Shown here piece after piece: positions 1-64,000 of a DNA stretch of 64,000 nt (positions within the stretch are counted from its first letter, which is position 1; every line of letters begins with the position of its first letter). This DNA is from Rubrivivax sp. (GTDB lineage: Bacteria > Pseudomonadota > Gammaproteobacteria > Burkholderiales > Burkholderiaceae_C), in NCBI GenBank assembly GCA_022843905.1, contig JALHMT010000006.1:62001-126000 (forward strand), given 5' to 3'. A model generated the notes under the pieces. That model was not told the origin of the DNA. It saw nothing but the letters and a program-made list of their open reading frames with translations, and made no database searches. A program made the translations under genes and the position numbers.

Positions 1-678
1 GCCATAGCTCATGGCGCGGCCGGGGTAGGCGTCGACCGCCAGCCCGGCTGCATCGAACAGCGCGCTGGTGGCCGTGGCCAGTCCGCACAGGTCTTGCGTG
101 AGCAGCAGGCGGGCCTGGCTGGTGGCCTCCAGGCTGGTGCCCGCCCCCGTGCTCGGCAAAGCTGTCTTCGAACACACGACCAACGGATCCTGCAGCAGTC
201 TGATCCGCTTGCGCGACCTGCCTTTGCCGAATCCGAAGCCGATGATGACGTCCAGCTGCCGCGCGTCGAGCCGTTGCTCCAGATCGGCCACGCCGGACTC
301 GAAGAACAGGATGCGGGTCTCGGCATGCTGACGGCGGTAAGGGTCGAGCAGCAGCGCCACGCGTCCAGCGCCCGCCAGCGGCGTGAAGCCGATCCGCAAC
401 TCGGATCGCGCGTTGGACGCGAGTTCAAGGGTCTCGGACTGCAGGGCTTCGACAGCCCCCAGGATCTCGGCAATCTTGGGCAGCAGGCGGGCGCCGGCCG
501 TCGACACTTCAAGCTGCCGGCCGCCGCGCAGGAACAGCGCTGTGCCCAGCGCCGTCTCCAGGTCCGACACCGCTGAAGACACGGTCGGCTGCGAGACCCC
601 GCACTCGCGCGCTGCGGCGCTGAAGGACTTGAGGCGTGCGGCGGCTGCCGCGTAGCGCAGGGCGGGCAGGCTATACAT
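1..678 (-). CDS. LysR-family transcriptional regulator, C-terminus cut by window edge
   Basis: The minus strand reads without a stop from an ATG at 678 to base 1, giving 226 residues of a protein that continues beyond the window. It starts MYSLPALRYAAAAARLKSFS and has a typical LysR winged HTH (about residues 3-62, with the recognition segment SQPTVSSAVSDLE), then the start of the substrate-binding domain (RSELRIGFTPLAG). It is divergent from the YdhR-like gene at 789 across a 110-bp AT-richer gap with dyad symmetry, the usual layout for a LysR protein controlling its divergent neighbour. The effector is unknown. Confidence 0.9.
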   Translation of the reverse strand, partial: MYSLPALRYAAAAARLKSFSAAARECGVSQPTVSSAVSDLETALGTALFLRGGRQLEVSTAGARLLPKIAEILGAVEALQSETLELASNARSELRIGFTPLAGAGRVALLLDPYRRQHAETRILFFESGVADLEQRLDARQLDVIIGFGFGKGRSRKRIRLLQDPLVVCSKTALPSTGAGTSLEATSQARLLLTQDLCGLATATSALFDAAGLAVDAYPGRAMSYG

Positions 679-683
679 ATAGG

Positions 684-716
684 ATAGACCTATGGATCTA
701 TAGAGAGTATAGGTCT
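684..716. promoter_or_regulatory. candidate LysR operator in divergent promoter gap
   Basis: Between the LysR start at 678 and the YdhR-like start at 789 lies a cluster of ATAG/CTAT half-sites. AGACCTAT (686-693) is exactly inverted as ATAGGTCT (709-716), with CTATAG at the centre (698-703). ATAG-N10-CTAT (684-701) resembles the interrupted dyads bound by LysR proteins. Binding by the adjacent regulator is inferred. Confidence 0.5.
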
Positions 717-788
717 TGTCTGTGTGTGGATCGAGTTGCATCTTCGGCCCATCAGCATGTGCTGATGCCATTGCAGAAAGACTCGACC

Positions 789-1091
789 ATGCGATACGCA
801 CAGATCTTCCGCTACGTCCTGACCTTGGACGAAGCCGAGTACCAGGAGCGCTGGGTGAAGCCGTATGCGGACGCCATCGCGCAGGTGCCCGGGCTCGTCC
901 GCAAGACCTGGATGGCCGACTTCGAGACCGGCACCTTCGCCAGTGTGTACGTCTGGGAGGACAAAGCCTCGATGGATGCCTTCATGGCCTCGCCGGCCAT
1001 CGCCAAGGTTGCAGCCGAACCGTTCCTTAAGGACCTGAGCATCACTGCCATCCCGGTGTACGAAGCGGCGTCGCTGATCACGCGGGGCTGA
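789..1091 (+). CDS. YdhR-like putative monooxygenase / ABM-fold protein
   Basis: A 100-residue protein beginning MRYAQIFRYVLTLDEAEYQE. Its size and the pattern GLVRKTWMADFETGTFASVYVWEDKASMDAFM resemble the YdhR (PF08803) group of small dimeric alpha/beta-barrel proteins, often annotated as putative monooxygenases; their true reaction is poorly defined. I chose the internal ATG at 789 because upstream in-frame sequence runs through the promoter gap and has no family-like residues. It is divergent from a LysR gene and precedes the CMD-like gene, so LysR control is likely. Another dimeric alpha/beta-barrel family is possible. Confidence 0.7.
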   Translation: MRYAQIFRYVLTLDEAEYQERWVKPYADAIAQVPGLVRKTWMADFETGTFASVYVWEDKASMDAFMASPAIAKVAAEPFLKDLSITAIPVYEAASLITRG

Positions 1092-1199
1092 GAGCGGGGC
1101 GGCCCGGCGGAGTACCGGGCTTCACTGCCGCAGTCCGTCTTGCCGGCGTCGCTTCAGGCGCCGTCTGCATCCCCTACCGCCATCATTCACAGGACATCC

Positions 1200-1778
1200 A
1201 TGTCGACTGTCGCCTCTTTCCCGATCAGCCGCTTCCCGGTCCCCGAGATCAAGGACCTGCCCGAAGACATCCGCACACGCATCCTGGCCGTGCAGGAGAA
1301 GTCGGGGTTCGTGCCCAACGTCTTCCTCGTTCTTGCCCATCGCCCCGACGAGTTCCGCGCCTTCTTCGCGTACCACGATGCCTTGATGGACACGCCGGGT
1401 GCGCTGAGCAAGGCCGAACGCGAGATGATCGTGGTGGCCACCAGCAATGCCAACCAGTGCCAGTACTGCGTGGTGGCGCACGGCGCCATCCTGCGTATCC
1501 GTGCGAAGAACCCGCTGGTGGCCGATCAGGTGGCGGTGAACTTCCACAAGGCCGACATCACACCGCGCCAGATGGCCATGCTCGACTTTGCGATGAAGGT
1601 CTCGGCGCAGGCCTGGGCCGTGGGTGACGCGGACTTCGACGTGCTGCGGCAGCATGGCTTCGACATGGAAGGCATCTGGGACATTGCCGGCATTGCTGCC
1701 TTCTTCGGTCTGTCCAACCGAATGGCCAATGTCACGAGCATGCGGCCGAACGATGAGTTCTACGCACTGGGCCGCTGA
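1200..1778 (+). CDS. Peroxidase-related enzyme of the carboxymuconolactone decarboxylase / AhpD superfamily
   Basis: A 192-residue protein starting MSTVASFPISRF. It carries the AhpD-type CxxCxxxH motif as C87-QY-C90-VVA-H94, the redox centre used by alkylhydroperoxidase-like members to reduce peroxides. Length and the flanking pattern (LSKAEREMIVVATSNANQC) match the 'uncharacterized peroxidase-related' branch rather than true gamma-carboxymuconolactone decarboxylase. The ATG at 1200 is preferred to 1140 because the extra N-terminus is not family-like. It follows the YdhR-like gene by 108 bp on the same strand and is probably co-transcribed. A role in peroxide or quinone detoxification is an inference from family. 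Confidence 0.85.
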   Translation: MSTVASFPISRFPVPEIKDLPEDIRTRILAVQEKSGFVPNVFLVLAHRPDEFRAFFAYHDALMDTPGALSKAEREMIVVATSNANQCQYCVVAHGAILRIRAKNPLVADQVAVNFHKADITPRQMAMLDFAMKVSAQAWAVGDADFDVLRQHGFDMEGIWDIAGIAAFFGLSNRMANVTSMRPNDEFYALGR

Positions 1779-1807
1779 TCGGCCAGCACGAGTTGAAGGA
1801 TCCCGTC

Positions 1808-3052
1808 ATGCTGTCTTGCCACGATGAGCTCGGCCTTTCTCTCACTTGCGGCTCAGCTGCAGCCGCCAGCGCGTACTGTCGCGGCGTCGACGCCTACCTG
1901 CACGCATGGCCCGGCCTGCGCGCTGCCACCGACGACGCGCTGCAGCACGACCCGGCGTTTGCGCTGGCGCACTGCCTTCGCGCGATGGAAGCGGCCACCC
2001 ACCTGCGCCGAGCCGAGGTGCGCCCGGCGCTGGACCTGGCGCTGCGCCTCGCGCCACGGGCCAGCGATCGCGAGCGATCGCACGTGGCGGTGATCGCCCT
2101 GCTGCTTGGAGGCAAGTCGGCCCAGGCGCTCGACGCAGCTCTCGAGCACGTGGCGAGCTGGCCGACCGACGCACTGGTGGCGTCCACCCTGCTGGGGGCC
2201 TTCGGCCTGTTCGCCTTCTCAGGACGCGAAGACCACGATGCCGCGCGCCTGGCGTTCGTTCGAGAACTGGCCCGGCACTATCCGGCAGACCACACCTGGA
2301 TGCTCACGCACCGAGGCTGGAGTTGCATCGAAGCCGGTGAGCTCGACGAAGGCATGGCACACGCCGAGCGCAGCCTGGCGCTGCGGCGCGCCAACGGCAA
2401 CATCGCGCACGTGGTCATGCACGGCTTGTACGAGCGCGAAGACCCCGCCGCAGCACTGGCCTTCATCGACTCGTGGCTGCCCGACTACCCCGACGACGCC
2501 ATGCTCTGGGGTCACCTGCAGTGGCATGCGGCGCTGGCCGAGCTGGCGCTGGGGCGGCAAGACGCCGCGTTGGCGCGCTACACGCAGCAAGTGGTTCGCC
2601 AGTGGGACACTGCGCCGCCCCTGGTGGGCATGACCGACGCGGCGTCGCTGCTCTGGCGTCTGCACCTGCTGGGACGGCAGCGCCTGCCGTGGTCGGCGGC
2701 AGCGGCCCATGCCGACCGCCACTTTCCGCAGGGCGGCAATGTGTTCGCCGAGCTGCACCTGGCGATGCTGGCTGCCGGGCTTGGGGACCCAGCACGCCTG
2801 GACTCATGCGCCGCTCGCCTGCGGATGGCCGCCGACAAGGGCCATGCTGCTGCGCCTGTCGCATTGGCCTGGAGTGCGGCTCTCGGCGCACTCATGGTCG
2901 GCGACACTGGGGCGGCGAGCGGTGCGCTGCGGGCTTGCCAGCATGCAGCGGTGCGTCTTGGCGGAAGCCATGCCCAGCGTGCAGTGGTCGACCTGACCCG
3001 AGACTGGGTCGACACCCGCTGCCGTTCGGCAGGGCCTCCGGGTCAGGTCTGA
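1808..3052 (+). CDS. TTC38-type tetratricopeptide repeat protein
   Basis: A 414-residue, all-helical protein of TPR-like repeats. The N-terminal block (DELGLSLTCGSAAAASAYCRGVDAYL, then DPAFALAHCLRAMEAATHL) and the later HGLYEREDPAAALAFIDSWLP and HLQWHAALAELALGR segments match the pattern of the TTC38 family, present in eukaryotes and bacteria but without a known biochemical function. No signal peptide is apparent, so it is probably cytosolic. ATG 1808 is chosen over a TTG at 1793 because AAGGA (1796-1800) is well spaced before it. It lies 30 bp after the CMD-like gene and may belong to the same transcript. Confidence 0.8.
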   Translation: MLSCHDELGLSLTCGSAAAASAYCRGVDAYLHAWPGLRAATDDALQHDPAFALAHCLRAMEAATHLRRAEVRPALDLALRLAPRASDRERSHVAVIALLLGGKSAQALDAALEHVASWPTDALVASTLLGAFGLFAFSGREDHDAARLAFVRELARHYPADHTWMLTHRGWSCIEAGELDEGMAHAERSLALRRANGNIAHVVMHGLYEREDPAAALAFIDSWLPDYPDDAMLWGHLQWHAALAELALGRQDAALARYTQQVVRQWDTAPPLVGMTDAASLLWRLHLLGRQRLPWSAAAAHADRHFPQGGNVFAELHLAMLAAGLGDPARLDSCAARLRMAADKGHAAAPVALAWSAALGALMVGDTGAASGALRACQHAAVRLGGSHAQRAVVDLTRDWVDTRCRSAGPPGQV

Positions 3053-3085
3053 CGCCGTTGTTTCCTTGCGGGCGGCCCGCGCGCA

Positions 3086-3113
3086 GAGGATGAACCGGCG
3101 CCGGTTCATCCTC
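3086..3113. terminator. 28-bp perfect palindrome between convergent genes
   Basis: Bases 3086-3099 (GAGGATGAACCGGC) are exactly inverted in 3100-3113. The element sits between the convergent stops of the TPR gene (3052) and the LysR gene (3119), so it could act as a bidirectional transcript-end hairpin. Neither side has a clean U-tract, so intrinsic termination is likely only partial; RNA-end protection is also possible. Confidence 0.5.
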
Positions 3114-3118
3114 GGGCG

Positions 3119-4090
3119 TCAGGTCTTTCCGCGTTGGCTTGGACGGTGCAGCGCGGTCGAGTGGGCGAGCGGCCTGCACCCTCGCCAAAGTCCCTGGCCC
3201 GCCTGCTGACGGGCGAGCGCCACCAACTCGTCGAACACCAGCCCTGTCGCTGCGAGTGCGGGCTCGACCGGTGACATCGCCACCACGACCCGGCGGACCA
3301 TGCCGCCGCCGGCAAACGGCAGCAGAACGAGTTCACCGGCAGCCACTTCGTCCGCCACGCTGCAGGCCGACAGCACAGCGCCGCCCAGACCGGTGCGCGC
3401 CGCTTGCACCATCACCGTCAGTGAATTGGCCTCCACCAGGACTTGTGGCGCAAGACCGGCCCTGTGCAAGGCGCGCTCGACGACGGGCCGCACGCCCAAG
3501 GGGGCACTGGGTACCGCCAGTGGCGTCGCGGCCAGCGATTCCAGATCGATCACCGATTCGCGAGCCAGCGGGTGCCTTGCGTTCACCGCGAGGAACAGCT
3601 CCTCCTCGAACACCGGCTGCCAGCTCAGGCCGTCCAGGCCGGCGTCTTCGAACAAGAGCGCCACCTGAAGTCGCCCTGATCGCAGACGGTCGGCCAGGGC
3701 ACCGCTGATCTCGTCGTGCAACTGCAGTGCCAGTCGCGGATAGAGCGAGCGCAACCGTTCGATCAGCGGGATGCACAGTGCCCGTGTCAGGCTCAGCGGG
3801 AAACCCACCGCCAGCGTGCCGCTCGGCGAGGCCGCCGTGTGCGCCAGCGCAGCCTTGGCTTCGTCACCCAGACGCAGCATGGCGCGTGCGTAGCGCGCAA
3901 GTTCTTCGCCAGCGGGCGTCAACGCCACGCCTCGCCCGGTACGCAGCAGCAGGGCCTGGCCGAACTCTGCCTCCATGTTGGCCACGTGGCGACTCAGCGC
4001 CGACTGCGCGACGTGCAGTGACTCCGCTGCACGCGACACGCTGCCCAGCTCGGCAATGCGAAGAAAGTACTTGAACTGGCGCAGATCCAT
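3119..4090 (-). CDS. LysR-family transcriptional regulator
   Basis: A 323-residue protein with an N-terminal winged HTH (MDLRQFKYFLRIAELGSVSRAA; recognition segment AQSALSRHVANMEAEFG, about residues 28-45) and a periplasmic-binding-protein-like effector domain from about residue 90. The HTH wording is like the NAC/CysB-like nitrogen-assimilation branch. It is divergent from the FAD oxidase at 4282, with about 190 bp between, which makes the oxidase and its Bug receptor the most likely targets. The C-terminal tail after about residue 300 is longer than usual and poorly conserved in character. The effector is not predictable. Confidence 0.92.
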   Translation of the reverse strand: MDLRQFKYFLRIAELGSVSRAAESLHVAQSALSRHVANMEAEFGQALLLRTGRGVALTPAGEELARYARAMLRLGDEAKAALAHTAASPSGTLAVGFPLSLTRALCIPLIERLRSLYPRLALQLHDEISGALADRLRSGRLQVALLFEDAGLDGLSWQPVFEEELFLAVNARHPLARESVIDLESLAATPLAVPSAPLGVRPVVERALHRAGLAPQVLVEANSLTVMVQAARTGLGGAVLSACSVADEVAAGELVLLPFAGGGMVRRVVVAMSPVEPALAATGLVFDELVALARQQAGQGLWRGCRPLAHSTALHRPSQRGKT

Positions 4091-4281
4091 CGCACAAGCT
4101 TACGTGGAGTCGCGTTCTCGAGGTAGCTGGTTTCGCGATGTCGACCCCGCACAAAGACATCGGACATGACGTGATCGGGCCGCCTGATCCGTACTGGCCC
4201 TGCGATACCGCCATCGCCATGTGGCATTGGCACTGGACGACCGGCATGGGTAGATTGGAGCCTTGCTTGGGGAGACCAACG

Positions 4282-5715
4282 ATGCACACCGACACCGAGG
4301 AACGAAGGGCTGGGCAAGCGAAGCCGGCCGATTCGCCCACGCGCCTGCCCGGCGCGCTGCACCACGCCCTGGCGCAGCACTTCGGCGCGCGTTTCAGCAC
4401 CGGCCTGTCGGACCGGCTCACCCACGGCAGCGACGAGTCGCCACTTCGGCCCATGCCGCCCGACGCGGTGGTCTACGCGCAAAACACGGACGATGTGGTG
4501 TTCGTGGCCAGGCTGTGCCACGAGCACCGCACGCCGCTGATTGCCTTCGGCGTGGGCTCATCGATCGAGGGTCATGTGCTGGCGCTGCACGGCGGCGTGT
4601 GCCTGGACCTCTCGCAGATGAACGCCATCCTCGACATCCGCCCCGACGACCTGTGTGCCACCGTGCAGGCCGGCGTCACGCGCAACGCGCTCAACCGCGC
4701 GCTGGCCCACACCGGCTTCTTCTTATCGGTGGACCCGGGCGCAGATGCCAGCATCGGCGGCATGGTGGCTACCGGCGCCAGCGGCACGAACACCGTGCGC
4801 TACGGCACCATGCGCGAGAACCTGGTGTCGCTGACGGTCGTCACCGCCGAGGGCCGCGTCATCCGCACCGCGCGGCGAGCGCGCAAGTCCTCGGCCGGGT
4901 ACAACCTGACGCAGCTCTTCGCCGGCTCCGAAGGCACGCTGGGCATCGTCACCGAAGTCACCGTGCGCCTGCACCCGCAGCCCGAAGCCGTGGGTGCGGC
5001 GGTGGTGAGGTTTCCCGGCGTGGTGCCGGCGGTGCAGGCGGTGATCCAGGCGCTGCAGGCGGGGTTGGGCCTGGCGCGCGCCGAGATGCTGGATGCGCTG
5101 ACCATGCGTGCCATCAATGCCCACAGCGGCACCACCCACGCCGAGGCGCCGACGCTTTTTCTCGAGTTCTGCGGTTCCACCGACCAGGTGCGCGCCCAGG
5201 GCGAGGCGATGCAGGACATCTGCAACGAGCTCGGCGGCAGCGCCTTCGAATGGGCCACACGGCAGGAAGATCGAACCCGACTGTGGGGCCCCCGCCACCA
5301 CGCCTACTTCGCAGCGCTGCAATTGCGCCCGGGCAGCCGCGCTGTCAGCACCGACGCCTGCGTGCCGCTGTCGGCGCTGGCGCAGTGTGTCGAAGAGACG
5401 ATCGTCGACATCCGCGACACGGGCCTGGTCGCACCGGTGTTCGGCCATGTGGGCGACGGCAACTTCCACTGCGTGCTGCTGGTCGATCTCGACGACCCCG
5501 CGGAGTGCCAACGCGCCGAGGCCCTGAGTTCCCGCCTGGTGCGTCGCGCCATCGCGCTGGACGGCACCTGCACCGGCGAGCACGGCGTGGGCCTGCGCAA
5601 GCAGGCCTATCTGCTGGACGAGTTGGGTGCAGACACGGTGGATCTGATGCGTCGCATCAAGCAGGCGCTGGACCCGCGATGCATCCTGAATCCGGGCAAG
5701 GTGTTCGGTGGCTGA
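4282..5715 (+). CDS. FAD-linked D-2-hydroxyacid dehydrogenase (D-lactate/glycolate oxidase GlcD type)
   Basis: A 477-residue flavoprotein of the FAD_binding_4 / FAD-oxidase_C family. The N-terminal FAD domain holds PLIAFGVGSSIEGHV (about 85-99) and GGMVATGASGTNTVRYGTMRENL; the C-terminal cap has GHVGDGNFH and TCTGEHGVGLRKQ. Members oxidise D-lactate, glycolate or other D-2-hydroxyacids to 2-oxoacids, passing electrons to a cytochrome or quinone. ATG 4282 follows a GGAGA Shine-Dalgarno (4270-4274); in-frame extension back to 4138 crosses the promoter gap. It is followed 81 bp later by a Bug receptor and is divergent from a LysR gene, suggesting uptake and oxidation of a small hydroxyacid. The exact substrate is not visible. 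Confidence 0.88.
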   Translation: MHTDTEERRAGQAKPADSPTRLPGALHHALAQHFGARFSTGLSDRLTHGSDESPLRPMPPDAVVYAQNTDDVVFVARLCHEHRTPLIAFGVGSSIEGHVLALHGGVCLDLSQMNAILDIRPDDLCATVQAGVTRNALNRALAHTGFFLSVDPGADASIGGMVATGASGTNTVRYGTMRENLVSLTVVTAEGRVIRTARRARKSSAGYNLTQLFAGSEGTLGIVTEVTVRLHPQPEAVGAAVVRFPGVVPAVQAVIQALQAGLGLARAEMLDALTMRAINAHSGTTHAEAPTLFLEFCGSTDQVRAQGEAMQDICNELGGSAFEWATRQEDRTRLWGPRHHAYFAALQLRPGSRAVSTDACVPLSALAQCVEETIVDIRDTGLVAPVFGHVGDGNFHCVLLVDLDDPAECQRAEALSSRLVRRAIALDGTCTGEHGVGLRKQAYLLDELGADTVDLMRRIKQALDPRCILNPGKVFGG

Positions 5716-5796
5716 CGCTTTCGTCCCTTCGCGGCCAAGGCGCAGCCCGAGGTGGCGCCCGAGACCCATAACGCGTCCATCGCTTCAGGAGTTGCC

Positions 5797-6780
5797 ATGC
5801 GTTCGCTGTTGAAACGTCGAGACGTGTTGCGATGGGCCGGTGCCGCCGCCTGGGCCAGCCCGCTGATTCCGGCGTTCGCCCAATCGGGCAAGGTGGTCAA
5901 GCTGCTGGTGGGCTTCCCGGCCGGCGGCGGCACCGACGCCATTGCGCGCTTGCTGGGCGAGAAGCTGAAGGATGAACTCGGCGTCCCGGTGATGGTGGAG
6001 AACAAGCCCGGCGCCGGGGGCCAGCTGGCCGCGCAGGCTCTGAAGGCCGCCGCCCCCGATGGCAGCACCTTCTTCCTGAGCCACGACCACACCATCTCCA
6101 TCCTGCCGCTGGTGGTCAAGAACCCAGGCTATGACAGCGCGCGCGACTTCGTGCCCGTGGCCGGTTTTGCCTCCTTCCCCAATGCCTTGGCGCTGTCGGG
6201 CGGCACGCCGGCCAGGAGCATGGCCGAGTACGTGGCCTGGGTGAAGGGCGCGGGCGGTGGCAAGGGATCTGTCGGCGTGCCGGCGCCGGCCTCGGTGCCT
6301 GAGTTTCTGGTCAAGGTGCTGGGCGACAAGTTCAGCGTCGACCTGGTGTCGGTACCTTACCGTGGCAGTGCGCCGATGATGGCCGACATGCTGGGCAACC
6401 AGATCGCCGCAGGCGTGGGCTCGATCCCCGACTTCATCGAGAACCACCGCAGCGGCAAGCTTCGCGTGGTGGCGGTGATGGGTGCGCAGCGCCAGGCCCT
6501 GCTGCCCGATGTGCCGACCTTGAGCGAACTGGGCTTGGCCGGGTTCGACGAACTACCCTACTACGGCGTGTTTGCGCCGGCCGGCACGCCCAAGGGCGTG
6601 ATCGACCCGTTCTCGGCCGCACTGGCCAAGGTGCTGGCCCTGCCCGACGTGCGCGACCGCCTCACTGCCATGGGATTGGCGGTGGGCCACATGAGCCAGT
6701 CTCAACTGGCCGACCGCGAGCGGGCCTACACGGGGACCTGGTCGCGCATCATCAAGGCCAGTGGCTTTCAGCCGCAGTGA
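5797..6780 (+). CDS. Bug/TctC-family periplasmic solute receptor with Tat-like signal
   Basis: A 327-residue tripartite-tricarboxylate-receptor-type binding protein. The signal peptide has a twin-arginine-like KRRDVLRW and ends near PAFAQS. The mature part shows the Bug signature VVKLLVGFPAGGGTDAIARLL, followed by VMVENKPGAGG and VPYRGSAPMMADML. Bug proteins bind small carboxylates or amides in the periplasm; most are orphans with no adjacent TctAB membrane genes, as here. ATG 5797 is preceded by CAGGAGTTGCC. It is probably in an operon with the upstream FAD oxidase and may deliver its substrate. Confidence 0.93.
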   Translation: MRSLLKRRDVLRWAGAAAWASPLIPAFAQSGKVVKLLVGFPAGGGTDAIARLLGEKLKDELGVPVMVENKPGAGGQLAAQALKAAAPDGSTFFLSHDHTISILPLVVKNPGYDSARDFVPVAGFASFPNALALSGGTPARSMAEYVAWVKGAGGGKGSVGVPAPASVPEFLVKVLGDKFSVDLVSVPYRGSAPMMADMLGNQIAAGVGSIPDFIENHRSGKLRVVAVMGAQRQALLPDVPTLSELGLAGFDELPYYGVFAPAGTPKGVIDPFSAALAKVLALPDVRDRLTAMGLAVGHMSQSQLADRERAYTGTWSRIIKASGFQPQ

Positions 6781-6896
6781 CACTGCATCGGCAGGCGCTC
6801 TGACCGTTCGCTTGGCGGTGACTCCATCTCCAGTCCGGCAGTTTCCGCTTCGACCTGAAACCTGAAGCTGGGCGTGCCCTCACGTCGGCCTGGCCC

Positions 6897-8846
6897 TCAA
6901 CTGCCACGGCCGGCTCGGGTCACCCGCAGCAGCTGCCATGCGGCCTCGACGTCGGGCTGGTCGGCGACGTCGACCACCTGCACTTGGACTTGCGCGCCGG
7001 GACCAGGCGAAGCACGGTCACCCTCCTTGAGCGCCGAGGCGAGTTGCCGCTCCAGCCGGGCCGCTGCGAGCGACAGGTGGTCGTTGTCGCCGATCCGCAG
7101 CGCGACCACGACCAGACTGTCGCCGAGTACCGTCCAGCGGTCGCCCGAGCGCAGCTGCGTGGTCAGGCCCATCACTGCCCGCTGAACCCAGCCGCTGTCG
7201 CCAGAGCCGGTGCGCACGACCAGCAGAGGTAACGCGCGCGAGTGCTGGACCGCGCGCGCCATGGCGCTCGCCATCCAGGCGCTGAAGCGGGCCGACGTCA
7301 ACAGGCCATCTGCCTCGTCGAGGTCCTGCTCGAGCCTGTGGAGGCTCAGGTGGCGTCGGGCCAGGTCCCGGTCGGCCTGGGCTTGCCGCGCCAGGATGTC
7401 GGCGCCCTGTGCGAGCGCCATCGCGCGGTCGGTCTTCAACCGCAGCGCGATGACGCTGGCGGCCCGCAGGGCCTCGTCGCGCGCGGTTTGCTCGCGCCAA
7501 CTCAGTAGTTGGCGCAGGCCGCGCACGGCGTCGGCAAGCCTTCCCTGCCGGGTCGCGATTTCGGCCGCCAGGTCCAGCAGGTTGGCGCGCTGGCGCATCA
7601 CGCCGGTGGTGTTGCCCAGGCTCAGGGCCTCGTCGCAGAAGGAGCGTGCCTCGTCGAGCAGACCTTCCTCGCAGAGGAAGGTCGACAAGCCGAGGAGCAG
7701 CGACAGCCGCAGCCCTGCACGCGACTCGGAGGCCAGCAGCCCCCTGAAGGTCTCGATCGCGGCCGGCCGGCGGCTTGCGTCGAGGAAGCCCTCGGCCCAT
7801 GCGCGGTTGATCGGCAGCAGGATGTCCTCGCCCACGCCTGAGGGGGCCGGCTCGACCTCGTCGAGCATCTGGAGCGCGCGCGCCCAGCACAGGCGGGCGC
7901 GTCCCGTATCGCCGGCGCGGGACGCCGCTTCACCGAGTTGCACCCAGGAGCCCGCGAGGGCCGAAAGGCAATGGGTGCGGAACCAGCGCGCGTCGGTACG
8001 TCGCACCAAGGCCAGCGCCCGTTCGGTCCACTCCTCGCAAGACGCAACGTCACCGGTACGCCCGAACGTGGCGGCCAGCAACTTCGCGCAGTCGGCGGCG
8101 TCGGTCGGATCGGCCATCGCTTCGGCCACCCTGAACGCTTCCGACAGGATGGGCACGGCGTCGCCAGCGGACGCGTAGCGGACGTAGAACATGGCCTTCA
8201 TGCGCAGGGTGTCGCAGCGCACTTCCGGGCCGGGTGCTGTTTCTCCCAGGCGCTCGGCGTCCTCCAGGGCCTGCCAAGCGGCCAGCATGTCGTCCAGGCG
8301 ACTGCTGACCGCGCTCTGATAGACCAGGGCCAGAACACGGGCACGCGGGTCGCGACCGCACTCGTCACGGTTTCGGAGCGCGGCGACCGTTTCGTGCAGT
8401 TCGTCGTCCAGGCGTATCCAGCGCTCCCACGCCTGCCTGCGCAACACATCGACGCGGTGCTGGGTGGTGCCGACGTCGGCCGGTGGCGTCGCGAGCGAAG
8501 GCGGGGCAGCGAGTCCCGGCGTAGAAGCAGCCGACTCCACCGTCACAGCGCCGACGAAGCGGTAGCCCACCCCGCGCACAGTGGCGAGCCACTCTGCCGA
8601 CGCCTGCTCGCTGCTGAGCAGCTGTCGCAACTTCAACATGGCCTGCGGTATGGCGCCCTTGGACACTATGGAACGCGGCCAGACCAGCCGCATCAGCTCC
8701 GCTCGCGGCAGCACGCGGTGGCGATTGGCGAGAAGGGCCGCGAGCAGGTCGAAGACTTTGGGCGATGCGGGCAACGTTTCATCGTCGCGCAGGATCTGCC
8801 GGGTTGCGGTGTTGAGCGTGAAGGGGCCAAACCGGTAGATGTTCAT
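6897..8846 (-). CDS. Winged-helix (OmpR/CadC-type) regulator with TPR-like region and degenerate GGDEF-like C-terminus
   Basis: A 649-residue protein. Residues 1-100 are an OmpR/PhoB-type DNA-binding wing (YRFGPFTLNTATRQILRDDE, then WLATVRGVGYRFVG) but there is no receiver domain. Residues about 150-500 are helical, TPR/AfsR-like sequence. The C-terminal ~110 residues (ALPLLVVRTGSGDSGWVQRA, then DRWTVLGDSLVVVALRIGD) have the strand order of a nucleotidyl-cyclase domain, with LGDSL where GGDEF would be, so any cyclase activity should be lost. ATG 8846 is used because the earlier in-frame start adds 50 residues of non-family sequence. No transmembrane segment is evident, unlike CadC. Targets and signal are unknown. 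Confidence 0.8.
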   Translation of the reverse strand: MNIYRFGPFTLNTATRQILRDDETLPASPKVFDLLAALLANRHRVLPRAELMRLVWPRSIVSKGAIPQAMLKLRQLLSSEQASAEWLATVRGVGYRFVGAVTVESAASTPGLAAPPSLATPPADVGTTQHRVDVLRRQAWERWIRLDDELHETVAALRNRDECGRDPRARVLALVYQSAVSSRLDDMLAAWQALEDAERLGETAPGPEVRCDTLRMKAMFYVRYASAGDAVPILSEAFRVAEAMADPTDAADCAKLLAATFGRTGDVASCEEWTERALALVRRTDARWFRTHCLSALAGSWVQLGEAASRAGDTGRARLCWARALQMLDEVEPAPSGVGEDILLPINRAWAEGFLDASRRPAAIETFRGLLASESRAGLRLSLLLGLSTFLCEEGLLDEARSFCDEALSLGNTTGVMRQRANLLDLAAEIATRQGRLADAVRGLRQLLSWREQTARDEALRAASVIALRLKTDRAMALAQGADILARQAQADRDLARRHLSLHRLEQDLDEADGLLTSARFSAWMASAMARAVQHSRALPLLVVRTGSGDSGWVQRAVMGLTTQLRSGDRWTVLGDSLVVVALRIGDNDHLSLAAARLERQLASALKEGDRASPGPGAQVQVQVVDVADQPDVEAAWQLLRVTRAGRGS

Positions 8847-9200
8847 CGGCGTGTTCAGATGGTGCCGCACGGACTGGCGAGCGTGCGCAATGCGGTGAGT
8901 GAAGTCGGGACTGACGCGCAAGTGAGCGTACCAGTGCCACTGTTTCCACCTACCGGCTCCGCACGTCCATGAGGCCAACGTCTCGACGGATTCCAAGATG
9001 CAAGGACTTGGTGCGGCGGAATGTGGGCACGGATCAAGATTTCACTCGGCTCACTCAGCCCCATGGAGCACCGCCGAGCGCTGGGGCTGGCCGTCTGATC
9101 GGTCCAGGTTTTCGTCCGCACCCCCCCACGTGTTCCAAGTTCGGTCGGCGCGGACACTTCATGGGTTGGGACGTCAGTCGCTGCACGGCCCATTGCAACG
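8847..9200. other. 354-bp intergenic region without a recognisable gene
   Basis: This stretch separates the starts of the winged-helix/TPR gene (8846, leftward) from the end of the LysR gene (9201, leftward). No reading frame in it has family-like character. CAGCCCCA (9056-9063) and TGGGGCTG (9082-9089) can form an 8-bp stem that might end the LysR transcript, but no U-run follows. The promoter of the 6897-8846 gene must lie in the left part; I could not identify convincing -35/-10 boxes. Confidence 0.5.
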
Positions 9201-10085
9201 CTACTCCCGCATGAGCTCCGCAACCAACTTGCGGACGATCGGCAGGCCGGGCGGTTCGGCCCGGCGGGCCAACGTGACGATGCCGAAACGTGCCGTGGCG
9301 TTCATCGCGGGCTTCAGGGCCAGTTCGACCAGCTCTGGCGCAGCAGCGCGGATCGCGATCAGCACGGCGTCGCTGCTGCGAACCACCTCGACCAGGCTGG
9401 CGATCTCCTCGCAGCGCAGGGTGACGCACTCGGTCGGGTGGGCGCCGGGTCCGTAGCGCTCGACCAGGGTGCGCGCCACCTCGTCGCTGAGCGGCGTCGA
9501 TGCGATCGGAAACTGGCGCAGCGCATCGAACCGCAGCGTGCCTTTCCAGCGGGTCAGCGGATGGTCTGTGCGAACCATGAATGCGCCCCGCATCTCGACC
9601 AGGTTGGCCAGGCGCAGGTCAGGGGACGGCGTCAGTGAGCGGGCATCAACGACCAGCGCGTCCAGCTCGCGCTCGCGCAGGCGGCGGATCAGCGCATCGG
9701 TGTGGCCGCGTGCAATGTCGAGGTGCACGGTCGGGTGCGATGTCGCCATCGTCTTGAGCAGCGGGGTCATCAGCATCGCGCCTGGCCCCGAGCCCAGGCC
9801 GATGCGCACCGTGCCCGCGCGGCCTTCGCGCATCTGCCGGCCACTGCCGGCCAGTTCGTCGGCATCGAACACCAGCTGCCGTGCGCGCTGCAGCGCGTCG
9901 ACACCGAAGGGCGTGAGCACGCTGCGCCGGCCCACGCGGTCGAACAGGGGCTGCCCCAGCTCGTCTTCCAGGGCCCGGATGCTGCGGCTGAGAGCGGGCT
10001 GCGTCAGGAACAGCGACTCGGCGGACTTGGTGAACGAGCCGCTCTGCGCGAGCGAGATCAGGTGTCGAAGCTGGACCAGAGTCAT
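9201..10085 (-). CDS. LysR-family transcriptional regulator
   Basis: A 294-residue, full-length LysR protein: HTH at residues 1-60 (MTLVQLRHLISLAQSGSFTK; recognition segment TQPALSRSIRALEDELGQ) and an effector domain from about residue 90 (GTVRIGLGSGPGAML). It is divergent from the Bug receptor at 10214 with a 128-bp gap, the standard arrangement for a LysR protein controlling an uptake gene. The ligand is probably what the receptor or its pathway handles, but sequence alone does not name it. Confidence 0.93.
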   Translation of the reverse strand: MTLVQLRHLISLAQSGSFTKSAESLFLTQPALSRSIRALEDELGQPLFDRVGRRSVLTPFGVDALQRARQLVFDADELAGSGRQMREGRAGTVRIGLGSGPGAMLMTPLLKTMATSHPTVHLDIARGHTDALIRRLRERELDALVVDARSLTPSPDLRLANLVEMRGAFMVRTDHPLTRWKGTLRFDALRQFPIASTPLSDEVARTLVERYGPGAHPTECVTLRCEEIASLVEVVRSSDAVLIAIRAAAPELVELALKPAMNATARFGIVTLARRAEPPGLPIVRKLVAELMRE

Positions 10086-10213
10086 CGGGTTTGCCTGGGA
10101 TACTCATGCATTGAACTCATCGTAACTGCCACAAGAATGCATTGGACGTTGCCTTAACGGCGGCCTACATTGGCCCATCCCGAGCCTCGCTTGCCATTCC
10201 TGCAGGAGTTGCC

Positions 10214-11194
10214 ATGACCAGAGTCCAACGATCATTGACCTTGCTGACGGGCCTGTTGCTCAGCGCCGCCGCGGCCCTGGCGCAGGGCTCGTCCACGAAG
10301 CCCGTCAACCTGATGGTGCCGTACCCGGCGGGCGGGCCGTCCGATGCGATCGCACGCATCTTCTTCAATCCGCTCGGCAAGGAGCTGGGGCAACAGGTGC
10401 TGGTGGAGAACCTGGGCGGCGTCAGCGGCGCCTTGGCCGCGCAGAAAGTGCTGGCTGCACCTGCCGATGGCCAATACGTCTTCCAGGGCTCGCCCAACGA
10501 GGTGATCCTGTCGCCGCTGGCCAATGCCGCGGTGAAGCTCAAGACCGAGGACTTTCGGCTGGTGCACCCGGTGGCCGACGCCGTGATGGTGTTCGTGACG
10601 CGCAAGGACCTGCCGGCCAGCAGCGTCGACGAACTGATCGCGCTGGCCCGCAAGTCCGCCGACCGGCCGCTGACCTACGGCAGCGTCGGCATCGGCTCGC
10701 TCTACCACCTGATCCTCGAGAACGTGCAGGCGCAGACCGGGGTCAAGCTGGCGCACGTGCCGTACAAGGGCAACGCACCGCTGCTGCAGGACATCGCGGG
10801 CGGCCAGGTCGACTTTGCGGTGCTGGTGTACAGCGCGGCGATGGGCGCGCTGGCTGACCAGGGGCGGCTGAAGGTGATCGGCCAGCTCGGCGCGCAGCGC
10901 TCCGAACTGCTGAAGAACGTGCCCACCGCGAACGAAGGCCAGGCGCTGAAGAACTTCTCCTACAAGATCTGGACCGGATTCATGGTGCCCAAGAGCACGC
11001 CGGAGGATGTCGTCGTGCGCCTGCACGCCGCCATCGGCAGGACCCTGCAGGACCCGGGTGTACGCACGCAGCTGGCGGCACAGACTCAGCTGGCTGCCGC
11101 GCCGATGACGCTGGCCGAGTCGACCAGGTTCTTCGACGCCGAGACCGCGCGCTACCGCGCCATTGCCAGGCAGATCAACCTGCAGCCTCAGTGA
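10214..11194 (+). CDS. Bug/TctC-family periplasmic solute receptor
   Basis: A 326-residue receptor with a Sec signal (MTRVQRSLTLLTGLLLSAAAALAQ) and Bug hallmarks: VNLMVPYPAGGPSDAIARIF, VENLGGVSGALAA, VPYKGNAPLLQDIAGGQVD. ATG 10214 follows CAGGAGTTGCC, the same leader spacing as the receptor at 5797. It is divergent from the LysR gene and precedes the glycine riboswitch and dadA-like gene by about 150 bp. It could be the periplasmic binding partner for an amino acid or related carboxylate, but no membrane permease is adjacent. Confidence 0.93.
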   Translation: MTRVQRSLTLLTGLLLSAAAALAQGSSTKPVNLMVPYPAGGPSDAIARIFFNPLGKELGQQVLVENLGGVSGALAAQKVLAAPADGQYVFQGSPNEVILSPLANAAVKLKTEDFRLVHPVADAVMVFVTRKDLPASSVDELIALARKSADRPLTYGSVGIGSLYHLILENVQAQTGVKLAHVPYKGNAPLLQDIAGGQVDFAVLVYSAAMGALADQGRLKVIGQLGAQRSELLKNVPTANEGQALKNFSYKIWTGFMVPKSTPEDVVVRLHAAIGRTLQDPGVRTQLAAQTQLAAAPMTLAESTRFFDAETARYRAIARQINLQPQ

Positions 11195-11346
11195 GGCGGG
11201 CGTGACCTGCCTGTCCGCGTGGATCGGCGCTGAACCGGTGCCACCGCAGAGACCGCTGCTCAGTGGCAGCGCCCTCGGGGCGGTGCCGGTCGAACGATGG
11301 ATGGCCACGAAGGAGCCGGCCGCACCCCGATAGACGCTTGAACCCC

Positions 11347-11524
11347 GCAGGAGAGCGCTCCGGTCACGGCCGGAGCCACCGAAGGCGCAATCTCCCATGA
11401 ACGCTCAGGTCCCGTACTGCACACCACCATCGCCGTCTGGAGAGCCGTCACGCCCGTGACGCACCGAAGGAGCAAGGCCCGGGTCGATGACCGGGGCTGA
11501 ATCTCTCAGGTACCAAGGACAGAG
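11347..11524 (+). promoter_or_regulatory. Tandem glycine riboswitch (two aptamers)
   Basis: Two copies of the glycine aptamer core lie in series. Aptamer 1: GGAGAG (11350-11355), ACCGAAGGCGCAA (11378-11390), GCTCAGGT (11403-11410), closed by P1 GCAG (11347-11350) with CTGC (11417-11420). Aptamer 2: GGAGAG (11439-11444), ACCGAAGGAGCAA (11463-11475), CTCTCAGGT (11503-11511), AGGACAGAG (11516-11524), with UCUG/CAGA as P1. These blocks are the conserved consensus of the gcvT/glycine riboswitch class. The element lies in the 5' leader of the DadA-type dehydrogenase at 11582, so that gene is predicted to respond to free glycine. Confidence 0.95.
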
Positions 11525-11576
11525 GGAGCGGCACACCGCAAGGCCCAGCCTTGCGGTGACATCGTCCCTCTGGAGT
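11520..11576 (+). promoter_or_regulatory. dadA: Riboswitch expression platform sequestering the dadA ribosome-binding site
   Basis: CAGAGGGA (11520-11527) is complementary to UCCCUCUG (11565-11572), whose last base is the first G of the GGAG Shine-Dalgarno (11572-11575) before ATG 11582. Nested inside is a perfect 11-bp hairpin (11534-11544 with 11548-11558, loop CCA). The CAGA at 11520-11523 also forms the 3' side of aptamer-2 P1, so the two structures exclude each other. No U-tract follows. I infer translational control: glycine binding forms P1, frees the Shine-Dalgarno and switches expression on. Confidence 0.65.
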
Positions 11577-11581
11577 TCTCC

Positions 11582-12880
11582 ATGAAAGTCATCGTCCTCG
11601 GCGCCGGTCTGCTCGGCGTCACCTCGGCCTACTTCCTGCGCCAACAGGGTCACGACGTCACCGTGATCGACCGGCAGGCCACGCCGGCCGCCGAAACCAG
11701 CTTCGCCAACGGCGGGCAGATCTCCGTCAGCCACGCCGAACCCTGGGCGAACCCCAGCGCCCCGCTGAAGGTGCTGCAGTGGCTGGGCCGGGAAGACGCC
11801 CCCCTGCTGTTCCGTATTCGCGCCGACATGCGGCAATGGCTGTGGGGCCTGCAGTTCCTGCATGAATGCACGCCGGCCCGCACTCGCCACAACATCGAAC
11901 AGATCGTGCGTCTGGGCACCTACAGCCGCGACATGCTGCAGGCCCTGCGCCGCGACATCGGCATCGACTACGACCAGCGCACCCAGGGCATTCTTCACTT
12001 CTACACGAGCCAGAAGGAGTTCGATGGTGCCGAGGGGCCGGCCGCGCAGATGCGTGAGCTGGGCTGCGACCGGCGCGTGATCTCGGCCGACGAGGCGGTG
12101 GCGCTGGAGCCGGCGCTGCGCCACATCCGGCCACGGCTGGCGGGTGCCACCTACACCGCCGAGGACGAGTCGGGCGACGCCAACCGCTTTGCGCGCGAAC
12201 TGGTGGCGCGCTGCCGTGCCGACGGCGTGCAGTTCCTGATGAGCCACACCGTGACCGCGCTGCGCGATCTGGGCGGCCAGATCGACCACGTCGAAGCCAC
12301 CGATGCCGAAGGCCGGTTCCAGCGGGTTCGGGGCGATGCCTATGTGCTGGCGATGGGCAGCCTGAGCCCGCTGTTGGCCGCGCCGCTGGGCATCCGCCTG
12401 CCGATCTACCCGGCCAAGGGCTACTCGGTGACGATGCCGGTGAAGGATGCGTCGATGGCACACCAGGTGTCGCTGACCGACGACGAATACAAGCTGGTGT
12501 TCTCGCGCCTGGGCGACCGGCTGCGCATCGCGGGGACCGCCGAGCTGAACGGCTATGACCGCGACCTGAATTGGGTGCGCTGTGAAGCGATCGTGCGCCG
12601 CACCGAGGAACTCTTTCCCGGCGCTGGTGACACCGAACAAGCCCAGTTCTGGACCGGGCTTCGGCCGGCGACGCCTTCCAACGTGCCGATCATCGGTCGT
12701 TCAAGGATCGGCAACCTCTACCTGAACACCGGCCACGGCACGCTGGGCTGGACCCACGCCTGCGGCTCGGGCAAGAGCATCGCGCGCATCGTCAGCGGGT
12801 TGGCGCCGGAGGTGGACTTTGCGTTCACGGGGCTGTCGGCGCGAGAGGGCACGGTCCGGGGCGTTCAAGTGCCTGCGTGA
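11582..12880 (+). CDS. dadA: FAD-dependent D-amino-acid dehydrogenase (DadA family), glycine-riboswitch controlled
   Basis: A 432-residue DAO-fold flavoprotein. The N-terminus MKVIVLGAGLLGVTSAYFLRQQGHDVTVIDRQ is the FAD Rossmann motif; SFANGGQISVSHAEPWANPSAPLKVL and YPAKGYSVTMPV are typical of DadA. The enzyme oxidatively deaminates D-amino acids (classically D-alanine) at the inner membrane, feeding electrons to quinone. The length matches DadA (about 432). The glycine riboswitch in its leader suggests that glycine, or an amino acid metabolised with it, is the physiological inducer and possibly the substrate; that is inference. ATG 11582 has a GGAG Shine-Dalgarno 6 nt upstream. Confidence 0.92.
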   Translation: MKVIVLGAGLLGVTSAYFLRQQGHDVTVIDRQATPAAETSFANGGQISVSHAEPWANPSAPLKVLQWLGREDAPLLFRIRADMRQWLWGLQFLHECTPARTRHNIEQIVRLGTYSRDMLQALRRDIGIDYDQRTQGILHFYTSQKEFDGAEGPAAQMRELGCDRRVISADEAVALEPALRHIRPRLAGATYTAEDESGDANRFARELVARCRADGVQFLMSHTVTALRDLGGQIDHVEATDAEGRFQRVRGDAYVLAMGSLSPLLAAPLGIRLPIYPAKGYSVTMPVKDASMAHQVSLTDDEYKLVFSRLGDRLRIAGTAELNGYDRDLNWVRCEAIVRRTEELFPGAGDTEQAQFWTGLRPATPSNVPIIGRSRIGNLYLNTGHGTLGWTHACGSGKSIARIVSGLAPEVDFAFTGLSAREGTVRGVQVPA

Positions 12881-12961
12881 AACCACCATGCGCTGGGCGG
12901 GGGAGGCTTCGGCCGGCATTCAGGTGACCACGGGCGCTTCGTCTCTGGGCAACACGATGCG

Positions 12962-13123
12962 GCCTTGGCGAAGCGCGCCGAGAAGAAGTACGGCGTGCCC
13001 GCGCGCGACTTGCTCGTCGAACTCGGCCGCCGCGGCATGGTCGGCGGTCAGGAAGACATGATCGAGGACACCGCGCTGACGATGGCCCGCGCACGCGGCT
13101 TGATTCTGGCCAGGGCAGCCTGA
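12962..13123 (+). pseudogene. C-terminal relic of 4-hydroxy-2-oxovalerate aldolase (DmpG/XylK/MhpE type)
   Basis: Fifty-three codons ending at TGA 13121-13123 read [20 protein letters not shown] then [19 protein letters not shown], the characteristic C-terminus of the meta-cleavage pathway aldolase (about 340 residues when intact). Nothing upstream of 12962 continues the aldolase frame sensibly, so the first roughly 85% is missing. The enzyme normally splits 4-hydroxy-2-oxovalerate into pyruvate and acetaldehyde. The fragment starts about 80 bp after dadA and is followed by a tautomerase relic, as in degraded catechol meta-cleavage operons. Confidence 0.85.
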
Positions 13124-13132
13124 GAAGCACAC

Positions 13133-13324
13133 ATGCCGTTGGCGCGGATTGACATCTCGAAGGTCGCATGGCCGAGCAGATGAAGGCGGTGATCGAGATG
13201 GTCACGCAGGCTCTGGTCGAGGCTGGCGGTGCGCCTAAGCTGAACGTGCGTGTCGGGATCCACGACATGCCGAAAGAGAACTGGGGCATCGCAGGCGTCA
13301 GCGCCAAGGATCTGGGGCGATGGA
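13133..13324 (+). pseudogene. Frameshifted 4-oxalocrotonate tautomerase homologue
   Basis: The reading starts MPLARIDISK at 13133 with the N-terminal proline used as catalytic base in 4-oxalocrotonate tautomerases, then loses frame at about 13163. The +1 frame from 13168 continues the family as MAEQMKAVIEMVTQALVEAG and VRVGIHDMPKENWGIAGVSA. A single missing G after AAG at 13160-13162 would restore an open SKGRMAEQ junction. Beyond GR (about 13324) the sequence is no longer tautomerase-like. The gene sits 10 bp after the aldolase relic, the order expected in a meta-cleavage operon. A sequencing error could also explain the shift. Confidence 0.8.
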
Positions 13325-13492
13325 GCTCTGGCGCGCCGCCGTTCGGTCTATATGGCAGCTGGAGACTGAACTGAGACGTCCGCTGCCGCCCCCGCCAGAC
13401 CGGCTGTTCGCCGACTCTTGCCGGGGTCGCCTCCCATCGGCGGACCCTCGGCAGCAGCTTGGTCGTGCTGACGAGTCCCGGCCTCCAGGCGC
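13325..13492. other. Non-coding remnant between tautomerase relic and SDR gene
   Basis: About 170 bp with no frame that I recognise on either strand. It lies between the decayed meta-cleavage genes and the end of the SDR gene, so it probably contains the left junction of the catabolic block that follows. I looked for terminal inverted repeats and transposase wording and found none I trust. Confidence 0.4.
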
Positions 13493-14335
13493 TCAGGGAA
13501 ACTTCGAGGCCAGCCGCGCCAGGACCTCGTCGCGCAGCGAGCCGATGTACGCCAGGCCATTGGCCAGCACGCCGCCGTCGATCGTCAGCGCCTGGCCCGT
13601 CATGTAGGTGGCGTGGGCCAGCACCCAGGTCGCTTCGGCCACCTCCTGCGGCGTGCAGAAGCGTCGGGCCGGGATGATGTCGTGGTAATGCCGCAGCACG
13701 TCGGGGCGGGCGCGGTTGCCCGACATACCCTGGCCCTGCGTCTCGACCACTCCCGGTGCCACGGCGTTGACCTGGATGTTGAACGGCGCCAGCTCCACCG
13801 CCATCGTCTGCACCAGGGCGTGCTGCGCCGCCTTGCTGATGTTGTACAGCGGCTCCTGCGCCCAGGCCTGGTGGGCCGACACGGACGTGATGACGACGAT
13901 GCGGCCAGCGCCGGCGCGGCGCATGCGGAACGCGCTTTCCTGAACGCAGAAGAAGGTGCCCCGCACGTTGACGCCCATCACCCGGTCCATGTCTTCGGGG
14001 GCGACCTCCAGCGCGTGCTGGGTCAGGCCGATCGCGGCCCCGCAGACCAGCACATCAGGCGCCAGGCCCTGGAAGTGGGCATCGGCCTCGCGGAAGGCGG
14101 CACGGATCGCCTCGACGTCGAGCAGGTCCACGCCGATGAACCGGCTGCTGCCGCCGCCTGTGCCGACCGCCGGCGGCGGCGCCGGAGGGGGCAGGCGGTC
14201 CAGGTTGACCACCTCGCAGCCCGCGTCGACGAAGCGTCGGACGATCTCGCGGCCGATGCCGCCGGAGCCGCCCGTGACGACGACACGCCGGGGCGGGGGA
14301 GCAACCGGGCCGTGGGCCGCGACGGTCGAACTCAT
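13493..14335 (-). CDS. Short-chain dehydrogenase/reductase (classical SDR)
   Basis: A 280-residue classical SDR. The cofactor loop TGGSGGIG is at 21-28, the structural Asn in GVNVRG at 123, a catalytic Ser at 151 or 153 (ITSVSA), and YNISK gives Y164 and K168. The reaction would be NAD(P)-dependent alcohol/ketone interconversion; substrate unknown. The NNAG motif is replaced by CGAAIG. ATG 14335 overlaps the stop of the upstream EthD gene by four bases (ATGA at 14335-14332), implying translational coupling. The pair shares a divergent promoter gap with the aminotransferase and belongs to the proposed GntR regulon. Confidence 0.93.
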   Translation of the reverse strand: MSSTVAAHGPVAPPPRRVVVTGGSGGIGREIVRRFVDAGCEVVNLDRLPPPAPPPAVGTGGGSSRFIGVDLLDVEAIRAAFREADAHFQGLAPDVLVCGAAIGLTQHALEVAPEDMDRVMGVNVRGTFFCVQESAFRMRRAGAGRIVVITSVSAHQAWAQEPLYNISKAAQHALVQTMAVELAPFNIQVNAVAPGVVETQGQGMSGNRARPDVLRHYHDIIPARRFCTPQEVAEATWVLAHATYMTGQALTIDGGVLANGLAYIGSLRDEVLARLASKFP

Positions 14336-14679
14336 GGGGGCAGTGGAATGTCGTGCTCTTCCACCACCAGCCGCTCGAAGCGACTGGTGTGGGCCAGCGT
14401 GTCGGCGCGCGTGGGCCGCTCCGCGCGGCCGTACACCGCGTTGTAGTCGTCGACGCTGTCGAACCACTGCTCGGCGATGCCGTCCCACGGGCTGTCGGTG
14501 CCCGGGCGGCCGACGCCGAAGGCGCTGTCGTCGTCGATGCGCACGTCGACCTTGTAGCGCTTCAGGAACGGCCGCTGGTCGGCCGCGATGTCGGCAGCGT
14601 GGTGGTTCAGCCACCAGTCGCGGAACTCGGCCAGGCTCAGGTGCTCGGCGCGCCGGAGAAACCACATGACCTTGATCAT
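14332..14679 (-). CDS. EthD-domain protein
   Basis: A 115-residue protein, MIKVMWFLRRAEHLSLAEFR and DWWLNHHA, ending FERLVVEEHDIPLPP. The pattern of a short strand, the phrase F-x-x-WWLNHHA and the C-terminal FDSVDDYNAVYG matches EthD-type (PF07110) dimeric alpha/beta-barrel proteins, often encoded next to oxidative catabolic enzymes; their chemistry is mostly unknown. ATG 14679 is chosen because the longer frame to 14832 crosses the promoter region. It is the first gene of a two-gene operon with the SDR. Confidence 0.85.
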   Translation of the reverse strand: MIKVMWFLRRAEHLSLAEFRDWWLNHHAADIAADQRPFLKRYKVDVRIDDDSAFGVGRPGTDSPWDGIAEQWFDSVDDYNAVYGRAERPTRADTLAHTSRFERLVVEEHDIPLPP

Positions 14680-14784
14680 TCCGCCAACTCCGCGAGAGGG
14701 TTCTGGGTCGACGTATTGTATGCAGCCATGCGATACCTTGGAAGCGTGATCGGGATTTGATCGTCTGCAGTTTGGCGATCTCAT

Positions 14785-14801
14785 GTATATTAAATGTGTG
14801 C
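14785..14801 (+). promoter_or_regulatory. GntR-type operator candidate, site A
   Basis: GTATATTAAATGTGTGC fits the shared motif GTAT-N6-TGT-NN-R-C found in the promoter gaps of this block. It lies in the 173-bp divergent gap between the EthD gene (14679) and the aminotransferase (14853), 51 bp before the latter. Binding by the GntR protein at 16326 is inferred from the repeated occurrence. Confidence 0.6.
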
Positions 14802-14852
14802 AAGTTGCAGGCGCCCTGACGTGTCGCGGCACGGCACGGACCGGAGAAACTC

Positions 14853-16265
14853 ATGACCGCCACCCTCGCGTTGCCCGCTGCCGCCGCCACGGCGCAGGCG
14901 TTGTGGGACGCCGATCGCCGCCACCACCTGCACCCCTGGCAGCACTTCGATTCCTTCAGGACCGAAGGCGCCCTGCTGATCGAAAGCGGCGAGGGCTGCC
15001 ACATCACCGACGTCCACGGCCGGCGCTACTTCGACGCCGTGGGCGGACTGTGGTGCACCAACATCGGCCTGGGCCGCCGCGAGATGGCAGACACCATCGC
15101 CGAGCAGGTGTCGCGCCTGGCCTACTCGAACCCGTTCGTCGACATGGGGAACCTGCGGGCTGCCGAACTGTCCAGGCGCCTGGCCGAACTGGCGCCCGGT
15201 GACATCGACCACGTGATGTTCACCTGCGGCGGGGGCACCGCCATCGACAGCGCCGTCCGCCTGGCGCACTTCTACCAGCGCTGCCGCGGCCTGCCGAAGA
15301 AGCGCCACTTCATCGCCCGCATGCAGGGCTTCCACGGCAGCACCTACATGTCCGCGTCGCTGACGGGCAAGGACCGCATCGCCGAGCACGAGTACCTCGA
15401 GGACAACGTGCACTTCGTCAGTTGCCCCAACCACTACCGGGCGCCCGAAGGCATGACCGAGGAGCAGTTCTGTGACTTCCTGGTGGCCGAACTGGAGGCG
15501 AAGATCCAGTCCATCGGGCCGGACCGGGTCAGCGCCTTCTTCGCCGAGCCGGTGATGGGCGCCGGAGGCGTGATCGTCCCGCCCCAGGGCTACAACCAGC
15601 GCACCCACGCCCTGTGCAGGAAGTACGACGTGCTCTATGTCGCCGACGAGGTGGTCACTGCCTTCGGCCGCCTGGGCCACTGGTTCGCTTCGCACGGCGA
15701 GTTCGGCATCGTGCCGGACATCATCACCTGCGCCAAGGGCCTGACGTCGGGCTACCTGCCGCTGGGGGCGTGCCTGTTCTCCGACGCCATCTACCGCGTC
15801 ATCAGCGAAGGGGACCCGGACCGCTTCTTCGGCCACGGCTACACCTACTCGGGCCACCCGGTGTGCTGCGCGGCCTCGCTGAAGGCCCTGGAGATCGTCG
15901 AGCGCGAGAACCTGATGGGCAATGTGCGTGATGTCGGCAGCTACTTCGAGCAGCGCCTGCACGAACTGGCGGACCTGCCGATCGTCGGCAACGTGCGCGG
16001 CCGCAAGCTGATGATGTGCGTGGAGTTCGTCGCCGACCGGCGCAGCAAGCAGACCCTGCCCGATGTGGTCAACATCGGCAAGATCGTCTCCAACCGCTGC
16101 GAGAAGCTGGGCCTGATCGTGCGCTCCATCGTGCACCTGAACATCATGTCGCCGGCCTTCGTGCTGACGCGCGACGATGTCGACTTCGTCGTCGACACGC
16201 TGCGCCAAGGCATCGTCGGCGCGATGGCCGACCTCGACGCCATGGGCGTGTCCTACCGCCGTTGA
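14853..16265 (+). CDS. Class III PLP-dependent aminotransferase (omega-aminotransferase type)
   Basis: A 470-residue fold-type I enzyme. The PLP lysine is K295 in PDIITCAKGLTSGYLP, the cofactor aspartate is D265 (LYVADEVVTAFGRLG), and MFTCGGGTAIDSAVR binds the phosphate. It resembles putrescine/beta-alanine/taurine-pyruvate aminotransferases, which move a terminal amino group to pyruvate. It starts the rightward transcript from the divergent promoter carrying operator site A and is followed 60 bp later by the GntR gene. In the block it probably removes an amino group from a degradation intermediate; the substrate cannot be read from the sequence. Confidence 0.92.
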   Translation: MTATLALPAAAATAQALWDADRRHHLHPWQHFDSFRTEGALLIESGEGCHITDVHGRRYFDAVGGLWCTNIGLGRREMADTIAEQVSRLAYSNPFVDMGNLRAAELSRRLAELAPGDIDHVMFTCGGGTAIDSAVRLAHFYQRCRGLPKKRHFIARMQGFHGSTYMSASLTGKDRIAEHEYLEDNVHFVSCPNHYRAPEGMTEEQFCDFLVAELEAKIQSIGPDRVSAFFAEPVMGAGGVIVPPQGYNQRTHALCRKYDVLYVADEVVTAFGRLGHWFASHGEFGIVPDIITCAKGLTSGYLPLGACLFSDAIYRVISEGDPDRFFGHGYTYSGHPVCCAASLKALEIVERENLMGNVRDVGSYFEQRLHELADLPIVGNVRGRKLMMCVEFVADRRSKQTLPDVVNIGKIVSNRCEKLGLIVRSIVHLNIMSPAFVLTRDDVDFVVDTLRQGIVGAMADLDAMGVSYRR

Positions 16266-16325
16266 CGACCGCCAGCCGTTGTGGACAGCACGTCTACACT
16301 GGCGGCTGGACGAGCAGGAGACGGC

Positions 16326-17090
16326 ATGGCAACGAGCAAGACGGCGGCAGGCGGCGCCGCCAAGGCAAGGAAGACCGCGGCGGAGAGTGTCGCGCCCTCG
16401 CGTGCGCGTGGCACGGGTGCGTCCGCGGTGTACGACGCCCTGCGCTCCGACATCCTGAACCTGAAGATCGCGCCCGGCACGCTGCTCGACGAAAGCGACC
16501 TGAGCCGGCGCTTCGCGCTGTCGCGCTCGCCGGTGCGCGAGGCCCTGATCCGCCTCTCCGCCGAAGGCCTGATCCAGACGCTGCCCAACCGCAGCCCGGT
16601 GGTCACGCCCTTCGACATCGCCCAGGTCCCCGGTTTCCTCGACGCCCTGGAGCTGATGTACCGCGCGACCTGCCGCCTGGCGGCGATGTACCGCACCGAT
16701 GCGGAACTCAAGGCCATCGCCGCCAAGGCCAGGCAACTGGAGCGCGGCTACAAGGACACGGCGCTGGCCGACCAGATGCGCGAGAACCGCGAGTTCCATC
16801 TGCTGATCGCCGAGGCGGGCGGCAACCCGATTTACGCGGCCTGGCTCGGCCAGCTGCTCGACCAGGGCCAGCGCCTGTTCCGCCTGAGCGCCTTCTTCGA
16901 AGGCGACAAGGCGGTCAAGTCCGATTTCTCGGAGCACACCGCCATCGTGTCCGCCATCGAGAAACAGGACCTCGCGGCTGCCGAACTGGCCGCTGCACGC
17001 GACCTGGACATCCTGCGCAACCGACTCTTGCGCGAGTTCGGCTCGCGGCCCACGGGTGGCATGCGGCTGGAGGGCAGCCGCTCGCGCTGA
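16326..17090 (+). CDS. GntR-family regulator with FCD effector domain
   Basis: A 254-residue protein with a low-complexity basic N-terminus (about 1-30), a winged HTH (SAVYDALRSDILNLKIAPGT, then FALSRSPVREALIRLSAEGL) and a C-terminal all-helical FCD domain (residues about 100-235) with the metal/ligand histidine pattern EFHLLI and EHTAIV. FCD regulators are usually repressors relieved by a pathway metabolite. AGGAG precedes ATG 16326. Its position inside the catabolic block, and five 17-nt sites of one motif in the block's promoter gaps, make it the best candidate for their regulator. Confidence 0.93.
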   Translation: MATSKTAAGGAAKARKTAAESVAPSRARGTGASAVYDALRSDILNLKIAPGTLLDESDLSRRFALSRSPVREALIRLSAEGLIQTLPNRSPVVTPFDIAQVPGFLDALELMYRATCRLAAMYRTDAELKAIAAKARQLERGYKDTALADQMRENREFHLLIAEAGGNPIYAAWLGQLLDQGQRLFRLSAFFEGDKAVKSDFSEHTAIVSAIEKQDLAAAELAAARDLDILRNRLLREFGSRPTGGMRLEGSRSR

Positions 17091-17114
17091 CGACCTCGCG
17101 CCCAGCCCGCGCGG

Positions 17115-18299
17115 TCAGTCGTCCAGCGCCTGGTAGATCAAGGGATCGAACAGCCAGCTGGGCGCGTCCGACGCGTCGAACCCGTCGAGCACGCTCATCG
17201 ACCCGACGACGACCAGATCGCGAGGCGGGTCGATCCAGCCCCAGTTGCCACCCGCGCCGGCGGTGAACAGCGTCCCGGCGGATGCGCAGGAACCCAGGCG
17301 CACCGGGTCGGTCGTCAGGGTGAACCAGCCCGGCGTGCTGGCCACCCCGGGCTGGTCGAGGTCCAGGGCCTTGCCGGTCATCAGCGCCACCGTGGCCGGT
17401 GCGAGGACCCGTTGGCCGTCGATGCGGCCGCCACCGGCGATCATCCGCAGGAAGCGCCACTCGTCGTCCAGCGTGCCCAGCACGCCGCCGCCGCCGGAGA
17501 TCAGGGGCGGTGCCGGACTGACCGGCCAGGCGAAGGCCCGGACGCCGGTGTCGGGGACCGGCTCGCAGGCGCCGTCCGGCCCTTGGCGATGCACGGGAGC
17601 GAAGTGCGGCAGCTGTGAAGGGGCGAGGCTGAAGGCGGCGGTCTTCATGCCGCAGGGCTCGAACAGGCGCTCGCGCATCAGCACGTCCAGTGGCTTGCCG
17701 CCGAGGCGCTCGGCGATCAGCCCCTGGAGGTCGTGCGCGATGCTGTAGTGGAAGCCCGCACCCGGCTCCTGCACCAGCGGCAGCGCGGCGGCGCGTTCGA
17801 GCAGGGTCCGCGCCGTCTGCGTGAAGTCCAGCACCTGCGCCTGCGCGTAGAGGCGGTCGACGTCGTGCCTCTCGTCCAGGCCGTAGGCGAAGCCGGCGGT
17901 GTGGGTCAGCAGGTCGAACATGGTGATCGGCCGCTGCGGCGGCTGCCCGGTGCCGAAGACCTTCAGCCCCGCCAGTTCGGGCAGGAAGCGGGTGAGGGGG
18001 TCGCTGAACAACCACCGCCCTTCCTCGAAGAAGGTGAACAGCACGGCGCTGGTCATGGGCTTGGTGGCCGAATAGAAGCGCATCAACGTGGACGCGTCGA
18101 ACGGCGGGCCGTCGCCGACCCGGTGGCTCCCCGCCGCCCAGTCGAGCACGGTGCCGCGCCGCGCCACGCGCAGCGCGATGCCGGGCAGCCGCCGCTGCTC
18201 GACCAGCCGCTGCAGGGCCGTCTCGATGCGCCGGGCTCGCTCGGGCACCAGGCCGGCCGAGCGAAGGGCGGCCGCGTCGGGGGAGCGTGCCGGAGGCAT
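17115..18299 (-). CDS. Serine hydrolase of the beta-lactamase class C / EstB family
   Basis: A 394-residue protein with the SxxK nucleophile motif S77-ATK80 (RFYSATKPMTSAV) and the second-motif tyrosine Y185 in HYSIAHDLQG. The usual YxN third residue is Ile187, which favours esterase or peptidase over beta-lactamase activity. No signal peptide is visible, so it is likely cytoplasmic. Family members hydrolyse esters, amides or D-peptides, and MlrB of microcystin degradation is a related fold. It is divergent from the FAD oxidoreductase with operator site B between them, and convergent with the GntR gene (24-bp gap). Confidence 0.88.
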   Translation of the reverse strand: MPPARSPDAAALRSAGLVPERARRIETALQRLVEQRRLPGIALRVARRGTVLDWAAGSHRVGDGPPFDASTLMRFYSATKPMTSAVLFTFFEEGRWLFSDPLTRFLPELAGLKVFGTGQPPQRPITMFDLLTHTAGFAYGLDERHDVDRLYAQAQVLDFTQTARTLLERAAALPLVQEPGAGFHYSIAHDLQGLIAERLGGKPLDVLMRERLFEPCGMKTAAFSLAPSQLPHFAPVHRQGPDGACEPVPDTGVRAFAWPVSPAPPLISGGGGVLGTLDDEWRFLRMIAGGGRIDGQRVLAPATVALMTGKALDLDQPGVASTPGWFTLTTDPVRLGSCASAGTLFTAGAGGNWGWIDPPRDLVVVGSMSVLDGFDASDAPSWLFDPLIYQALDD

Positions 18300-18353
18300 G
18301 GGCTTTCCTTCTAGGGGAGCGGGCCGGCGGACCGGTCCTGCGATTGCAGTCTT

Positions 18354-18370
18354 GTGTACAAATAGAATAC
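18354..18370 (-). promoter_or_regulatory. GntR-type operator candidate, site B
   Basis: The minus strand reads GTATTCTATTTGTACAC, matching GTAT-N6-TGT-NN-R-C. The site lies between the serine hydrolase start (18299, leftward) and the FAD oxidoreductase ATG (18441), about 55 and 70 bp from each, so it could control both. The plus strand contains TTGTGTACAA, a near-perfect palindrome. Confidence 0.6.
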
Positions 18371-18440
18371 TATAACCATGCGACCACGCGGTGCCTCACG
18401 GCGGACAGAGTGGACGCCTTGCCGACTACCGGACTCTTCT

Positions 18441-19814
18441 ATGGACCGCACCTCTGCCGCTGGCCGCGACCCGAGTTCCGCGCTGGACCTGCGCCCTCGC
18501 GGCCGCCTGGCGTGCGACGTGCTCGTGGTCGGCGGTGGTGCGGCGGGTCTGGCGGCGGCCTGCACAGCCGCCAGTCAAGGGCTGGACGTGCTGCTGCTCG
18601 AGCGCTACGGCTTCTGCGGTGGCGCCGCGGTGGCGGGCTTCTCCGGCACCGTCTGCGGGCTGTACCTGGCGCGCCGGGGCGCCGCCGGCGCCCCCGAGCA
18701 GGTGGTGCACGGCTTCGTCGACCGCTTCATCGCCGCGATGCAGCGCCACCAGGGCCTCACCGAGCCCGTGCGCTACGGCGAGACCTACACGAGGGTGCAC
18801 GAACCCTTCGCCTGGCGCGTGGCCGCCGACGACCTGCTGGCGCAGGCCGGCGTCAGGGTGCTTTACCACGCGCAGGTCATCGCCGCGCTGGTCGAAGGCG
18901 GCGAGCGCATCGAGGGTGCGCTGGTCCACACCAAGCAGGGCCGCTTCGAGGTGCGCGCGCGGCTGACGATCGATGCCAGCGGCGATGCCGATGTCTTCGC
19001 GATGGCCGGACTGCCGACCACGGTGGGCGACGGCGGCAAGGTGCAGAACCCGACGATGATCTTCCGCATCGGCGGGGTGGACGTGGCGCGTTTCCTCGAC
19101 ACCTACGGTCCCGATTCGATCCTGCCGCCGTCGGTGTCAACGGCGCTCGCGAGCGCGAACGACAGCGGCGACTACTGGCTGCCCCGGCACAAGATCTTCC
19201 TGTTCCCGACGCCGCGTGCCGGCGAGTTGCTGTGCAACTGCACGCGCATCGTCGAGCCCGAGGGGACGGAACTGCACCCGCTGGTGGCGGCGGAGCTGTC
19301 GCGTGCCGAGATACTGGGGCGCCGCCAGGCGCGCGACTATGCCCGCTTCTTCCGCGACCGTCTGGCGGGGTGCGAGCAGTCGTTCCTGCTCGACACCGGC
19401 GTGCAGGTCGGCGTGCGCCAGTCGCGCCAGATCGTCGGCCTGCAGACGCTGTCCAACGACGACGTCGTCCGCGGCACCAAGCGGGCCGATGCGATCGCGC
19501 GTTCGCCCTGGCCCATCGAACTGCACAGCGGCAACAAACCCCGCCTGTCGTGGCTCTACGACGACTGCTACGACATCCCGCTGGGGTGCTTCGTGCCGCT
19601 GCGTGGCGACGGCCTGCTCGCGGCCGGTCGCTGCCTGTCGGCCGAGCACGAGGCCATGGCGTCGGCGCGCGTCACGGCGCAGTGCTTTTCCTACGGCCAC
19701 GCCATCGGCCACGCGGCCGCGATCGCGGTGCGCGACCGGCTCAGCGTGCGCGAGGTCGACGTCGCGGCCGTGCGTCGGCGGCTGGCGGCCGACGGAGCCG
19801 TGCTGACCTCCTGA
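18441..19814 (+). CDS. FAD-dependent oxidoreductase (FAD_oxidored family)
   Basis: A 457-residue flavoprotein with an N-terminal dinucleotide motif GGGAAG (31-36, in CDVLVVGGGAAGLAAACTAA), TIDASGDADVFAMAGLPTTV, and the C-terminal LGCFVPLRGDGLLAAGRCLS / EHEAMASARV pattern of the FAD_oxidored group (PF12831), whose members are diverse dehydrogenases. ATG 18441 is chosen over ATG 18378 because 18378 lies directly next to operator site B and would leave almost no leader; neither has a strong Shine-Dalgarno. It is followed by the TonB receptor after 147 bp. Confidence 0.85.
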   Translation: MDRTSAAGRDPSSALDLRPRGRLACDVLVVGGGAAGLAAACTAASQGLDVLLLERYGFCGGAAVAGFSGTVCGLYLARRGAAGAPEQVVHGFVDRFIAAMQRHQGLTEPVRYGETYTRVHEPFAWRVAADDLLAQAGVRVLYHAQVIAALVEGGERIEGALVHTKQGRFEVRARLTIDASGDADVFAMAGLPTTVGDGGKVQNPTMIFRIGGVDVARFLDTYGPDSILPPSVSTALASANDSGDYWLPRHKIFLFPTPRAGELLCNCTRIVEPEGTELHPLVAAELSRAEILGRRQARDYARFFRDRLAGCEQSFLLDTGVQVGVRQSRQIVGLQTLSNDDVVRGTKRADAIARSPWPIELHSGNKPRLSWLYDDCYDIPLGCFVPLRGDGLLAAGRCLSAEHEAMASARVTAQCFSYGHAIGHAAAIAVRDRLSVREVDVAAVRRRLAADGAVLTS

Positions 19815-19871
19815 GACGCAGCCTGCCCCGCCGCTGCAGGTGAAGGATGGCGCCCTGTCGGTGTCGATCTT

Positions 19872-19911
19872 GTATGTAATGTGTAGACTCACGTGCGTAT
19901 CATTTGTACAC
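19872..19911 (+). promoter_or_regulatory. GntR-type operator candidates, site C (two copies)
   Basis: GTATGTAATGTGTAGAC (19872-19888) fits the 17-nt motif GTAT-N6-TGT-NN-R-C. A second copy with a 4-nt spacer, GTATCATTTGTACAC (19897-19911), follows 8 bp later and shares ATTTGTACAC with site B. Both lie 50-90 bp upstream of the TonB receptor ATG at 19962. Confidence 0.55.
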
Positions 19912-19961
19912 TAGAAACCGGGGCACGCCGACCCCAGCGCCTTGCACAGCCCGGAGACTCC

Positions 19962-22241
19962 ATGACACCCAACCGCACCCGCACCCGCCGCCGCCCGATG
20001 CATCCGCCGGGCCTCACGCCTCTGTCCCGCCAGCTGGCGCTGTGGCTGGCCGGCGCCGGCCTGACCGTCGGCAGCACGGGTGCGCTGGCGCAGCCGGCGC
20101 CGGCAGCCGGCGCCGGCGCATCGCAGAGCGTCGTGATCTCGACGTCGATCCGCAAGAAGCTCGAGACCACGCAGGAAATCCCCGCCACGGTCAACGTGCT
20201 GTCGGGTGTGGAACTGCAGGCCCAGGGCGTCTACGACGTCAAGGGCATCGAGTACAAGATTCCCGGGCTGGTGCTCGGCAACCTGGGCTTCGACGGTGCG
20301 TCGATGGGCCTGCGCGGCGCGTCGAGCACGCGGGGCTTCACGGGTGACGAGGCCACGGTGGCCGTGCACCTCGACGGCATCTACATCCCGCAGTCCGGCG
20401 CCGCGCTGGGCCGCCTGTTCGACGTCGCGCGCATCGACACCTTGTACGGGCCCCAGGGCACGCTCTATGGACGCAATGCGGTGTCGGGCGTCATCGACAT
20501 CGTCTCCAATGCCCCGGGCCCGGTCTTCGGCGGCACGGCGTCGGTCACCCTCGGCGCGTTCGGCGGCCGCGGGCTGGACGGCACCCTGAACGTGCCGATG
20601 TCGCAGGACAGTGGGCTGCGCCTGGCGATCTCGACCTTCAAGGACGACGGCTACGTCAGCAACGTCGTCGCTTCCAGCCCGGTGCGCAGCGTGGGCACCG
20701 ACGAGTTCGCGGCGGGGCGCGTGCGCTACGTCCGCAACTTCGGCGCCGACAGCCGCCTGGACGTGAGCTTCCAGGCCAGCCAGGACGGCTCCATCGCCCC
20801 GTTCCAGCCGCGCTACCTGGACAGCGCAGCCAGCCGCACGGCCGGCGTCAGATGGCGCCAGACAGCGATCGACCAGGAAGTCGACTACGACCGCAAGGAC
20901 AGCAACCTGGCGATCAAGTTCGACACCGTCGTCGCGGGTCTGCGCCTGCGCTCGATCACCGGCTACACCACCTACGACGTGGCGCAGAAGAACGATCGCG
21001 AGCTGAGCATCACGCCGTCGCCTGCAGGCCAGCTGGTGCTGGCCCAGGACAGCAAGGCGGTGTCGCAGGAGCTGGCCCTGTCGTCGCTGAACCCCGGCGC
21101 GGTCGACTGGCGGGTGGGCCTGTACTACACGAAGACCGAGGCCAACGAGAGCCGCCAGGGCGAGAGCATCACCTCGGTCTTTGTCGGTCAGCGCGACTAC
21201 GACGACTTCCGCCTGACGCAGGACGGCGAGGCCAAGGCGGTCTACGCGTCGATCGACTGGAAGCCGGTCCAGCCGCTGACGGCCACGGTCGGCCTTCGCT
21301 ACAACGACGAAAGCAAGGAGGCGACCCAGAACCACGCCTACGGCAACGCGCTGCCCGTCGGCGCCATTCCCGACTGCACCGGGGCGCCAGGGGTTCCGCT
21401 GTGCCGCTCGATCCAGTCGGCCGATTTCAAGTGGACCGGCACGTCCGGCGACGTGTCGCTGAAGTGGCAGATCAACAAGGCCTCGATGACCTACCTGCGC
21501 GCAGCACGAGGATTCCGCTCGGGTGCCGTGGGGGGTTACGTCGGGCAGGACAACTACTTCGACCAGCTCTTCGGCGGGCCCGGCACCTTCGGCCTCGTCA
21601 AGCTGAAGCCCGAAGTCCTCGACTCGCTCGAGTGGGGCCTGAAGAACACCCTGATGCGCAACCAGCTGGCGCTGAACGTCGCGGTCTACAGCAACGATTA
21701 CAAGGACCAGCTGTTCGCCTATGCCGACCCGGTGACCTTCCGCTTCGTCGACGGCAACATCGGCAGCAGCAGGATCAGCGGCGTGGATGTCAACGCGGCG
21801 TTTTCGCCCACCGGCAGCGGGCTGCGCATCGATGCCTCCGTGGCCTACGCCACCGGCGAGATCAAGGAGCTCCTGCAGCCCGGCACCGGGCTGGCCGTGG
21901 GCAACAAGCCCATCCTCATGCCCAGGCTCAGCGCGTCGCTGGGCGTGTCGCAGCGCTTCGCGTTGTGGGGCGGCGCGCTGTCCGTGGGTGCCGACTACAA
22001 CCACAAGGGCGAGATGTTCCAGGACCTGCAGAACACCATCCTGCGGCCCGCCGTCGACCTCTTCAACGTCAACGTCTCCTGGGCGCCACCGGGCGGCGGC
22101 TGGCGCATGTTCGCTGCCGTCAACAACCTGCTCGACAAGGAGTACCTGTCGCGCCCCGCCAATGCCCTGGGTGCCGCCCCGACGCCGGTGTTCGTGGCCG
22201 AGCCCCGCAAGTGGCGCGTCGGCGCCGCGATCAACTTCTGA
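19962..22241 (+). CDS. TonB-dependent outer-membrane receptor
   Basis: A 759-residue receptor with a basic N-terminus, hydrophobic signal (LALWLAGAGLTVGSTGALAQ), plug domain (about 50-170; SVVISTSIRKKLETTQEIPA, VHLDGIYIPQSG, LYGPQGTLYGRNAVSGVIDI) and a C-terminal beta-barrel ending in aromatic KWRVGAAINF, as needed for BAM insertion. It is of the organic-substrate type rather than a clear siderophore receptor. GGAGAC precedes ATG 19962. It is preceded by two operator-like sites and sits in the catabolic block, so I infer that it imports the block's substrate across the outer membrane. Confidence 0.93.
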   Translation: MTPNRTRTRRRPMHPPGLTPLSRQLALWLAGAGLTVGSTGALAQPAPAAGAGASQSVVISTSIRKKLETTQEIPATVNVLSGVELQAQGVYDVKGIEYKIPGLVLGNLGFDGASMGLRGASSTRGFTGDEATVAVHLDGIYIPQSGAALGRLFDVARIDTLYGPQGTLYGRNAVSGVIDIVSNAPGPVFGGTASVTLGAFGGRGLDGTLNVPMSQDSGLRLAISTFKDDGYVSNVVASSPVRSVGTDEFAAGRVRYVRNFGADSRLDVSFQASQDGSIAPFQPRYLDSAASRTAGVRWRQTAIDQEVDYDRKDSNLAIKFDTVVAGLRLRSITGYTTYDVAQKNDRELSITPSPAGQLVLAQDSKAVSQELALSSLNPGAVDWRVGLYYTKTEANESRQGESITSVFVGQRDYDDFRLTQDGEAKAVYASIDWKPVQPLTATVGLRYNDESKEATQNHAYGNALPVGAIPDCTGAPGVPLCRSIQSADFKWTGTSGDVSLKWQINKASMTYLRAARGFRSGAVGGYVGQDNYFDQLFGGPGTFGLVKLKPEVLDSLEWGLKNTLMRNQLALNVAVYSNDYKDQLFAYADPVTFRFVDGNIGSSRISGVDVNAAFSPTGSGLRIDASVAYATGEIKELLQPGTGLAVGNKPILMPRLSASLGVSQRFALWGGALSVGADYNHKGEMFQDLQNTILRPAVDLFNVNVSWAPPGGGWRMFAAVNNLLDKEYLSRPANALGAAPTPVFVAEPRKWRVGAAINF

Positions 22242-22244
22242 CAT

Positions 22245-22264
22245 CGGCCGCCCGCGGGCGGCCG
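22245..22264. terminator. 20-bp perfect palindrome between convergent genes
   Basis: CGGCCGCCCG (22245-22254) is exactly inverted in 22255-22264. It fills the 24-bp gap between the convergent stops of the TonB receptor (22241) and the NTF2-like gene (22266), the right place for a bidirectional transcript-end hairpin. No U-run is present on either side. Confidence 0.45.
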
Positions 22265-22265
22265 C

Positions 22266-22730
22266 TCAGCGGCGTACGCCGATCTGCTCGAACGCGAGCA
22301 GCCACGAGGGGCCCGGGCCCCTCGTGTCACGTCGATAGACGTCGGCGATGAAGGTCGACACCGTGCGCGTCGCGGTGCCGTCGTGCACCGTGAAGATGGC
22401 GTCGAAGGTGACCACCGCGGTGTCGCCCCATCCGCAGGCCTGCAGGCGCTCGACGCTGAAGGTTCCGGTGCCGCCGGCGGCTGCCGACAGCGCGTCGATG
22501 AAGCCGGCCCGCGTGACGCGCTCGCCGTTGCCCAGCACCTGCTGGAAGTCGGGGGCCACCTTGCTCTCGAGCACGGCGCGGTCGCCGCGCCGGATCGCGG
22601 TGTCGAGCGCCGCCGCGGCTTGCCGCACCTGTGCTTCGGCCTCGGCCGGTAGCGCGGGGCAGGCGAGCGCCTGCAGCGGCGCCCAGGCCAGCAGGGTCGA
22701 GGCGATCAGGCGGGCGGCTCGTTTCGTCAT
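22266..22730 (-). CDS. Exported DUF4440/SnoaL-like (NTF2-fold) protein
   Basis: A 154-residue protein with a Sec signal (MTKRAARLIASTLLAWAPLQ, cleavage near ALACPA), followed by an NTF2-like pattern: AAAALDTAIRRGDRAVLESK, VAPDFQQVLGNGERVTRAGF, VVTFDAIFTVHDGTATRTVS. This fold is used by small enzymes and binding proteins; no catalytic residues can be assigned. Its ATG overlaps the stop of the upstream DMT transporter gene by four bases (ATGA at 22730-22727). It is the last gene of the six-gene leftward operon that begins at the MFS transporter. Confidence 0.75.
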   Translation of the reverse strand: MTKRAARLIASTLLAWAPLQALACPALPAEAEAQVRQAAAALDTAIRRGDRAVLESKVAPDFQQVLGNGERVTRAGFIDALSAAAGGTGTFSVERLQACGWGDTAVVTFDAIFTVHDGTATRTVSTFIADVYRRDTRGPGPSWLLAFEQIGVRR

Positions 22731-23704
22731 CGTGATCGCCCGATCGTCAGGGTGGCGGTCGAGGCTTCCTGACCTGACGGTGGGGTGCCACGGCCCAGCG
22801 CGGCGAGTGCGCTGCCGGCCACGGCGAGCAGCGCCCCGCCGACGGTCAGCGCCCCGACGTCGGGCACCGACACGCCGATCACGCCCATCGCAGCGGCCCC
22901 CAGCGACATCAGCCACACCAGCACCGGCGACAGCGACGTCACCGTGGTGGCCCCGGACACCGTCCAGTGCCGCATGGCCTGGGCGAAGGCTCCGTAGGCC
23001 ACCAGCGTGCACAGGCAGGCCACCGCCAGCGCCAGCCATCCGCCTGCGCCCAGCCTGTCGAAGCCCTGCAGCGAGCTGAAGGGCAGCAGCACCAGCGCCG
23101 CGCCGCCGCACACCAGCCACAGGACCTGCAGCGTGTTCAGCCGGCGTTGCACCACACGCTGCACCAGCGCGTAGGCGAGCCACGCGAAGGCCGCCAGCAT
23201 CACGAGCAGCGCGCCCAGCGCGAAGCGGCGGTCGAAGGCCGAGGCGCTCAGGCGGGGCAACAGGAACAGGCCCTGGCCGACGAGAAAGGTCACGAGGCCG
23301 GCGGCCTGCAGCCGGCTCAGGCGCTCACCGAGGAAGAGCAGGCCGCAGCCCATCAGCAGCATGCCGTTCATCGACGACAGCACGCTCGACTCGGCCGGCG
23401 TCACGTGGCTCAGCGACTGCATCGACAGCACGTAGTTGGCGGCCAGGCCCGCGGCCGCCAGCAGCAGCAGCCCGCGGTCGCAGCGGCCGATGTCGGCGGG
23501 CTTCGGCAACTGCCCGCGGCGTGACAGCCACGCGCCGAGCAGCAGCGTGGTCACGGCCAGACGCACGCAGGCCACCGTCGGTGGCGTGAGGGTGTCCACC
23601 AGTCGCGCCATGACGATCATCGTGAGGGCCCAGACGACGGCGGCCAGCAGGGCCCATGCCGGTCCGGGCCCCGCGCTGGCGCGCCGGTGGATCAGTCCAG
23701 GCAC
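22727..23704 (-). CDS. DMT-superfamily (EamA) transporter
   Basis: A 325-residue inner-membrane protein with about ten hydrophobic helices in two EamA repeats (first from AWALLAAVVWALTMIVMARL, second from ALGALLVMLAAFAWLAYALV). EamA proteins move small metabolites, commonly as exporters. I chose GTG 23704 because it overlaps the end of the upstream CocE gene (stop at 23692) by 13 bp and leaves a short tail before helix 1; the open frame further upstream is the shadow of CocE. Its stop overlaps the next gene as ATGA. It is part of the leftward operon of the catabolic block. Confidence 0.85.
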   Translation of the reverse strand: MPGLIHRRASAGPGPAWALLAAVVWALTMIVMARLVDTLTPPTVACVRLAVTTLLLGAWLSRRGQLPKPADIGRCDRGLLLLAAAGLAANYVLSMQSLSHVTPAESSVLSSMNGMLLMGCGLLFLGERLSRLQAAGLVTFLVGQGLFLLPRLSASAFDRRFALGALLVMLAAFAWLAYALVQRVVQRRLNTLQVLWLVCGGAALVLLPFSSLQGFDRLGAGGWLALAVACLCTLVAYGAFAQAMRHWTVSGATTVTSLSPVLVWLMSLGAAAMGVIGVSVPDVGALTVGGALLAVAGSALAALGRGTPPSGQEASTATLTIGRSR

Positions 23705-25395
23705 GGCAGCACGAGGTGCGAAGGGTGAAGGGTCTGGTGCAGCACCTGCTGGCCCGCGATGCGGGGCGGCGAGGCATCGTCGGCGATCGGGTCGCCGGTG
23801 TTGGGGTTGGGCGCCATGCGCGGGTAGGCGCTGCTGGTCACGCTCAGGCGCAGCCGGTGCCCGGGCATGAGCGTGTGGCCGATGCCCCCCAGGCGCAGCC
23901 TGAGCACGGCAGGCTGCCCTGGCTGCAGCAGCACGGCCTGCTGGAAGCCGAGCCGCCACCGCGCCTGCAGCTGGCCGCACTCCCGCGAACCGAGGCGCCG
24001 AGCACGGCCGTCGGGCGCCAGGTCTTCCAGGCGGCAGACGAAGTCGGTGTCGGGCGCGTCGGACACGATGTGCAGCACCAGGGTGACGTCGCCGACGATG
24101 TCCAGCGGCGCCGTGCCCGCTTCGCTGCAGTAGACCAGCACGTCGGGTCGGTCGATCAGCGGCGCCATGTCGACCATGTGGTGCGGCAGGCCGGGGGCAG
24201 CGCCGGGCAGGTCCGACAAGGTGTTGAAGGCGGGCTGGGTGGGGGCGTAGCGGTAGCTGTCGGGCGGCTCGTCGCCAGGTGCGTCCCAGCCCAGGCGGCC
24301 GTCGCCGTGCAGGCCGCTGGCCTGTCCGCCGCTGTGCAGGTAGAGCGGCCTTTGCACGGCCCCTGCGGGCGGCCAGCGGTCGGCATGGATCCAGCGGTCG
24401 CTGCCGGTCAGGTACAGCTGGACGGGGGCGTGGTCGAACTCCCCCTCGCCCTTCAGGTACCGGTCGTAGAACTGCCGCGTGATGGCCAGGCCGGGCAGGA
24501 AGGCCTGCGGTGGCAACAGCGCGTCGCCGACGCGGTCGACGGGCTTGCCGTCGAGGTAGCCGTAGCCGCCTTCGGAGCACGTGGCGTGCTCCCAGGGCCC
24601 GACGATCAGGTGCACGGGCCGGCGGCTGGCCGCGCGCATGTGCCGGTCGTGCTCCAGCGTGCCGCGCAGCGTGCCGTCGAACCAACCGCTGAAGGCCAGC
24701 ACCGGCACGTCCATGCCTGCGTAGTCCGTGGGGCTGAAGGATGCTCCCGCCCAGTAGGTCGCGTCGTCCGGCGGATGGTCCAGCAGCTCCTGGTAGAGGG
24801 CCGAGGTCTGCCGCAGCACGGCTGTGTCGGCGCTGCGCAGCGGCCGGTGGTGCACGCCGACTGCCCAGTCCGGCGGTGCGGTCAGGGCGAGCTGATTTCC
24901 GGCCAGTGCGGCCGGCCAGGTCAGCGCCCAGTTGAAGTGGAAGATGCCGCCGTCGTAGGCCACGTCGTCGACGCCCGTGCCGCTGGCATTGGGCACGATG
25001 GCGCGCAGGCTGGGCGGCCGCTGCCGCGCCACCTGCCATTGATTGCTGCCCGAGTACGACGCGCCGCGCAGGCCGACGCGGCCGTTGCACCAGGGCTGTG
25101 CCGCGATCCACTCGACCACGTCGTAGCCGTCGTCGCCATCGCCGCCGGTGGCCAGCGTGAACGCGAAGCGGCCGCCGGAGTCGCCCGTGCCGCGGCACTC
25201 GACGATGACGAGCACGTAGCCGTGCCGGACCCAGTACGCGCCTTCGTTGCCGAAGTTCTGCCGGCCAGGCCCGCGGCCGTAGGGCGTGAGCTCGACGATC
25301 GCGGGACCGGCCGGCCCGTCCGCGGCCAGGAAGGCGTCGGCCGCCAGTTCGACGCCGTCTCGCAGGGGAATGCGCAGCCCGCTCAGCGTCTTCAT
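23692..25395 (-). CDS. CocE/NonD-type serine hydrolase (X-Pro dipeptidyl-peptidase S15 family)
   Basis: A 567-residue hydrolase: alpha/beta domain with nucleophile S113 in GASYSG, acid D240 in FSGWFDG and base H270 in GPWEHA, followed by the C-terminal beta-sandwich (about 350-567; VTLVLHIVSDAPDTDFVCRL, LRLSVTSSAYPRMAPNPNTG) typical of CocE. Members cleave esters or amides such as cocaine, cephalosporin esters or proline peptides. There is no signal peptide. ATG 25395 is preferred; the longer frame overlaps the amidohydrolase gene. It starts 16 bp after the amidohydrolase stop, within the leftward operon. Confidence 0.92.
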   Translation of the reverse strand: MKTLSGLRIPLRDGVELAADAFLAADGPAGPAIVELTPYGRGPGRQNFGNEGAYWVRHGYVLVIVECRGTGDSGGRFAFTLATGGDGDDGYDVVEWIAAQPWCNGRVGLRGASYSGSNQWQVARQRPPSLRAIVPNASGTGVDDVAYDGGIFHFNWALTWPAALAGNQLALTAPPDWAVGVHHRPLRSADTAVLRQTSALYQELLDHPPDDATYWAGASFSPTDYAGMDVPVLAFSGWFDGTLRGTLEHDRHMRAASRRPVHLIVGPWEHATCSEGGYGYLDGKPVDRVGDALLPPQAFLPGLAITRQFYDRYLKGEGEFDHAPVQLYLTGSDRWIHADRWPPAGAVQRPLYLHSGGQASGLHGDGRLGWDAPGDEPPDSYRYAPTQPAFNTLSDLPGAAPGLPHHMVDMAPLIDRPDVLVYCSEAGTAPLDIVGDVTLVLHIVSDAPDTDFVCRLEDLAPDGRARRLGSRECGQLQARWRLGFQQAVLLQPGQPAVLRLRLGGIGHTLMPGHRLRLSVTSSAYPRMAPNPNTGDPIADDASPPRIAGQQVLHQTLHPSHLVLPCLD

Positions 25396-25411
25396 CGGCC
25401 GACCCTCGCGT

Positions 25412-27190
25412 TCAGGCGCTGCGGCGCCAGGCACCGCGGTTGCCCGCCCCGCGCCCGGCGCGTGCCGCCAGGGCGTTCGGATCGAGCGTGGCGGCGCGGC
25501 ACGCCGGGCAGTCGCTGCGCGCCATGCGCATGGGCGATGCGGCGCGCGCGCGGCCGGCCGCGGCGGCAGCCGCCGCCGTGGTGTGGTGCACCACACGGCC
25601 GCCGACGATGGTCATCAGCACCTGGGCCTCGGCCAGCCGCCGCGACGGGTCGTCGAAGATGTCGTCGCTCAGCACCGCCATGTCGGCCAGCAGACCCGGA
25701 GCGAGGCGGCCCTTGCGCTGGTCCTCGAAGGCCGCGTAGGCGGCGTCGACCGTGAAGTGCCGGAGCGCTGCCTCGGCGCCGATGCGCTGCTCGGGCACCC
25801 AGGGCTCGGCGGCTTCGTGCCCGCGGAGCTGGCGCGCGACGGCGCTGTGCATGGAGCGCAGCACGTCCATCGACGACACGGGGTAGTCGCTGGAGAAGCA
25901 CTGGCGCACGCCGGCCTCGTCGATCGCGCGGTAGGGCTGCGCGCGCGCCGTGCGCTCGGGGCCGAGCAGCGGGCTGTAGTTGTGAAGCACGGTGTCGTCG
26001 GGGTAGGCGAAGTTGGGCTGGGTGCTGGCGACGACGCCGGCGCGGGCGCAGCGCAGCAGGTCTTGCGGCGAGGGGACGTCGAGGTGCTCGATGCGGTGGC
26101 GGCGGGCCCCTGCTGGGCGCGCGCCGTTCACGCGCGCGGCGTGCTCGAAGGCGCCGAGGGCCTGGCCGGTGGCGCCGTCGCCGGTGGCGTGCAGCATCAC
26201 CTGCCAGCCGTGGCGGTCCATCAGCGCCACGGTCTGGTCGAGCTGCCGGTCGTCCCAGTACGGCGACCCGCGGCTGCCGTCGCTGAGCGCTTCGCGCATG
26301 TAGGCGGTGCGGGCGTCGATGGTGCCGTCCAGCCAGGCCTTCAGGCCGTTGAAGCGGAAGCGTGTGTCGTGCAGCGTGCTGCGGTGCCGCTCGTCGAGCA
26401 GCGCCAGCCGGGCGGCGTCGGGGTCGGGCAGCAGGCGGTGCGCCTGCTGCACGCGCAGGCTGAGTGCTTCTTCGCGGCGCGCGCGCTGCAGGCACAGCAG
26501 GTCGTCGCCCATCGCCTCGTCGAGGTTGTGCACGCTGGTGATGCCGAAGCCATGGGCCTCGGCCTGGATCTCGCGCAGCAGGCGGTCCAGCCGGGCGGGC
26601 GTGGGGGGCGGCAGCCGTGCCCGCAGCGCCTCGATCGGCACCATGCCGCGCAGTTCGCCGGTGAGCAGGCCTTCGTCGTCGAGCACGGCGCAGCGGCTGG
26701 CGGCATCGTCGCGGCCGGCGCTGATGTCCAGGGCCTGCAGCGCCAGCGTGTTGAGCAGGATCATGTGGCCGTCGCGGCCGGTCAGCCAGACCGGCCGGTC
26801 GGCGACCACCGCGTCGAGGCAGTGGCGGTGGGGAACGTGGCCGGGAAAGTCGGTGTAGGCCCAGCCGCTGTCGACGATCCAGCCGCCCTGCGGGTCGCCG
26901 TCGGCCAGCGCCTTCAGGCGGCGCTGCAGTTCGGCCAGCGAATCGGCCATGAAGAAGGTGGCCCGCGAGCCGGGCAGGAAGTGCCAATGGGCGTCGATGA
27001 AGCCCGGCACGACGCGCCGGCCTTCGAGGTCGACGGTCGGGACGCCGGGCGCGGCCAGTGCCCGGATCTGCGCCGTGCTGCCGACGGCGACGATGGTCTC
27101 GCCGTGCACCGCCAGCGCTTCGGCCTCGGGCAGCGCCGGGTCGCCGGTCCACAAGCGGCCGTTGAGGTAGAGGCAGTCGATCGGCGTCAT
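25412..27190 (-). CDS. YtcJ-type amidohydrolase (amidohydrolase 3 family)
   Basis: A 592-residue metal-dependent hydrolase. N-terminal strand domain (MTPIDCLYLNGRLWTGDP), the HxH metal motif H68-W-H70 in GFIDAHWH, then the long insert typical of YtcJ proteins (VWLTGRDGHMILLNTLALQA), RIEHLDV and FSSDYPV for the later metal/catalytic residues, and GLLADMAVLSDD closing the composite domain. YtcJ members hydrolyse amides or formyl groups; substrates are largely unknown. The C-terminal ~45 residues are alanine/arginine-rich and unusual. It lies between the GH13 and CocE genes in the same operon. Confidence 0.9.
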   Translation of the reverse strand: MTPIDCLYLNGRLWTGDPALPEAEALAVHGETIVAVGSTAQIRALAAPGVPTVDLEGRRVVPGFIDAHWHFLPGSRATFFMADSLAELQRRLKALADGDPQGGWIVDSGWAYTDFPGHVPHRHCLDAVVADRPVWLTGRDGHMILLNTLALQALDISAGRDDAASRCAVLDDEGLLTGELRGMVPIEALRARLPPPTPARLDRLLREIQAEAHGFGITSVHNLDEAMGDDLLCLQRARREEALSLRVQQAHRLLPDPDAARLALLDERHRSTLHDTRFRFNGLKAWLDGTIDARTAYMREALSDGSRGSPYWDDRQLDQTVALMDRHGWQVMLHATGDGATGQALGAFEHAARVNGARPAGARRHRIEHLDVPSPQDLLRCARAGVVASTQPNFAYPDDTVLHNYSPLLGPERTARAQPYRAIDEAGVRQCFSSDYPVSSMDVLRSMHSAVARQLRGHEAAEPWVPEQRIGAEAALRHFTVDAAYAAFEDQRKGRLAPGLLADMAVLSDDIFDDPSRRLAEAQVLMTIVGGRVVHHTTAAAAAAAGRARAASPMRMARSDCPACRAATLDPNALAARAGRGAGNRGAWRRSA

Positions 27191-27308
27191 GGGGTGTCTC
27201 CTTCGCGGAAGGCAGGCGGTTCCGGTGGCGGTGTCATCGTGGCGCAGGCGCCGGCCGTGAGCACGGTGCATGCAGCACGCAGGCCCGCGACCCTGGCACC
27301 GACGGTCG

Positions 27309-28927
<1,619 letters not shown>

Positions 28928-28931
<4 letters not shown>

Positions 28932-30184
28932 CGGGTCACCAGCGGGGTGGGGGCGCCTGCGCCGGCGGTCGCGACGTGCCGCGCGTTCAGCCGCAGGGCC
29001 AGCCAGACGGCCAGCGGGCACAGCACGATGCCCGCCCCTGCCAGCCAGGCCACCGCGGGCAGGCCCCACCAGGCGGTGGCGGCGGTGGTCATGGCCGTGA
29101 GGCCGACGTTCAGGGCCATGCGGATGGGCTGCGTGGCCACGGTCAGGCGGCCCAGGGGGTCGATCTTCATGAACAGCGCCAGCAGGAAGGGATAGACGAA
29201 GCTCCACACCAGGCTGAACACGCCCATCGCGGCCCAGTAGCCTGGCAAGCCGAACTGTGGCAGCAGCAGCAGCGTGGCCGACGCGAGCCCGAACACGGCG
29301 CCGACCACGACCGGCCAGAACAGGCCCATGCGCTCGCCCAGCCAGGCCACGAACAGCGAAGCCGGCAAGCCCAGGGCGGTGGTCACCGCCAGCACGAGAC
29401 CGATGGTCTCGGGTTCGATGCCGCGTGCGTTGCCGAAGCGCTCCGAGTAGGCGAAGAAGTCGGTGGTGTAGAAGTTGAATGCGAACCAGGCGAGCACCGC
29501 CGGGATGGCCGGGATCCAGGGGATCGGCGGCGGCTTGGCGGGGGCGCCTGCCGGCAGGGCCTCGGAGCCCGTCGGGGCCATCACCGGCGCCTTGCGGGGC
29601 ATGCGCAGCGCCAGCAGCGCGATGACACCCGCGGTGGCGGCCAGCGTCGTCTGCACGCCGATGAAGCCGAAGGTCTTGGACAGCACCGGCAGGGTGAACA
29701 GCGCCAGCGACTGCATGAGGGTCTGCAGCGTGGTGTACCAGGCGTAGGCCTTGGTGGGCGATGCCGCGTACCCCAGGAACACGAGGCCCAGGATGGACAC
29801 GACCCCCATGCCCGTGCTGTGCACTGCGCGCACGGCCAGGAAGGCCGGCAGCGAGGTGGTGAAGTAGGTGGCGATCTCCGCGCCGAGCATCAGCAGCCCC
29901 GCCGCCACCATCACCACGCGCCGGTCCAGCCGGTGCAGCAGCACGGCCAGCATGGTGCCGACGACGAAGCCGCAGGCGGCGTTGACGGTCTGCATCGTGC
30001 CCAGGGCCACGATGTCGTAGCCCCGCTCCCTGACCACCGCCCCCCACCAGACCGGGCCGGTCAGCCCCGGGATGGCGGCGAACAGCAGCAGGACCTGCAC
30101 CGAGAGCAGGTAGCCCATGCCGCCGATGGGCTTCACCCGGTCGCCGCCGGGGTCGGGCAAGGGGGCGTGCGGCGAATGGCTCAA
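28928..30184 (-). CDS. Major facilitator superfamily transporter
   Basis: A 418-residue, 12-helix MFS permease (helices from MGYLLSVQVLLLFAAIPGLT through VAWLAGAGIVLCPLAVWLAL), with a short cytoplasmic loop around residue 205-235. It is most like sugar/drug-type MFS proteins; direction of transport is unknown. I selected TTG 30184 because AGGAAGG lies 6 nt upstream; ATG 30247 is an alternative with no Shine-Dalgarno. It is the first gene of the leftward operon MFS, GH13, amidohydrolase, CocE, DMT, NTF2-like, transcribed from a gap holding operator site D. Confidence 0.85.
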
Positions 30185-30250
30185 GAGGCGCCTTCCTGGA
30201 GGGCAGACCGCGCGCACACCGGGCCGCCGACCTGCTGTCGACGACATTGC

Positions 30251-30267
30251 GCATACAAACAGTATAC
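30251..30267 (-). promoter_or_regulatory. GntR-type operator candidate, site D
   Basis: The minus strand reads GTATACTGTTTGTATGC, matching GTAT-N6-TGT-NN-R-C. It is about 67 bp upstream of the MFS start at 30184 and after the stop of the Bug gene at 30338, marking a promoter for the six-gene leftward operon. Confidence 0.6.
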
Positions 30268-30337
30268 GAAAGCGCGGTGATCTCGCCACCGCCAGGCGCG
30301 CGTCGCCGTCCCTGCCAGCCGCTCGCGCATGACCCGG

Positions 30338-31303
30338 CTACTGCTCGACCGTCGCGCCCGATTGGCGCACCATCGCGCCGAAGCGCTCGATCTCCGACTT
30401 CAGGAACTTCGAGAAGGCCTCGGGCGTGCTGCCGACCGGTTGTGCGCCTTGCGCCTCCAGCGAACTGCGCACGTCGGGCAGCGCCAGCGCAGCCGCCAGC
30501 TCGCGCTGCAGCAGCCGCACGATGGCGTCGGGCGTCCCGGCCGGCGCATAGGCGCCGAACCACTGCGTCACCTCCATGCCGGCCACGCCTTGTTCGGCAG
30601 TGGTGGGGATCTCGGGTGCGCTGGACATGCGCTGCGAGCTGGTGACGGCCAGCGCACGCAGCCGGCCGTCCTTGACGAAAGGCGCCACCACCGGCGCGCC
30701 GAGGAAGGCCGCGTCGACCTGACCGCCGATCAGGTCGACCACCAGCCGCTCCTTGTAGGGCACATGCAGCATCTGGATGCCGGCCACGCTTTGCAGTCGG
30801 GCAGCGATCAGGTGCTGCAAGGTGCCGTTGCCGGGCGAGGCGTAGGTCAGCCCGCCGGGTTTGGACCGGGCCAGCTCGATGAACTCGCCGAGCGACCGGG
30901 CGGGCACCTTGGGGTGGACCACCAGCACCATCGGCAACTGCACCAGCTGCGTGATCGGTGCGAAGTCGCGTTCGGCGTTGTAGCGCATGTTCTTGTAGAG
31001 ATGCTGATTGATGGCGACGTCGTTGGACGCCGACATCAGCAGCGTGTACCCGTCGGGCCTGGCCTTGGCCACGGCGTCGGCGCCCAGCATGCCGGCCGCA
31101 CCCATCTTGTTCTCGACGATGAACTGCTGGCCGAGCCGCTCGCCGAGCTTGGTGGCCAGCAGGCGCGCCACGGGGTCGACACCGCCGCCCGGCGCGTAGG
31201 GGTTGACGATGGTGACGGTGCGTGTCGGATAGGTCTGGGCGGCGAGTGGCAGGCTGATCAGCGCGGCCAGCAGCAGGGCGGCGACCTGTGCAAAGGGCGA
31301 CAT
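30338..31303 (-). CDS. Bug/TctC-family periplasmic solute receptor
   Basis: A 321-residue receptor with a Sec signal (MSPFAQVAALLLAALISLPL, ending near AAQTYP) and Bug hallmarks: VTIVNPYAPGGGVDPVARLL, IVENKMGAAGMLGADAVAK, VPYKERLVVDLIGGQVDAAF. ATG 31303 begins 14 bp after the enolase-superfamily gene stop, so both are in one transcript from the divergent promoter with operator site E. It is the periplasmic receptor of the catabolic block, presumably for a carboxylate released or used by the neighbouring enzymes. Confidence 0.93.
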   Translation of the reverse strand: MSPFAQVAALLLAALISLPLAAQTYPTRTVTIVNPYAPGGGVDPVARLLATKLGERLGQQFIVENKMGAAGMLGADAVAKARPDGYTLLMSASNDVAINQHLYKNMRYNAERDFAPITQLVQLPMVLVVHPKVPARSLGEFIELARSKPGGLTYASPGNGTLQHLIAARLQSVAGIQMLHVPYKERLVVDLIGGQVDAAFLGAPVVAPFVKDGRLRALAVTSSQRMSSAPEIPTTAEQGVAGMEVTQWFGAYAPAGTPDAIVRLLQRELAAALALPDVRSSLEAQGAQPVGSTPEAFSKFLKSEIERFGAMVRQSGATVEQ

Positions 31304-31317
31304 GGTGACGTGATCCT

Positions 31318-32418
31318 TCACGGGGTGGGAAGCAGGTGGTTGTCCAGGCCCAGACCCGGACCGGCCGGCAGTTCGACGCAGCCGTCGACGAGCGCGAAGC
31401 GCCCCTGCGCCAGCTCGTCGAACAGCATGCGGTGCAGCATGTGGAACTCCACCGAGTCGAGGTTGGGCGTGGCCGCTGCCAGCTGCAGGTTGGCCGCGAA
31501 GCACACCACCGACGATGCGGCGTGGAACGACACCGTGACGTGGCGCGAGGCGGCCAGAGCCGCGATGCGCTGGCCTTCGCTGATGCCGCCGCACAGGATG
31601 GCGTCGAGGTGCGCCACGGCCACCGCGTTCGACTCGACGAGGCGGGTGAAGGTCTCCAGCCCGTAAGCGAATTCGTTGCCGGCCAGCGGCACGGGGCTCG
31701 CCGCGGCCACGCGGGCAAGGCCGGGGATGTCGTCGGGCGCGACAGGCGCTTCGAGGAAGCCGATGTCGAACGCTTCCAGCGCCCGCGCCATGCGCATCGC
31801 CTCGGGCACGGACAGCGCGTACAGCGCGTCGACCAGCACGCGGACGTCCGGCCCGACGGCGGCGCGCACCGCGGCCACGCGGGCGATGTCCACCGCGAAG
31901 GGCGCGCCGGCGATCTTCAGCTTGACGCCCCTGAACCCGAGGTCGACGTAGCCCTTCATCTCGGCGGCGAGGTCGTCGATGGTCTTGCCCGGCCCGTACA
32001 GCCCGGCACTGGCGTAGGCCGGTACGCGGCGGCGCTGCGCGCCCAGCAGCGTGGCGACGGGCTGGCCCAGCGCCTGGCCCAGGGCGTCCCACAGGGCGAT
32101 GTCGATGGCGCTCAACGCCGCCCAGGCCGCGCCGCCCTTGGCGCTGACGACCAGGGTCTCGCGCAGCGACGACGACAGCGCGCCCAGGTCGAGCAGGCTG
32201 CGGCCGACGACGAGCGGCGCGAAGTCGCGCTCGACCAGCGCCTGCACCGAGTCGGGCGCCCCGCCGTCGCAGTAGGCCTCGCCCAGGCCCACCAGACCGC
32301 CGGCCGCGCGCAGCAGCACCAGCACCACCACCTTCTCGTTCCAGCGGGTGCGCGGGTTCCACTGCGCCTTGGCGAAGGCCTTGCGAACCACGCGCGTCTC
32401 GATGGCTTCGATCTTCAT
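31318..32418 (-). CDS. Enolase-superfamily enzyme, mandelate racemase subgroup
   Basis: A 366-residue enzyme with the capping domain (1-120) and TIM barrel. Catalytic residues typical of the mandelate racemase subgroup are present: K166-L-K168, metal ligands D197 (VLVDAL), E223 (GFLEAPV) and E249 (AGNEFAYG), and the D272-H299 dyad (AHLDAILCGG, SFHAAS). Such enzymes abstract the alpha-proton of a carboxylate to racemise or dehydrate it, often a sugar acid. It is divergent from the M81 peptidase gene across a 111-bp gap with operator site E and is followed by a Bug receptor. Confidence 0.92.
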   Translation of the reverse strand: MKIEAIETRVVRKAFAKAQWNPRTRWNEKVVVLVLLRAAGGLVGLGEAYCDGGAPDSVQALVERDFAPLVVGRSLLDLGALSSSLRETLVVSAKGGAAWAALSAIDIALWDALGQALGQPVATLLGAQRRRVPAYASAGLYGPGKTIDDLAAEMKGYVDLGFRGVKLKIAGAPFAVDIARVAAVRAAVGPDVRVLVDALYALSVPEAMRMARALEAFDIGFLEAPVAPDDIPGLARVAAASPVPLAGNEFAYGLETFTRLVESNAVAVAHLDAILCGGISEGQRIAALAASRHVTVSFHAASSVVCFAANLQLAAATPNLDSVEFHMLHRMLFDELAQGRFALVDGCVELPAGPGLGLDNHLLPTP

Positions 32419-32449
32419 GGGTGGGCACTCGCCGGGCGATGGGCAATCA

Positions 32450-32466
32450 GTATACTTAATGTCGAC
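32450..32466 (+). promoter_or_regulatory. GntR-type operator candidate, site E
   Basis: GTATACTTAATGTCGAC matches GTAT-N6-TGT-NN-R-C. It sits in the divergent gap between the enolase-superfamily gene (32418, leftward) and the M81 peptidase gene (32530), 31 and 63 bp from the two starts. TATACT within it could also serve as a -10 box, which would place the operator over the promoter. Confidence 0.6.
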
Positions 32467-32529
32467 TCGAGACTGCTGCCAGAGTGACATCACCCGAGGG
32501 ATGCCGATGCGCCCGCCTGGAGACCTTCC

Positions 32530-34056
32530 ATGACCCGCCGACCGCCGCGCGCCTTCGTCGCCGGTTGGATGCACGAGACCAACACCTTCTCGCCGATCCC
32601 GACCAGCCGCGAGAGCTTCCAGGCCGCGAGCTACCGCCCCGAGCCCGGTGTCTTTGCGCCACCGGCGCACATCGACACCCTGGGCTACGGCCACCTTGCC
32701 CGCCTGTGCCAGCAGGCCGGCATCGAACTGCACGCCGGCCTGTTCGCGCACACCGGCCCGAGCGCGGCGATGGGCGCCCGCGACCATGCCGCGATGCGGG
32801 CCGAGATCCTGGCCGGCCTGCAGCGCGCGATGCCGGTCGACCAGGTCTACCTCTTCATGCACGGCGCCCAGATCGCCCAGGGCTGCGACGACGTCGAGGG
32901 CGACCTGCTGGCCGCCGTGCGGGCGGTGGTCGGGCCCGGGGTGCCGGTGGCGGTGCTGCTGGACCTGCACGCCAACATCACCCCGGCGATGCTGTGCCAC
33001 GCCAGCTTCTGCGTCGGCTGCCTGGAGTACCCGCACACCGACTACGAGGACCGTGCGCGCCACGTCTTCGGCCTGGTGCAGCGGCTTCGGGACGGACAGA
33101 TCCGACCGCATACGCAAGCCTGGCGCATTCCGCTGGTGGGCATCTACCGCACCATCGACGGGCCCATGAAGGCCTTCGTCGAGCGGCTGCGCACCGCCCA
33201 CGAGGCGCCGGGTGTGCTGTCGGTGTCGGCCTTTCACGGATTTCCCCTCGGCGACACGCCGCACACCGGTGCGATGCTGGTGCTGGTCAGCGACGGCGAG
33301 TCCGCCGCGACGGCGGCGCTCGGCAGCACGCTGGCGCAGGACTTCATCGACACCGTGCTGCGCATCCCGGCGCCGCCCGGCCTGGACGCCGCGCTGGACG
33401 ATGCGCTGGCCGGCGACGAGGGGCCGGTCGTGCTGGCCGACAGCGGCGACAACCCGGGCGGCGGCGCCGCCGGCGACTCGACCTTCGTGCTCGAAGCGCT
33501 GCTGCAGCGGGGGGTGCGCAACGCCGCGTTCGGCCTGCTGTGGGATCCCGTGGCCGCGGACTTCGCCCATCGGGCTGGCGAGGGCGCCACGCTGGAACTG
33601 CGGCTGGGCGGCAAGGTCAGCGCGCTGTCCGGGCGGCCGCTGGACGTGCGGGCCGAGGTGCTGTGCGTGCGGGACGACGCCCGCCAGGCCTGGTTCGCAC
33701 AGGGCGAACCCCGGGCGCGGCTGGGGCGCAGTGCCGCGCTGCGCGTGCAGGGCGTGGACGTGATCGTCAACAGCGAACGGCAGCAGGTCTTCGACCCGCG
33801 CTGCTTCACCGAGCACGGCGTCGACCCCGCCGCCAGGCGGCTGGTCGTCGTGAAGGGCTCGACCCACTTCGTCAACGGCTTCGCGCCGCTGGCGCGCCGC
33901 ATCGTCTACTGTGCCAGCCCGGGCAGCCTGTCGCTGGACCCCAGCCTGTTCGACTACCGGCGCATCCGCCGACCGCTGTACCCCCTGGATCCCGGCTACA
34001 CACCGGTGGCCGAGCCGATGGTGATCCACGTCGGGGACCGGGCCGGCGCGCCATGA
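32530..34056 (+). CDS. M81-family metallopeptidase (MlrC / microcystinase C type)
   Basis: A 508-residue protein of the M81/DUF1485 family. Conserved features are GWMHETNTFSP (H15-E16), FMHGAQ (about 110), VLLDLHANI (D145, H147) and YPHTDYEDR (H169, D171), followed by the C-terminal MlrC domain with DSGDNPGGGAAGDSTFVLEA. MlrC cleaves the Adda-Glu-containing fragment in microcystin breakdown; most relatives have unknown amide substrates. The stop overlaps the next start as ATGA, so it is coupled to the flavoprotein gene. No mlrA-like gene is present, so a microcystin role is not claimed. Confidence 0.9.
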   Translation: MTRRPPRAFVAGWMHETNTFSPIPTSRESFQAASYRPEPGVFAPPAHIDTLGYGHLARLCQQAGIELHAGLFAHTGPSAAMGARDHAAMRAEILAGLQRAMPVDQVYLFMHGAQIAQGCDDVEGDLLAAVRAVVGPGVPVAVLLDLHANITPAMLCHASFCVGCLEYPHTDYEDRARHVFGLVQRLRDGQIRPHTQAWRIPLVGIYRTIDGPMKAFVERLRTAHEAPGVLSVSAFHGFPLGDTPHTGAMLVLVSDGESAATAALGSTLAQDFIDTVLRIPAPPGLDAALDDALAGDEGPVVLADSGDNPGGGAAGDSTFVLEALLQRGVRNAAFGLLWDPVAADFAHRAGEGATLELRLGGKVSALSGRPLDVRAEVLCVRDDARQAWFAQGEPRARLGRSAALRVQGVDVIVNSERQQVFDPRCFTEHGVDPAARRLVVVKGSTHFVNGFAPLARRIVYCASPGSLSLDPSLFDYRRIRRPLYPLDPGYTPVAEPMVIHVGDRAGAP

Positions 34057-35774
34057 AGCTTGCGGACGCCGCGGTGCATGACGACGTGATCGTGGTCGGC
34101 TCGGGCGTGGGCGGGCTCGTGGCGGCGCTCACGGCGTCGCACCAGGGCCTGCGGGTGAGGGTGCTCGAGAAGACCGGGCTGATCGGCGGCACCACGGCGC
34201 ACTCCGAGGCCATGGTGTGGGTGCCAGGCAGCCGCCAGGCGCGGGCCGCGGGCGTCGACGATTCGCACGAGGCCGCGCTGCAGTACCTGCAGGCGGCGGC
34301 CGGCGCGCAGCACCGGGCCGACCTGGCCGCAGCGTACGTGCGCCACGCCGCCGCCGCGCTCGCCTTCGTCGAGGACCATGCACCCGTGCGCTGGACGCTG
34401 ACGACCTCGTCGATGGACTACCACCCGGACCTGCCCGGTGCGACCCGCGGTGCACGGGCCTTGTCGCCCGACGGTTTCGACGGTCGCCGTCTGGGCGACC
34501 GCTTCGCCCTGCTGCGCCCGCCGCTGGAGACGACCATGATCCTCGGGGGGCTCAGCATCAGCGGTGCCGACCTGCCGCACTACTACCGGGTCGGCCGTTC
34601 GCTCCGCTCGACGGCCGTGGTGGGCCGGCGCGTGCTGCGCTACGGCTTCGATCGCCTGCGCGGCTTCCCGCGCGGCACGGCGATCGGCGGCGGCAACGGC
34701 GTGGTGGCCGGCCTGCTGCTGGCGCTGGCGCAGCGTGCCGTGGTGGTGGAGACCCATGCCCGCGCCACACGCCTGCTGCGGGAAGGTGGGCGCGTGGTCG
34801 GCTTGCAGGTGGCGGGCGGCGGGGGGCCGCCGGTGGACCGCATGGCGCGCTGCGGTGTCGTGCTGGCGAGCGGCGGGTTTCCCAAGAGCGCGGCGCTTAC
34901 CCGCACGCACTTCCGCCATGTCGCCGCCGGCCAGCGCCACCACTCGCTCAGCGCGCAGGAAAACACCGGCGACGGCATCGCGATGGCGCTCGAGGTCGGC
35001 GCCTGCCTCGAGACCGATGTGCAGCAGCCGGCGGCGTGGACCCCGTGTTCGCTCGTGCCCACGCCACGCGGGCCCGTGCCGTTCCCGCATTTCGGCGACC
35101 GTGCCAAGCCGGGCGTCATCGCCGTCGACCGTCGCGGCCTGCGCTTCGTCAACGAGGCCACCACCTACCACCGCTTCGTGCCGGCCCTGCTGGCGGCCTG
35201 TGCGGGCGACGCCCAGGCCGAGGCCTACCTGATCGCCGACCACCGCGCGCAGCGGCGCTACGGTCTCGGCGTGGCGCCGCCGTTCCCGGGCCGCCTGGCG
35301 CCGCACCTGCGCTCGGGCTACCTGGTGCAGGCCGACACCCTGCAGGGGCTGGCCGTGCAACTGGGCATCGACGCGGCGGCGTTCGAGCGCACCGTGCAGG
35401 CCTTCAACGGCCCGGCGGCCCAGGGGCTGGACCCGGCTTTCGACAAGGGCGGCGACGCCTACCAGCGTTCCAACGGCGACCCCTCGCACGGTCCCAACCC
35501 CTGCGTGGCGCCTCTGCGCGACGGGCCCTTCTACGCCGTGCGCCTGGTGCCCGGCGACCTGGGCACCTTCGTGGGACTGCGCGCCGATGCCCACGGCCGC
35601 GTGCTGGACGCCGACCGTTCGCCCATCCCCGGCCTCTACACCGCAGGCACCGAGATGGCCAGCGCGATGGGGGGCACCTATCCCGGTGCCGGCATCACCG
35701 TCGGCTCCGGGCTGACCTTCGGCCACCTGGCAGGGCTGTCGCTCGCGGTCGATGGGGCGGCGGCCCCGGGCTGA
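34053..35774 (+). CDS. FAD-binding dehydrogenase, fumarate reductase/3-ketosteroid dehydrogenase family
   Basis: A 573-residue flavoprotein: FAD motif GSGVGG (16-21) in DVIVVGSGVGGLVAALTASH, EKTGLIGGTTAHSEAMVWVP, the catalytic/cap region, and the C-terminal signature GLYTAGTEMASAMGGTYPGA then GITVGSGLTFG. This family contains 3-ketosteroid delta1-dehydrogenases, fumarate reductases and urocanate reductases; the sequence is nearer the KstD-like branch, but the substrate is open. ATG 34053 overlaps the M81 stop by four bases. It is convergent with the LysR gene and is the last gene of the block. Confidence 0.9.
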   Translation: MKLADAAVHDDVIVVGSGVGGLVAALTASHQGLRVRVLEKTGLIGGTTAHSEAMVWVPGSRQARAAGVDDSHEAALQYLQAAAGAQHRADLAAAYVRHAAAALAFVEDHAPVRWTLTTSSMDYHPDLPGATRGARALSPDGFDGRRLGDRFALLRPPLETTMILGGLSISGADLPHYYRVGRSLRSTAVVGRRVLRYGFDRLRGFPRGTAIGGGNGVVAGLLLALAQRAVVVETHARATRLLREGGRVVGLQVAGGGGPPVDRMARCGVVLASGGFPKSAALTRTHFRHVAAGQRHHSLSAQENTGDGIAMALEVGACLETDVQQPAAWTPCSLVPTPRGPVPFPHFGDRAKPGVIAVDRRGLRFVNEATTYHRFVPALLAACAGDAQAEAYLIADHRAQRRYGLGVAPPFPGRLAPHLRSGYLVQADTLQGLAVQLGIDAAAFERTVQAFNGPAAQGLDPAFDKGGDAYQRSNGDPSHGPNPCVAPLRDGPFYAVRLVPGDLGTFVGLRADAHGRVLDADRSPIPGLYTAGTEMASAMGGTYPGAGITVGSGLTFGHLAGLSLAVDGAAAPG

Positions 35775-35856
35775 TCCCCAGGTCGGCGTTGCCTCCACAG
35801 GCGACGGCGGGTTCCATGCGACCGCCGTGCGATCAGCCGTGCCGGGACCTGCGCCG

Positions 35857-36735
35857 TCACGGCAGTGCTTCGGTCTCCCGGTAGGCAGCCACCAGCGCCT
35901 CGTGCATCGCCGCCACGCGCCGGTTCTCCACGTCGGCCGGGCGACAGACCAGCGAGATGGTGCGGTGCGGCGCCTTCGCACCGAGCGGGATCTCGCGGAT
36001 GGCATGGCCGCGCCGCATTGCCAGGCGGGGGCGGGGGATCACCGAGACGCCGATGCCCTCGGCCACCATCGCGACGATGGCGTCGGTGTCGGCGACATCG
36101 ATCGACGGACGCAGCTCGGGGCACAGCCGCTGGACGAAGTCCGCGGCGGTGCGTCCACCGGTCAACGTCGTGTCGTAGCGGATCCACGGGTGCTGGCGCA
36201 GCAGGCTGCGCGCATCGCGCTCCGGCGCGCGCTCGGGGGCGACGAGCACGAAGGGCTCGCGCGCCAGGTCGCGCCAGTGCAGTCGCGTCGAACCGCCACC
36301 TTTCGGCCGGACCACCACCGCAGCGTCGATGCCGCCGCCGTTGAGCTCGGCGATCAGCGGGGCCGAGGTCGCGCGCAGGAAGCGCACTTCCAGGTCGCGG
36401 TGGGCCTGGCGCGCGATGCGTACCGCCGCCGGCAGCGTCGAGGTCTGCACGCTGGGGATCGCGCCCAGCCGGAGCAGCCCGGCCACGGCGGGCGAGGTGC
36501 GCACGCGGTGGCGGTGCACGTCGTCGACGAAGCGCTGCACCGTGCCCGCGATCTCGCGCGCCAGTTCGGTGGGCTGGATGGAGCGCCCCGAGCGGTCGAA
36601 CAACGGGCGACCGAACCAGGCTTCGAGCTGCTTCATCTGCAGGCTGACCGCGCTCGCGGTAACGCCCACGTCGGCTGCGGCGGCGGCAAAGCTGCCGCGC
36701 GAGACGGCTGCCGCCAGGGTCTGCAGGGCACTCAC
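35857..36735 (-). CDS. LysR-family transcriptional regulator starting at a rearrangement junction
   Basis: A 292-residue LysR protein: HTH near the very N-terminus (VSALQTLAAAVSRGSFAAAA, recognition segment TASAVSLQMKQLEAWFG) and an effector domain from about residue 85. I chose GTG 36735, because upstream codons run into the antisense of an isocitrate-lyase-family fragment that begins at 36738. The N-terminus is only slightly shorter than usual, so the original start may have been lost and replaced. Whether it is expressed is uncertain. It closes the right side of the catabolic block. Confidence 0.8.
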   Translation of the reverse strand: MSALQTLAAAVSRGSFAAAAADVGVTASAVSLQMKQLEAWFGRPLFDRSGRSIQPTELAREIAGTVQRFVDDVHRHRVRTSPAVAGLLRLGAIPSVQTSTLPAAVRIARQAHRDLEVRFLRATSAPLIAELNGGGIDAAVVVRPKGGGSTRLHWRDLAREPFVLVAPERAPERDARSLLRQHPWIRYDTTLTGGRTAADFVQRLCPELRPSIDVADTDAIVAMVAEGIGVSVIPRPRLAMRRGHAIREIPLGAKAPHRTISLVCRPADVENRRVAAMHEALVAAYRETEALP

Positions 36736-36737
36736 AA

Positions 36738-37133
36738 GGCATCGACGCAGCGATCGAGCGCGCGAACCGGTATGCCGAGGCCGGCGCCGATGTGTTGTTC
36801 GTCGAGTCGCCGGAGTCTGTCGAAGAGATGGCGCGCGTGGCGCGTCAGGTGCAGGCACCGACGCTGTCCAACCAGGTCGAGGGCGGGCGCACGCCGCTGC
36901 TGCCGGCGCAGCAGTTGCAGGCGCGGGGCTTCCGCGTGGCGATCTACCCGAACTCGGTGACGCGGCTGTTCGCCCGCGCTGGGCGCGAGCTCTTTGAGGG
37001 GCTGCGCGCCAGTGGGTCAACGGAGCACTTCGCGGGCCGCATGCTCGACCACCGCGGGCTGTGGGACCTCTTCGAATATCCGGCGTTCATGGCGGCGGAG
37101 CAACGCTACGGGGTTGAAGAGCCTGGTCGCTGA
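36738..37133 (+). pseudogene. C-terminal relic of an isocitrate lyase/PEP mutase-family enzyme
   Basis: An open frame of 131 codons without a start reads GIDAAIERANRYAEAGADVL, FVESPESVEEMARVARQV, and RVAIYPNSVTRLFARAGREL, the C-terminal half of a 2-methylisocitrate lyase / oxaloacetate decarboxylase-like protein (about 290 residues when intact). The N-terminal half, including the catalytic loop, is missing, and the break coincides to within 3 bp with the start of the divergent LysR gene. This is a deletion or insertion junction. Confidence 0.85.
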
Positions 37134-37207
37134 GGCCCGCGCGCCAGCCGGGTGCGGCAATTCCTCGGAAGGGGGACCAGGTGCTTGTCCCGACAGGGAC
37201 CGGCATG

Positions 37208-37231
37208 CTGGCCGCCTGGCCGCCTGGCCGG
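37208..37231. repeat. three tandem 8-bp repeats
   Basis: CTGGCCGC occurs twice in tandem (37208-37223), followed by CTGGCCGG (37224-37231), in the 224-bp gap between the isocitrate-lyase-family relic and the soxG stop. No gene is apparent in this gap. The repeat is short and may be slippage-derived. Confidence 0.5.
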
Positions 37232-37357
37232 CGCAGGGCGGATGACCGCTTCGGACGCGGGCGAACTCACCCCACCGCTGCCGCCCCGCCCGTCACGGGT
37301 CAAGGTCGTGCCCGAGTCGCACGAGCGAACGCGATGGACAGGTGCCCCGAGTCCCCG

Positions 37358-37945
37358 TCAGATCGCCTCGGCTGCATAACGCAGCCAACTGGCGACGTAG
37401 TGCGCGTGTGCTCGATCGACCAGCAGGCCGGCGTGATGCGGTGACTCGCGCCACACCAGTGCGGCGATGTCCGACAGCCTCAAGTGCGAGGCGTCCCCGG
37501 TTCGGCGCGGGAGCGATTGCGCATCCACCAGGCGCGACAGCAGGGCCTCCAGCCGGTTACCCTGCAACCTGACCACCTGTGTGCCCGCCGTCATGTCGAG
37601 GACGCAGGCCAGCGCACCCGGCGTTGGCGGTAGCGCGTCGCGCAAGGCCGCCGCCCGCGAGGCGTCCCGCGTCAGCACCAAGGTCTCGCGGGGACTGCGC
37701 CAGATCGATCGGGGTTCGATGCCGAGGCTGCAGCCTGGCGGCGGCAAAGCCGGGATGCCATGGCCCTTCATCGCGGCTTCGAGCAGTGCGGCCCCACCCG
37801 CCGGCAAGTGCCGCAGCGACAGCACGTGCACCTCTTCGTCGGTCTCCACGGTCAGGCCCGGCGACGGCCGTGGCCAGAGATCGGACAGTCCTGCCATGTC
37901 GGCCCGCAGCCTGGGCACGAGTGCGCCGTTGTCAGGGGATGCCAT
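37358..37945 (-). CDS. soxG: Sarcosine oxidase gamma subunit
   Basis: A 195-residue protein with the weakly conserved GcvT-like pattern of SoxG (LEAAMKGHGIPALPPPGCSL, SIWRSPRETLVLTRDASRAA, LACVLDMTAGTQVVRLQGNR, SPHHAGLLVDRAHAHYVASW). It is the structural gamma subunit of the heterotetrameric (alpha-beta-gamma-delta) sarcosine oxidase. ATG 37945 lies inside the end of soxA (14-bp overlap), the standard soxAG arrangement, which also supports this start. Last gene of the leftward operon. Confidence 0.88.
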   Translation of the reverse strand: MASPDNGALVPRLRADMAGLSDLWPRPSPGLTVETDEEVHVLSLRHLPAGGAALLEAAMKGHGIPALPPPGCSLGIEPRSIWRSPRETLVLTRDASRAAALRDALPPTPGALACVLDMTAGTQVVRLQGNRLEALLSRLVDAQSLPRRTGDASHLRLSDIAALVWRESPHHAGLLVDRAHAHYVASWLRYAAEAI

Positions 37946-40724
37946 GCAGGCGCTCCCCCGAGGGATCGAAGAAGGGTGTCTTGACCACCTGCGCCGCAAT
38001 CGGCCTGCCCAGGTGCCAGACGGTGATTCGCTCGCCGATGCGCGATCGGCCTCGGGACAGCATGCCCAGTGCGACCGGATGCCCCAGGGTCGGGCTGTCG
38101 TGGCTGGACGTCACGAAGCCCTCGATCGGTGCCGGTGGCTTGCCGGGGGTGACGTGCGCCCCGACGGGCAGCCTCGTACGGAGGTCGACGGGCAGCAGGC
38201 CCACCAGCTGCATCCGGTCCGGGTCCATGGCGGCAGGACGCAGCAGCGAACGCCTGCCGACGAAATTGGCGCTCTTCCTGGCCATGCCCCGGTCCATGTC
38301 GACATCGGCCGGCATCGTGGTGCCGTCGGTGTCGCCGCCCACGTGAAGGTATCCCTTCTCGGTCCGCATGATCATCAGCGCCTCGACGCCGTAGGGCAGG
38401 ACACCGAAGTCTGGCCCGGCGCTCCACAGACGCTCCAGCAGCGCGTGCGTGTGCAGCGCCGGCAAGTTGATCTCGTAGCCCAGCTCGCCGCAGAAGCTGG
38501 CCCTCAGCACGCGCATCTTCACGCCACCGTAAGCTGTCTCATGCAGCGTCATGTGCTTTGCGGCGGCCGGTGCGAGGGAGGCATCGAAACCCGCAGCGCT
38601 CAGCAGCTTCCAGGCCATCGGACCGCTGACCGTCACGTTGCCCCAGGCCGATGTGACTGGTGCCACCAGCACGCGGTGGTTCACGTACTCGCACTGCAGC
38701 CACTCCTCGAACGCCAGAGCGACGCGTTCCGCCCCGCCGGAGGTGGTGTTGACGAAGAAGTGCTCCGGTCCCAGCCGGCTGACGATGCCGTCATCGAAGA
38801 TGATGCCGTTTTCGTTGATCAGCAAGCCGTAGCGCGCACGGCCCACGGCCAGTGTCGACATCGTGCCGACGTACATGAGGTCGAGGAAGTCGGCCGCGTC
38901 GGGGCCGATGATTTCGATCTTGCCCAGCGGCGAGCCTTCGAACAGGCCGACCTGCGTGCGAACCTGCCGGGCCTCGCGTTCGGCGGCTGTGATCAATGAC
39001 TCGCCGGCCCTTGGATAGGCTGCCGGGCGCAACCAGCCGGCGAAGTCTTCCATGGATGCGCCACGGGCGAGGTGCCAGTCATGGCCCGGCATGCGCTTGA
39101 GCGGCCTGTAGCGCTCGCCGGCGCGCCCACCCGACAGGGCATTGAGTGTCACCGGCGTGAACGGCGGCCGGAACCTGGTCGTCCCCACCTGGTCGGGCGT
39201 GCGTTGGGTTTGCCCGCCCATCAGCACCAAGGCGTTGACGTTGCTGGTCTTGCCCTGGTCGGTGGCCATGCCCATCGTCGTGTAGCGCTTCAGGTGCTCC
39301 ACCGAGCGGTAGTTCTCGCGCGCGGCGAGTTCGACGTCGGCAGCGGTCACGTCGTTCTGCAGGTCGACGAAGATCTTGCCCGGCTTGCGCCCGAGGCTGG
39401 CCAAGGCGGCCTGGCTCGGTCGGTGGTCTGCAGGCACGGACCCGGGCGCATGCCCGGCGCCGAAGTCGCCCGCACAAGCGCCGACCAACTCGATGCCCGG
39501 CAAGGTCTTGTCCGGCACGAACATCGACGACTCGGCCACCCAGCGAAGCTGGCCTCCGGCCATCGAGTGCAGGTTCACTGCCGGCGTCCAGCCGCCGGCG
39601 CTGGCGATGCAGTCGGCAGCCACGGTGCGCAGTGAGCCGCCGGCCTGGCTGGCGATCGTGACGCCCCGCACTGCACGCTGCCCGGCCACCGCCACGATGG
39701 CGGCGGCGCGGTGCACGGCGACCCCCGGGGGCGGCTCGACACCGCTGGCTGCGCGCACGTCGACGATGGCTGCGACCTCGATGCCGGCGGCCTGCAACAC
39801 CTGCGCGGTGCGGTAGCCACTGTCGCAGGCGGTGGCCACGACGATGCGACGCCCGCACGCCACCCCGAAGCGCGTGGCGTAGTGCTCGACCGCGCTGGCG
39901 AGCATGACGCCCGGTCGGTCGTTGTCCGGGAACAGCATCGGACGCTCGAAGGCGCCGATCGCGACGACGATGCGCTGGGCGCGGACCTTCCACAGCCGTT
40001 CACGCACGGTGCCGCCCACGGTCTGCACGGCCGCTGCAAGGCCATGATCGTAGAGACCGAAGACGCAGCACCGCGTGTGGCATTCGACACCGGCGGCCTG
40101 CAGCGCTTGTGCTTCGACAAGGTGCGGCGATGCTTCGAGCAGCAGCACCTGTGCACCGTTGGTTGCCGCCTCCAGGGCGGCTCGGGCGCCGGCCGCGCCG
40201 CCGCCCACCACCAGCACGTCGGCGACACGCGAGACCTGATCGTAGCGGTCGGGATCGGGCGCGTCCGCAGCGACGCCGAGACCGGCCATGGCGCGGATCG
40301 TTGGCTCGAACAGCCGCCAGTGCGGCCACATGAAGGTCTTGTAGTAGAAGCCCGCAGGCAGCAGCGCCGAGAAGCGCGCGTTGATGGCCGCAACGTCGAA
40401 GCCCAGACTCGGCCAGACGTTGCCGGGCCTGCAGACCAGGCCCTCGGCGGCCTCGATGTCGGTGGCGCGCGTGTCGGGCGTGCGCTCGGCGCCTCGGCCC
40501 ACGTCCAGCAAGGCGTTCGGCTCCTCGGGACCGCCGCTGAACACGCCGCGCGGGCGGTGCAGCTTGAAGCTTCGCGCGATGTGCACATGGCCGCTGGCCA
40601 GCAGCGCCGAAGCCACCGTGTCGCCGGCGAAGCCGTGCACGTCCTGGCCGTCGAAGCTGAAGCGCAGCGGCCGGGTGCGGTCGATCCAGGCGCCCGCAGG
40701 TGCTGCCAACCGGTAGCCGCTCAT
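37932..40724 (-). CDS. soxA: Sarcosine oxidase alpha subunit
   Basis: A 930-residue subunit. Residues 1-105 form a ferredoxin-like domain (RFSFDGQDVHGFAGDTVASA, without iron-sulfur cysteines), followed by an NAD-binding pyridine-nucleotide disulfide oxidoreductase domain (ADVLVVGGGAAGARAALEAA at 168-187) and from about 560 a GcvT-type folate domain (VGLFEGSPLGKIEIIGPDAA, LLINENGIIFDDGIVSRL, ASFCGELGYEINLP). Sarcosine is oxidised to glycine, with the methyl group captured as 5,10-methylene-tetrahydrofolate and H2O2 formed. ATG 40724 overlaps the soxD stop by four bases (ATGA). Confidence 0.95.
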   Translation of the reverse strand: MSGYRLAAPAGAWIDRTRPLRFSFDGQDVHGFAGDTVASALLASGHVHIARSFKLHRPRGVFSGGPEEPNALLDVGRGAERTPDTRATDIEAAEGLVCRPGNVWPSLGFDVAAINARFSALLPAGFYYKTFMWPHWRLFEPTIRAMAGLGVAADAPDPDRYDQVSRVADVLVVGGGAAGARAALEAATNGAQVLLLEASPHLVEAQALQAAGVECHTRCCVFGLYDHGLAAAVQTVGGTVRERLWKVRAQRIVVAIGAFERPMLFPDNDRPGVMLASAVEHYATRFGVACGRRIVVATACDSGYRTAQVLQAAGIEVAAIVDVRAASGVEPPPGVAVHRAAAIVAVAGQRAVRGVTIASQAGGSLRTVAADCIASAGGWTPAVNLHSMAGGQLRWVAESSMFVPDKTLPGIELVGACAGDFGAGHAPGSVPADHRPSQAALASLGRKPGKIFVDLQNDVTAADVELAARENYRSVEHLKRYTTMGMATDQGKTSNVNALVLMGGQTQRTPDQVGTTRFRPPFTPVTLNALSGGRAGERYRPLKRMPGHDWHLARGASMEDFAGWLRPAAYPRAGESLITAAEREARQVRTQVGLFEGSPLGKIEIIGPDAADFLDLMYVGTMSTLAVGRARYGLLINENGIIFDDGIVSRLGPEHFFVNTTSGGAERVALAFEEWLQCEYVNHRVLVAPVTSAWGNVTVSGPMAWKLLSAAGFDASLAPAAAKHMTLHETAYGGVKMRVLRASFCGELGYEINLPALHTHALLERLWSAGPDFGVLPYGVEALMIMRTEKGYLHVGGDTDGTTMPADVDMDRGMARKSANFVGRRSLLRPAAMDPDRMQLVGLLPVDLRTRLPVGAHVTPGKPPAPIEGFVTSSHDSPTLGHPVALGMLSRGRSRIGERITVWHLGRPIAAQVVKTPFFDPSGERLHGIP

Positions 40725-40999
40725 GGCGATGAGACCTCGGGCGGCGGCTCGGTGATGCCGTACACCGCACGCACCTCGTGACTCACGGTGTCGCGCAGCA
40801 CGTTGAACCACTGTCCGCAGCCGTAGGTGTGTCGCCAGCGTTCGGCATGCGGCCCTTTCGGGTTGTCGCGCAGGAACAGGTAGCGACCCCACTCCTCGTC
40901 ACTGCAGGCCAGCGGGGGACGCGCGATGGCCGTCGTGCCGCCGCAGGAGAACTCGTTCTCGGCGCGCATGCCGCACCAGGGACACTGCAGTTGCATCAT
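40721..40999 (-). CDS. soxD: Sarcosine oxidase delta subunit
   Basis: A 92-residue zinc protein. Its ligands match those known for SoxD: C6, C9 (CPWCG), H57 and C61 (RHTYGCGQWFNV). The body EEWGRYLFLRDNPKGPHAER and the tail SHEVRAVYGI are characteristic. ATG 40999 is chosen (a second ATG follows directly); 10 bp separate it from the soxB stop. The stop overlaps soxA as ATGA. Confidence 0.95.
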   Translation of the reverse strand: MMQLQCPWCGMRAENEFSCGGTTAIARPPLACSDEEWGRYLFLRDNPKGPHAERWRHTYGCGQWFNVLRDTVSHEVRAVYGITEPPPEVSSP

Positions 41000-41009
41000 C
41001 GCCGGCAGC

Positions 41010-42272
41010 TCAATGTGCGATGCCCGCCGCTGCGGCTTCATCGATGAAGCGGCCGGTCCGGAAGCGGTCGAGCTGGAAGGGTTCGGCCAGGTCGTGCACC
41101 CGGCCGGTGGCGAGTTGATGGGCCAGCGTCCAGCCGCCGACCGGGATGGCCTTGAATCCGCCCGTGCCCCAGCCGCAGTTGATGTACAGGCCCGGCACCG
41201 GAGTGGCACCGAGGATGGGGCTCGAATCGACCACCACGTCGACGATGCCGGCCCATTGCCGCAGCATCCGCAAACGGCCGAGCGAAGGGAACATCTCGCA
41301 GGTGGCGGCGACGACGTGCTGCATGACGTCGAAGCTGCCGCGCTGCGCATAGCTGGGGAAGTGATCGAGTGCGCCGCCGATCACCACCTCGCCCTTGTCG
41401 CTCTGGCTCCAATAGGCGCCCAGCGACGGCGACAGCGTGACGGTGTTCAAGACCGGCTTGACAGGCTCGGTGACCATGGCCTGCAAGGCGTAACTCGTCA
41501 CCGGCAACTGGAATCCGGCCAGGCCGGCCAGCACCGACGAGTGCCCCGCCACCGCGAGGGCGACCTTGTCGGCGCGGATCTCCCCGCGCGAGGTGAGCAC
41601 GCCCGTCACGCGTTCGCCCTGCTTGACGAAGCCGGTGACGGCACACTTCTGGACGATGTCCACGCCGCGTGCCGAGGCTCCTCGCGCATATCCCCAGGCC
41701 ACGGCATCGTGGCGCGCCGGACCGCCCCGGCGTTGCAGGAAGCCGCCGAGGATGGGATGTCGCGCCGGCCTTGCGGTGTCGCCGAAGTTCAGGCGAGGTT
41801 CCAGTGCGCGCACCTGCGCGGCGTCGAGCAGTTCGGCGTCGATGCCGTTGCACAGCATCGCGTTGGCCCACCTCGACTGCGCGTCGAGGTCGTGGCGCGA
41901 ATGTGCGAGCGTGAGCACGCCGCGCTGGCTGAACATGAGGTTGAAGTTGAGCTCCTGGGCAAGCTGCTCGTACTGGCGTACCGAGAAGTCGTACAGGCGT
42001 GCGCTCTCCGGGTACAGGTAGTTCGAGCGCACGATGGTCGTGTTGCGGCCGGTGTTGCCGCCGCCGATCCATCCCGCTTCGACGACGCAGACGTTGGTGA
42101 CACCATGGTTCCTGGCCAGGTAGTAGGCGGTGGCCAGGCCGTGGCCGCCGCCGCCGACGATGACGACGTCGTAGCGCGGCTTCGGTTCGGCGTCGAGCCA
42201 GGCGGGTGCCCAATCGCGGTGGTCTCGGCGCGACGCGGCCAGCAGGTTCCAGGCGGAGTAACGGGTGCGCAT
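41010..42272 (-). CDS. soxB: Sarcosine oxidase beta subunit
   Basis: A 420-residue DAO-fold flavoprotein. FAD motif GGGGHG at 40-45 (DVVIVGGGGHGLATAYYLAR), GGGNTGRNTTIVRSNYLYPE, and GGPARHDAVAWGYARGA, in which H188 is the candidate for the covalent FMN attachment described for this family. It carries the sarcosine-oxidising site. ATG 42272 is used; a GTG three codons upstream is possible. It is the first sox gene, with 60 bp after the alpha/beta-hydrolase stop, so it is probably co-transcribed with the TonB/MFS/hydrolase genes upstream. Confidence 0.95.
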   Translation of the reverse strand: MRTRYSAWNLLAASRRDHRDWAPAWLDAEPKPRYDVVIVGGGGHGLATAYYLARNHGVTNVCVVEAGWIGGGNTGRNTTIVRSNYLYPESARLYDFSVRQYEQLAQELNFNLMFSQRGVLTLAHSRHDLDAQSRWANAMLCNGIDAELLDAAQVRALEPRLNFGDTARPARHPILGGFLQRRGGPARHDAVAWGYARGASARGVDIVQKCAVTGFVKQGERVTGVLTSRGEIRADKVALAVAGHSSVLAGLAGFQLPVTSYALQAMVTEPVKPVLNTVTLSPSLGAYWSQSDKGEVVIGGALDHFPSYAQRGSFDVMQHVVAATCEMFPSLGRLRMLRQWAGIVDVVVDSSPILGATPVPGLYINCGWGTGGFKAIPVGGWTLAHQLATGRVHDLAEPFQLDRFRTGRFIDEAAAAGIAH

Positions 42273-42332
42273 GGCGTTCACGGTGAAGCGGCAACGGTGC
42301 TCGCGGGTGACATGGTGTGCGAGTCTGCGCCG

Positions 42333-43520
42333 TCAGCGAGCGCCGCAGATCACGTCGCGCATCACGCCGATCGTCCACTCGGGCTGCTCGTAGACGAAAT
42401 TGTGCCCCGACCCCGGTGGCGCGACGACCCGCCGCGAGCGGGTCGACGTGGCCAGGTAGCGCTCCCGGGTGGCGGCGAAGAAGCGGAACATGCGCTGTGC
42501 GTTCGCCGCGCTGCCCGTCTGCGCCTCGGGCAGGCTGGCGATGTCGCCGTCGGTGTCGCCACCGGTGTCGTCCCGGGGACCCACCAGCCACACCGGCAGG
42601 TCTCCCAGGTCGCGGTCGTACACCACGGTGTCCCAGGCCACCGCGGCCACGCCTTCGGGCGTCAGCTCGCTGTAGATCGATGCCTGGGTGAAGAAGTAGG
42701 CGGCGTTGGTCTCGACGGCGCGCGCCGCGGCCGCTTCGGGGCCCAGCACGGCCCAGGTGGCGTCCAGCGCCTTGGCGTAGGCCGGCGTCTTGCGCATCCT
42801 GGCGTTGTGGCGCTCCATCAGGTTGACCCCGAAGAGCTGCGCGAAGCCGCCCCGCCATGCAGCGCGACGCATGTCCTTGAGCGCGCCCAGGCGCGGGCCG
42901 AAGACGATGGTTTCCAGCGGTGTGGGGTCGAGCAGCACGAGCGTGTGCACGAGGTCGGGACGTCGGCGCGCCACGTTGGCTGCCAGGAGGCCGCCGAAGG
43001 AATGGCCTGCCCACACGAAGGGGCCTTTTTCACCCGCGCGTTCGAGCGCCAGCACCACCTCCTCGGCCTCGCGGGCGGTGGTGCGGGGGAACGGGCCGGC
43101 ATCACTCCAGCCGGTGCCAGGGCGATCGATGAGGATCGAGCGGGTCTCGTCGCGAAAGGCCCGGTGCAGATGCAGGATGCTGTAGCCACTGGCATGGCCC
43201 CCGGCGAACCACACGACGGGTGGACGCCCGTCGCGCAGCTTGCCTTCCGCCAGCACGTGCACCCGGTAGCCGCCGATGTCGACCCGCCGTCCCGGTGGTG
43301 GATGGGCACGCCTGGCCCTGGACAGCTCGAGCAGATGCCGCAGCGACGCAGCCGCGAGCACCAGGACCAGCAGCAGACCCACCGCGAACACCAGCCGGCC
43401 GATGGCCCCGGGGAGCATCGTCGCCACAACCCAGACCGAAGCGGCCAGCAGCACGGCGAGGATCAGGCCGGCTCCATCGCGGCTCAGCAGCGCCAAGGCG
43501 GCATCACGCCATCGTGTCAT
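42333..43520 (-). CDS. Membrane-anchored alpha/beta-hydrolase
   Basis: A 395-residue protein with two N-terminal hydrophobic segments (about 18-37 and 41-59) and a C-terminal alpha/beta-hydrolase domain: GGHASGYSILHLHRAF, DRPGTGWSD, nucleophile S174 in AGHSFGGLLAA, and a late histidine in PGSGHNFVYEQ. It probably acts at the inner membrane on an ester or amide. It starts 3 bp after the MFS stop, so the two are one transcript, and precedes soxB. In the proposed pathway it would hydrolyse the imported compound; this is inference from position. Confidence 0.88.
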   Translation of the reverse strand: MTRWRDAALALLSRDGAGLILAVLLAASVWVVATMLPGAIGRLVFAVGLLLVLVLAAASLRHLLELSRARRAHPPPGRRVDIGGYRVHVLAEGKLRDGRPPVVWFAGGHASGYSILHLHRAFRDETRSILIDRPGTGWSDAGPFPRTTAREAEEVVLALERAGEKGPFVWAGHSFGGLLAANVARRRPDLVHTLVLLDPTPLETIVFGPRLGALKDMRRAAWRGGFAQLFGVNLMERHNARMRKTPAYAKALDATWAVLGPEAAAARAVETNAAYFFTQASIYSELTPEGVAAVAWDTVVYDRDLGDLPVWLVGPRDDTGGDTDGDIASLPEAQTGSAANAQRMFRFFAATRERYLATSTRSRRVVAPPGSGHNFVYEQPEWTIGVMRDVICGAR

Positions 43521-43523
43521 CGT

Positions 43524-44789
43524 TCAGGTGCTCGCCGGTGCCAGGGCGGGCTTGTTCACCGGACCATCGCGGAACTCCGGCAGCAGCCAGGCGGCGATCA
43601 TGGCGAGCACGAAGGCGCCCATCGAGACCATCAAGGCGACGTCGTAGCTGCCGGTGCGGTCGTGCACCACACCCATCAGCCACGGCGCCGTGCCGCTGCC
43701 GCAGGCCACGGCGATCTGCTGCGTCGCGCTGGCGCGGCCGAAGGTCGCCGAACTGAAGTAGCGGCGCGCCAGGAAGACGGACAGGCTGTGGTCGCCCGCG
43801 TTGAAGGCGCCCAGCAGGGCGGCCGCGGCAACGGCCACGCCGAGCCCGGATCCGAACAGCAGCATCGCCGTGGCGGCGAGGGGCGCCAGCACGAACAGGC
43901 GCGCCAGGCGGACGGCGGGGACGTGGTCGATCAGCCAGCCTGCTGCGAGGTTGCCGACGAAGCCGCCCGCACCGATCACGCTCATGGCCGTGGCGGCCTG
44001 GGCCAGCGACATGCCACGGTCCTGCATCATGGCGGCGAAGTGGACCATGATGCCCGCGACGGCGAACCCGAAGAGCATGTTCCAGGCTGCCAGGGTCCAC
44101 CAGACACGATCGCCCAGGAACGCGCGCATCGTGACCGGAGGACCGGATTCGACGCCGGGTCTGGCCGCCGGTGGTGGAGGCGCCACTGCCCCGTCCGGTC
44201 GTCGTTCGTGCACCAGGAGCCAGGCGGCCAGGCCGCCGCAGATCAGGCTCAACAGCCCCATCACCATGAAGGCTTCGCGCCAGCTCGCGTGGGCCATGAC
44301 CAGCCGCGCAATCTGCGGGTGGACGATGGCGCCGATCGTGAGGAGGGCGAACAGCAGGCCCAGGGCCCTGCCGAAGGACTTGTCGAACCAGGTCTGCAGC
44401 AGCTTGGACAGCGTCAGTATCGACGCGCCCGACGCGGTGAAGATCATCACCAGGCTCAGACCGTAGTAGACCCACACGCTGCCCTGCATGAAGCCGAAGG
44501 AGGCCAGGCTCGCGGACTGCAGCACGACGCCCCACAGGATCAGCGGGCGCAGCCTGACGTTGTCGATCACCCAGCCCACCAGGGGAAGGATCGCCGGGCC
44601 CACGATGGTCATCAGCGTGAGCGAGAAGGTGATGTCGCCGCGCGACCAGCCGAGTTCCTTCTGCATCGGCAGCATCATGAGGCCGAAGGTCGAGCCATAG
44701 AGCGAGGTGACGCCGAAGATGGCGACGATGCAGCAGCCGGCGAGCACCCGCCAGCTGGCAGGTGAGTCGACGGCGGCCGCGGGGCTCAT
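43524..44789 (-). CDS. Major facilitator superfamily transporter (OFA/MCT-like)
   Basis: A 421-residue, 12-helix MFS protein (VLAGCCIVAIFGVTSLYGST, MMLPMQKELGWSRGDITFSL, then SLVMIFTASGASILTLSKLL, final helices to MIAAWLLPEF) with a proline-rich central loop around 205-225. The MQKELGWSRGDI motif is typical of the oxalate/formate and monocarboxylate-type MFS branch, which takes up carboxylates. It begins 7 bp after the TonB receptor stop, so outer- and inner-membrane uptake appear coupled in one operon leading to sarcosine oxidase. Confidence 0.9.
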   Translation of the reverse strand: MSPAAAVDSPASWRVLAGCCIVAIFGVTSLYGSTFGLMMLPMQKELGWSRGDITFSLTLMTIVGPAILPLVGWVIDNVRLRPLILWGVVLQSASLASFGFMQGSVWVYYGLSLVMIFTASGASILTLSKLLQTWFDKSFGRALGLLFALLTIGAIVHPQIARLVMAHASWREAFMVMGLLSLICGGLAAWLLVHERRPDGAVAPPPPAARPGVESGPPVTMRAFLGDRVWWTLAAWNMLFGFAVAGIMVHFAAMMQDRGMSLAQAATAMSVIGAGGFVGNLAAGWLIDHVPAVRLARLFVLAPLAATAMLLFGSGLGVAVAAAALLGAFNAGDHSLSVFLARRYFSSATFGRASATQQIAVACGSGTAPWLMGVVHDRTGSYDVALMVSMGAFVLAMIAAWLLPEFRDGPVNKPALAPAST

Positions 44790-44796
44790 GGCGTTC

Positions 44797-46980
44797 TCAG
44801 TGGTCGTAGCGCAGTGACATGGTCATGGTGCGTGGCCGCTGCAGGAAGTACTGCGCGAAGGCTCCCACACCGGCCGGTGCGCCGGTGATGCTCATGACGC
44901 CCTTTTCGTTCGTGACGTTGGCCACGCCGGCGGCCAGGGTCCAGGACCCCCGCGCGAAGTTCACCCCCAGGTCGATCGTGTCGTAGGCGTCGGCCGGCTT
45001 GTTGCCGCCGAGGAACATGACGCGGTCGCCGACGTGCGTGTACGTGGCGTTGGCACGGCCCTGCGACGCGAACGGGCCGGCGAACCTCAGGTTGGCCTGG
45101 ACGGCGGCCTGCAACTCGGGCGTGCCCGGCAAGCGGGATCCGACGGGGGCGGTGATCGAGCCCCGTCCCGCCGGAATCGCCACCGCGGCCTGGGTCTTGG
45201 CTTCGATGTAGGCCAGCGACGCGGCGAGGTCGAACGCCGCGTTCACCCGGTAGCGCAGGGCCGCCTCGACCCCGGTGCTGCGTGCCTTGCCGACGTTGTC
45301 GATGCCGGATTCCGGCAGGCGGCTGGGCGGCGTGGGGGGAATGAAGTAGGTGAACTGCGCGTCCTTCCAGTCGAGCACGAAGGCGGCCAGGTCCAATTGC
45401 AGGCCCGGCATCGGCGTCAGGCGCAGTCCCGTCTCGTAGCTCCACAGCGAGTCCGACTTGTAGGCCTTGAACGGCGCCGACCCGTTCACGCCACCGTAGC
45501 GGTAGCCCTTGGCCGCCACGGCGTACCACTGGCTGTCCGCAGCGAACCTGTACTTCAGGGTGAACTTCGGCGTGAACCCGCTGTCTTTCGTGCCCACGGG
45601 GCCGAAACCCGACGGCGCGCCGAACTGGGTGCCGGTGCTGCTGCTGTCGACCTCGGTGCGGTAGTAGCGACCGCCAGCACCGGCACTCCAGCCGTTGCCG
45701 AAGCTGTACTCGGTGTCGGCAAAGACGGCGCTCTCCGTGCCGCTGCCCTGGCTGGTCAGGTCGACCAGGGTGGCGACGCCGAAGGCTGCGGAAGGATCGA
45801 TCTGCTGGCCTCGCCCGCTGCCCTTCATGTCCTGGTGGAAGAATCCGGCCACGTAGCTCAGCGTGCGCCCGGGGTTGCTGGCGATGCGCAGTTCCTGCGA
45901 GGTGGCCTTGGACGAACTGGTCTGCGGACGGTACACCTGAGGCACGACGATGCCCTGGCTGGCGAAGAGTTCGGTGTCGTCGATCAGGGCCATGCCCTTG
46001 TTGCGCCAGTGGCCGGTGATCGAGGTCAGCGTGTGGGCGCCCAGGTTCCAGTCGACCGTCAGGCTGTAGAAGTCGCTGGTGCTGCTGCGCGTGGAGTTGT
46101 TGGGCGACGTGTGCTCGAGCCTGCCGGGGTCGGGCGAGACGCTGAAGGTGTCGCCCTGGTCCGTCTTCTGCGTGCTCAGCACCAGGGTGGCGTTGAGGTC
46201 CTTCATGGGCCGCAGTGAGAGCAGGACGCGGCCACCTCGCTGATGCACGTCGTTGGCGTCCTTCGTGCGCGAGCCCAGGTTGTCGATGTAGCCCGGGTCG
46301 CGGCGGTCGAACGCGACGACGCGCAAGGCTGCGGCAGCCGACAGAGGCGCGTTGACCATGCCGTAGAGCGACAGCTCGGTACCGCCGGCCGACGCCTTGG
46401 CGACTTCGGCCTTGACGCTGGCCTCGACCTCGCCGAAGCGCGGCTTGTTGTAGAGATAGCGCACCGCGCCGCCCAGCGAGCCGGAGCCGAACAGCACCCC
46501 CTGGGGGCCCCGCAGCACTTCGACACGGTCGAGATCCCAGGTCAATGGATCCTGCACCGTGCCTTTGCCCAGCGGGGAGGCCATCGGCACGTCTTCGATG
46601 TAGGAGCCGGTCGGCCCCTGTTGCGCGCCGCTGCCTTCGTTGGCCGTGGCGGTGCCGATGCCGCGGATGGTGATGGTGTTGCTGGCGATATCGCCCTTGT
46701 TGAACTGCACACCCGGCGTGAGCTTCAAGGAGTCTTCCTGGTCACGCGAGCCGCGGCGTTCGAGGTCGCCACCGTCCAGCACCGACACGGTGCCAGCCAC
46801 TTCGCGCTGCTTCTCCTGGCGCTTGCTGGCCGTGACCACGATGCGCTGGCCCTGGTCCTCGTCGGCCTTCGCCGAAGGACTCTGCTGCGCCGTCGCCGGC
46901 AGTGCGGCCAGCAAGCCGGCGGAGGCGAGTGCAAAGACAAGTCCGGTCGGACGGAACGGGAGGGTGTGCTGCTTCGTCAT
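44797..46980 (-). CDS. TonB-dependent outer-membrane receptor
   Basis: A 727-residue receptor: signal peptide (PTGLVFALASAGLLAALPAT, AQQ), plug (about 45-165; RIVVTASKRQEKQREVAGTV, ITIRGIGTATANEGSGAQQG, VEVLRGPQGVLFGSGSLGGA) and a barrel ending TMTMSLRYDH. It is similar to the receptors for complex organic substrates common in Alpha- and Betaproteobacteria. It leads the operon receptor, MFS, hydrolase, soxBDAG, and lies 153 bp downstream of an AraC gene on the same strand. I infer that it imports the precursor of the N-methyl substrate rather than iron. Confidence 0.93.
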   Translation of the reverse strand: MTKQHTLPFRPTGLVFALASAGLLAALPATAQQSPSAKADEDQGQRIVVTASKRQEKQREVAGTVSVLDGGDLERRGSRDQEDSLKLTPGVQFNKGDIASNTITIRGIGTATANEGSGAQQGPTGSYIEDVPMASPLGKGTVQDPLTWDLDRVEVLRGPQGVLFGSGSLGGAVRYLYNKPRFGEVEASVKAEVAKASAGGTELSLYGMVNAPLSAAAALRVVAFDRRDPGYIDNLGSRTKDANDVHQRGGRVLLSLRPMKDLNATLVLSTQKTDQGDTFSVSPDPGRLEHTSPNNSTRSSTSDFYSLTVDWNLGAHTLTSITGHWRNKGMALIDDTELFASQGIVVPQVYRPQTSSSKATSQELRIASNPGRTLSYVAGFFHQDMKGSGRGQQIDPSAAFGVATLVDLTSQGSGTESAVFADTEYSFGNGWSAGAGGRYYRTEVDSSSTGTQFGAPSGFGPVGTKDSGFTPKFTLKYRFAADSQWYAVAAKGYRYGGVNGSAPFKAYKSDSLWSYETGLRLTPMPGLQLDLAAFVLDWKDAQFTYFIPPTPPSRLPESGIDNVGKARSTGVEAALRYRVNAAFDLAASLAYIEAKTQAAVAIPAGRGSITAPVGSRLPGTPELQAAVQANLRFAGPFASQGRANATYTHVGDRVMFLGGNKPADAYDTIDLGVNFARGSWTLAAGVANVTNEKGVMSITGAPAGVGAFAQYFLQRPRTMTMSLRYDH

Positions 46981-47133
46981 CGGGTCGCTCCTCGGGGCCA
47001 GGCCGCTGTGGGGTTGCGCAGCACGATAGGCGCGGCCCGGTTCGACCGGATTCGAGCTTGCACCGAAAATTTAGGCGATCGACACGGGCGCCTGCGTGCG
47101 GCCGCACCGGCGTGCGGCGATTGCGGGTGAACC

Positions 47134-48192
47134 CTAGGCGACGGCCAGAGCCTTGCCCAGCGGCACGCTGAAGGGTGCACGGTGCTGCCGGTATTCCCGC
47201 GGCGACATGCCCACGTGGCCGCGGAAAGCGGCCGTGAAGCTGCTCTGGTGCTCGTAGCCCACGCGCTCGGCCACCTGGGCGATGGTCAGCGTCGCTTCCA
47301 GCAGCAGCTGTTGCGCCTCCCGCATGCGGCGTTCCAGGCAGTAGTCGGCCATGGTCAGACCGAAGGTCTCCTTGAACACGGCCTTCAGCTTGTTCTGGTT
47401 GGTGGCGATCTCGCGCGCCAGGTCGGCAAAGCGCGGCGGGCGGCGGTAGTCCTTCTCCAGGCGCGCCATGGCGGCATGCGCCAGCTCGACGTCGCGCCGG
47501 CGGTGCAGCGGGTGGCCGGATGCACCTCTCAACGAGGGAGTGTGGTGCATGGCATCGAGCGTGTAGGCCACCAGTTCGGTGAGCCGACCCGCGTACTGCA
47601 GCACCCGCAGTTCGCCGTCGAGCCGGGTGTCGATGGTCTCGGCCACCAGCGCGGCGATGCGGTGGTCCATCGGAAACGAGGCGATGCGACCGACCGCGCC
47701 CTTGCCGGCCAGGACGTCTTGCATCAGCGCCGGCAGGTCGCCGGGCTGCAGGCCATGGCGGGCGGCGAAGGTGGATGCGCGGTACGCCGCCACCAGCCCC
47801 TGCTGCCGCACGCCGCCGGTGATGTCCACCGTCAGCGGCAGCCCGGCCGGCTGGCAGACCAGGGTCACTTCCGGGCGGTTGAAGACCACGGGGGCCACCC
47901 CCGGGCTGCGGAAGATCACGTCGCAACTCAGCGAGGCCCGCAGCGTGATCAGCGCCTCGTCGGGCTCGTAGCGCCAGCGTGCCAGGCGCGGCAGCACGCA
48001 GTTGACGACGGACAGCAGGACGTCACTGCCCAGGCGCACCACGTCGGCGGTTCCGCTGCCCCCTTCGGACGCATAGAAGCTGCGCACGCCGTCCCGCGAG
48101 AAGCGCCGCGACTCGCTCGAACGCGACGCCTCCTGGTCGAAGTCCAGCGGCGACCAGGCGCCTTCCTCCGCGCTGGATTCCCGTGTCGCCAT
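47134..48192 (-). CDS. AraC-family regulator, PchR-like
   Basis: A 352-residue protein with a C-terminal pair of AraC HTHs (about 245-345: FADLAREIATNQNKLKAVFK, FGLTMADYCLERRMREAQQL, IAQVAERVGYEHQSSFTAAF, GMSPREYRQHRA). The N-terminal half fits the PchR-like group, which usually activates an adjacent TonB receptor when its ligand is bound. ATG 48192 follows a TAGGAGG Shine-Dalgarno on the minus strand. It is upstream of the TonB receptor and divergent from the M19 dipeptidase gene across 89 bp, so it could control both operons. Confidence 0.9.
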   Translation of the reverse strand: MATRESSAEEGAWSPLDFDQEASRSSESRRFSRDGVRSFYASEGGSGTADVVRLGSDVLLSVVNCVLPRLARWRYEPDEALITLRASLSCDVIFRSPGVAPVVFNRPEVTLVCQPAGLPLTVDITGGVRQQGLVAAYRASTFAARHGLQPGDLPALMQDVLAGKGAVGRIASFPMDHRIAALVAETIDTRLDGELRVLQYAGRLTELVAYTLDAMHHTPSLRGASGHPLHRRRDVELAHAAMARLEKDYRRPPRFADLAREIATNQNKLKAVFKETFGLTMADYCLERRMREAQQLLLEATLTIAQVAERVGYEHQSSFTAAFRGHVGMSPREYRQHRAPFSVPLGKALAVA

Positions 48193-48281
48193 CGGTTCGT
48201 TCCTCCTAAAAAACTCTGTGTGAAGCCTAACCCAGCCTGACACGGTTGCCGCTATGGTTCATCGCGTCGTTCCGCAAGTCC

Positions 48282-49325
48282 ATGAATACGCCTTCGCCTG
48301 CCGCCACCGAGTTCGCTGCCGCCCGTGCCTTGATCGAGGACACGCTGGTGTGGGACAACCATGGCTGCATGCCGGTGGCCCGACCGCACGACACCTCGTT
48401 CCTGCCGCAGCTGCAGCGCTACCGTGCCGCCGGTGTGGACATCGCGACGATCAACGTCGGCTTCGGCGACCAGGGCATCGAAGACCACGTGCGCACGCTG
48501 GCCGCCATGCGCCACTGGCTGCTGGCCCATCGCCAGGACTACCTGCTCGTCGAGACCGTCGACGACATCGAAGCCGCCCGGGCCCAGGGCCGCCTGGGCG
48601 TGGCCTTCGACATCGAGGGCGCCAATGCCATCGGCGACCAGCTGAGCCTGATCGAGCTGTACCACGCGCTGGGCGTGCGCTGGATGCTGCTGGCCTACAA
48701 CCGCAACAACCTCGCGGGCGGAGGCTGCCAGGACGACGACAGCGGCCTCACCCCCTTCGGCCGGCAGGTGATCGCCGAGATGGAGCGCGTGGGCATGGTG
48801 CTGTGCCTGTCGCACACCGGCCACCGCACGGCGCGGGAGGCGATCGATGCCGCCACGCGGCCGGTGATCTTCTCGCACAGCAACCCGAGTGCCGTGCATC
48901 CGCACCCGCGGAACATCCCCGACGACCTGATCCGTGCCTGTGCGGCCACCGGCGGCGTGGTGGGCATCAACGGTGTCGGCGGCTTCCTGGGCCGGGTCGG
49001 CGGGGTTGACGATGTTTCGAGCGCCACCTTCGCGCGCCACGTCGACCACGTCGTGCAGCTGGTCGGTCCGCGGCATGTCTCCATCGCGCTCGACCACGTG
49101 TTCGACATGGGCGAGCTCGTGGCCTATCTGGCGCAGATGAAGCACAGCTTCCCGCCGGAGCTCGGCTATTCGGGCACGCCCGCCTTCGTCGCGCCGGAGC
49201 AGCTGGCCGAGATCGTGCAGACGCTGCTCGACTGGGGCTATCGTCCCGACGACCTGAAGGACATCCTGGGCGGCAATCTGTTGCGGCTTGCGCGCGAGGT
49301 CTGGAAGGCTCCGAGCCATGGTTGA
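48282..49325 (+). CDS. M19-family dipeptidase-like protein with altered metal site
   Basis: A 347-residue member of the renal dipeptidase (peptidase M19) family. Recognisable residues are H27 (DNHGCMP), E112 (FDIEGANA), H178 (LCLSHTGH) and H199 (IFSHSNPSAV), the last two 21 apart as in human renal dipeptidase. The usual HxD metal motif reads H27-G-C29, so the Asp ligand is replaced by Cys. Family enzymes cleave dipeptides, often with D- or dehydro-residues. ATG 48282 is preferred; Shine-Dalgarno weak. First gene of the rightward operon, overlapping the DUF885 start by 8 bp. Confidence 0.88.
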   Translation: MNTPSPAATEFAAARALIEDTLVWDNHGCMPVARPHDTSFLPQLQRYRAAGVDIATINVGFGDQGIEDHVRTLAAMRHWLLAHRQDYLLVETVDDIEAARAQGRLGVAFDIEGANAIGDQLSLIELYHALGVRWMLLAYNRNNLAGGGCQDDDSGLTPFGRQVIAEMERVGMVLCLSHTGHRTAREAIDAATRPVIFSHSNPSAVHPHPRNIPDDLIRACAATGGVVGINGVGGFLGRVGGVDDVSSATFARHVDHVVQLVGPRHVSIALDHVFDMGELVAYLAQMKHSFPPELGYSGTPAFVAPEQLAEIVQTLLDWGYRPDDLKDILGGNLLRLAREVWKAPSHG

Positions 49326-51006
49326 CGCCCTGCACCGCCTGGCCGAGCGCTACTGGCAGTTCCAGCGTTTCGAGTTTCCGTTGACGGCCCTGCTGGCGGG
49401 CCAGCCCAACGACGATCCGACGATGTTCCGTGAAGCGCCCGCCGACTTCGACCGCCGCGCGCACGCTGCTTTAGCGATGTTGAACGACCTGGCACTCATT
49501 CCGATCGCCGGTCTGTCGCTGCAGGATCGCACCACGCACCGCCTGCTGGAAAGGGAACTCCGTGATCTGCACGACGTGCACGCCACGCTGTCCCACTTGA
49601 AGCCCTGGCTGCTGCCGATCGGCCCCGAGTTCAACACCATCTACTTCGCCAACCTGAGCCAGGTGGGCGACGAGGCCTCGGCGCTGCGCTATGCCGACCG
49701 GCTGGGCACGCTGCCCGGCTACTTCGCCGATGTGCAGGCGTGCATGAAGGCCGGCCTGTCCTGCGGCGTGCGCTATCCCGAGGTGGTTCTGAGGCCGGCC
49801 CTCGAGAACCTGCGAAGCGTCGAGGCCGACACCGCCGACGCCACGACCTGGTACGGACCGTTCAAGCGCTCGACGGCGGCTGCGCAAGGAGGCGTGCAGC
49901 GCCAGGCCGAGCGCGCCCGCGGGATCATCGAACAAGGCATCCTGCCGTCGCTGCGCAAGCTGGCGGGCTTCGTCGAAAGCGAACTGCTGCCGGCTGCACG
50001 CGACACGGTGGCCTGCACCGTGGATCCGCAAGGCCCGGCGTTCTATGCCTTCTGGGTGCGGCACTTCAGCACCCTGGACACGGCAAGTCCGGAGGAGATC
50101 CACCGCCTCGGGTTGAGCGAGGTCTCCCGGCTCGACAGCGAGATGTCCGCCTTGGCAGCCACCGCAGGCTACACCGGTGATGTGGCGGGCTACCGGCAGT
50201 TCCTGACCCGCGACCCGCAGTTCCTGTCGCCGTCAGCCGCAGCGCTGCGCGAGCGCTTGCAGGTCGTCTCCAAGACCATCGACGGCCTGCTGCCGAGATT
50301 CTTCGGGCGACTGCCGCGCATCACGTATGGCATTCAGAGCATTCCGCAAGCCTTGTCGGAACGCATGCCTCCGGCCTATGCACAGCCCAACCCGGCGGAT
50401 GGCTCGACGGCAGGCACCTTCTGGATCAGCAGCCTGCCCGCCAAGGCGCCGAGCCCTCTGCACGTGCCGCTGGCGCTGCATGAAGGCTGGCCCGGGCATC
50501 TGATGCACATCGCGCTGATGCAGGAGATGACCGATCTGCCCGCCTTCCGGCGCGCCAACTTCACCAGGTACTCGGCCTGCCTGGAGGGCTGGGCGCTGTA
50601 CTGCGAGACGTTGGGCATCGAGATGGGTCTGTACGAGACTCCGCACCAGCACTTCGGAAGGCTGGACATGGAGATGTGGCGTGCCTGCCGCCTGGTGGTG
50701 GACACCGGGATCCACGTCATGGGCTGGCGCCGCGAGCAGGCCATCGACTACATGCTGGCGCACCTGTCGCTGTCGCGCGCCACGGTCGAGGGCGAGGTCG
50801 ACCGCTATGTCGCGATGCCGGCGCAGGCCCTGGGCTACCAGATCGGCAACCTGAAGTTCCGTGAGCTTCGAGCGCGCGCCGAGCAACGCCTGGGGGATCG
50901 TTTCGACATCCGCGCCTACCATGATCAACTGATGGCAGCCGGCCCGGTGACCCTGCCTGTGCTCGACGAAGTGGTCGACGACTGGCTGGAGCGCCAGTCG
51001 CACTGA
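49318..51006 (+). CDS. DUF885-family metallopeptidase-like protein
   Basis: A 562-residue, largely helical protein with the DUF885 zinc motif H388-E389-GWPG-H394 (LALHEGWPGHLMH) and the downstream EGWALYCETLG and DTGIHVMGW segments that complete the site. Members are presumed carboxy/dipeptidases. There is no signal peptide. ATG 49318 lies within the end of the M19 gene. Followed by an 80-bp gap, then the alpha/beta-hydrolase gene. In context it is a second peptidase of unknown specificity. Confidence 0.9.
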   Translation: MVDALHRLAERYWQFQRFEFPLTALLAGQPNDDPTMFREAPADFDRRAHAALAMLNDLALIPIAGLSLQDRTTHRLLERELRDLHDVHATLSHLKPWLLPIGPEFNTIYFANLSQVGDEASALRYADRLGTLPGYFADVQACMKAGLSCGVRYPEVVLRPALENLRSVEADTADATTWYGPFKRSTAAAQGGVQRQAERARGIIEQGILPSLRKLAGFVESELLPAARDTVACTVDPQGPAFYAFWVRHFSTLDTASPEEIHRLGLSEVSRLDSEMSALAATAGYTGDVAGYRQFLTRDPQFLSPSAAALRERLQVVSKTIDGLLPRFFGRLPRITYGIQSIPQALSERMPPAYAQPNPADGSTAGTFWISSLPAKAPSPLHVPLALHEGWPGHLMHIALMQEMTDLPAFRRANFTRYSACLEGWALYCETLGIEMGLYETPHQHFGRLDMEMWRACRLVVDTGIHVMGWRREQAIDYMLAHLSLSRATVEGEVDRYVAMPAQALGYQIGNLKFRELRARAEQRLGDRFDIRAYHDQLMAAGPVTLPVLDEVVDDWLERQSH

Positions 51007-51086
51007 GATGAAGCCTTCACGCTCACGCCGGTCGCTGCGCTCCGGAAGGGCGCCCGGTCCCTTCGAACCCACCGGGCGGGGCTGAG

Positions 51087-51848
51087 ATGCCACTGGACCC
51101 GAACACCGGGGTGTTCTACACGCTGCACGGCCAGGGGCGGCCGCTGATGATCACGCTGCCGTTGATGGCGTCTCACACAGAGATCTTCGGTGCTGCCGCG
51201 CAGACGATGCTCGACGGCTACCTCGGCGCGCTGGTCGATCGTTATCGCGTGCTGCTGGTCGACTACCCCGGCATCGGTGGCAGTCGGGACATTGCGCCGC
51301 AGGACCTGACGGCCGATCGCGTGTGCGCCGACCTTCTGGGCGTGGCCCGTACCGCAGGCTTCGACGGTTTCGCCTACTGGGGCTACTCGTGGAGTGGTGC
51401 GGTCGGACTGCAGCTGGCAGCGCGTACCGACCGTCTCACCGCGCTGGTGATCGGGGGCTGGCCGCCGCTCGACGCGCCGTACCGCGAGATCCTGGAAGCC
51501 GCGCGCAGGAAGCTGCCGAACCCCGAGCCTTCTTCGCTGAAGATCCTTCGCAACCCTGCGCAGTACGGCCAATGGATCGCCTACTACGAGAGCATGGCGG
51601 GCTGGAACGAGCGTGACGCGGTGGAGCGCATCGCCTGTCCCTGCATGGTCTACTTCGGCAGCGAAGGGGATCTGATCGAAGCGGGCGTGCCCGTCACCAT
51701 CGCGTCGCGCATTCGCCAGCACCGCGGCGTGCTCGAAGCAGCGGGCTGGACGGTGCACGAGCTCGCTGGCCAGGACCACGGCGCTGCTGCGCTGCCGGCC
51801 GCCGTGGTGCCGCCAGTGCGCGCCTTTCTCGATGCGGCGCTGCCATGA
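51087..51848 (+). CDS. Alpha/beta-hydrolase
   Basis: A 253-residue alpha/beta-hydrolase: VLLVDYPGIGGS after strand 5, nucleophile S101 in YWGYSWSGAVG, an acidic residue in YFGSEGDLIEAG and late histidine in GQDHGAAALPA. It is a compact epoxide-hydrolase/esterase-like protein without a signal peptide. Its stop overlaps the start of the following beta-lactamase-like gene (ATGA at 51845-51848), so the two are translationally coupled within the peptidase operon. Substrate unknown. Confidence 0.88.
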   Translation: MPLDPNTGVFYTLHGQGRPLMITLPLMASHTEIFGAAAQTMLDGYLGALVDRYRVLLVDYPGIGGSRDIAPQDLTADRVCADLLGVARTAGFDGFAYWGYSWSGAVGLQLAARTDRLTALVIGGWPPLDAPYREILEAARRKLPNPEPSSLKILRNPAQYGQWIAYYESMAGWNERDAVERIACPCMVYFGSEGDLIEAGVPVTIASRIRQHRGVLEAAGWTVHELAGQDHGAAALPAAVVPPVRAFLDAALP

Positions 51849-52822
51849 CGCGCTGGGATGAACCCACCCTCGACGAACTGGCGTCCTATTGCCAGGGCCA
51901 GCGCAGCACGGGCCTGCTGGTCGTGCAGGACCGTCGCACCGTCATCGAACGCCACTGGCCGGTGCCCGACGGCCAGGCCGTCTTCGCACGGCGCTACCTG
52001 CACGGCCGCTCATCCGACGGCGCTCTGCGCGAAGACGTGGCCTCGCAGCAGAAGAGCGTGGTGGCCGTGCTCGCCGCGATCGCGGTCGACCGCAGTCTGC
52101 TCGACCTGGAGCAACCGGTGTCGGACTGCATCGGCCGCGGCTGGTCGCGAGCCGATGCGACGCAGGAGCAGGCGATCGCCGTGCGGCACCTGCTGGAGAT
52201 GTGCTCGGGCCTGGACGACACCTTGGGCTTTGCGGCGCCGGCGGGCACGCACCATCACTACAACACGCCCGCCTATGCGTTGCTGCTGCCCGTGCTCGAG
52301 TCCGTCGCAGGTCTTTCGATGGACGGATTGACCGCCGAATGGCTGACCGGGCCGGCCGGCATGCGGGACACCGCCTGGTGCCGGCGATGTGACGAGCTCT
52401 CCACCTTGCTGGGCAACCCTCGTGGCCTGGTGACCACGCCGCGAGACCTCGCCCGACTCGGCCAGATCGTGCTGGATGGGGGGATCTCCGAAGAGGGGCG
52501 ACGGCTGGTCAGCGCCGAGGGCCTGTCGGCGATCTTTCGCCGCGACGCGCTGCACCCAGCCTATGGCCGCCTGTGGTGGCTGAACGGCGGCACGCACTGG
52601 ATCGTGCCGAACAAGGGCCGGGGCACGGGCAGCCTGGTGGCGACCGCACCGGCCGATGCGGTGTTCGCACTCGGCTCCGAAAACCGGGTGATGATGGTCG
52701 TGCCGTCGCAGCGACTGATCCTGGTGCGTCTGGGACAGCAGGCGCCCGATCCCGAGCTTCGTGAACACATGGCCAGGCTGCTGGCCCTGGCGACGAGGCC
52801 GGCAACCGGTGAAGGATCATGA
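51845..52822 (+). CDS. Serine hydrolase of the beta-lactamase class C family
   Basis: A 325-residue protein with the SxxK motif S67-QQ-K70 (EDVASQQKSVVAVLAAIAVD), second-motif tyrosine Y139 in HHHYNTPAYAL, and LLEMCSGLDDT / GLVTTPRDLARLGQIVLDGG as in EstB/6-aminohexanoate-dimer hydrolase-like enzymes. These cleave amide or ester bonds, frequently in D- or non-standard peptides. Both ends overlap neighbouring genes by four bases (51845-51848, 52819-52822). This fixes the start and places it between an alpha/beta-hydrolase and an M3 peptidase. Confidence 0.9.
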   Translation: MTRWDEPTLDELASYCQGQRSTGLLVVQDRRTVIERHWPVPDGQAVFARRYLHGRSSDGALREDVASQQKSVVAVLAAIAVDRSLLDLEQPVSDCIGRGWSRADATQEQAIAVRHLLEMCSGLDDTLGFAAPAGTHHHYNTPAYALLLPVLESVAGLSMDGLTAEWLTGPAGMRDTAWCRRCDELSTLLGNPRGLVTTPRDLARLGQIVLDGGISEEGRRLVSAEGLSAIFRRDALHPAYGRLWWLNGGTHWIVPNKGRGTGSLVATAPADAVFALGSENRVMMVVPSQRLILVRLGQQAPDPELREHMARLLALATRPATGEGS

Positions 52823-54915
52823 CCTCGACCTCGACCTTGTCCCTGTCGCCCGACGCCCGGGCGCTGCTGTCGCCATGGCCGACCTGCGGCCTGCCGCACC
52901 TGGGCGGGCTGCCGCCCTACGACCGCGCGACGCCGGCCGCCTTGGCGGAAGCCCTGCCCGTGGCCGTCGAGGCCCAGCGGCGTGCGCTTCTGGCCATCAC
53001 TCAGAACCCGGCGGCACCCAGCTTCGACAACACGGTGGCTGCGCTGGAAGATGGCGGCCGCAGCCTGCGTGACCTGCGGACGCTGATGATGGCCGTCGCG
53101 TCCACGGCCAGCACGGGCGAGATGCCTGCTGTGGCCCAGCGCCTGGCGCCGCTGGTGCCCGCGCTGGAGCTGGAGATCGCCCACGATCCCGTGCTCCTCG
53201 GTCGCATCGATGCCGTCTGGCAACGGCGCCACGCATCGGGACTGGACCCCGAGCAGGTCCGCCTGGTCGAAGTGCTTCGCGATCGCATGCTGCAGGCCGG
53301 CGCGGCGCTGCCCTTGCCCGCCAAGCAAAGGCTGGTGGCCATCAACGGGCGCCTGGCGGCGTTGTCGGCGCAGTTCGCCCAGAACCTGCTCGCCGATCAG
53401 TCGGCGCAGGTCGTCTGGCTCGAGTCGCAGGACGATCTTGCCGGCCTGTCCGAGCCGCAGCGCCAGGCGGCAGCGGCGGCGGCTCGGGCGCTGGGTCGTG
53501 AAGGCCAGTGGGCGATCCCGAACCAGCGCCCCGCGGTGTGGCCGTTCCTGACCCACTCGACGCGCCGCGACCTGCGGGAGCGTGTCTGGCGCCTGTGGAA
53601 CGACCGCTGCGACAACGACGGGCCGCACGACAACAAGCCGGTCATCGCCGAGATCCTGCGTCTGCGCGGTGAGCGTGCGCGGCTGCTCGGGCATCCCAGC
53701 CACGCGCACGGTGTGCTGGCCCAGCGCATGGCCCGTACACCGGAGACGGCGTTGGCCGTGATGCGCCGCACCTGGGACACGGTGCTGGCGGCCACGCAGC
53801 GACAGCTGGCCGAGTACCAGGTCATTGCAGATGCCGAAGGGGCGGGCCTCGCCCTCGCGCCCTGGGACCGTCTGCACTACGCCGAGAAGCTGCGGCGCCA
53901 GCGCTTCCAGCTCGACGCCGAACAGGTCAGGCAGTACCTGACGCTGGCCGGCATGCTCGAAGCCATGTTCTGGGCAGCCGGCCGCGTTCACGGCCTGTCG
54001 TTCGAGGAACTGCATGGTCTGCCGCGGCTGCACGAGAGCATCCGCGTGTTCGAGGTGCGTCGCGACGAGGCGGTTGTCGGCGTGCTCTACGTCGACCTGT
54101 TCCAGCGCCCGGGCAAGGCGCACGGCTCGCACCAGCACCAGATGCGCGCTGCCGAGAGCTTTCGTGGCCGCGTGCTGCCGATCTCGAACATGGTGTCCGG
54201 CCTGCCGCCCCCGGTGGCCGCTGAGCCCGTGCTGTTGCCCTGGGAGTACGCCAACGTGCTGTTCCACGAGTTCGGGCACGCCTTGCACATGTTGCTCAAC
54301 GGCGCGCGCTACCCGTCCCTGGGCAGCCTTCAGGTGGCCTGGGACCTGGTCGAACTGCCGTCACTGCTCAACGAGTACTGGTTGCGAGACCGCGAGCTTC
54401 TGCGACGGTTCGCGCGCCATCACGAGACAGGCGAGCCGATGCCCCTGGCGCTGATCGAGCGCCTGGAAGCCGGGCTCAGGTACGACCGAATCTTCAGCGT
54501 CAATCTCGACTATCTGGGCAGTGCCATCGTCGACATGACACTGCACCAGATGGCCGACGGCACCGGGCGCGAGATCGACGCCGTTGCCGTGGAGCGAGAA
54601 ACCCTCGCCGGGTTGGGCATGCCGCAGGCGTGGGACCTGATCCTGCGGGTGACCAGCAACGCCCACAGCTTCGCGGGGGGGTACGACGCAGGCCTCTACG
54701 GGTACCTGTGGGCCGACCTGATGGCGGCAGACGCCGCCGAAGCCTTCCTGCAGTCGCGAGGCGGCCTGTACGACTTCGAGGTCGCCCGGGCCTGGCGCGA
54801 CACCATCCTGAGCGTGGGCCATGTCGTGCCGGCTGACCTGGCCTTCCGACGTTTCCGCGACCGTGACCCTGACCCCGGTGCTCTGATGCGGCGATTCGGC
54901 CTCGTGGACTGTTGA
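52819..54915 (+). CDS. M3-family metallopeptidase (Dcp / oligopeptidase A type)
   Basis: A 698-residue thimet-like peptidase: long helical N-terminal half, zinc motif H483-EFG-H487 (NVLFHEFGHALHMLL) and the later DLVELPSLLNEYW supplying the third ligand; GGYDAGLYGYLWADLMAADA near the C-terminus is typical of Dcp. Length fits peptidyl-dipeptidase Dcp or oligopeptidase A, cytosolic enzymes that trim oligopeptides. ATG 52819 overlaps the previous stop. It is the last gene of the rightward operon and convergent with the amidohydrolase at 55120. Confidence 0.93.
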   Translation: MTSTSTLSLSPDARALLSPWPTCGLPHLGGLPPYDRATPAALAEALPVAVEAQRRALLAITQNPAAPSFDNTVAALEDGGRSLRDLRTLMMAVASTASTGEMPAVAQRLAPLVPALELEIAHDPVLLGRIDAVWQRRHASGLDPEQVRLVEVLRDRMLQAGAALPLPAKQRLVAINGRLAALSAQFAQNLLADQSAQVVWLESQDDLAGLSEPQRQAAAAAARALGREGQWAIPNQRPAVWPFLTHSTRRDLRERVWRLWNDRCDNDGPHDNKPVIAEILRLRGERARLLGHPSHAHGVLAQRMARTPETALAVMRRTWDTVLAATQRQLAEYQVIADAEGAGLALAPWDRLHYAEKLRRQRFQLDAEQVRQYLTLAGMLEAMFWAAGRVHGLSFEELHGLPRLHESIRVFEVRRDEAVVGVLYVDLFQRPGKAHGSHQHQMRAAESFRGRVLPISNMVSGLPPPVAAEPVLLPWEYANVLFHEFGHALHMLLNGARYPSLGSLQVAWDLVELPSLLNEYWLRDRELLRRFARHHETGEPMPLALIERLEAGLRYDRIFSVNLDYLGSAIVDMTLHQMADGTGREIDAVAVERETLAGLGMPQAWDLILRVTSNAHSFAGGYDAGLYGYLWADLMAADAAEAFLQSRGGLYDFEVARAWRDTILSVGHVVPADLAFRRFRDRDPDPGALMRRFGLVDC

Positions 54916-55030
54916 AGGAGGGCCGCGGTGGCCTGCCCTCGTGGGTGGGAGCTGCCGATCCGGGCAGGGTGGGAGGGCTGACGCAGCCTGGGCTGGCCGA
55001 ATGCATTCGGGCGGGCGCCATTGGGCACAT

Positions 55031-55069
55031 GATCGCCCGGGCAGATCGCCCGGGGAGATCGCCAGATCG
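55031..55069. repeat. imperfect 13-bp tandem repeat, three copies
   Basis: GATCGCCCGGGCA (55031-55043), GATCGCCCGGGGA (55044-55056) and GATCGCCAGATCG (55057-55069) follow one another in the 204-bp gap between the convergent M3 peptidase and amidohydrolase genes. Function is unknown; it may be a protein site or slippage product. Confidence 0.6.
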
Positions 55070-55119
55070 GTGTCCGGCACGTCTGCCCCTGCTGATCGTC
55101 GACAGCGTCGGCCGTGGCG

Positions 55120-56664
55120 TCACCGCGAGCGGGCATGGCGTTCGATGCGCAGGCGCCTGGCCAGTGCTCTCTCGATCAGTGACGAGAACACGGCGCGCTC
55201 GCTGGCAGCGATGGCGAGCCCGGCCGCATTGGCCTGGTCGTCGGCAGCGGCCAGCTCGACGGCCTCGGCCAGCAGGGCGGCTTCATCGATCGGCCGGGCC
55301 GTGCCGTGGGCGGGGCAAGCGGCCACCCTGTCTCTCAGCACCACCAGGCCATTCACCACCACGTGCCTGACGTTGCTGCCCTGTTCGGCCATCACCAGGT
55401 GATGGGTCGGATCGCGCGCCGCCAGCCAGTCCAGGCCCGTGGTGTCCACCAGCGTGATGTCGGCCGGCGCGCCGGGCTGCAGCGTGCCCGACCCGGCCGG
55501 CAGCCCCAGCACCCGCGCGCCTGCGGCCGTGGCGGCGTGCAGGGCTTGTGCGCTCTGGATCCATCGCGTTTCGGGTTCTCCACGTACACGGCTCAGCACG
55601 GCCATCAGGCGGGCCTGCTCCAGCAGGCTGGCGTCGTGACCGCTTTCGCTGTCGGTGCCCAGCGCCACGTTCACACCCAGGTCCAGCATCTGCCGCGTGG
55701 GCTGCAGGCCGCTGCCCAGGTGGAGGTTGCTCAAGGGGTTGTGCACCACATGGGCGCCACGCTCGGCCACCAGGGCCATGTCGCGCTGCGTGCACCAGAC
55801 AAAGTGCGCCAACGAAGAACGCGAGTTCAGCAGCCCGTGTCGATCGATCACCTGCACCAGGCTCCCGCCGCGCGGCGTCATCATCGACTGCGTCTTGCTT
55901 TCCAGCAAATGCGTGTGCAGGCCCATCGCGTGCTGGTCGGCATAACGGCCCGTCAGGCTGAGCAAGCGGGGGCTGCAGCGCTGCGGGCCGTCCACGCCCA
56001 GCATCACGTCCAGACGGCCGCCGTGGCCGCGCCAATGCAGAACAGCGTCCATCAGTTCGAAATAGGCCTCGGGCGGCGGCTTGCGCAGGCCGGCCCAGCG
56101 CGCCTGCACCGACGCCGGCAGTTCGCGGGCATCGATGGGCAGGGAGTCGATGTAGGACCGGTCTTCGTACATGGGCGCCACGGTGGCGCGCAAGCCCAGG
56201 TCGCGGTAGGCCTGCAGGCAGGCTTCGACGGCTTCGACGCTGGGCAGGGCGCCATGGCGCACGTGGTCGACCAGGCCCGTGACACCGCGCTTGAGCAGCT
56301 GCAAGCCGTGCACCAGGGCGCTGATGTAGACCATGCGGGGGCTGCGTGGTGCACGCCTGGCCATGGCTTCCAGCACGAACAGGTCCAGCGGCGCGCCGGG
56401 CACGGTGTCGGCCAGCAGCGACGTGTACGAGTGGGTGTGCGCGCTGACCAGCCCGGGCATCGCCAGGCAACCTGCAGCATCGAGCGTTTCGACGCCCGGC
56501 GGCAGGGGCAACGCACCTGCGGGCGTGATGCCGGCCAGTCGAGCGCCGGCGATCCAGACATCGCACGCCGGTCCCGGCGTGGCCTGCGGTGCCGCCAGCA
56601 CCCGGGCGCCGCGGACGCAGAGTGAGGCCTCGGGGGGAACGACGGGTGCGGGTGTTGCGGGCAA
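55120..56664 (-). CDS. Amidohydrolase of the SsnA/TrzN/guanine-deaminase group
   Basis: A 514-residue metal-dependent hydrolase. The HxH motif is H76-T-H78 (LVSAHTHSYTSLLA), with HTHLLESKTQ and LAHFVWCTQRD for the later histidines and LGTDSESGHD for the catalytic aspartate. It should deaminate or dechlorinate a heterocycle or hydrolyse an amide. The N-terminal strand domain (SLCVRGARVLAAP) and the closing GAPADITLVDTTG are typical. The start is a TTG at 56664 with GAGG upstream; I saw no better ATG. It stands alone on the minus strand; substrate unknown. Confidence 0.88.
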   Translation of the reverse strand: MPATPAPVVPPEASLCVRGARVLAAPQATPGPACDVWIAGARLAGITPAGALPLPPGVETLDAAGCLAMPGLVSAHTHSYTSLLADTVPGAPLDLFVLEAMARRAPRSPRMVYISALVHGLQLLKRGVTGLVDHVRHGALPSVEAVEACLQAYRDLGLRATVAPMYEDRSYIDSLPIDARELPASVQARWAGLRKPPPEAYFELMDAVLHWRGHGGRLDVMLGVDGPQRCSPRLLSLTGRYADQHAMGLHTHLLESKTQSMMTPRGGSLVQVIDRHGLLNSRSSLAHFVWCTQRDMALVAERGAHVVHNPLSNLHLGSGLQPTRQMLDLGVNVALGTDSESGHDASLLEQARLMAVLSRVRGEPETRWIQSAQALHAATAAGARVLGLPAGSGTLQPGAPADITLVDTTGLDWLAARDPTHHLVMAEQGSNVRHVVVNGLVVLRDRVAACPAHGTARPIDEAALLAEAVELAAADDQANAAGLAIAASERAVFSSLIERALARRLRIERHARSR

Positions 56665-56763
56665 GGCGAGCCTCAGGGGTGACCGAATGCAGTCCAGGCT
56701 GAAAGCAAGGACGGTGCCCGCGCGGCCGGCCCCTGCGCGGCGTGCTCTCCGGGGGCGGCAGGC

Positions 56764-57564
56764 TCAGCGCATCCAGCGCGACGCGGCGTCGAGCAGTCCC
56801 TGGCGCACCTGCTGCTGGCGCACCGGGTCGGTGTCGCCGCACGCCAGGCGGCACATCCAGTCGGAGGGCGACTCGAAATCGCAGTGCGATGCGCCTGCGA
56901 TCAGCTCGTCGCGCCAGATCGCCGGCAGCGTGGTGCCCCAGGGCGCGGCCACCGCTTCGGCGTTGCAGCGCGACGGAGGGGCGCGCAGCAGCAGCGCCTC
57001 GGTGCGCAGCCGGCTGGCCGCCGTCAAGCCCAGTCGCTCGGTCTCGCCGTGCATCGTGCGGTCGAACGGGTCCAGGCCGACGTAGCCGACCACGCCGGGC
57101 GTGTCCGCCGCCAGCAGGCTGGACAGCCCGCCGGCAGAGAAGCCGACGAGCATCACCTTCTCGATCGGGTCACCGAAGCTGCCTCCGGCACGCAGCGAGC
57201 CCACCAGCGCAGCAAGGGCGCGGGCGTTGCAGCGAAAGTCGAAGGTGCAGGGCAGGTCCGGCGTCAGCGCCAGCACGCCGGCATCGGCCAGCGCCTGCGC
57301 ATGTCCCGCCAGCGTGCGCCGGCTGCGCGTGAAGCCGTGCGAGAGGATGACGGCGCCCCGCAGCGGGCCGGCGGCGGGATACACGTCCAGCGTCACACGA
57401 TGGCCGTCAAGTGCAAGCACCTGCGTCCGCACGGGCGGCGGCGCTGCAGGCGCGGCCGCGGCGGCCATCGCGGCGATGGCCGCCGCCGCAAGCGCGAGCG
57501 ACCTGCAGACGTGGCGTGCAGGGCGGATCAGCGTTTGGATCAGCGTTTGGATCGGCGTTCGCAT
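56764..57564 (-). CDS. Exported alpha/beta-hydrolase (dienelactone-hydrolase-like)
   Basis: A 266-residue protein with a signal peptide (after an IQTLIQTLI start, hydrophobic LALAAAAIAAMAAAAAPAAP) and an alpha/beta-hydrolase domain: VILSHGFTRSRRTLAGHAQA, TPDLPCTF, nucleophile S143 in LVGFSAGGLSS, and GASHCDFES as the likely histidine. It is probably periplasmic. The first codons contain a 12-bp tandem duplication (57534-57557) encoding the IQTL repeat. It is divergent from the ankyrin-like gene (127-bp gap). Activity on an ester is likely; substrate unknown. Confidence 0.85.
   Translation of the reverse strand: MRTPIQTLIQTLIRPARHVCRSLALAAAAIAAMAAAAAPAAPPPVRTQVLALDGHRVTLDVYPAAGPLRGAVILSHGFTRSRRTLAGHAQALADAGVLALTPDLPCTFDFRCNARALAALVGSLRAGGSFGDPIEKVMLVGFSAGGLSSLLAADTPGVVGYVGLDPFDRTMHGETERLGLTAASRLRTEALLLRAPPSRCNAEAVAAPWGTTLPAIWRDELIAGASHCDFESPSDWMCRLACGDTDPVRQQQVRQGLLDAASRWMR
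57534..57557. repeat. 12-bp tandem duplication inside a signal-peptide-coding region
   Basis: GATCAGCGTTTG is present twice in direct tandem within the 5' end of the exported hydrolase gene, encoding repeated Gln-Thr-Leu-Ile on the minus strand. A third, diverged copy (ATCGGCGTTCG) adjoins the start codon. It keeps frame and probably arose by slippage. Confidence 0.6.
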
Positions 57565-57691
57565 GCGCGCATTGTCTTCGGGCGCGTGGTGGCGCGGGGC
57601 CCGCGACCCCGCGCCACCGAGCCCACGACACCTGCGGCCGGACCGTTGCGACCAACGCGGGAGCCCCGACCCCGGTTACCCTTGCGGCCAC

Positions 57692-58636
57692 ATGCTCACC
57701 ATGATCCTGAAACGACTGGTCATCGGCGCAGCAGCCATCGGCCTGCACGCCATCGGCCTGGCGCGGGAGCCCGGCGCTGCCCAGGCGCCCAGGACGACCA
57801 CGGTCCAGCCCGGCGGTGCCCTGGCGGAACTGGCCCACCGCGCCGCACTGCGGGCCTACGCTGTGCAGATGGCCGAAGGCCGCCTCACGGCCGACGAACT
57901 GAGCGACTACCTGACCAAGGGCGGCAGCTACCAGCGTGAGAAGTCCTATGACGGCAGCCGCGACTTTTTCGTGGGCGACGACCGGGGCTCGGTGCTGCGC
58001 TTCTTCATCGACGGCCCCCGCGGGAGCAAGACCCCTCTGCCTGGCGATCGGCTGAAGAGCCTGGCGATCCTGCTCGACCTGGGGTCGGACCCCAACCTGC
58101 AGGGGCCGGCAAAGGGCGTGGGGGGCGAAAACCTGCTGTCGCCCACGCTCTTTGCCGCGGCGGGTGACGATCTGGAGGCGCTGAAGCTGCTGGTCTCCAG
58201 AGGCGGCAACATCGAACTGCGGGAAGTCAAGTATGCTGGCAAGTTCGGCCCGGCGCTCGCCCTGGCCTCGCGAACCGAGGTGCTCGACTTCCTGCTGAGT
58301 CGCGGCGCCCGGCTGAACTTCACCGACGAAGACGGCAGCAACCTGCTGCTGCTGGCGGTGGAGCGAACGCGGGCCAAGCACCAGGTGGAAAAAGTCGCCT
58401 GGCTGCTGGCGCGAGGGCTCTCCCCGCGTGCGCCCAACCGGTGGAAGGAGACGGCCGAGACACGCGCCCAGGCCTTGCTGGCGCTGGCCGACGAGCGGCT
58501 GAAGGCAGCGCAGGGCCTGCCGCCCGACCAGGTCGGCGACATGGCCGTCCTGCAGGAGACCCATGCCAAGCTGCTGGCGGTGCTGAACCTGTTGGCGGCG
58601 CCCGGTCCGTCGGGCCCCCGGCAAGGCCAGAGGTGA
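57692..58636 (+). CDS. Exported ankyrin-repeat-like protein
   Basis: A 314-residue protein with a hydrophobic N-terminus (MILKRLVIGAAAIGLHAIGL), probably a signal or anchor, followed by ankyrin-like helices: LKSLAILLDLGSDPNLQ, SPTLFAAAGDDLEALKLLVS-RGGNIELR, LALASRTEVLDFLLSRGARL-NFTDEDG, LLLLAVERTRAKHQVEKVAW. Ankyrin repeats bind proteins; partner unknown. ATG 57692 is taken (a second ATG three codons later is possible). The much longer in-frame extension upstream is antisense to the hydrolase gene and not credible. Confidence 0.8.
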   Translation: MLTMILKRLVIGAAAIGLHAIGLAREPGAAQAPRTTTVQPGGALAELAHRAALRAYAVQMAEGRLTADELSDYLTKGGSYQREKSYDGSRDFFVGDDRGSVLRFFIDGPRGSKTPLPGDRLKSLAILLDLGSDPNLQGPAKGVGGENLLSPTLFAAAGDDLEALKLLVSRGGNIELREVKYAGKFGPALALASRTEVLDFLLSRGARLNFTDEDGSNLLLLAVERTRAKHQVEKVAWLLARGLSPRAPNRWKETAETRAQALLALADERLKAAQGLPPDQVGDMAVLQETHAKLLAVLNLLAAPGPSGPRQGQR

Positions 58637-58848
58637 TGCTGGCTGGCCCTTCGTCCCACCCCTGCTGATCCGCCCGGCCGAGGTGCTTCATGCGGCAGCC
58701 CGGCCGGCAGCCGCCGGTCTCGACCGACGGCAGGGCGCAGCAGGGACTGTCTGGAGCTCGAGACCCGGCTGTGTGAAAACCCCCTGACTGGTTGACGCCG
58801 GCTTGCGTAGAGTGCCTGTACACACCACAGGATGCTGAGAGAAAGACG
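58637..58848. other. 212-bp gap carrying the promoter of the Bug gene
   Basis: No gene is visible. A possible -35 box TTGACG is at 58792-58797, with CCTGTA (58815-58820) at 17-bp spacing as a poor -10. The rest is GC-rich and featureless. Confidence 0.35.
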
Positions 58849-59853
58849 ATGACCAAGAAGTCCACCCGTGTCGCGGCAGGCCGTCGCACTGTCCTGATTG
58901 CCGCGGCAGCCGCATGGGCGCTGAGCGGTCTGGCGGGGCCAGCGCATGCCCAGGCGTATCCCACCAAGCCCATCAAGCTGGTGGTCGGATTCCCGCCCGG
59001 AGGAGGCATCGACGCCGTGGCGCGCAACCTGCAACCCAGCCTCCAGGAGGCGCTCGGCCAGCCGGTCGTCATCGAGTACAAGCCCGGCGCCGGGGGCGTC
59101 ATGGCCGCCGCAGACCTGACGCGCGCGCCGGCCGACGGCTACACCATCCTGGTGGCCAACATCGGCCCCTTCGTGCTGGCGCCCCACATGGTGTCGAAGA
59201 AGCCCTTCGATCCGCAGAAGGACTTCACCTACATCCACCAGACCTCGGGCTCGGGCTTCATCGCCGCCGTGCCGGCGAATCACCCGGCCCAGACGCTTGC
59301 GGAGTTCATCGCCTGGGCCAAGGCCAACCCCGACAAGGCCAACTACGCCTCCGGTGGCTCGGGGTCCATCACCCACCTCAATGGCGAGATGCTCAACCAG
59401 GTGGCCGGCACCAAGCTGGTCCATGTCCCTTACAAGGGCTCGTCACCGGCGGTGCAGGACCTGATCGGCGGCCAGACCCACCTGCTGGTCGACGTGTCCA
59501 CCGTGCTGTTGCCGCACATCCAGAGCGGCCGTCTGAGGGCGCTCTACGTGACCGATGCCCAGCGTGTTGCCGCCCTGCCGAACGTGCCGACCGCCAAGGA
59601 GGCGGGTTTCGCCAGCCTGGAGGCCGCGGGCTGGCAGGGCATCGTCGGACCTGCCGGCATGCCCAAGGACGTGGTCGCGCGCCTGTCGAAAGCCATCGGC
59701 GACGCCTTGACCAAGCCCGAAGTTCGCCAGAGGTTCGCCGCCAACGGCAGCGCCATCATGGCCAAGGGGCCGGAAGAGTTCACCGCCTTCCTCGGCGCCG
59801 AGATCAACCGATGGGTGCCGGTCATCAAGGCCTCGGGGGCGACGCTGGACTGA
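58849..59853 (+). CDS. Bug/TctC-family periplasmic solute receptor
   Basis: A 334-residue receptor with a signal peptide (GRRTVLIAAAAAWALSGLAG, cleavage near AHAQAYP) and Bug hallmarks IKLVVGFPPGGGIDAVARNL, VIEYKPGAGGVMAAADLTRA, VPYKGSSPAVQDLIGGQTHL. Binds a small carboxylate-type ligand in the periplasm. ATG 58849 lies behind a purine-rich GAGAGAAAG. It is an orphan: neither the ankyrin-like gene before it nor the convergent GntR gene after it gives membrane components, although the nearby Rieske/glutamine-synthetase-like pair may use the ligand. Confidence 0.93.
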   Translation: MTKKSTRVAAGRRTVLIAAAAAWALSGLAGPAHAQAYPTKPIKLVVGFPPGGGIDAVARNLQPSLQEALGQPVVIEYKPGAGGVMAAADLTRAPADGYTILVANIGPFVLAPHMVSKKPFDPQKDFTYIHQTSGSGFIAAVPANHPAQTLAEFIAWAKANPDKANYASGGSGSITHLNGEMLNQVAGTKLVHVPYKGSSPAVQDLIGGQTHLLVDVSTVLLPHIQSGRLRALYVTDAQRVAALPNVPTAKEAGFASLEAAGWQGIVGPAGMPKDVVARLSKAIGDALTKPEVRQRFAANGSAIMAKGPEEFTAFLGAEINRWVPVIKASGATLD

Positions 59854-60201
59854 CGCGCAGCGGGTTTCGAGAAGGCCTGCTGTGGTGGAGCACGGTCCGC
59901 TCATTAAGGTCGTCTCCTGGGGCAATGGCAGCGTGGTAAGCGCCCATGTCATCGTCACCCGCCAAGGCGGCTCCCTGCCAGGAGACAAGCTGCCCGACGA
60001 CTCGATCCGGTAGGACGAGATCAGCGTCGTAGATGCCTGGTAGGGCGCGATCCGGTGCCCTACCTTGTACTTCGGTGCAGCCGAACTGCGGCAGGGCCTT
60101 GGGCATGGTGCGCGGCCTAGGCTGCACCGGCGAGAAGGTGGCCGGGTAGTACGCGGCAGGCCCGGGGAGGGCGACGCAAAGCAAGCGGCCTTACCGCCCC
60201 T
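59854..60201. other. 348-bp intergenic region with a short unrecognised frame
   Basis: Between the convergent Bug and GntR genes. A plus-strand frame from GTG 59885 to TAG 60013 reads VEHGPLIKVVSWGNGSVVSA then HVIVTRQGGSLPGDKLPDDS, which looks protein-like but matches no family I can name; it may be a gene relic. GGTAGGGC (60039-60046) and GCCCTACC (60057-60064) form a terminator-like stem. Confidence 0.4.
60039..60064. terminator. hairpin between convergent Bug and GntR genes
   Basis: An 8-bp perfect stem, extendable to 10 bp with one G-U pair, with a 6-nt loop GATCCG. It lies 185 bp after the Bug stop and 137 bp beyond the GntR stop. Only TTG follows on the plus strand, so it is a weak intrinsic terminator at best. 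Confidence 0.35.
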
Positions 60202-60924
60202 TCAGGCCCCGACGATCAACCTGATCGCCGGCAGCACCCGCTCCGACTCGCTGCGCCGCTCCAGCGCCATGCGCATGTTGGCCTGCGCCACTTCGGTGTG
60301 TTCGACGGCCAGGGCCTGCGCGCGCGCGCCTTCGCCGCGGCGCATGGCATCGACCAGCATGTGGTGCTGGCGGTGCGCGTAGAGCATCAGGTCGCGGTCC
60401 AGGGTCACCGAGCCCTGCATCGGCAGCATGGCCGAGGCGGGTGCGAAGGGCAGCCTGTCGTTGAGCTCGACGGCACGCTGCAGTGCCTGGTTGCCACTGG
60501 CTTCCAGCACCAGCGCGTGCAGGCGGTCGTTCATCGCGGCATAGCGCGCGTAGGCCTCCATCGTCAGCGGGTCGGCGGCCAGCGCGGCGTCGCCTTCCGC
60601 CAGACATTCCTGCAGGTCCATGGCCAGCTGCCGGCTCAGGCCGTGCTCGGCCACCAGGCGCGCGGCCATGCCCTCCAGATGCCCGCGCACGGCGATGGCG
60701 TCGGCCACCTCGCGTGCCGTGAACTGGCGCACCACGTAGCCGCCGGTCTCGTTGGCCTTCACCAGGCCTTCCTGTTCCAGCACGCCCAGCGCCGCACGCA
60801 CCGGGGTGCGCGACGCGCCGATCTGTTCGGCCAGCTGCTGCTCGGCCAGGCGCGCGCCGGGCGCGAAATCGCCGCGCAGGATGCGCTCGCGAAGCTGCAG
60901 CAGGACGGTTTCTTGCAGGCCCAT
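60202..60924 (-). CDS. GntR-family regulator with FCD effector domain
   Basis: A 240-residue protein: winged HTH at about 1-65 (MGLQETVLLQLRERILRGDF, LAEQIGASRTPVRAALGVLE) and a helical FCD domain (about 75-220; AIAVRGHLEGMAARLVAEHG, MNDRLHALVLEASGNQALQR, HRQHHMLVDAMRRGE). Such proteins are usually repressors relieved by a carboxylate metabolite. ATG 60924 is chosen since the upstream frame crosses the divergent promoter. It is divergent from the Rieske oxygenase gene (74-bp gap) with a symmetric operator between them, so it very likely controls that pair and itself. Confidence 0.93.
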   Translation of the reverse strand: MGLQETVLLQLRERILRGDFAPGARLAEQQLAEQIGASRTPVRAALGVLEQEGLVKANETGGYVVRQFTAREVADAIAVRGHLEGMAARLVAEHGLSRQLAMDLQECLAEGDAALAADPLTMEAYARYAAMNDRLHALVLEASGNQALQRAVELNDRLPFAPASAMLPMQGSVTLDRDLMLYAHRQHHMLVDAMRRGEGARAQALAVEHTEVAQANMRMALERRSESERVLPAIRLIVGA

Positions 60925-60930
60925 GGGCGG

Positions 60931-60963
60931 ACTGTATCCTGAACGGCAATAACGGTATACAGT
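60931..60963. promoter_or_regulatory. inverted-repeat operator for the adjacent GntR regulator
   Basis: ACTGTAT (60931-60937) is exactly inverted as ATACAGT (60957-60963), spacer 19 bp, inside the 74-bp divergent gap between the GntR (60924) and Rieske (60999) starts. The right arm forms GGTATACAG, a GTATAC-centred dyad of GntR type. It differs from the GTAT-N6-TGT motif of the 14-32 kb block. Confidence 0.6.
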
Positions 60964-60998
60964 CATCCCGATCTTGATCGTCGTCACGAGGACCTGCG

Positions 60999-62378
60999 AT
61001 GAACGCTGAACAGAACGCCCTGCTCACCCGCATCGGCCCGGGCACCGCCTGCGGCGCCGTGCTGCGCAGCTACTGGCAGCCGGCGGCGCTGGTCGACGAG
61101 TTCGATCCCGCGCTCGACCCCGCCATGCGCCAGCGCCCCGTGAAGGCCGTGCGCCTGCTGGGCCAGGACCTCGTGCTCTTCAAGGACGACCAGGGCCGTT
61201 GGGGCCTGCTCGACCGCGACTGCCCGCACCGCAACGCCGACCTTTCCTTCGGCCGCCACGAGGGCGACGGCCTGCGCTGCCCCTTCCACGGCTGGAAGTT
61301 CGACGCCCAGGGCAAGTGCCTGGACACCCCCGCCGAGCCCGTGGGGAGCAAGCTGTGCGAACGCGTGAAGCAGCGCGCCTACCCGGTGATCGAGCGCAGC
61401 GGCGTGCTCTTCGCGTGGATGGGCGAGCCGGGCAAGGCACCGCCATTCCCGACCTTCGACTGCTTCGAGGCGCCGGCCACGCACACCTTCGCCTTCAAGG
61501 GCATGTGGCACTGCAACTGGCTGCAGGCCTTCGAGGTGGGCATCGACCCGGCGCACACCTCGTTCCTGCACCGTTTCCTGAACGACGCGCCGCTCGACGA
61601 CATCGGCGCCAACCCGGCCGGCAAGCAGTTCCGCAGCGCCAGCGTGGGCGAGGTCGACGGCCAGCGCTGGCCGATGACGCGCATCATGCGCGAGTTCCAC
61701 CGCCCCGACATCAGCTTCGAGGCGCGGCCCTGGGGCTTCCAGCTCACCACGTTGCGGCCCATGACCGACGAGCTGACCCACGTGCGCGTGACGCACGAGA
61801 TCTTCCCGCAGACCTTCGTCATCCCGCTGTCCGAGACGCTGACCATCACGCAGATGCACGTGCCCATCGACGACACGCACACCTACTGGTACGCCTTCTT
61901 CACCAGCTTCGGCGAGCCGGTCGATCGCCTGGCCATGCGCAACCAGCGCACGCAGTTCATCCCGCCGCCGGCCTTCATCCCGAAGGCGGGCCGGCAGAAC
62001 AACTGGGGCTTCGATGCCGAGGAGCAGCGCAGCACGACCTTCCTGGGCATGGGCGAGGAAGACATCAACGTGCACGACCAGTGGGCGGTGGAGAGCATGG
62101 GCGCCATCCAGGACCGCACGCGCGAGCACCTGGGCACCAGCGACAAGGTCATCATGGCCAACCGCCGCCTGCTGCTGAAGGCCATCGAGGACGTGCAGGC
62201 CGGCCGGCCGGCGCCGGGCGCGGCCGATCCCGCGCAGGCCGCCGCGATGCACGGGCCCGACACCGTGGACGGCATCGCGCCCGCCGGCACCTGGGGCACC
62301 TGGTGGATCAAGCAGGTGGACGCCAAGCGCGAAGGCGCGCCCTGGACGCCCAAGCAGCCGCAGCAGCAGCCCGCATGA
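60999..62378 (+). CDS. Rieske non-heme iron oxygenase, alpha subunit
   Basis: A 459-residue aromatic-ring-hydroxylating oxygenase of the phthalate 4,5-dioxygenase-like, single-component type. The Rieske centre is C75-x-H77 and C94-xx-H97 (CPHRNADLSFG, CPFHGWKFD); the mononuclear iron site is D183, H186, H191 (EVGIDPAHTSFLHR). It would hydroxylate or demethylate an aromatic substrate using electrons from a separate reductase, not found within the window. It is followed 34 bp later by a glutamine-synthetase-like gene and divergent from a GntR gene. Confidence 0.93.
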   Translation: MNAEQNALLTRIGPGTACGAVLRSYWQPAALVDEFDPALDPAMRQRPVKAVRLLGQDLVLFKDDQGRWGLLDRDCPHRNADLSFGRHEGDGLRCPFHGWKFDAQGKCLDTPAEPVGSKLCERVKQRAYPVIERSGVLFAWMGEPGKAPPFPTFDCFEAPATHTFAFKGMWHCNWLQAFEVGIDPAHTSFLHRFLNDAPLDDIGANPAGKQFRSASVGEVDGQRWPMTRIMREFHRPDISFEARPWGFQLTTLRPMTDELTHVRVTHEIFPQTFVIPLSETLTITQMHVPIDDTHTYWYAFFTSFGEPVDRLAMRNQRTQFIPPPAFIPKAGRQNNWGFDAEEQRSTTFLGMGEEDINVHDQWAVESMGAIQDRTREHLGTSDKVIMANRRLLLKAIEDVQAGRPAPGAADPAQAAAMHGPDTVDGIAPAGTWGTWWIKQVDAKREGAPWTPKQPQQQPA

Positions 62379-62412
62379 GGTCGAGCGTCGGGCACGCGGC
62401 GGAGACCGCGAC

Positions 62413-63903
62413 TTGAGCAGCTTCGCAGAGCGCTGCGGCGTGCACGACGCCGCGCGTGAGAGCGCGGTGCTGGAGGCGGCCCGCACCATCCGCGACAGCA
62501 ACCTCGAACTGGTGCGCGTGGCCTGGTGCGACGTGCACGGCATCGCGCGCAGCAAGGTGCTGGTGGCGGCCGCCGCCGAACGCGCGCTGCGCTCGGGCGT
62601 CACCATGGTCAGCACGCTGATGCTGAAGGACCTCGCCGGGCGCACCGTCTACAAGGTGTTCGAGCCCGGCGGCACCGAATCGCTGCCCGGCTTCGGCCAG
62701 GCCAACAACCTGGTGCTGCTGCCCGACCCCGCCAGCCTGCGCCACCTGCCCTGGACCGAGGGCGCGGGCTGGCTGCGTGCCGACGTGCACTTCGCCGACG
62801 GGCGCCCGGTGGAACTCGATCCGCGCCGTGTGCTGCTGCGTGCGCTCGAGCGCCTGGCCGCTGCCGGACTGGGGCTGCAGTGCGGGCTGGAAGTCGAGTT
62901 CCACATCTACCGCATCGAGCCCGGCGCCGGTGGGCTCGATCCCCGCCTGGACCCCGACAACACCAGCACGCCCGGCGTGCCCGGCAGCGTGAGCATGGTG
63001 CACGCGGGCGCCAACATGCTCAGCGAGCAGTGGTTCGACCAGGCCGAAGCGCCGCTGCGCATCGTGCAGCGCACCGCGCAGGCGCTGGGCATGCCGCTGC
63101 TGTCGCTGGAAGCCGAGATGGGCCCCAGCCAGGTCGAGGCGGTGTTCGACGTCACCGACGCGCTCACCGCGGCCGACAACATGTCGCTGTTCCGCAATGC
63201 CGTGAAGATGGCGCTGCAGCGCGCCGGCTACCACGCCACCTTCATGTGCCGGCCGCCGTTCCCCAACATCATGTCCAGCGGCTGGCACCTGCACCAGTCG
63301 CTGGTGAACGCGGCCGACGGCAGCAACGCCTTCCGCCGCGAGACACCGGCGCCGGGCAGCACGACGCTGGACGCCGGCCACACCTTGTCGGCACGGGGCG
63401 AACACTACCTGGCAGGTCTCTTGCATCACGCGGCCGGCATGACGGTCTTCAGCACACCCACGGTGAACGGCTACGGCCGCTTCCGCCCCAACGCGCTGGC
63501 GCCGCAGTCCATCCTGTGGGGACGCGACAGCCGAGGCGCGATGCTGCGCGTGATCGGCGAGTGCGGCGACGACGACACGCGCATCGAGAACCGCATCGGC
63601 GAACCCGCGGCCAACCCCTACCTGTACATCGCCTCGCAGATCCACGCTGGTCTCGACGGCATCGAACGGCAGCTGCCACCGCCGCGCGCCACCGACGCAC
63701 CCTACGGCGCGCAGGCGCAGCGGCTGCCTTCGTCGCTGGGCGAGGCGCTCGACGCGCTGTCAGCCGACACGGCGCTGGTCGAGGCCTTCGGCCGGCCCTT
63801 CGTCGACTACTACGCGCGCATCAAGCGCTGGGACCTGCAGCGCTACGACGAAGCGCAGGACAAGGATCTCTTCCATCGCCGCGAATACTTCGGGCGCATT
63901 TGA
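62413..63903 (+). CDS. Glutamine-synthetase-like (gamma-glutamyl-amine ligase type) enzyme
   Basis: A 496-residue protein of the glutamine synthetase fold: N-terminal beta-grasp (about 25-110; LVRVAWCDVHGIARSKVLVA), then the ATP-grasp-like barrel with LQCGLEVEFHIY, EAEMGPSQVEAVFD, MSSGWHLHQSLVN and GYGRFRPNALAPQSILWGRD. It belongs with the GS-like ligases that glutamylate amines (PuuA, gamma-glutamylanilide synthetase) rather than housekeeping GlnA. The start is TTG 62413 with GGAGA 7 nt upstream. Coupled to the Rieske gene, it suggests activation of an amine before or after oxygenation. Confidence 0.88.
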   Translation: MSSFAERCGVHDAARESAVLEAARTIRDSNLELVRVAWCDVHGIARSKVLVAAAAERALRSGVTMVSTLMLKDLAGRTVYKVFEPGGTESLPGFGQANNLVLLPDPASLRHLPWTEGAGWLRADVHFADGRPVELDPRRVLLRALERLAAAGLGLQCGLEVEFHIYRIEPGAGGLDPRLDPDNTSTPGVPGSVSMVHAGANMLSEQWFDQAEAPLRIVQRTAQALGMPLLSLEAEMGPSQVEAVFDVTDALTAADNMSLFRNAVKMALQRAGYHATFMCRPPFPNIMSSGWHLHQSLVNAADGSNAFRRETPAPGSTTLDAGHTLSARGEHYLAGLLHHAAGMTVFSTPTVNGYGRFRPNALAPQSILWGRDSRGAMLRVIGECGDDDTRIENRIGEPAANPYLYIASQIHAGLDGIERQLPPPRATDAPYGAQAQRLPSSLGEALDALSADTALVEAFGRPFVDYYARIKRWDLQRYDEAQDKDLFHRREYFGRI

Positions 63904-63932
63904 CCCCCACCCCGGACCCCACGCACCCGACC

Positions 63933-64000
63933 ATGGTCGCCTTCACCCTGATCACCCCGCTGGCCGATGGCCGCAGCGAAGAACGCCGCCTCGACGCACA
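63933..64000 (+). CDS. start of an unidentified gene, cut by window edge
   Basis: An ATG at 63933, 29 bp after the glutamine-synthetase-like stop, opens a frame reading MVAFTLITPLADGRSEERRL up to the end of the window (22 codons). It has no clear Shine-Dalgarno. Too little is present to name a family; its position makes it the likely third gene of the operon, possibly the missing reductase or a ligase partner. Confidence 0.45.
   Translation, partial: MVAFTLITPLADGRSEERRLDA

Follow-up and report, generated by a model that had tools for sequence, protein, structure and literature searches.

Genes and candidate sites of the block

The window, i.e., the whole stretch of 64,000 nucleotides of Rubrivivax sp. 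DNA that was analysed, contains a block of 16 genes, one of which encodes a GntR/FCD regulator:

14332 to 14679, minus strand: EthD-domain protein gene (Pfam EthD, 6e-9)
14853 to 16265, plus strand: class III aminotransferase gene (Pfam Aminotran_3, 2e-80; NCBIfam PRK07036, above cut-off)
16326 to 17090, plus strand: GntR/FCD regulator gene (Pfam GntR, 2e-15; FCD, 2e-16)
17115 to 18299, minus strand: beta-lactamase-family hydrolase (esterase-like) gene (Pfam Beta-lactamase, 2e-49)
18441 to 19814, plus strand: FAD oxidoreductase gene (Pfam FAD_oxidored, 2e-114)
19962 to 22241, plus strand: TonB-dependent receptor gene (Pfam barrel, 3e-37; Plug, 4e-11)
22266 to 30184, minus strand: putative six-gene operon of MFS, GH13, Amidohydro_3, S15/CocE-type hydrolase, EamA and DUF4440 genes (Pfam)
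30338 to 32418, minus strand: TctC receptor and enolase-superfamily genes (Pfam TctC, 7e-72; MR_MLE_C, 3e-61)
32530 to 35774, plus strand: MlrC-like M81 gene and FAD_binding_2 dehydrogenase gene (Pfam DUF1485/MlrC_C, FAD_binding_2)

The start of the FAD oxidoreductase gene at 18441 was set by comparison with Paucibacter (a longer frame begins at 18378), and the nearest solved relatives of the beta-lactamase-family hydrolase are beta-lactamase-domain proteins and esterases. The six genes behind the MFS promoter were grouped into one operon because they share a strand and are closely spaced. The block thus appears to comprise eight transcription units, namely EthD, aminotransferase-GntR, the beta-lactamase-family gene, FAD oxidoreductase, TonB receptor, the MFS operon, enolase-TctC, and MlrC-FAD. 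A MAG of Paucibacter toxinivorans carries the block in inverted form, with relatives of 16/16 genes, including an EthD-domain protein that is 89% identical and a regulator that is 80% identical to the 16326 protein. The following sites are found in the gaps of the block, where exact matches are those to the motif GTAT-N6-TGTNNRC:

14707 to 14723, no strand assigned: candidate site GTCGACGTATTGTATGC, 27 bp upstream of the EthD gene, from a search with the general two-box form
14785 to 14801, plus strand: exact match before aminotransferase-GntR; aligns with Paucibacter 33445-33461
18354 to 18370, minus strand: exact match in the divergent promoter of the beta-lactamase-family gene and the FAD oxidoreductase gene; aligns with Paucibacter 27689-27705
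19872 to 19888, plus strand: exact match before the TonB receptor gene, the weakest of the five
19897 to 19911, plus strand: 15-nt two-box site before the TonB receptor gene, with 9-bp spacing
30251 to 30267, minus strand: exact match before the MFS operon; Paucibacter 3690-3706 is identical at 16/17 positions
32450 to 32466, plus strand: exact match in the divergent promoter of the enolase-superfamily and MlrC-like genes; Paucibacter 1272-1288 is an identical 17-mer

The five 17-mers and the shorter-spaced 15-mer had been pointed out in a sequence-only reading; all are present where that reading placed them, and the 17-mers are the sole matches to the motif in the 64 kb. Its distances to the start codons (50-75 bp, and 31 bp for the enolase-superfamily gene) also agree with recomputed values: ~51 bp for the aminotransferase, ~54 bp for the beta-lactamase-family gene, ~73 and ~50 bp for the TonB receptor, ~63 bp for the MlrC-like gene, ~31 bp for the enolase-superfamily gene, and ~66 bp for the MFS gene, provided that its start is the TTG at 30184. 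The site at 14707-14723 is additional to those first reported. The general two-box form by which it was found has 36 matches in the window, three of them AT-rich, and a counterpart, GTCGACCAATTGTATGC, lies near the Paucibacter EthD gene. The site is weak by matrix (0.6 expected for the Paucibacter copy), and the case for it rests on conservation.

Recurrence of the motif in the genome and in Paucibacter

The five matches in the window compare with a mean of 0.13 in shuffled sequence, and none of 100 shuffles contained five. Throughout the 7.43-Mb genome there are 10 matches (6 for a backwards-pattern control), five of which are concentrated in the 17.7 kb of the block, so that the genome-wide scan, which had been named beforehand as a possible refutation, favoured the motif. 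Of the five matches elsewhere, one is at a frame edge and the other four are inside long open frames whose GC is coding-like; this context is only suggestive because two block sites tested likewise (18354 and 30251) are also inside open frames, which extend upstream of the start codons. A narrowed pattern, tailored to the sites already known and failing to match site 19872, has four matches in this genome, all in the block, and five in the other 80 genomes of the genus. When up to three mismatches to the consensus GTATACTNNNTGTRYAC are allowed, the genome yields 179 matches versus 208 for the backwards control, and therefore no regulon members are claimed outside the block.

Conservation in the promoters of an orthologous block, which had been proposed as a check, is seen at 5/5 corresponding Paucibacter promoters, each of which has one match to the motif. 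With a matrix derived solely from the Paucibacter sites, four of the five sites in the window outscore every one of 40 shuffles; conversely, a matrix from the window sites picks out seven positions on the 50.8-kb Paucibacter contig that outscore all 40. An alignment between window and Paucibacter sites was obtained only for three 17-mers and the 15-mer. The Paucibacter site at 3690-3706 precedes a gene run that leads to the MFS gene. Site 19872 is the least secure, with 0.05 expected using the Paucibacter-built matrix and no alignment with the Paucibacter 17-mer. The possibility that it is false was considered and dropped; it was kept as a weak site because the adjoining 15-mer is conserved, aligning with Paucibacter GTATCTTTTGTATAC at 13/15 bases.

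It might be argued that the motif is a chance pattern, since it was originally chosen by eye, after the sequence had been read, and AT-rich words in the gaps are conspicuous in DNA of 70% GC. However, it is rare genome-wide, it recurs at the same Paucibacter promoters, its sites are recovered by a matrix from another genome, and the spacing test described below concerns promoters outside the motif definition. Chance, which we consider refuted by the Paucibacter recurrence and matrix recovery, is thus extremely improbable, and GTAT-N6-TGTNNRC is a genuine motif.

Paired boxes and the regulator

The preferred reading of the site unit is a pair of GT-N2-RC-like boxes spaced by 11 bp, the two-base form of the FadR/FCD operator. 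The GT-N2 or N3-AC core of the FCD subfamily is indeed present: the boxes are GTNNRC-like, with exact GTNNAC in several sites. The letters of the motif capture these boxes only partly: scored strictly against GTNNAC, one box is perfect and the other nearly so at sites 18354, 30251 and 32450, site 14785 has 3/4 core bases in each box, and the first box of site 19872 has only 2/4. Among box pairs spaced at 11 bp in the window, 6/25 fall in the five block gaps (731 bp), compared with 5/317 of those at twelve other spacings.

The sequence-only reading placed a GntR/FCD regulator at 16326, and Pfam confirms both domains: an N-terminal GntR winged helix (56.7 bits, cut-off 27), preceded by ~30 residues, and a C-terminal FCD domain (61.1 bits, cut-off 24.3). 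Its alphaproteobacterial plasmid relatives show ~45% identity over ~75% of the query; in S. meliloti, the gene adjoins a hydroxyproline-type (HypR) set with genes for a proline racemase, an aldehyde dehydrogenase, an FAD oxidoreductase, a DHDPS-family protein and an amino-acid ABC system. In the promoters of nine such regulator genes, which were independent of the motif definition and represent only two families' worth of lineages, some with recent common ancestry, an 11-bp partner accompanies 14/16 perfect boxes; no other spacing accounts for more than 6. In three genomes with related regulators of about 38-45% identity (G246, G530 and G480), the matrix matches are no better than shuffles. 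Two of these, G530 and G480, are the further relatives found order-wide at E <= 1e-38, with 0.9 and 0.4 expected for their best matches. Taken singly, the sites upstream of the regulator gene in two other genomes, G331 (0.9 expected) and G336 (0.2 expected), fall short of significance.

Several sites contain TATACT oriented towards a gene start 51-73 bp downstream, as would be seen if they were the -10 elements of a co-expressed gene set and not operators. Nevertheless, no partner hexamer was found, the second box is also conserved, and the relatives have GTCGAC boxes without any -10. A consensus scan found no sigma-70-like promoter (0 promoters; 0.6 expected from shuffles), and the core-promoter reading, which is very unlikely, was dropped. 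The same result leaves repression without support from promoter anatomy.

With respect to its sequence relatives and operator design, the 16326 protein is classed as a HypR-like member of the FCD (FadR) subfamily of the GntR family. HypR is the hydroxyproline regulator (GntR/FadR subfamily) of Sinorhizobium meliloti and other Proteobacteria. Its operator is listed with a two-base GT..AC core in PMC4494728, and, in the account given in PMC5343134, HypR is autoregulated in 32/46 genomes, and a TonB receptor or ornithine cyclodeaminase belongs to some of its regulons. The regulator genes of the relatives are preceded by the same 11-bp paired boxes; however, the block boxes are mostly GTATAC-like rather than GTCGAC, and the third metal-type His column is Asp in the block's regulator. 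Furthermore, HypR is defined by control of hydroxyproline genes (racemase/epimerase, D-hydroxyproline oxidase, HypD, HypH), whereas none of the 16 genes of the block has a Pfam match to a proline racemase, DHDPS-family protein or aldehyde dehydrogenase. The regulator is therefore HypR-like, not HypR.

Two weak sequence relatives are NanR (4e-7) and structure 6z74 (2e-9), the latter presumably Atu1419; NanR and Atu1419 are FCD regulators that act through more than one dimer. NanR, as outlined in PMC8012715, places several dimers on repeated GGTATA, aided by an N-terminal extension comparable to the residues ahead of the winged helix here, but its dimers are offset by approximately half a turn, in contrast to the full turn between the block's boxes. 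The FCD repressor Atu1419, as outlined in PMC7797058, acts on ATGTATACAT, binding as a tetramer to single 10-mers that lie 109-190 bp apart, unlike the paired boxes of the block. Extra half-sites at 7-12 nt are described for GntR-family sites by Suvorova and others 2015 (PMC4494728), including a second, weaker box beside the palindromic core in 13 FadR-subfamily groups. By comparison with that description, the second box of the block is nearly as strong as the first, and alpha- and betaproteobacterial relatives share a fixed 11-bp spacing.

The putative regulon and its possible substrate

It is highly likely that the sites are paired-box operators of the FCD-type regulator encoded at 16326, which would control 16 genes in eight units, including its own, probably by repression. 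Each full operator would consist of two GT-N2-RC-like boxes with centres 11 bp, or about one helical turn, apart; each box would be a core palindrome read by one dimer, so that a full operator would hold two adjacent dimers, or a tetramer, on the same DNA face. By analogy with what is reported for HypR, the protein would most likely act as a repressor that a substrate or intermediate relieves by binding to the FCD domain. Given that predicted sites precede all eight putative units, the 16 genes would form one autoregulated regulon. The claim of a single regulon stands well supported by the genome scan, the Paucibacter promoters (5/5) and the paired boxes before the regulator genes of distant relatives, although its 17 genes become 16 upon counting.

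An FCD-type motif could, in principle, be bound by a different regulator encoded elsewhere, the local GntR gene being there by coincidence. FCD regulators with similar cores are common; a regulator search of the same genome gave 48 first-look candidates, only one passing E 1e-30; and another genome (G300) has a strong site on another contig (L064), ~4 kb from a regulator just 31% identical. Yet the block, regulator and sites travel together in Paucibacter, the 11-bp paired box precedes the regulator's own alphaproteobacterial relatives, and the strict motif is nearly absent from the genomes of the genus, most of which lack the regulator. A different regulator is accordingly improbable, the link of the sites to the local GntR/FCD protein appears strong, and one local regulator very probably switches the 16-gene set.

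This type of switch is already known, but the gene set is not. The putative regulon joins 16 genes from unconnected families in one testable unit, whichever compound dislodges the 16326 protein from operator DNA is likely to be the pathway substrate or a product thereof, and the 11-bp paired box offers a simple search rule for alpha- and betaproteobacterial genes controlled by HypR-like regulators. The 16 genes may constitute a single pathway, whose enzymes point to the uptake and degradation of an amide, ester or peptide compound. Along its length, the M81 protein matches solved MlrC (7ylq; E 1e-79), recalling the mlr microcystin pathway, but its score of 297 bits is well under the NCBIfam MlrC cut-off of 999, and the Pfam matches within the block suggest no MlrA-like domain. 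Among the 15 of 712 papers listed for M81 proteins, TonB receptors and the regulon, none gives an account of such a regulon. It is conceivable, albeit doubtful, that the regulon is an undescribed route by which bacteria lacking an mlr cluster process cyanobacterial or similar D-amino-acid peptides. P. toxinivorans 2C20 opens microcystins, reportedly without mlr genes, according to PMC8068134. The MAG labelled P. toxinivorans, which has the regulon, contains a DadA-like gene, an arginase-family gene, two S15-type hydrolases and two MlrC-like genes, one of which is truncated where the contig ends.

Conservation of the motif in a related block

The sequence-only reading had listed five 17-mers of the form GTAT-N6-TGTNNRC and, as a shorter-spaced sixth site, a 15-mer. 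A pattern scan finds the five to be exact and the sole matches in the window, and the 15-mer is present.

14785: 17-mer
18354: 17-mer
19872: 17-mer
19897-19911: 15-mer
30251: 17-mer
32450: 17-mer

A genome-wide scan gives 10 matches in the bacterium's own genome, half of them in the block; the reversed pattern (backwards control) has six. That four of the five non-block matches lie inside coding-like open frames is suggestive only. As the motif had been picked by eye, independent tests were sought. The block around the sites comprises the following genes.

EthD
class III aminotransferase
GntR/FCD regulator (16326-17090)
beta-lactamase-family hydrolase
FAD oxidoreductase
TonB receptor
MFS
GH13
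Amidohydro_3
S15/CocE-type hydrolase
EamA
DUF4440
enolase-superfamily enzyme
TctC
MlrC-like M81
FAD_binding_2 dehydrogenase

A search with the regulator returned copies in two MAGs: 80% identical in one that is labelled as Paucibacter toxinivorans, 76% identical (73% over the whole alignment) in the other. On the 50.8-kb Paucibacter contig, the block is inverted and all 16 genes have relatives. The motif is found there five times, once in each of the five corresponding promoters; the whole Paucibacter genome holds 21 matches vs. six for the backwards control. Pairwise gap alignments align three of the five 17-mers across the genomes (aminotransferase, beta-lactamase-family and enolase/MlrC), and the enolase/MlrC 17-mer is identical. 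In the TonB receptor gap, the 15-mer aligns and the 17-mers differ in place. The MFS 17-mer is shared at 16 of 17 positions; its gap gave no pairwise alignment between window and Paucibacter because extra small genes separate site and MFS gene in Paucibacter.

A cross-matrix check also bore out the sites: with a matrix of the five Paucibacter sites, four window 17-mers outscore all 40 shuffles, the one exception being 19872 (0.05 expected). Conversely, with the matrix of the five window sites, seven places on the Paucibacter contig outscore all 40 shuffles, and two of these lie outside the five promoters (36752, near the FAD_binding_2 gene, and 8609, approx. 440 bp upstream of an amidohydrolase gene). 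With all ten sites, five places in contig C21 of genome G300 exceed all 60 shuffles, of which 18776 may lie in coding DNA. A near-palindrome in the window (GGTCTATCCTATATGTATAGCCT, 668-690) reaches 14.8 (0.075 expected) with the matrix of the Paucibacter sites and is probably a chance match.

The block is patchily distributed. Relatives of the regulator occur in six of 81 genus genomes (E <= 1e-25), two of 299 family genomes (1e-30) and three of 399 order genomes (1e-38); each of these counts includes the own genome. A narrowed pattern, shaped on the sites in hand, matches four times in the own genome, all within the block (19872 is missed), and five times in the remaining 80 genomes of the genus; its backwards control has 11 matches across all 81. 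Further instances of the narrowed pattern precede the regulator gene in locus L108 and, in L113, lie between an Ldh-family gene and an aldehyde dehydrogenase gene.

A paired box with 11-bp spacing

Alignment of the sites reveals a GTATAC-like box and a GTNNRC box, centred 11 bp from each other. When pairs with one perfect box and at least three of four core bases in the other are counted, six of the 25 11-bp pairs in the window fall inside the five block gaps (731 bp); for twelve other spacings the figure is 5 of 317. Sites 14785 and 19872 fall short of this standard and are not counted. Two of the six are GC-rich and lie outside the named sites, at 18410-18426 (GTGGACGCCTTGCCGAC) and 30226-30242 (GCCGACCTGCTGTCGAC), the latter near site 30251. 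The general two-box form yields a further candidate site before EthD (14707-14723), with a counterpart in Paucibacter.

Regulator relatives, all below 60% identity, are found in 378 plasmid records, mostly of Rhizobium and Sinorhizobium, and nine records were taken from the best 15 (five Rhizobiaceae, four Rhodobacterales). Upstream of their regulators, 14 of 16 perfect boxes have a second box (at least three of four core bases) at 11 bp; among the remaining spacings between 6 and 18, none exceeds six of 16. Each perfect pair enters this count twice and the Sinorhizobium records are closely related, so that the effective number is below 16. These plasmid sequences link the paired box with the family of the regulator independently of the window. 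In a beta set of 21 gaps, partly picked for holding sites, the figures are 24 of 39 at 11 bp and 5 of 39 at the next best spacing. On the S. meliloti plasmid, the regulator stands among genes for a proline racemase, an aldehyde dehydrogenase, an FAD oxidoreductase, a DHDPS-family protein and amino-acid ABC components; this neighbourhood fits the hydroxyproline set and is the basis for the name HypR.

Genomes G331 and G336 encode regulators 43% identical, and their top matrix matches (0.02 and 0 expected, 60 shuffles), with boxes GCATGC and GTCGAC, lie between a TonB receptor and a DadA-like gene; matches immediately before the regulator gene lack significance on their own (0.9 and 0.2 expected). 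In G369 and G354, the top match precedes the regulator (0.05 and 0.02 expected), and G246, G530 and G480 gave no matrix match better than shuffles. In locus L064 (contig C41 of G300), a very strong match at 8963-8998 (GTATACTACATGTATAC) is followed by more GTATAC boxes; it lies approx. 4 kb from a GntR/FCD paralogue 31% identical to the window regulator and is probably the operator of another regulator.

According to PMC4494728, the FadR-subfamily core is GT..AC, HypR belongs to a two-base group, and 13 groups have additional, weaker boxes at 7-12 nt from the centre. Among the open-licence titles and abstracts listed on GntR/FCD, half-site and tandem FadR operators, none concerns an 11-bp paired box; the operator design may already be in RegPrecise.

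Possible metal site and proposed mode of action of the regulator

Asn154, His158 and His204 are invariant among nine aligned regulators; a further column holds His in three and Asp in six, among them the window regulator. The invariant columns and this third metal-type His column resemble, by pattern only, the zinc site (Asn-His-His-His) reported for Atu1419 (PMC7797058). All six Asp-type regulators are associated with blocks that carry MlrC-, EthD- or FAD_binding_2-like genes, and a changed ligand or metal in them is possible.

The regulator gene lies behind site 14785, after the aminotransferase gene, which makes its autoregulation likely. S. meliloti HypR is described as a negative regulator with hydroxyproline as inducer (PMC5343134), and S. 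coelicolor HypR as a repressor of its own gene (PMC6608401). Here, the regulator would repress and a ligand would lift repression. Two dimers offset by 11 bp would lie on the same DNA face. In NanR, several dimers can occupy repeated GGTATA boxes (PMC8012715).

Block genes and the candidate substrate

Judged by the gene set, the substrate is probably an amide, ester or peptide. The G331 block contains relatives of EthD (49%), FAD_binding_2 (47%) and MlrC (53%), a distant relative of the TonB receptor (28%), and MFS_2 and enolase-like genes. In open-licence literature, the sole match for MlrC together with GntR concerns a haloarchaeon. M81 relatives are widespread among proteobacteria. Microcystins are opened by P. 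toxinivorans 2C20, a strain in which the mlr cluster is reportedly missing (PMC8068134); therefore, the MlrC-like genes there merit attention, as candidates only.

The Paucibacter block contains two sulfatase genes and an arginase-family gene (L059 16766-20000, L060 9588-10538) that are absent from the window block; a single sulfatase gene is also present in G331. In L060 (contig C17 of genome G299), a short broken match to the beta-lactamase-family gene (7925-8193) directly precedes the intact Paucibacter copy and looks as if it were a partial duplicate. A DadA-like gene of the window (11582-12880; NCBIfam D-amino acid dehydrogenase, above cut-off) lies approx. 1.5 kb outside the block and has no site; elsewhere, such a gene lies within the Paucibacter block, adjoins MlrC in G336 and appears as three broken match pieces in G331.
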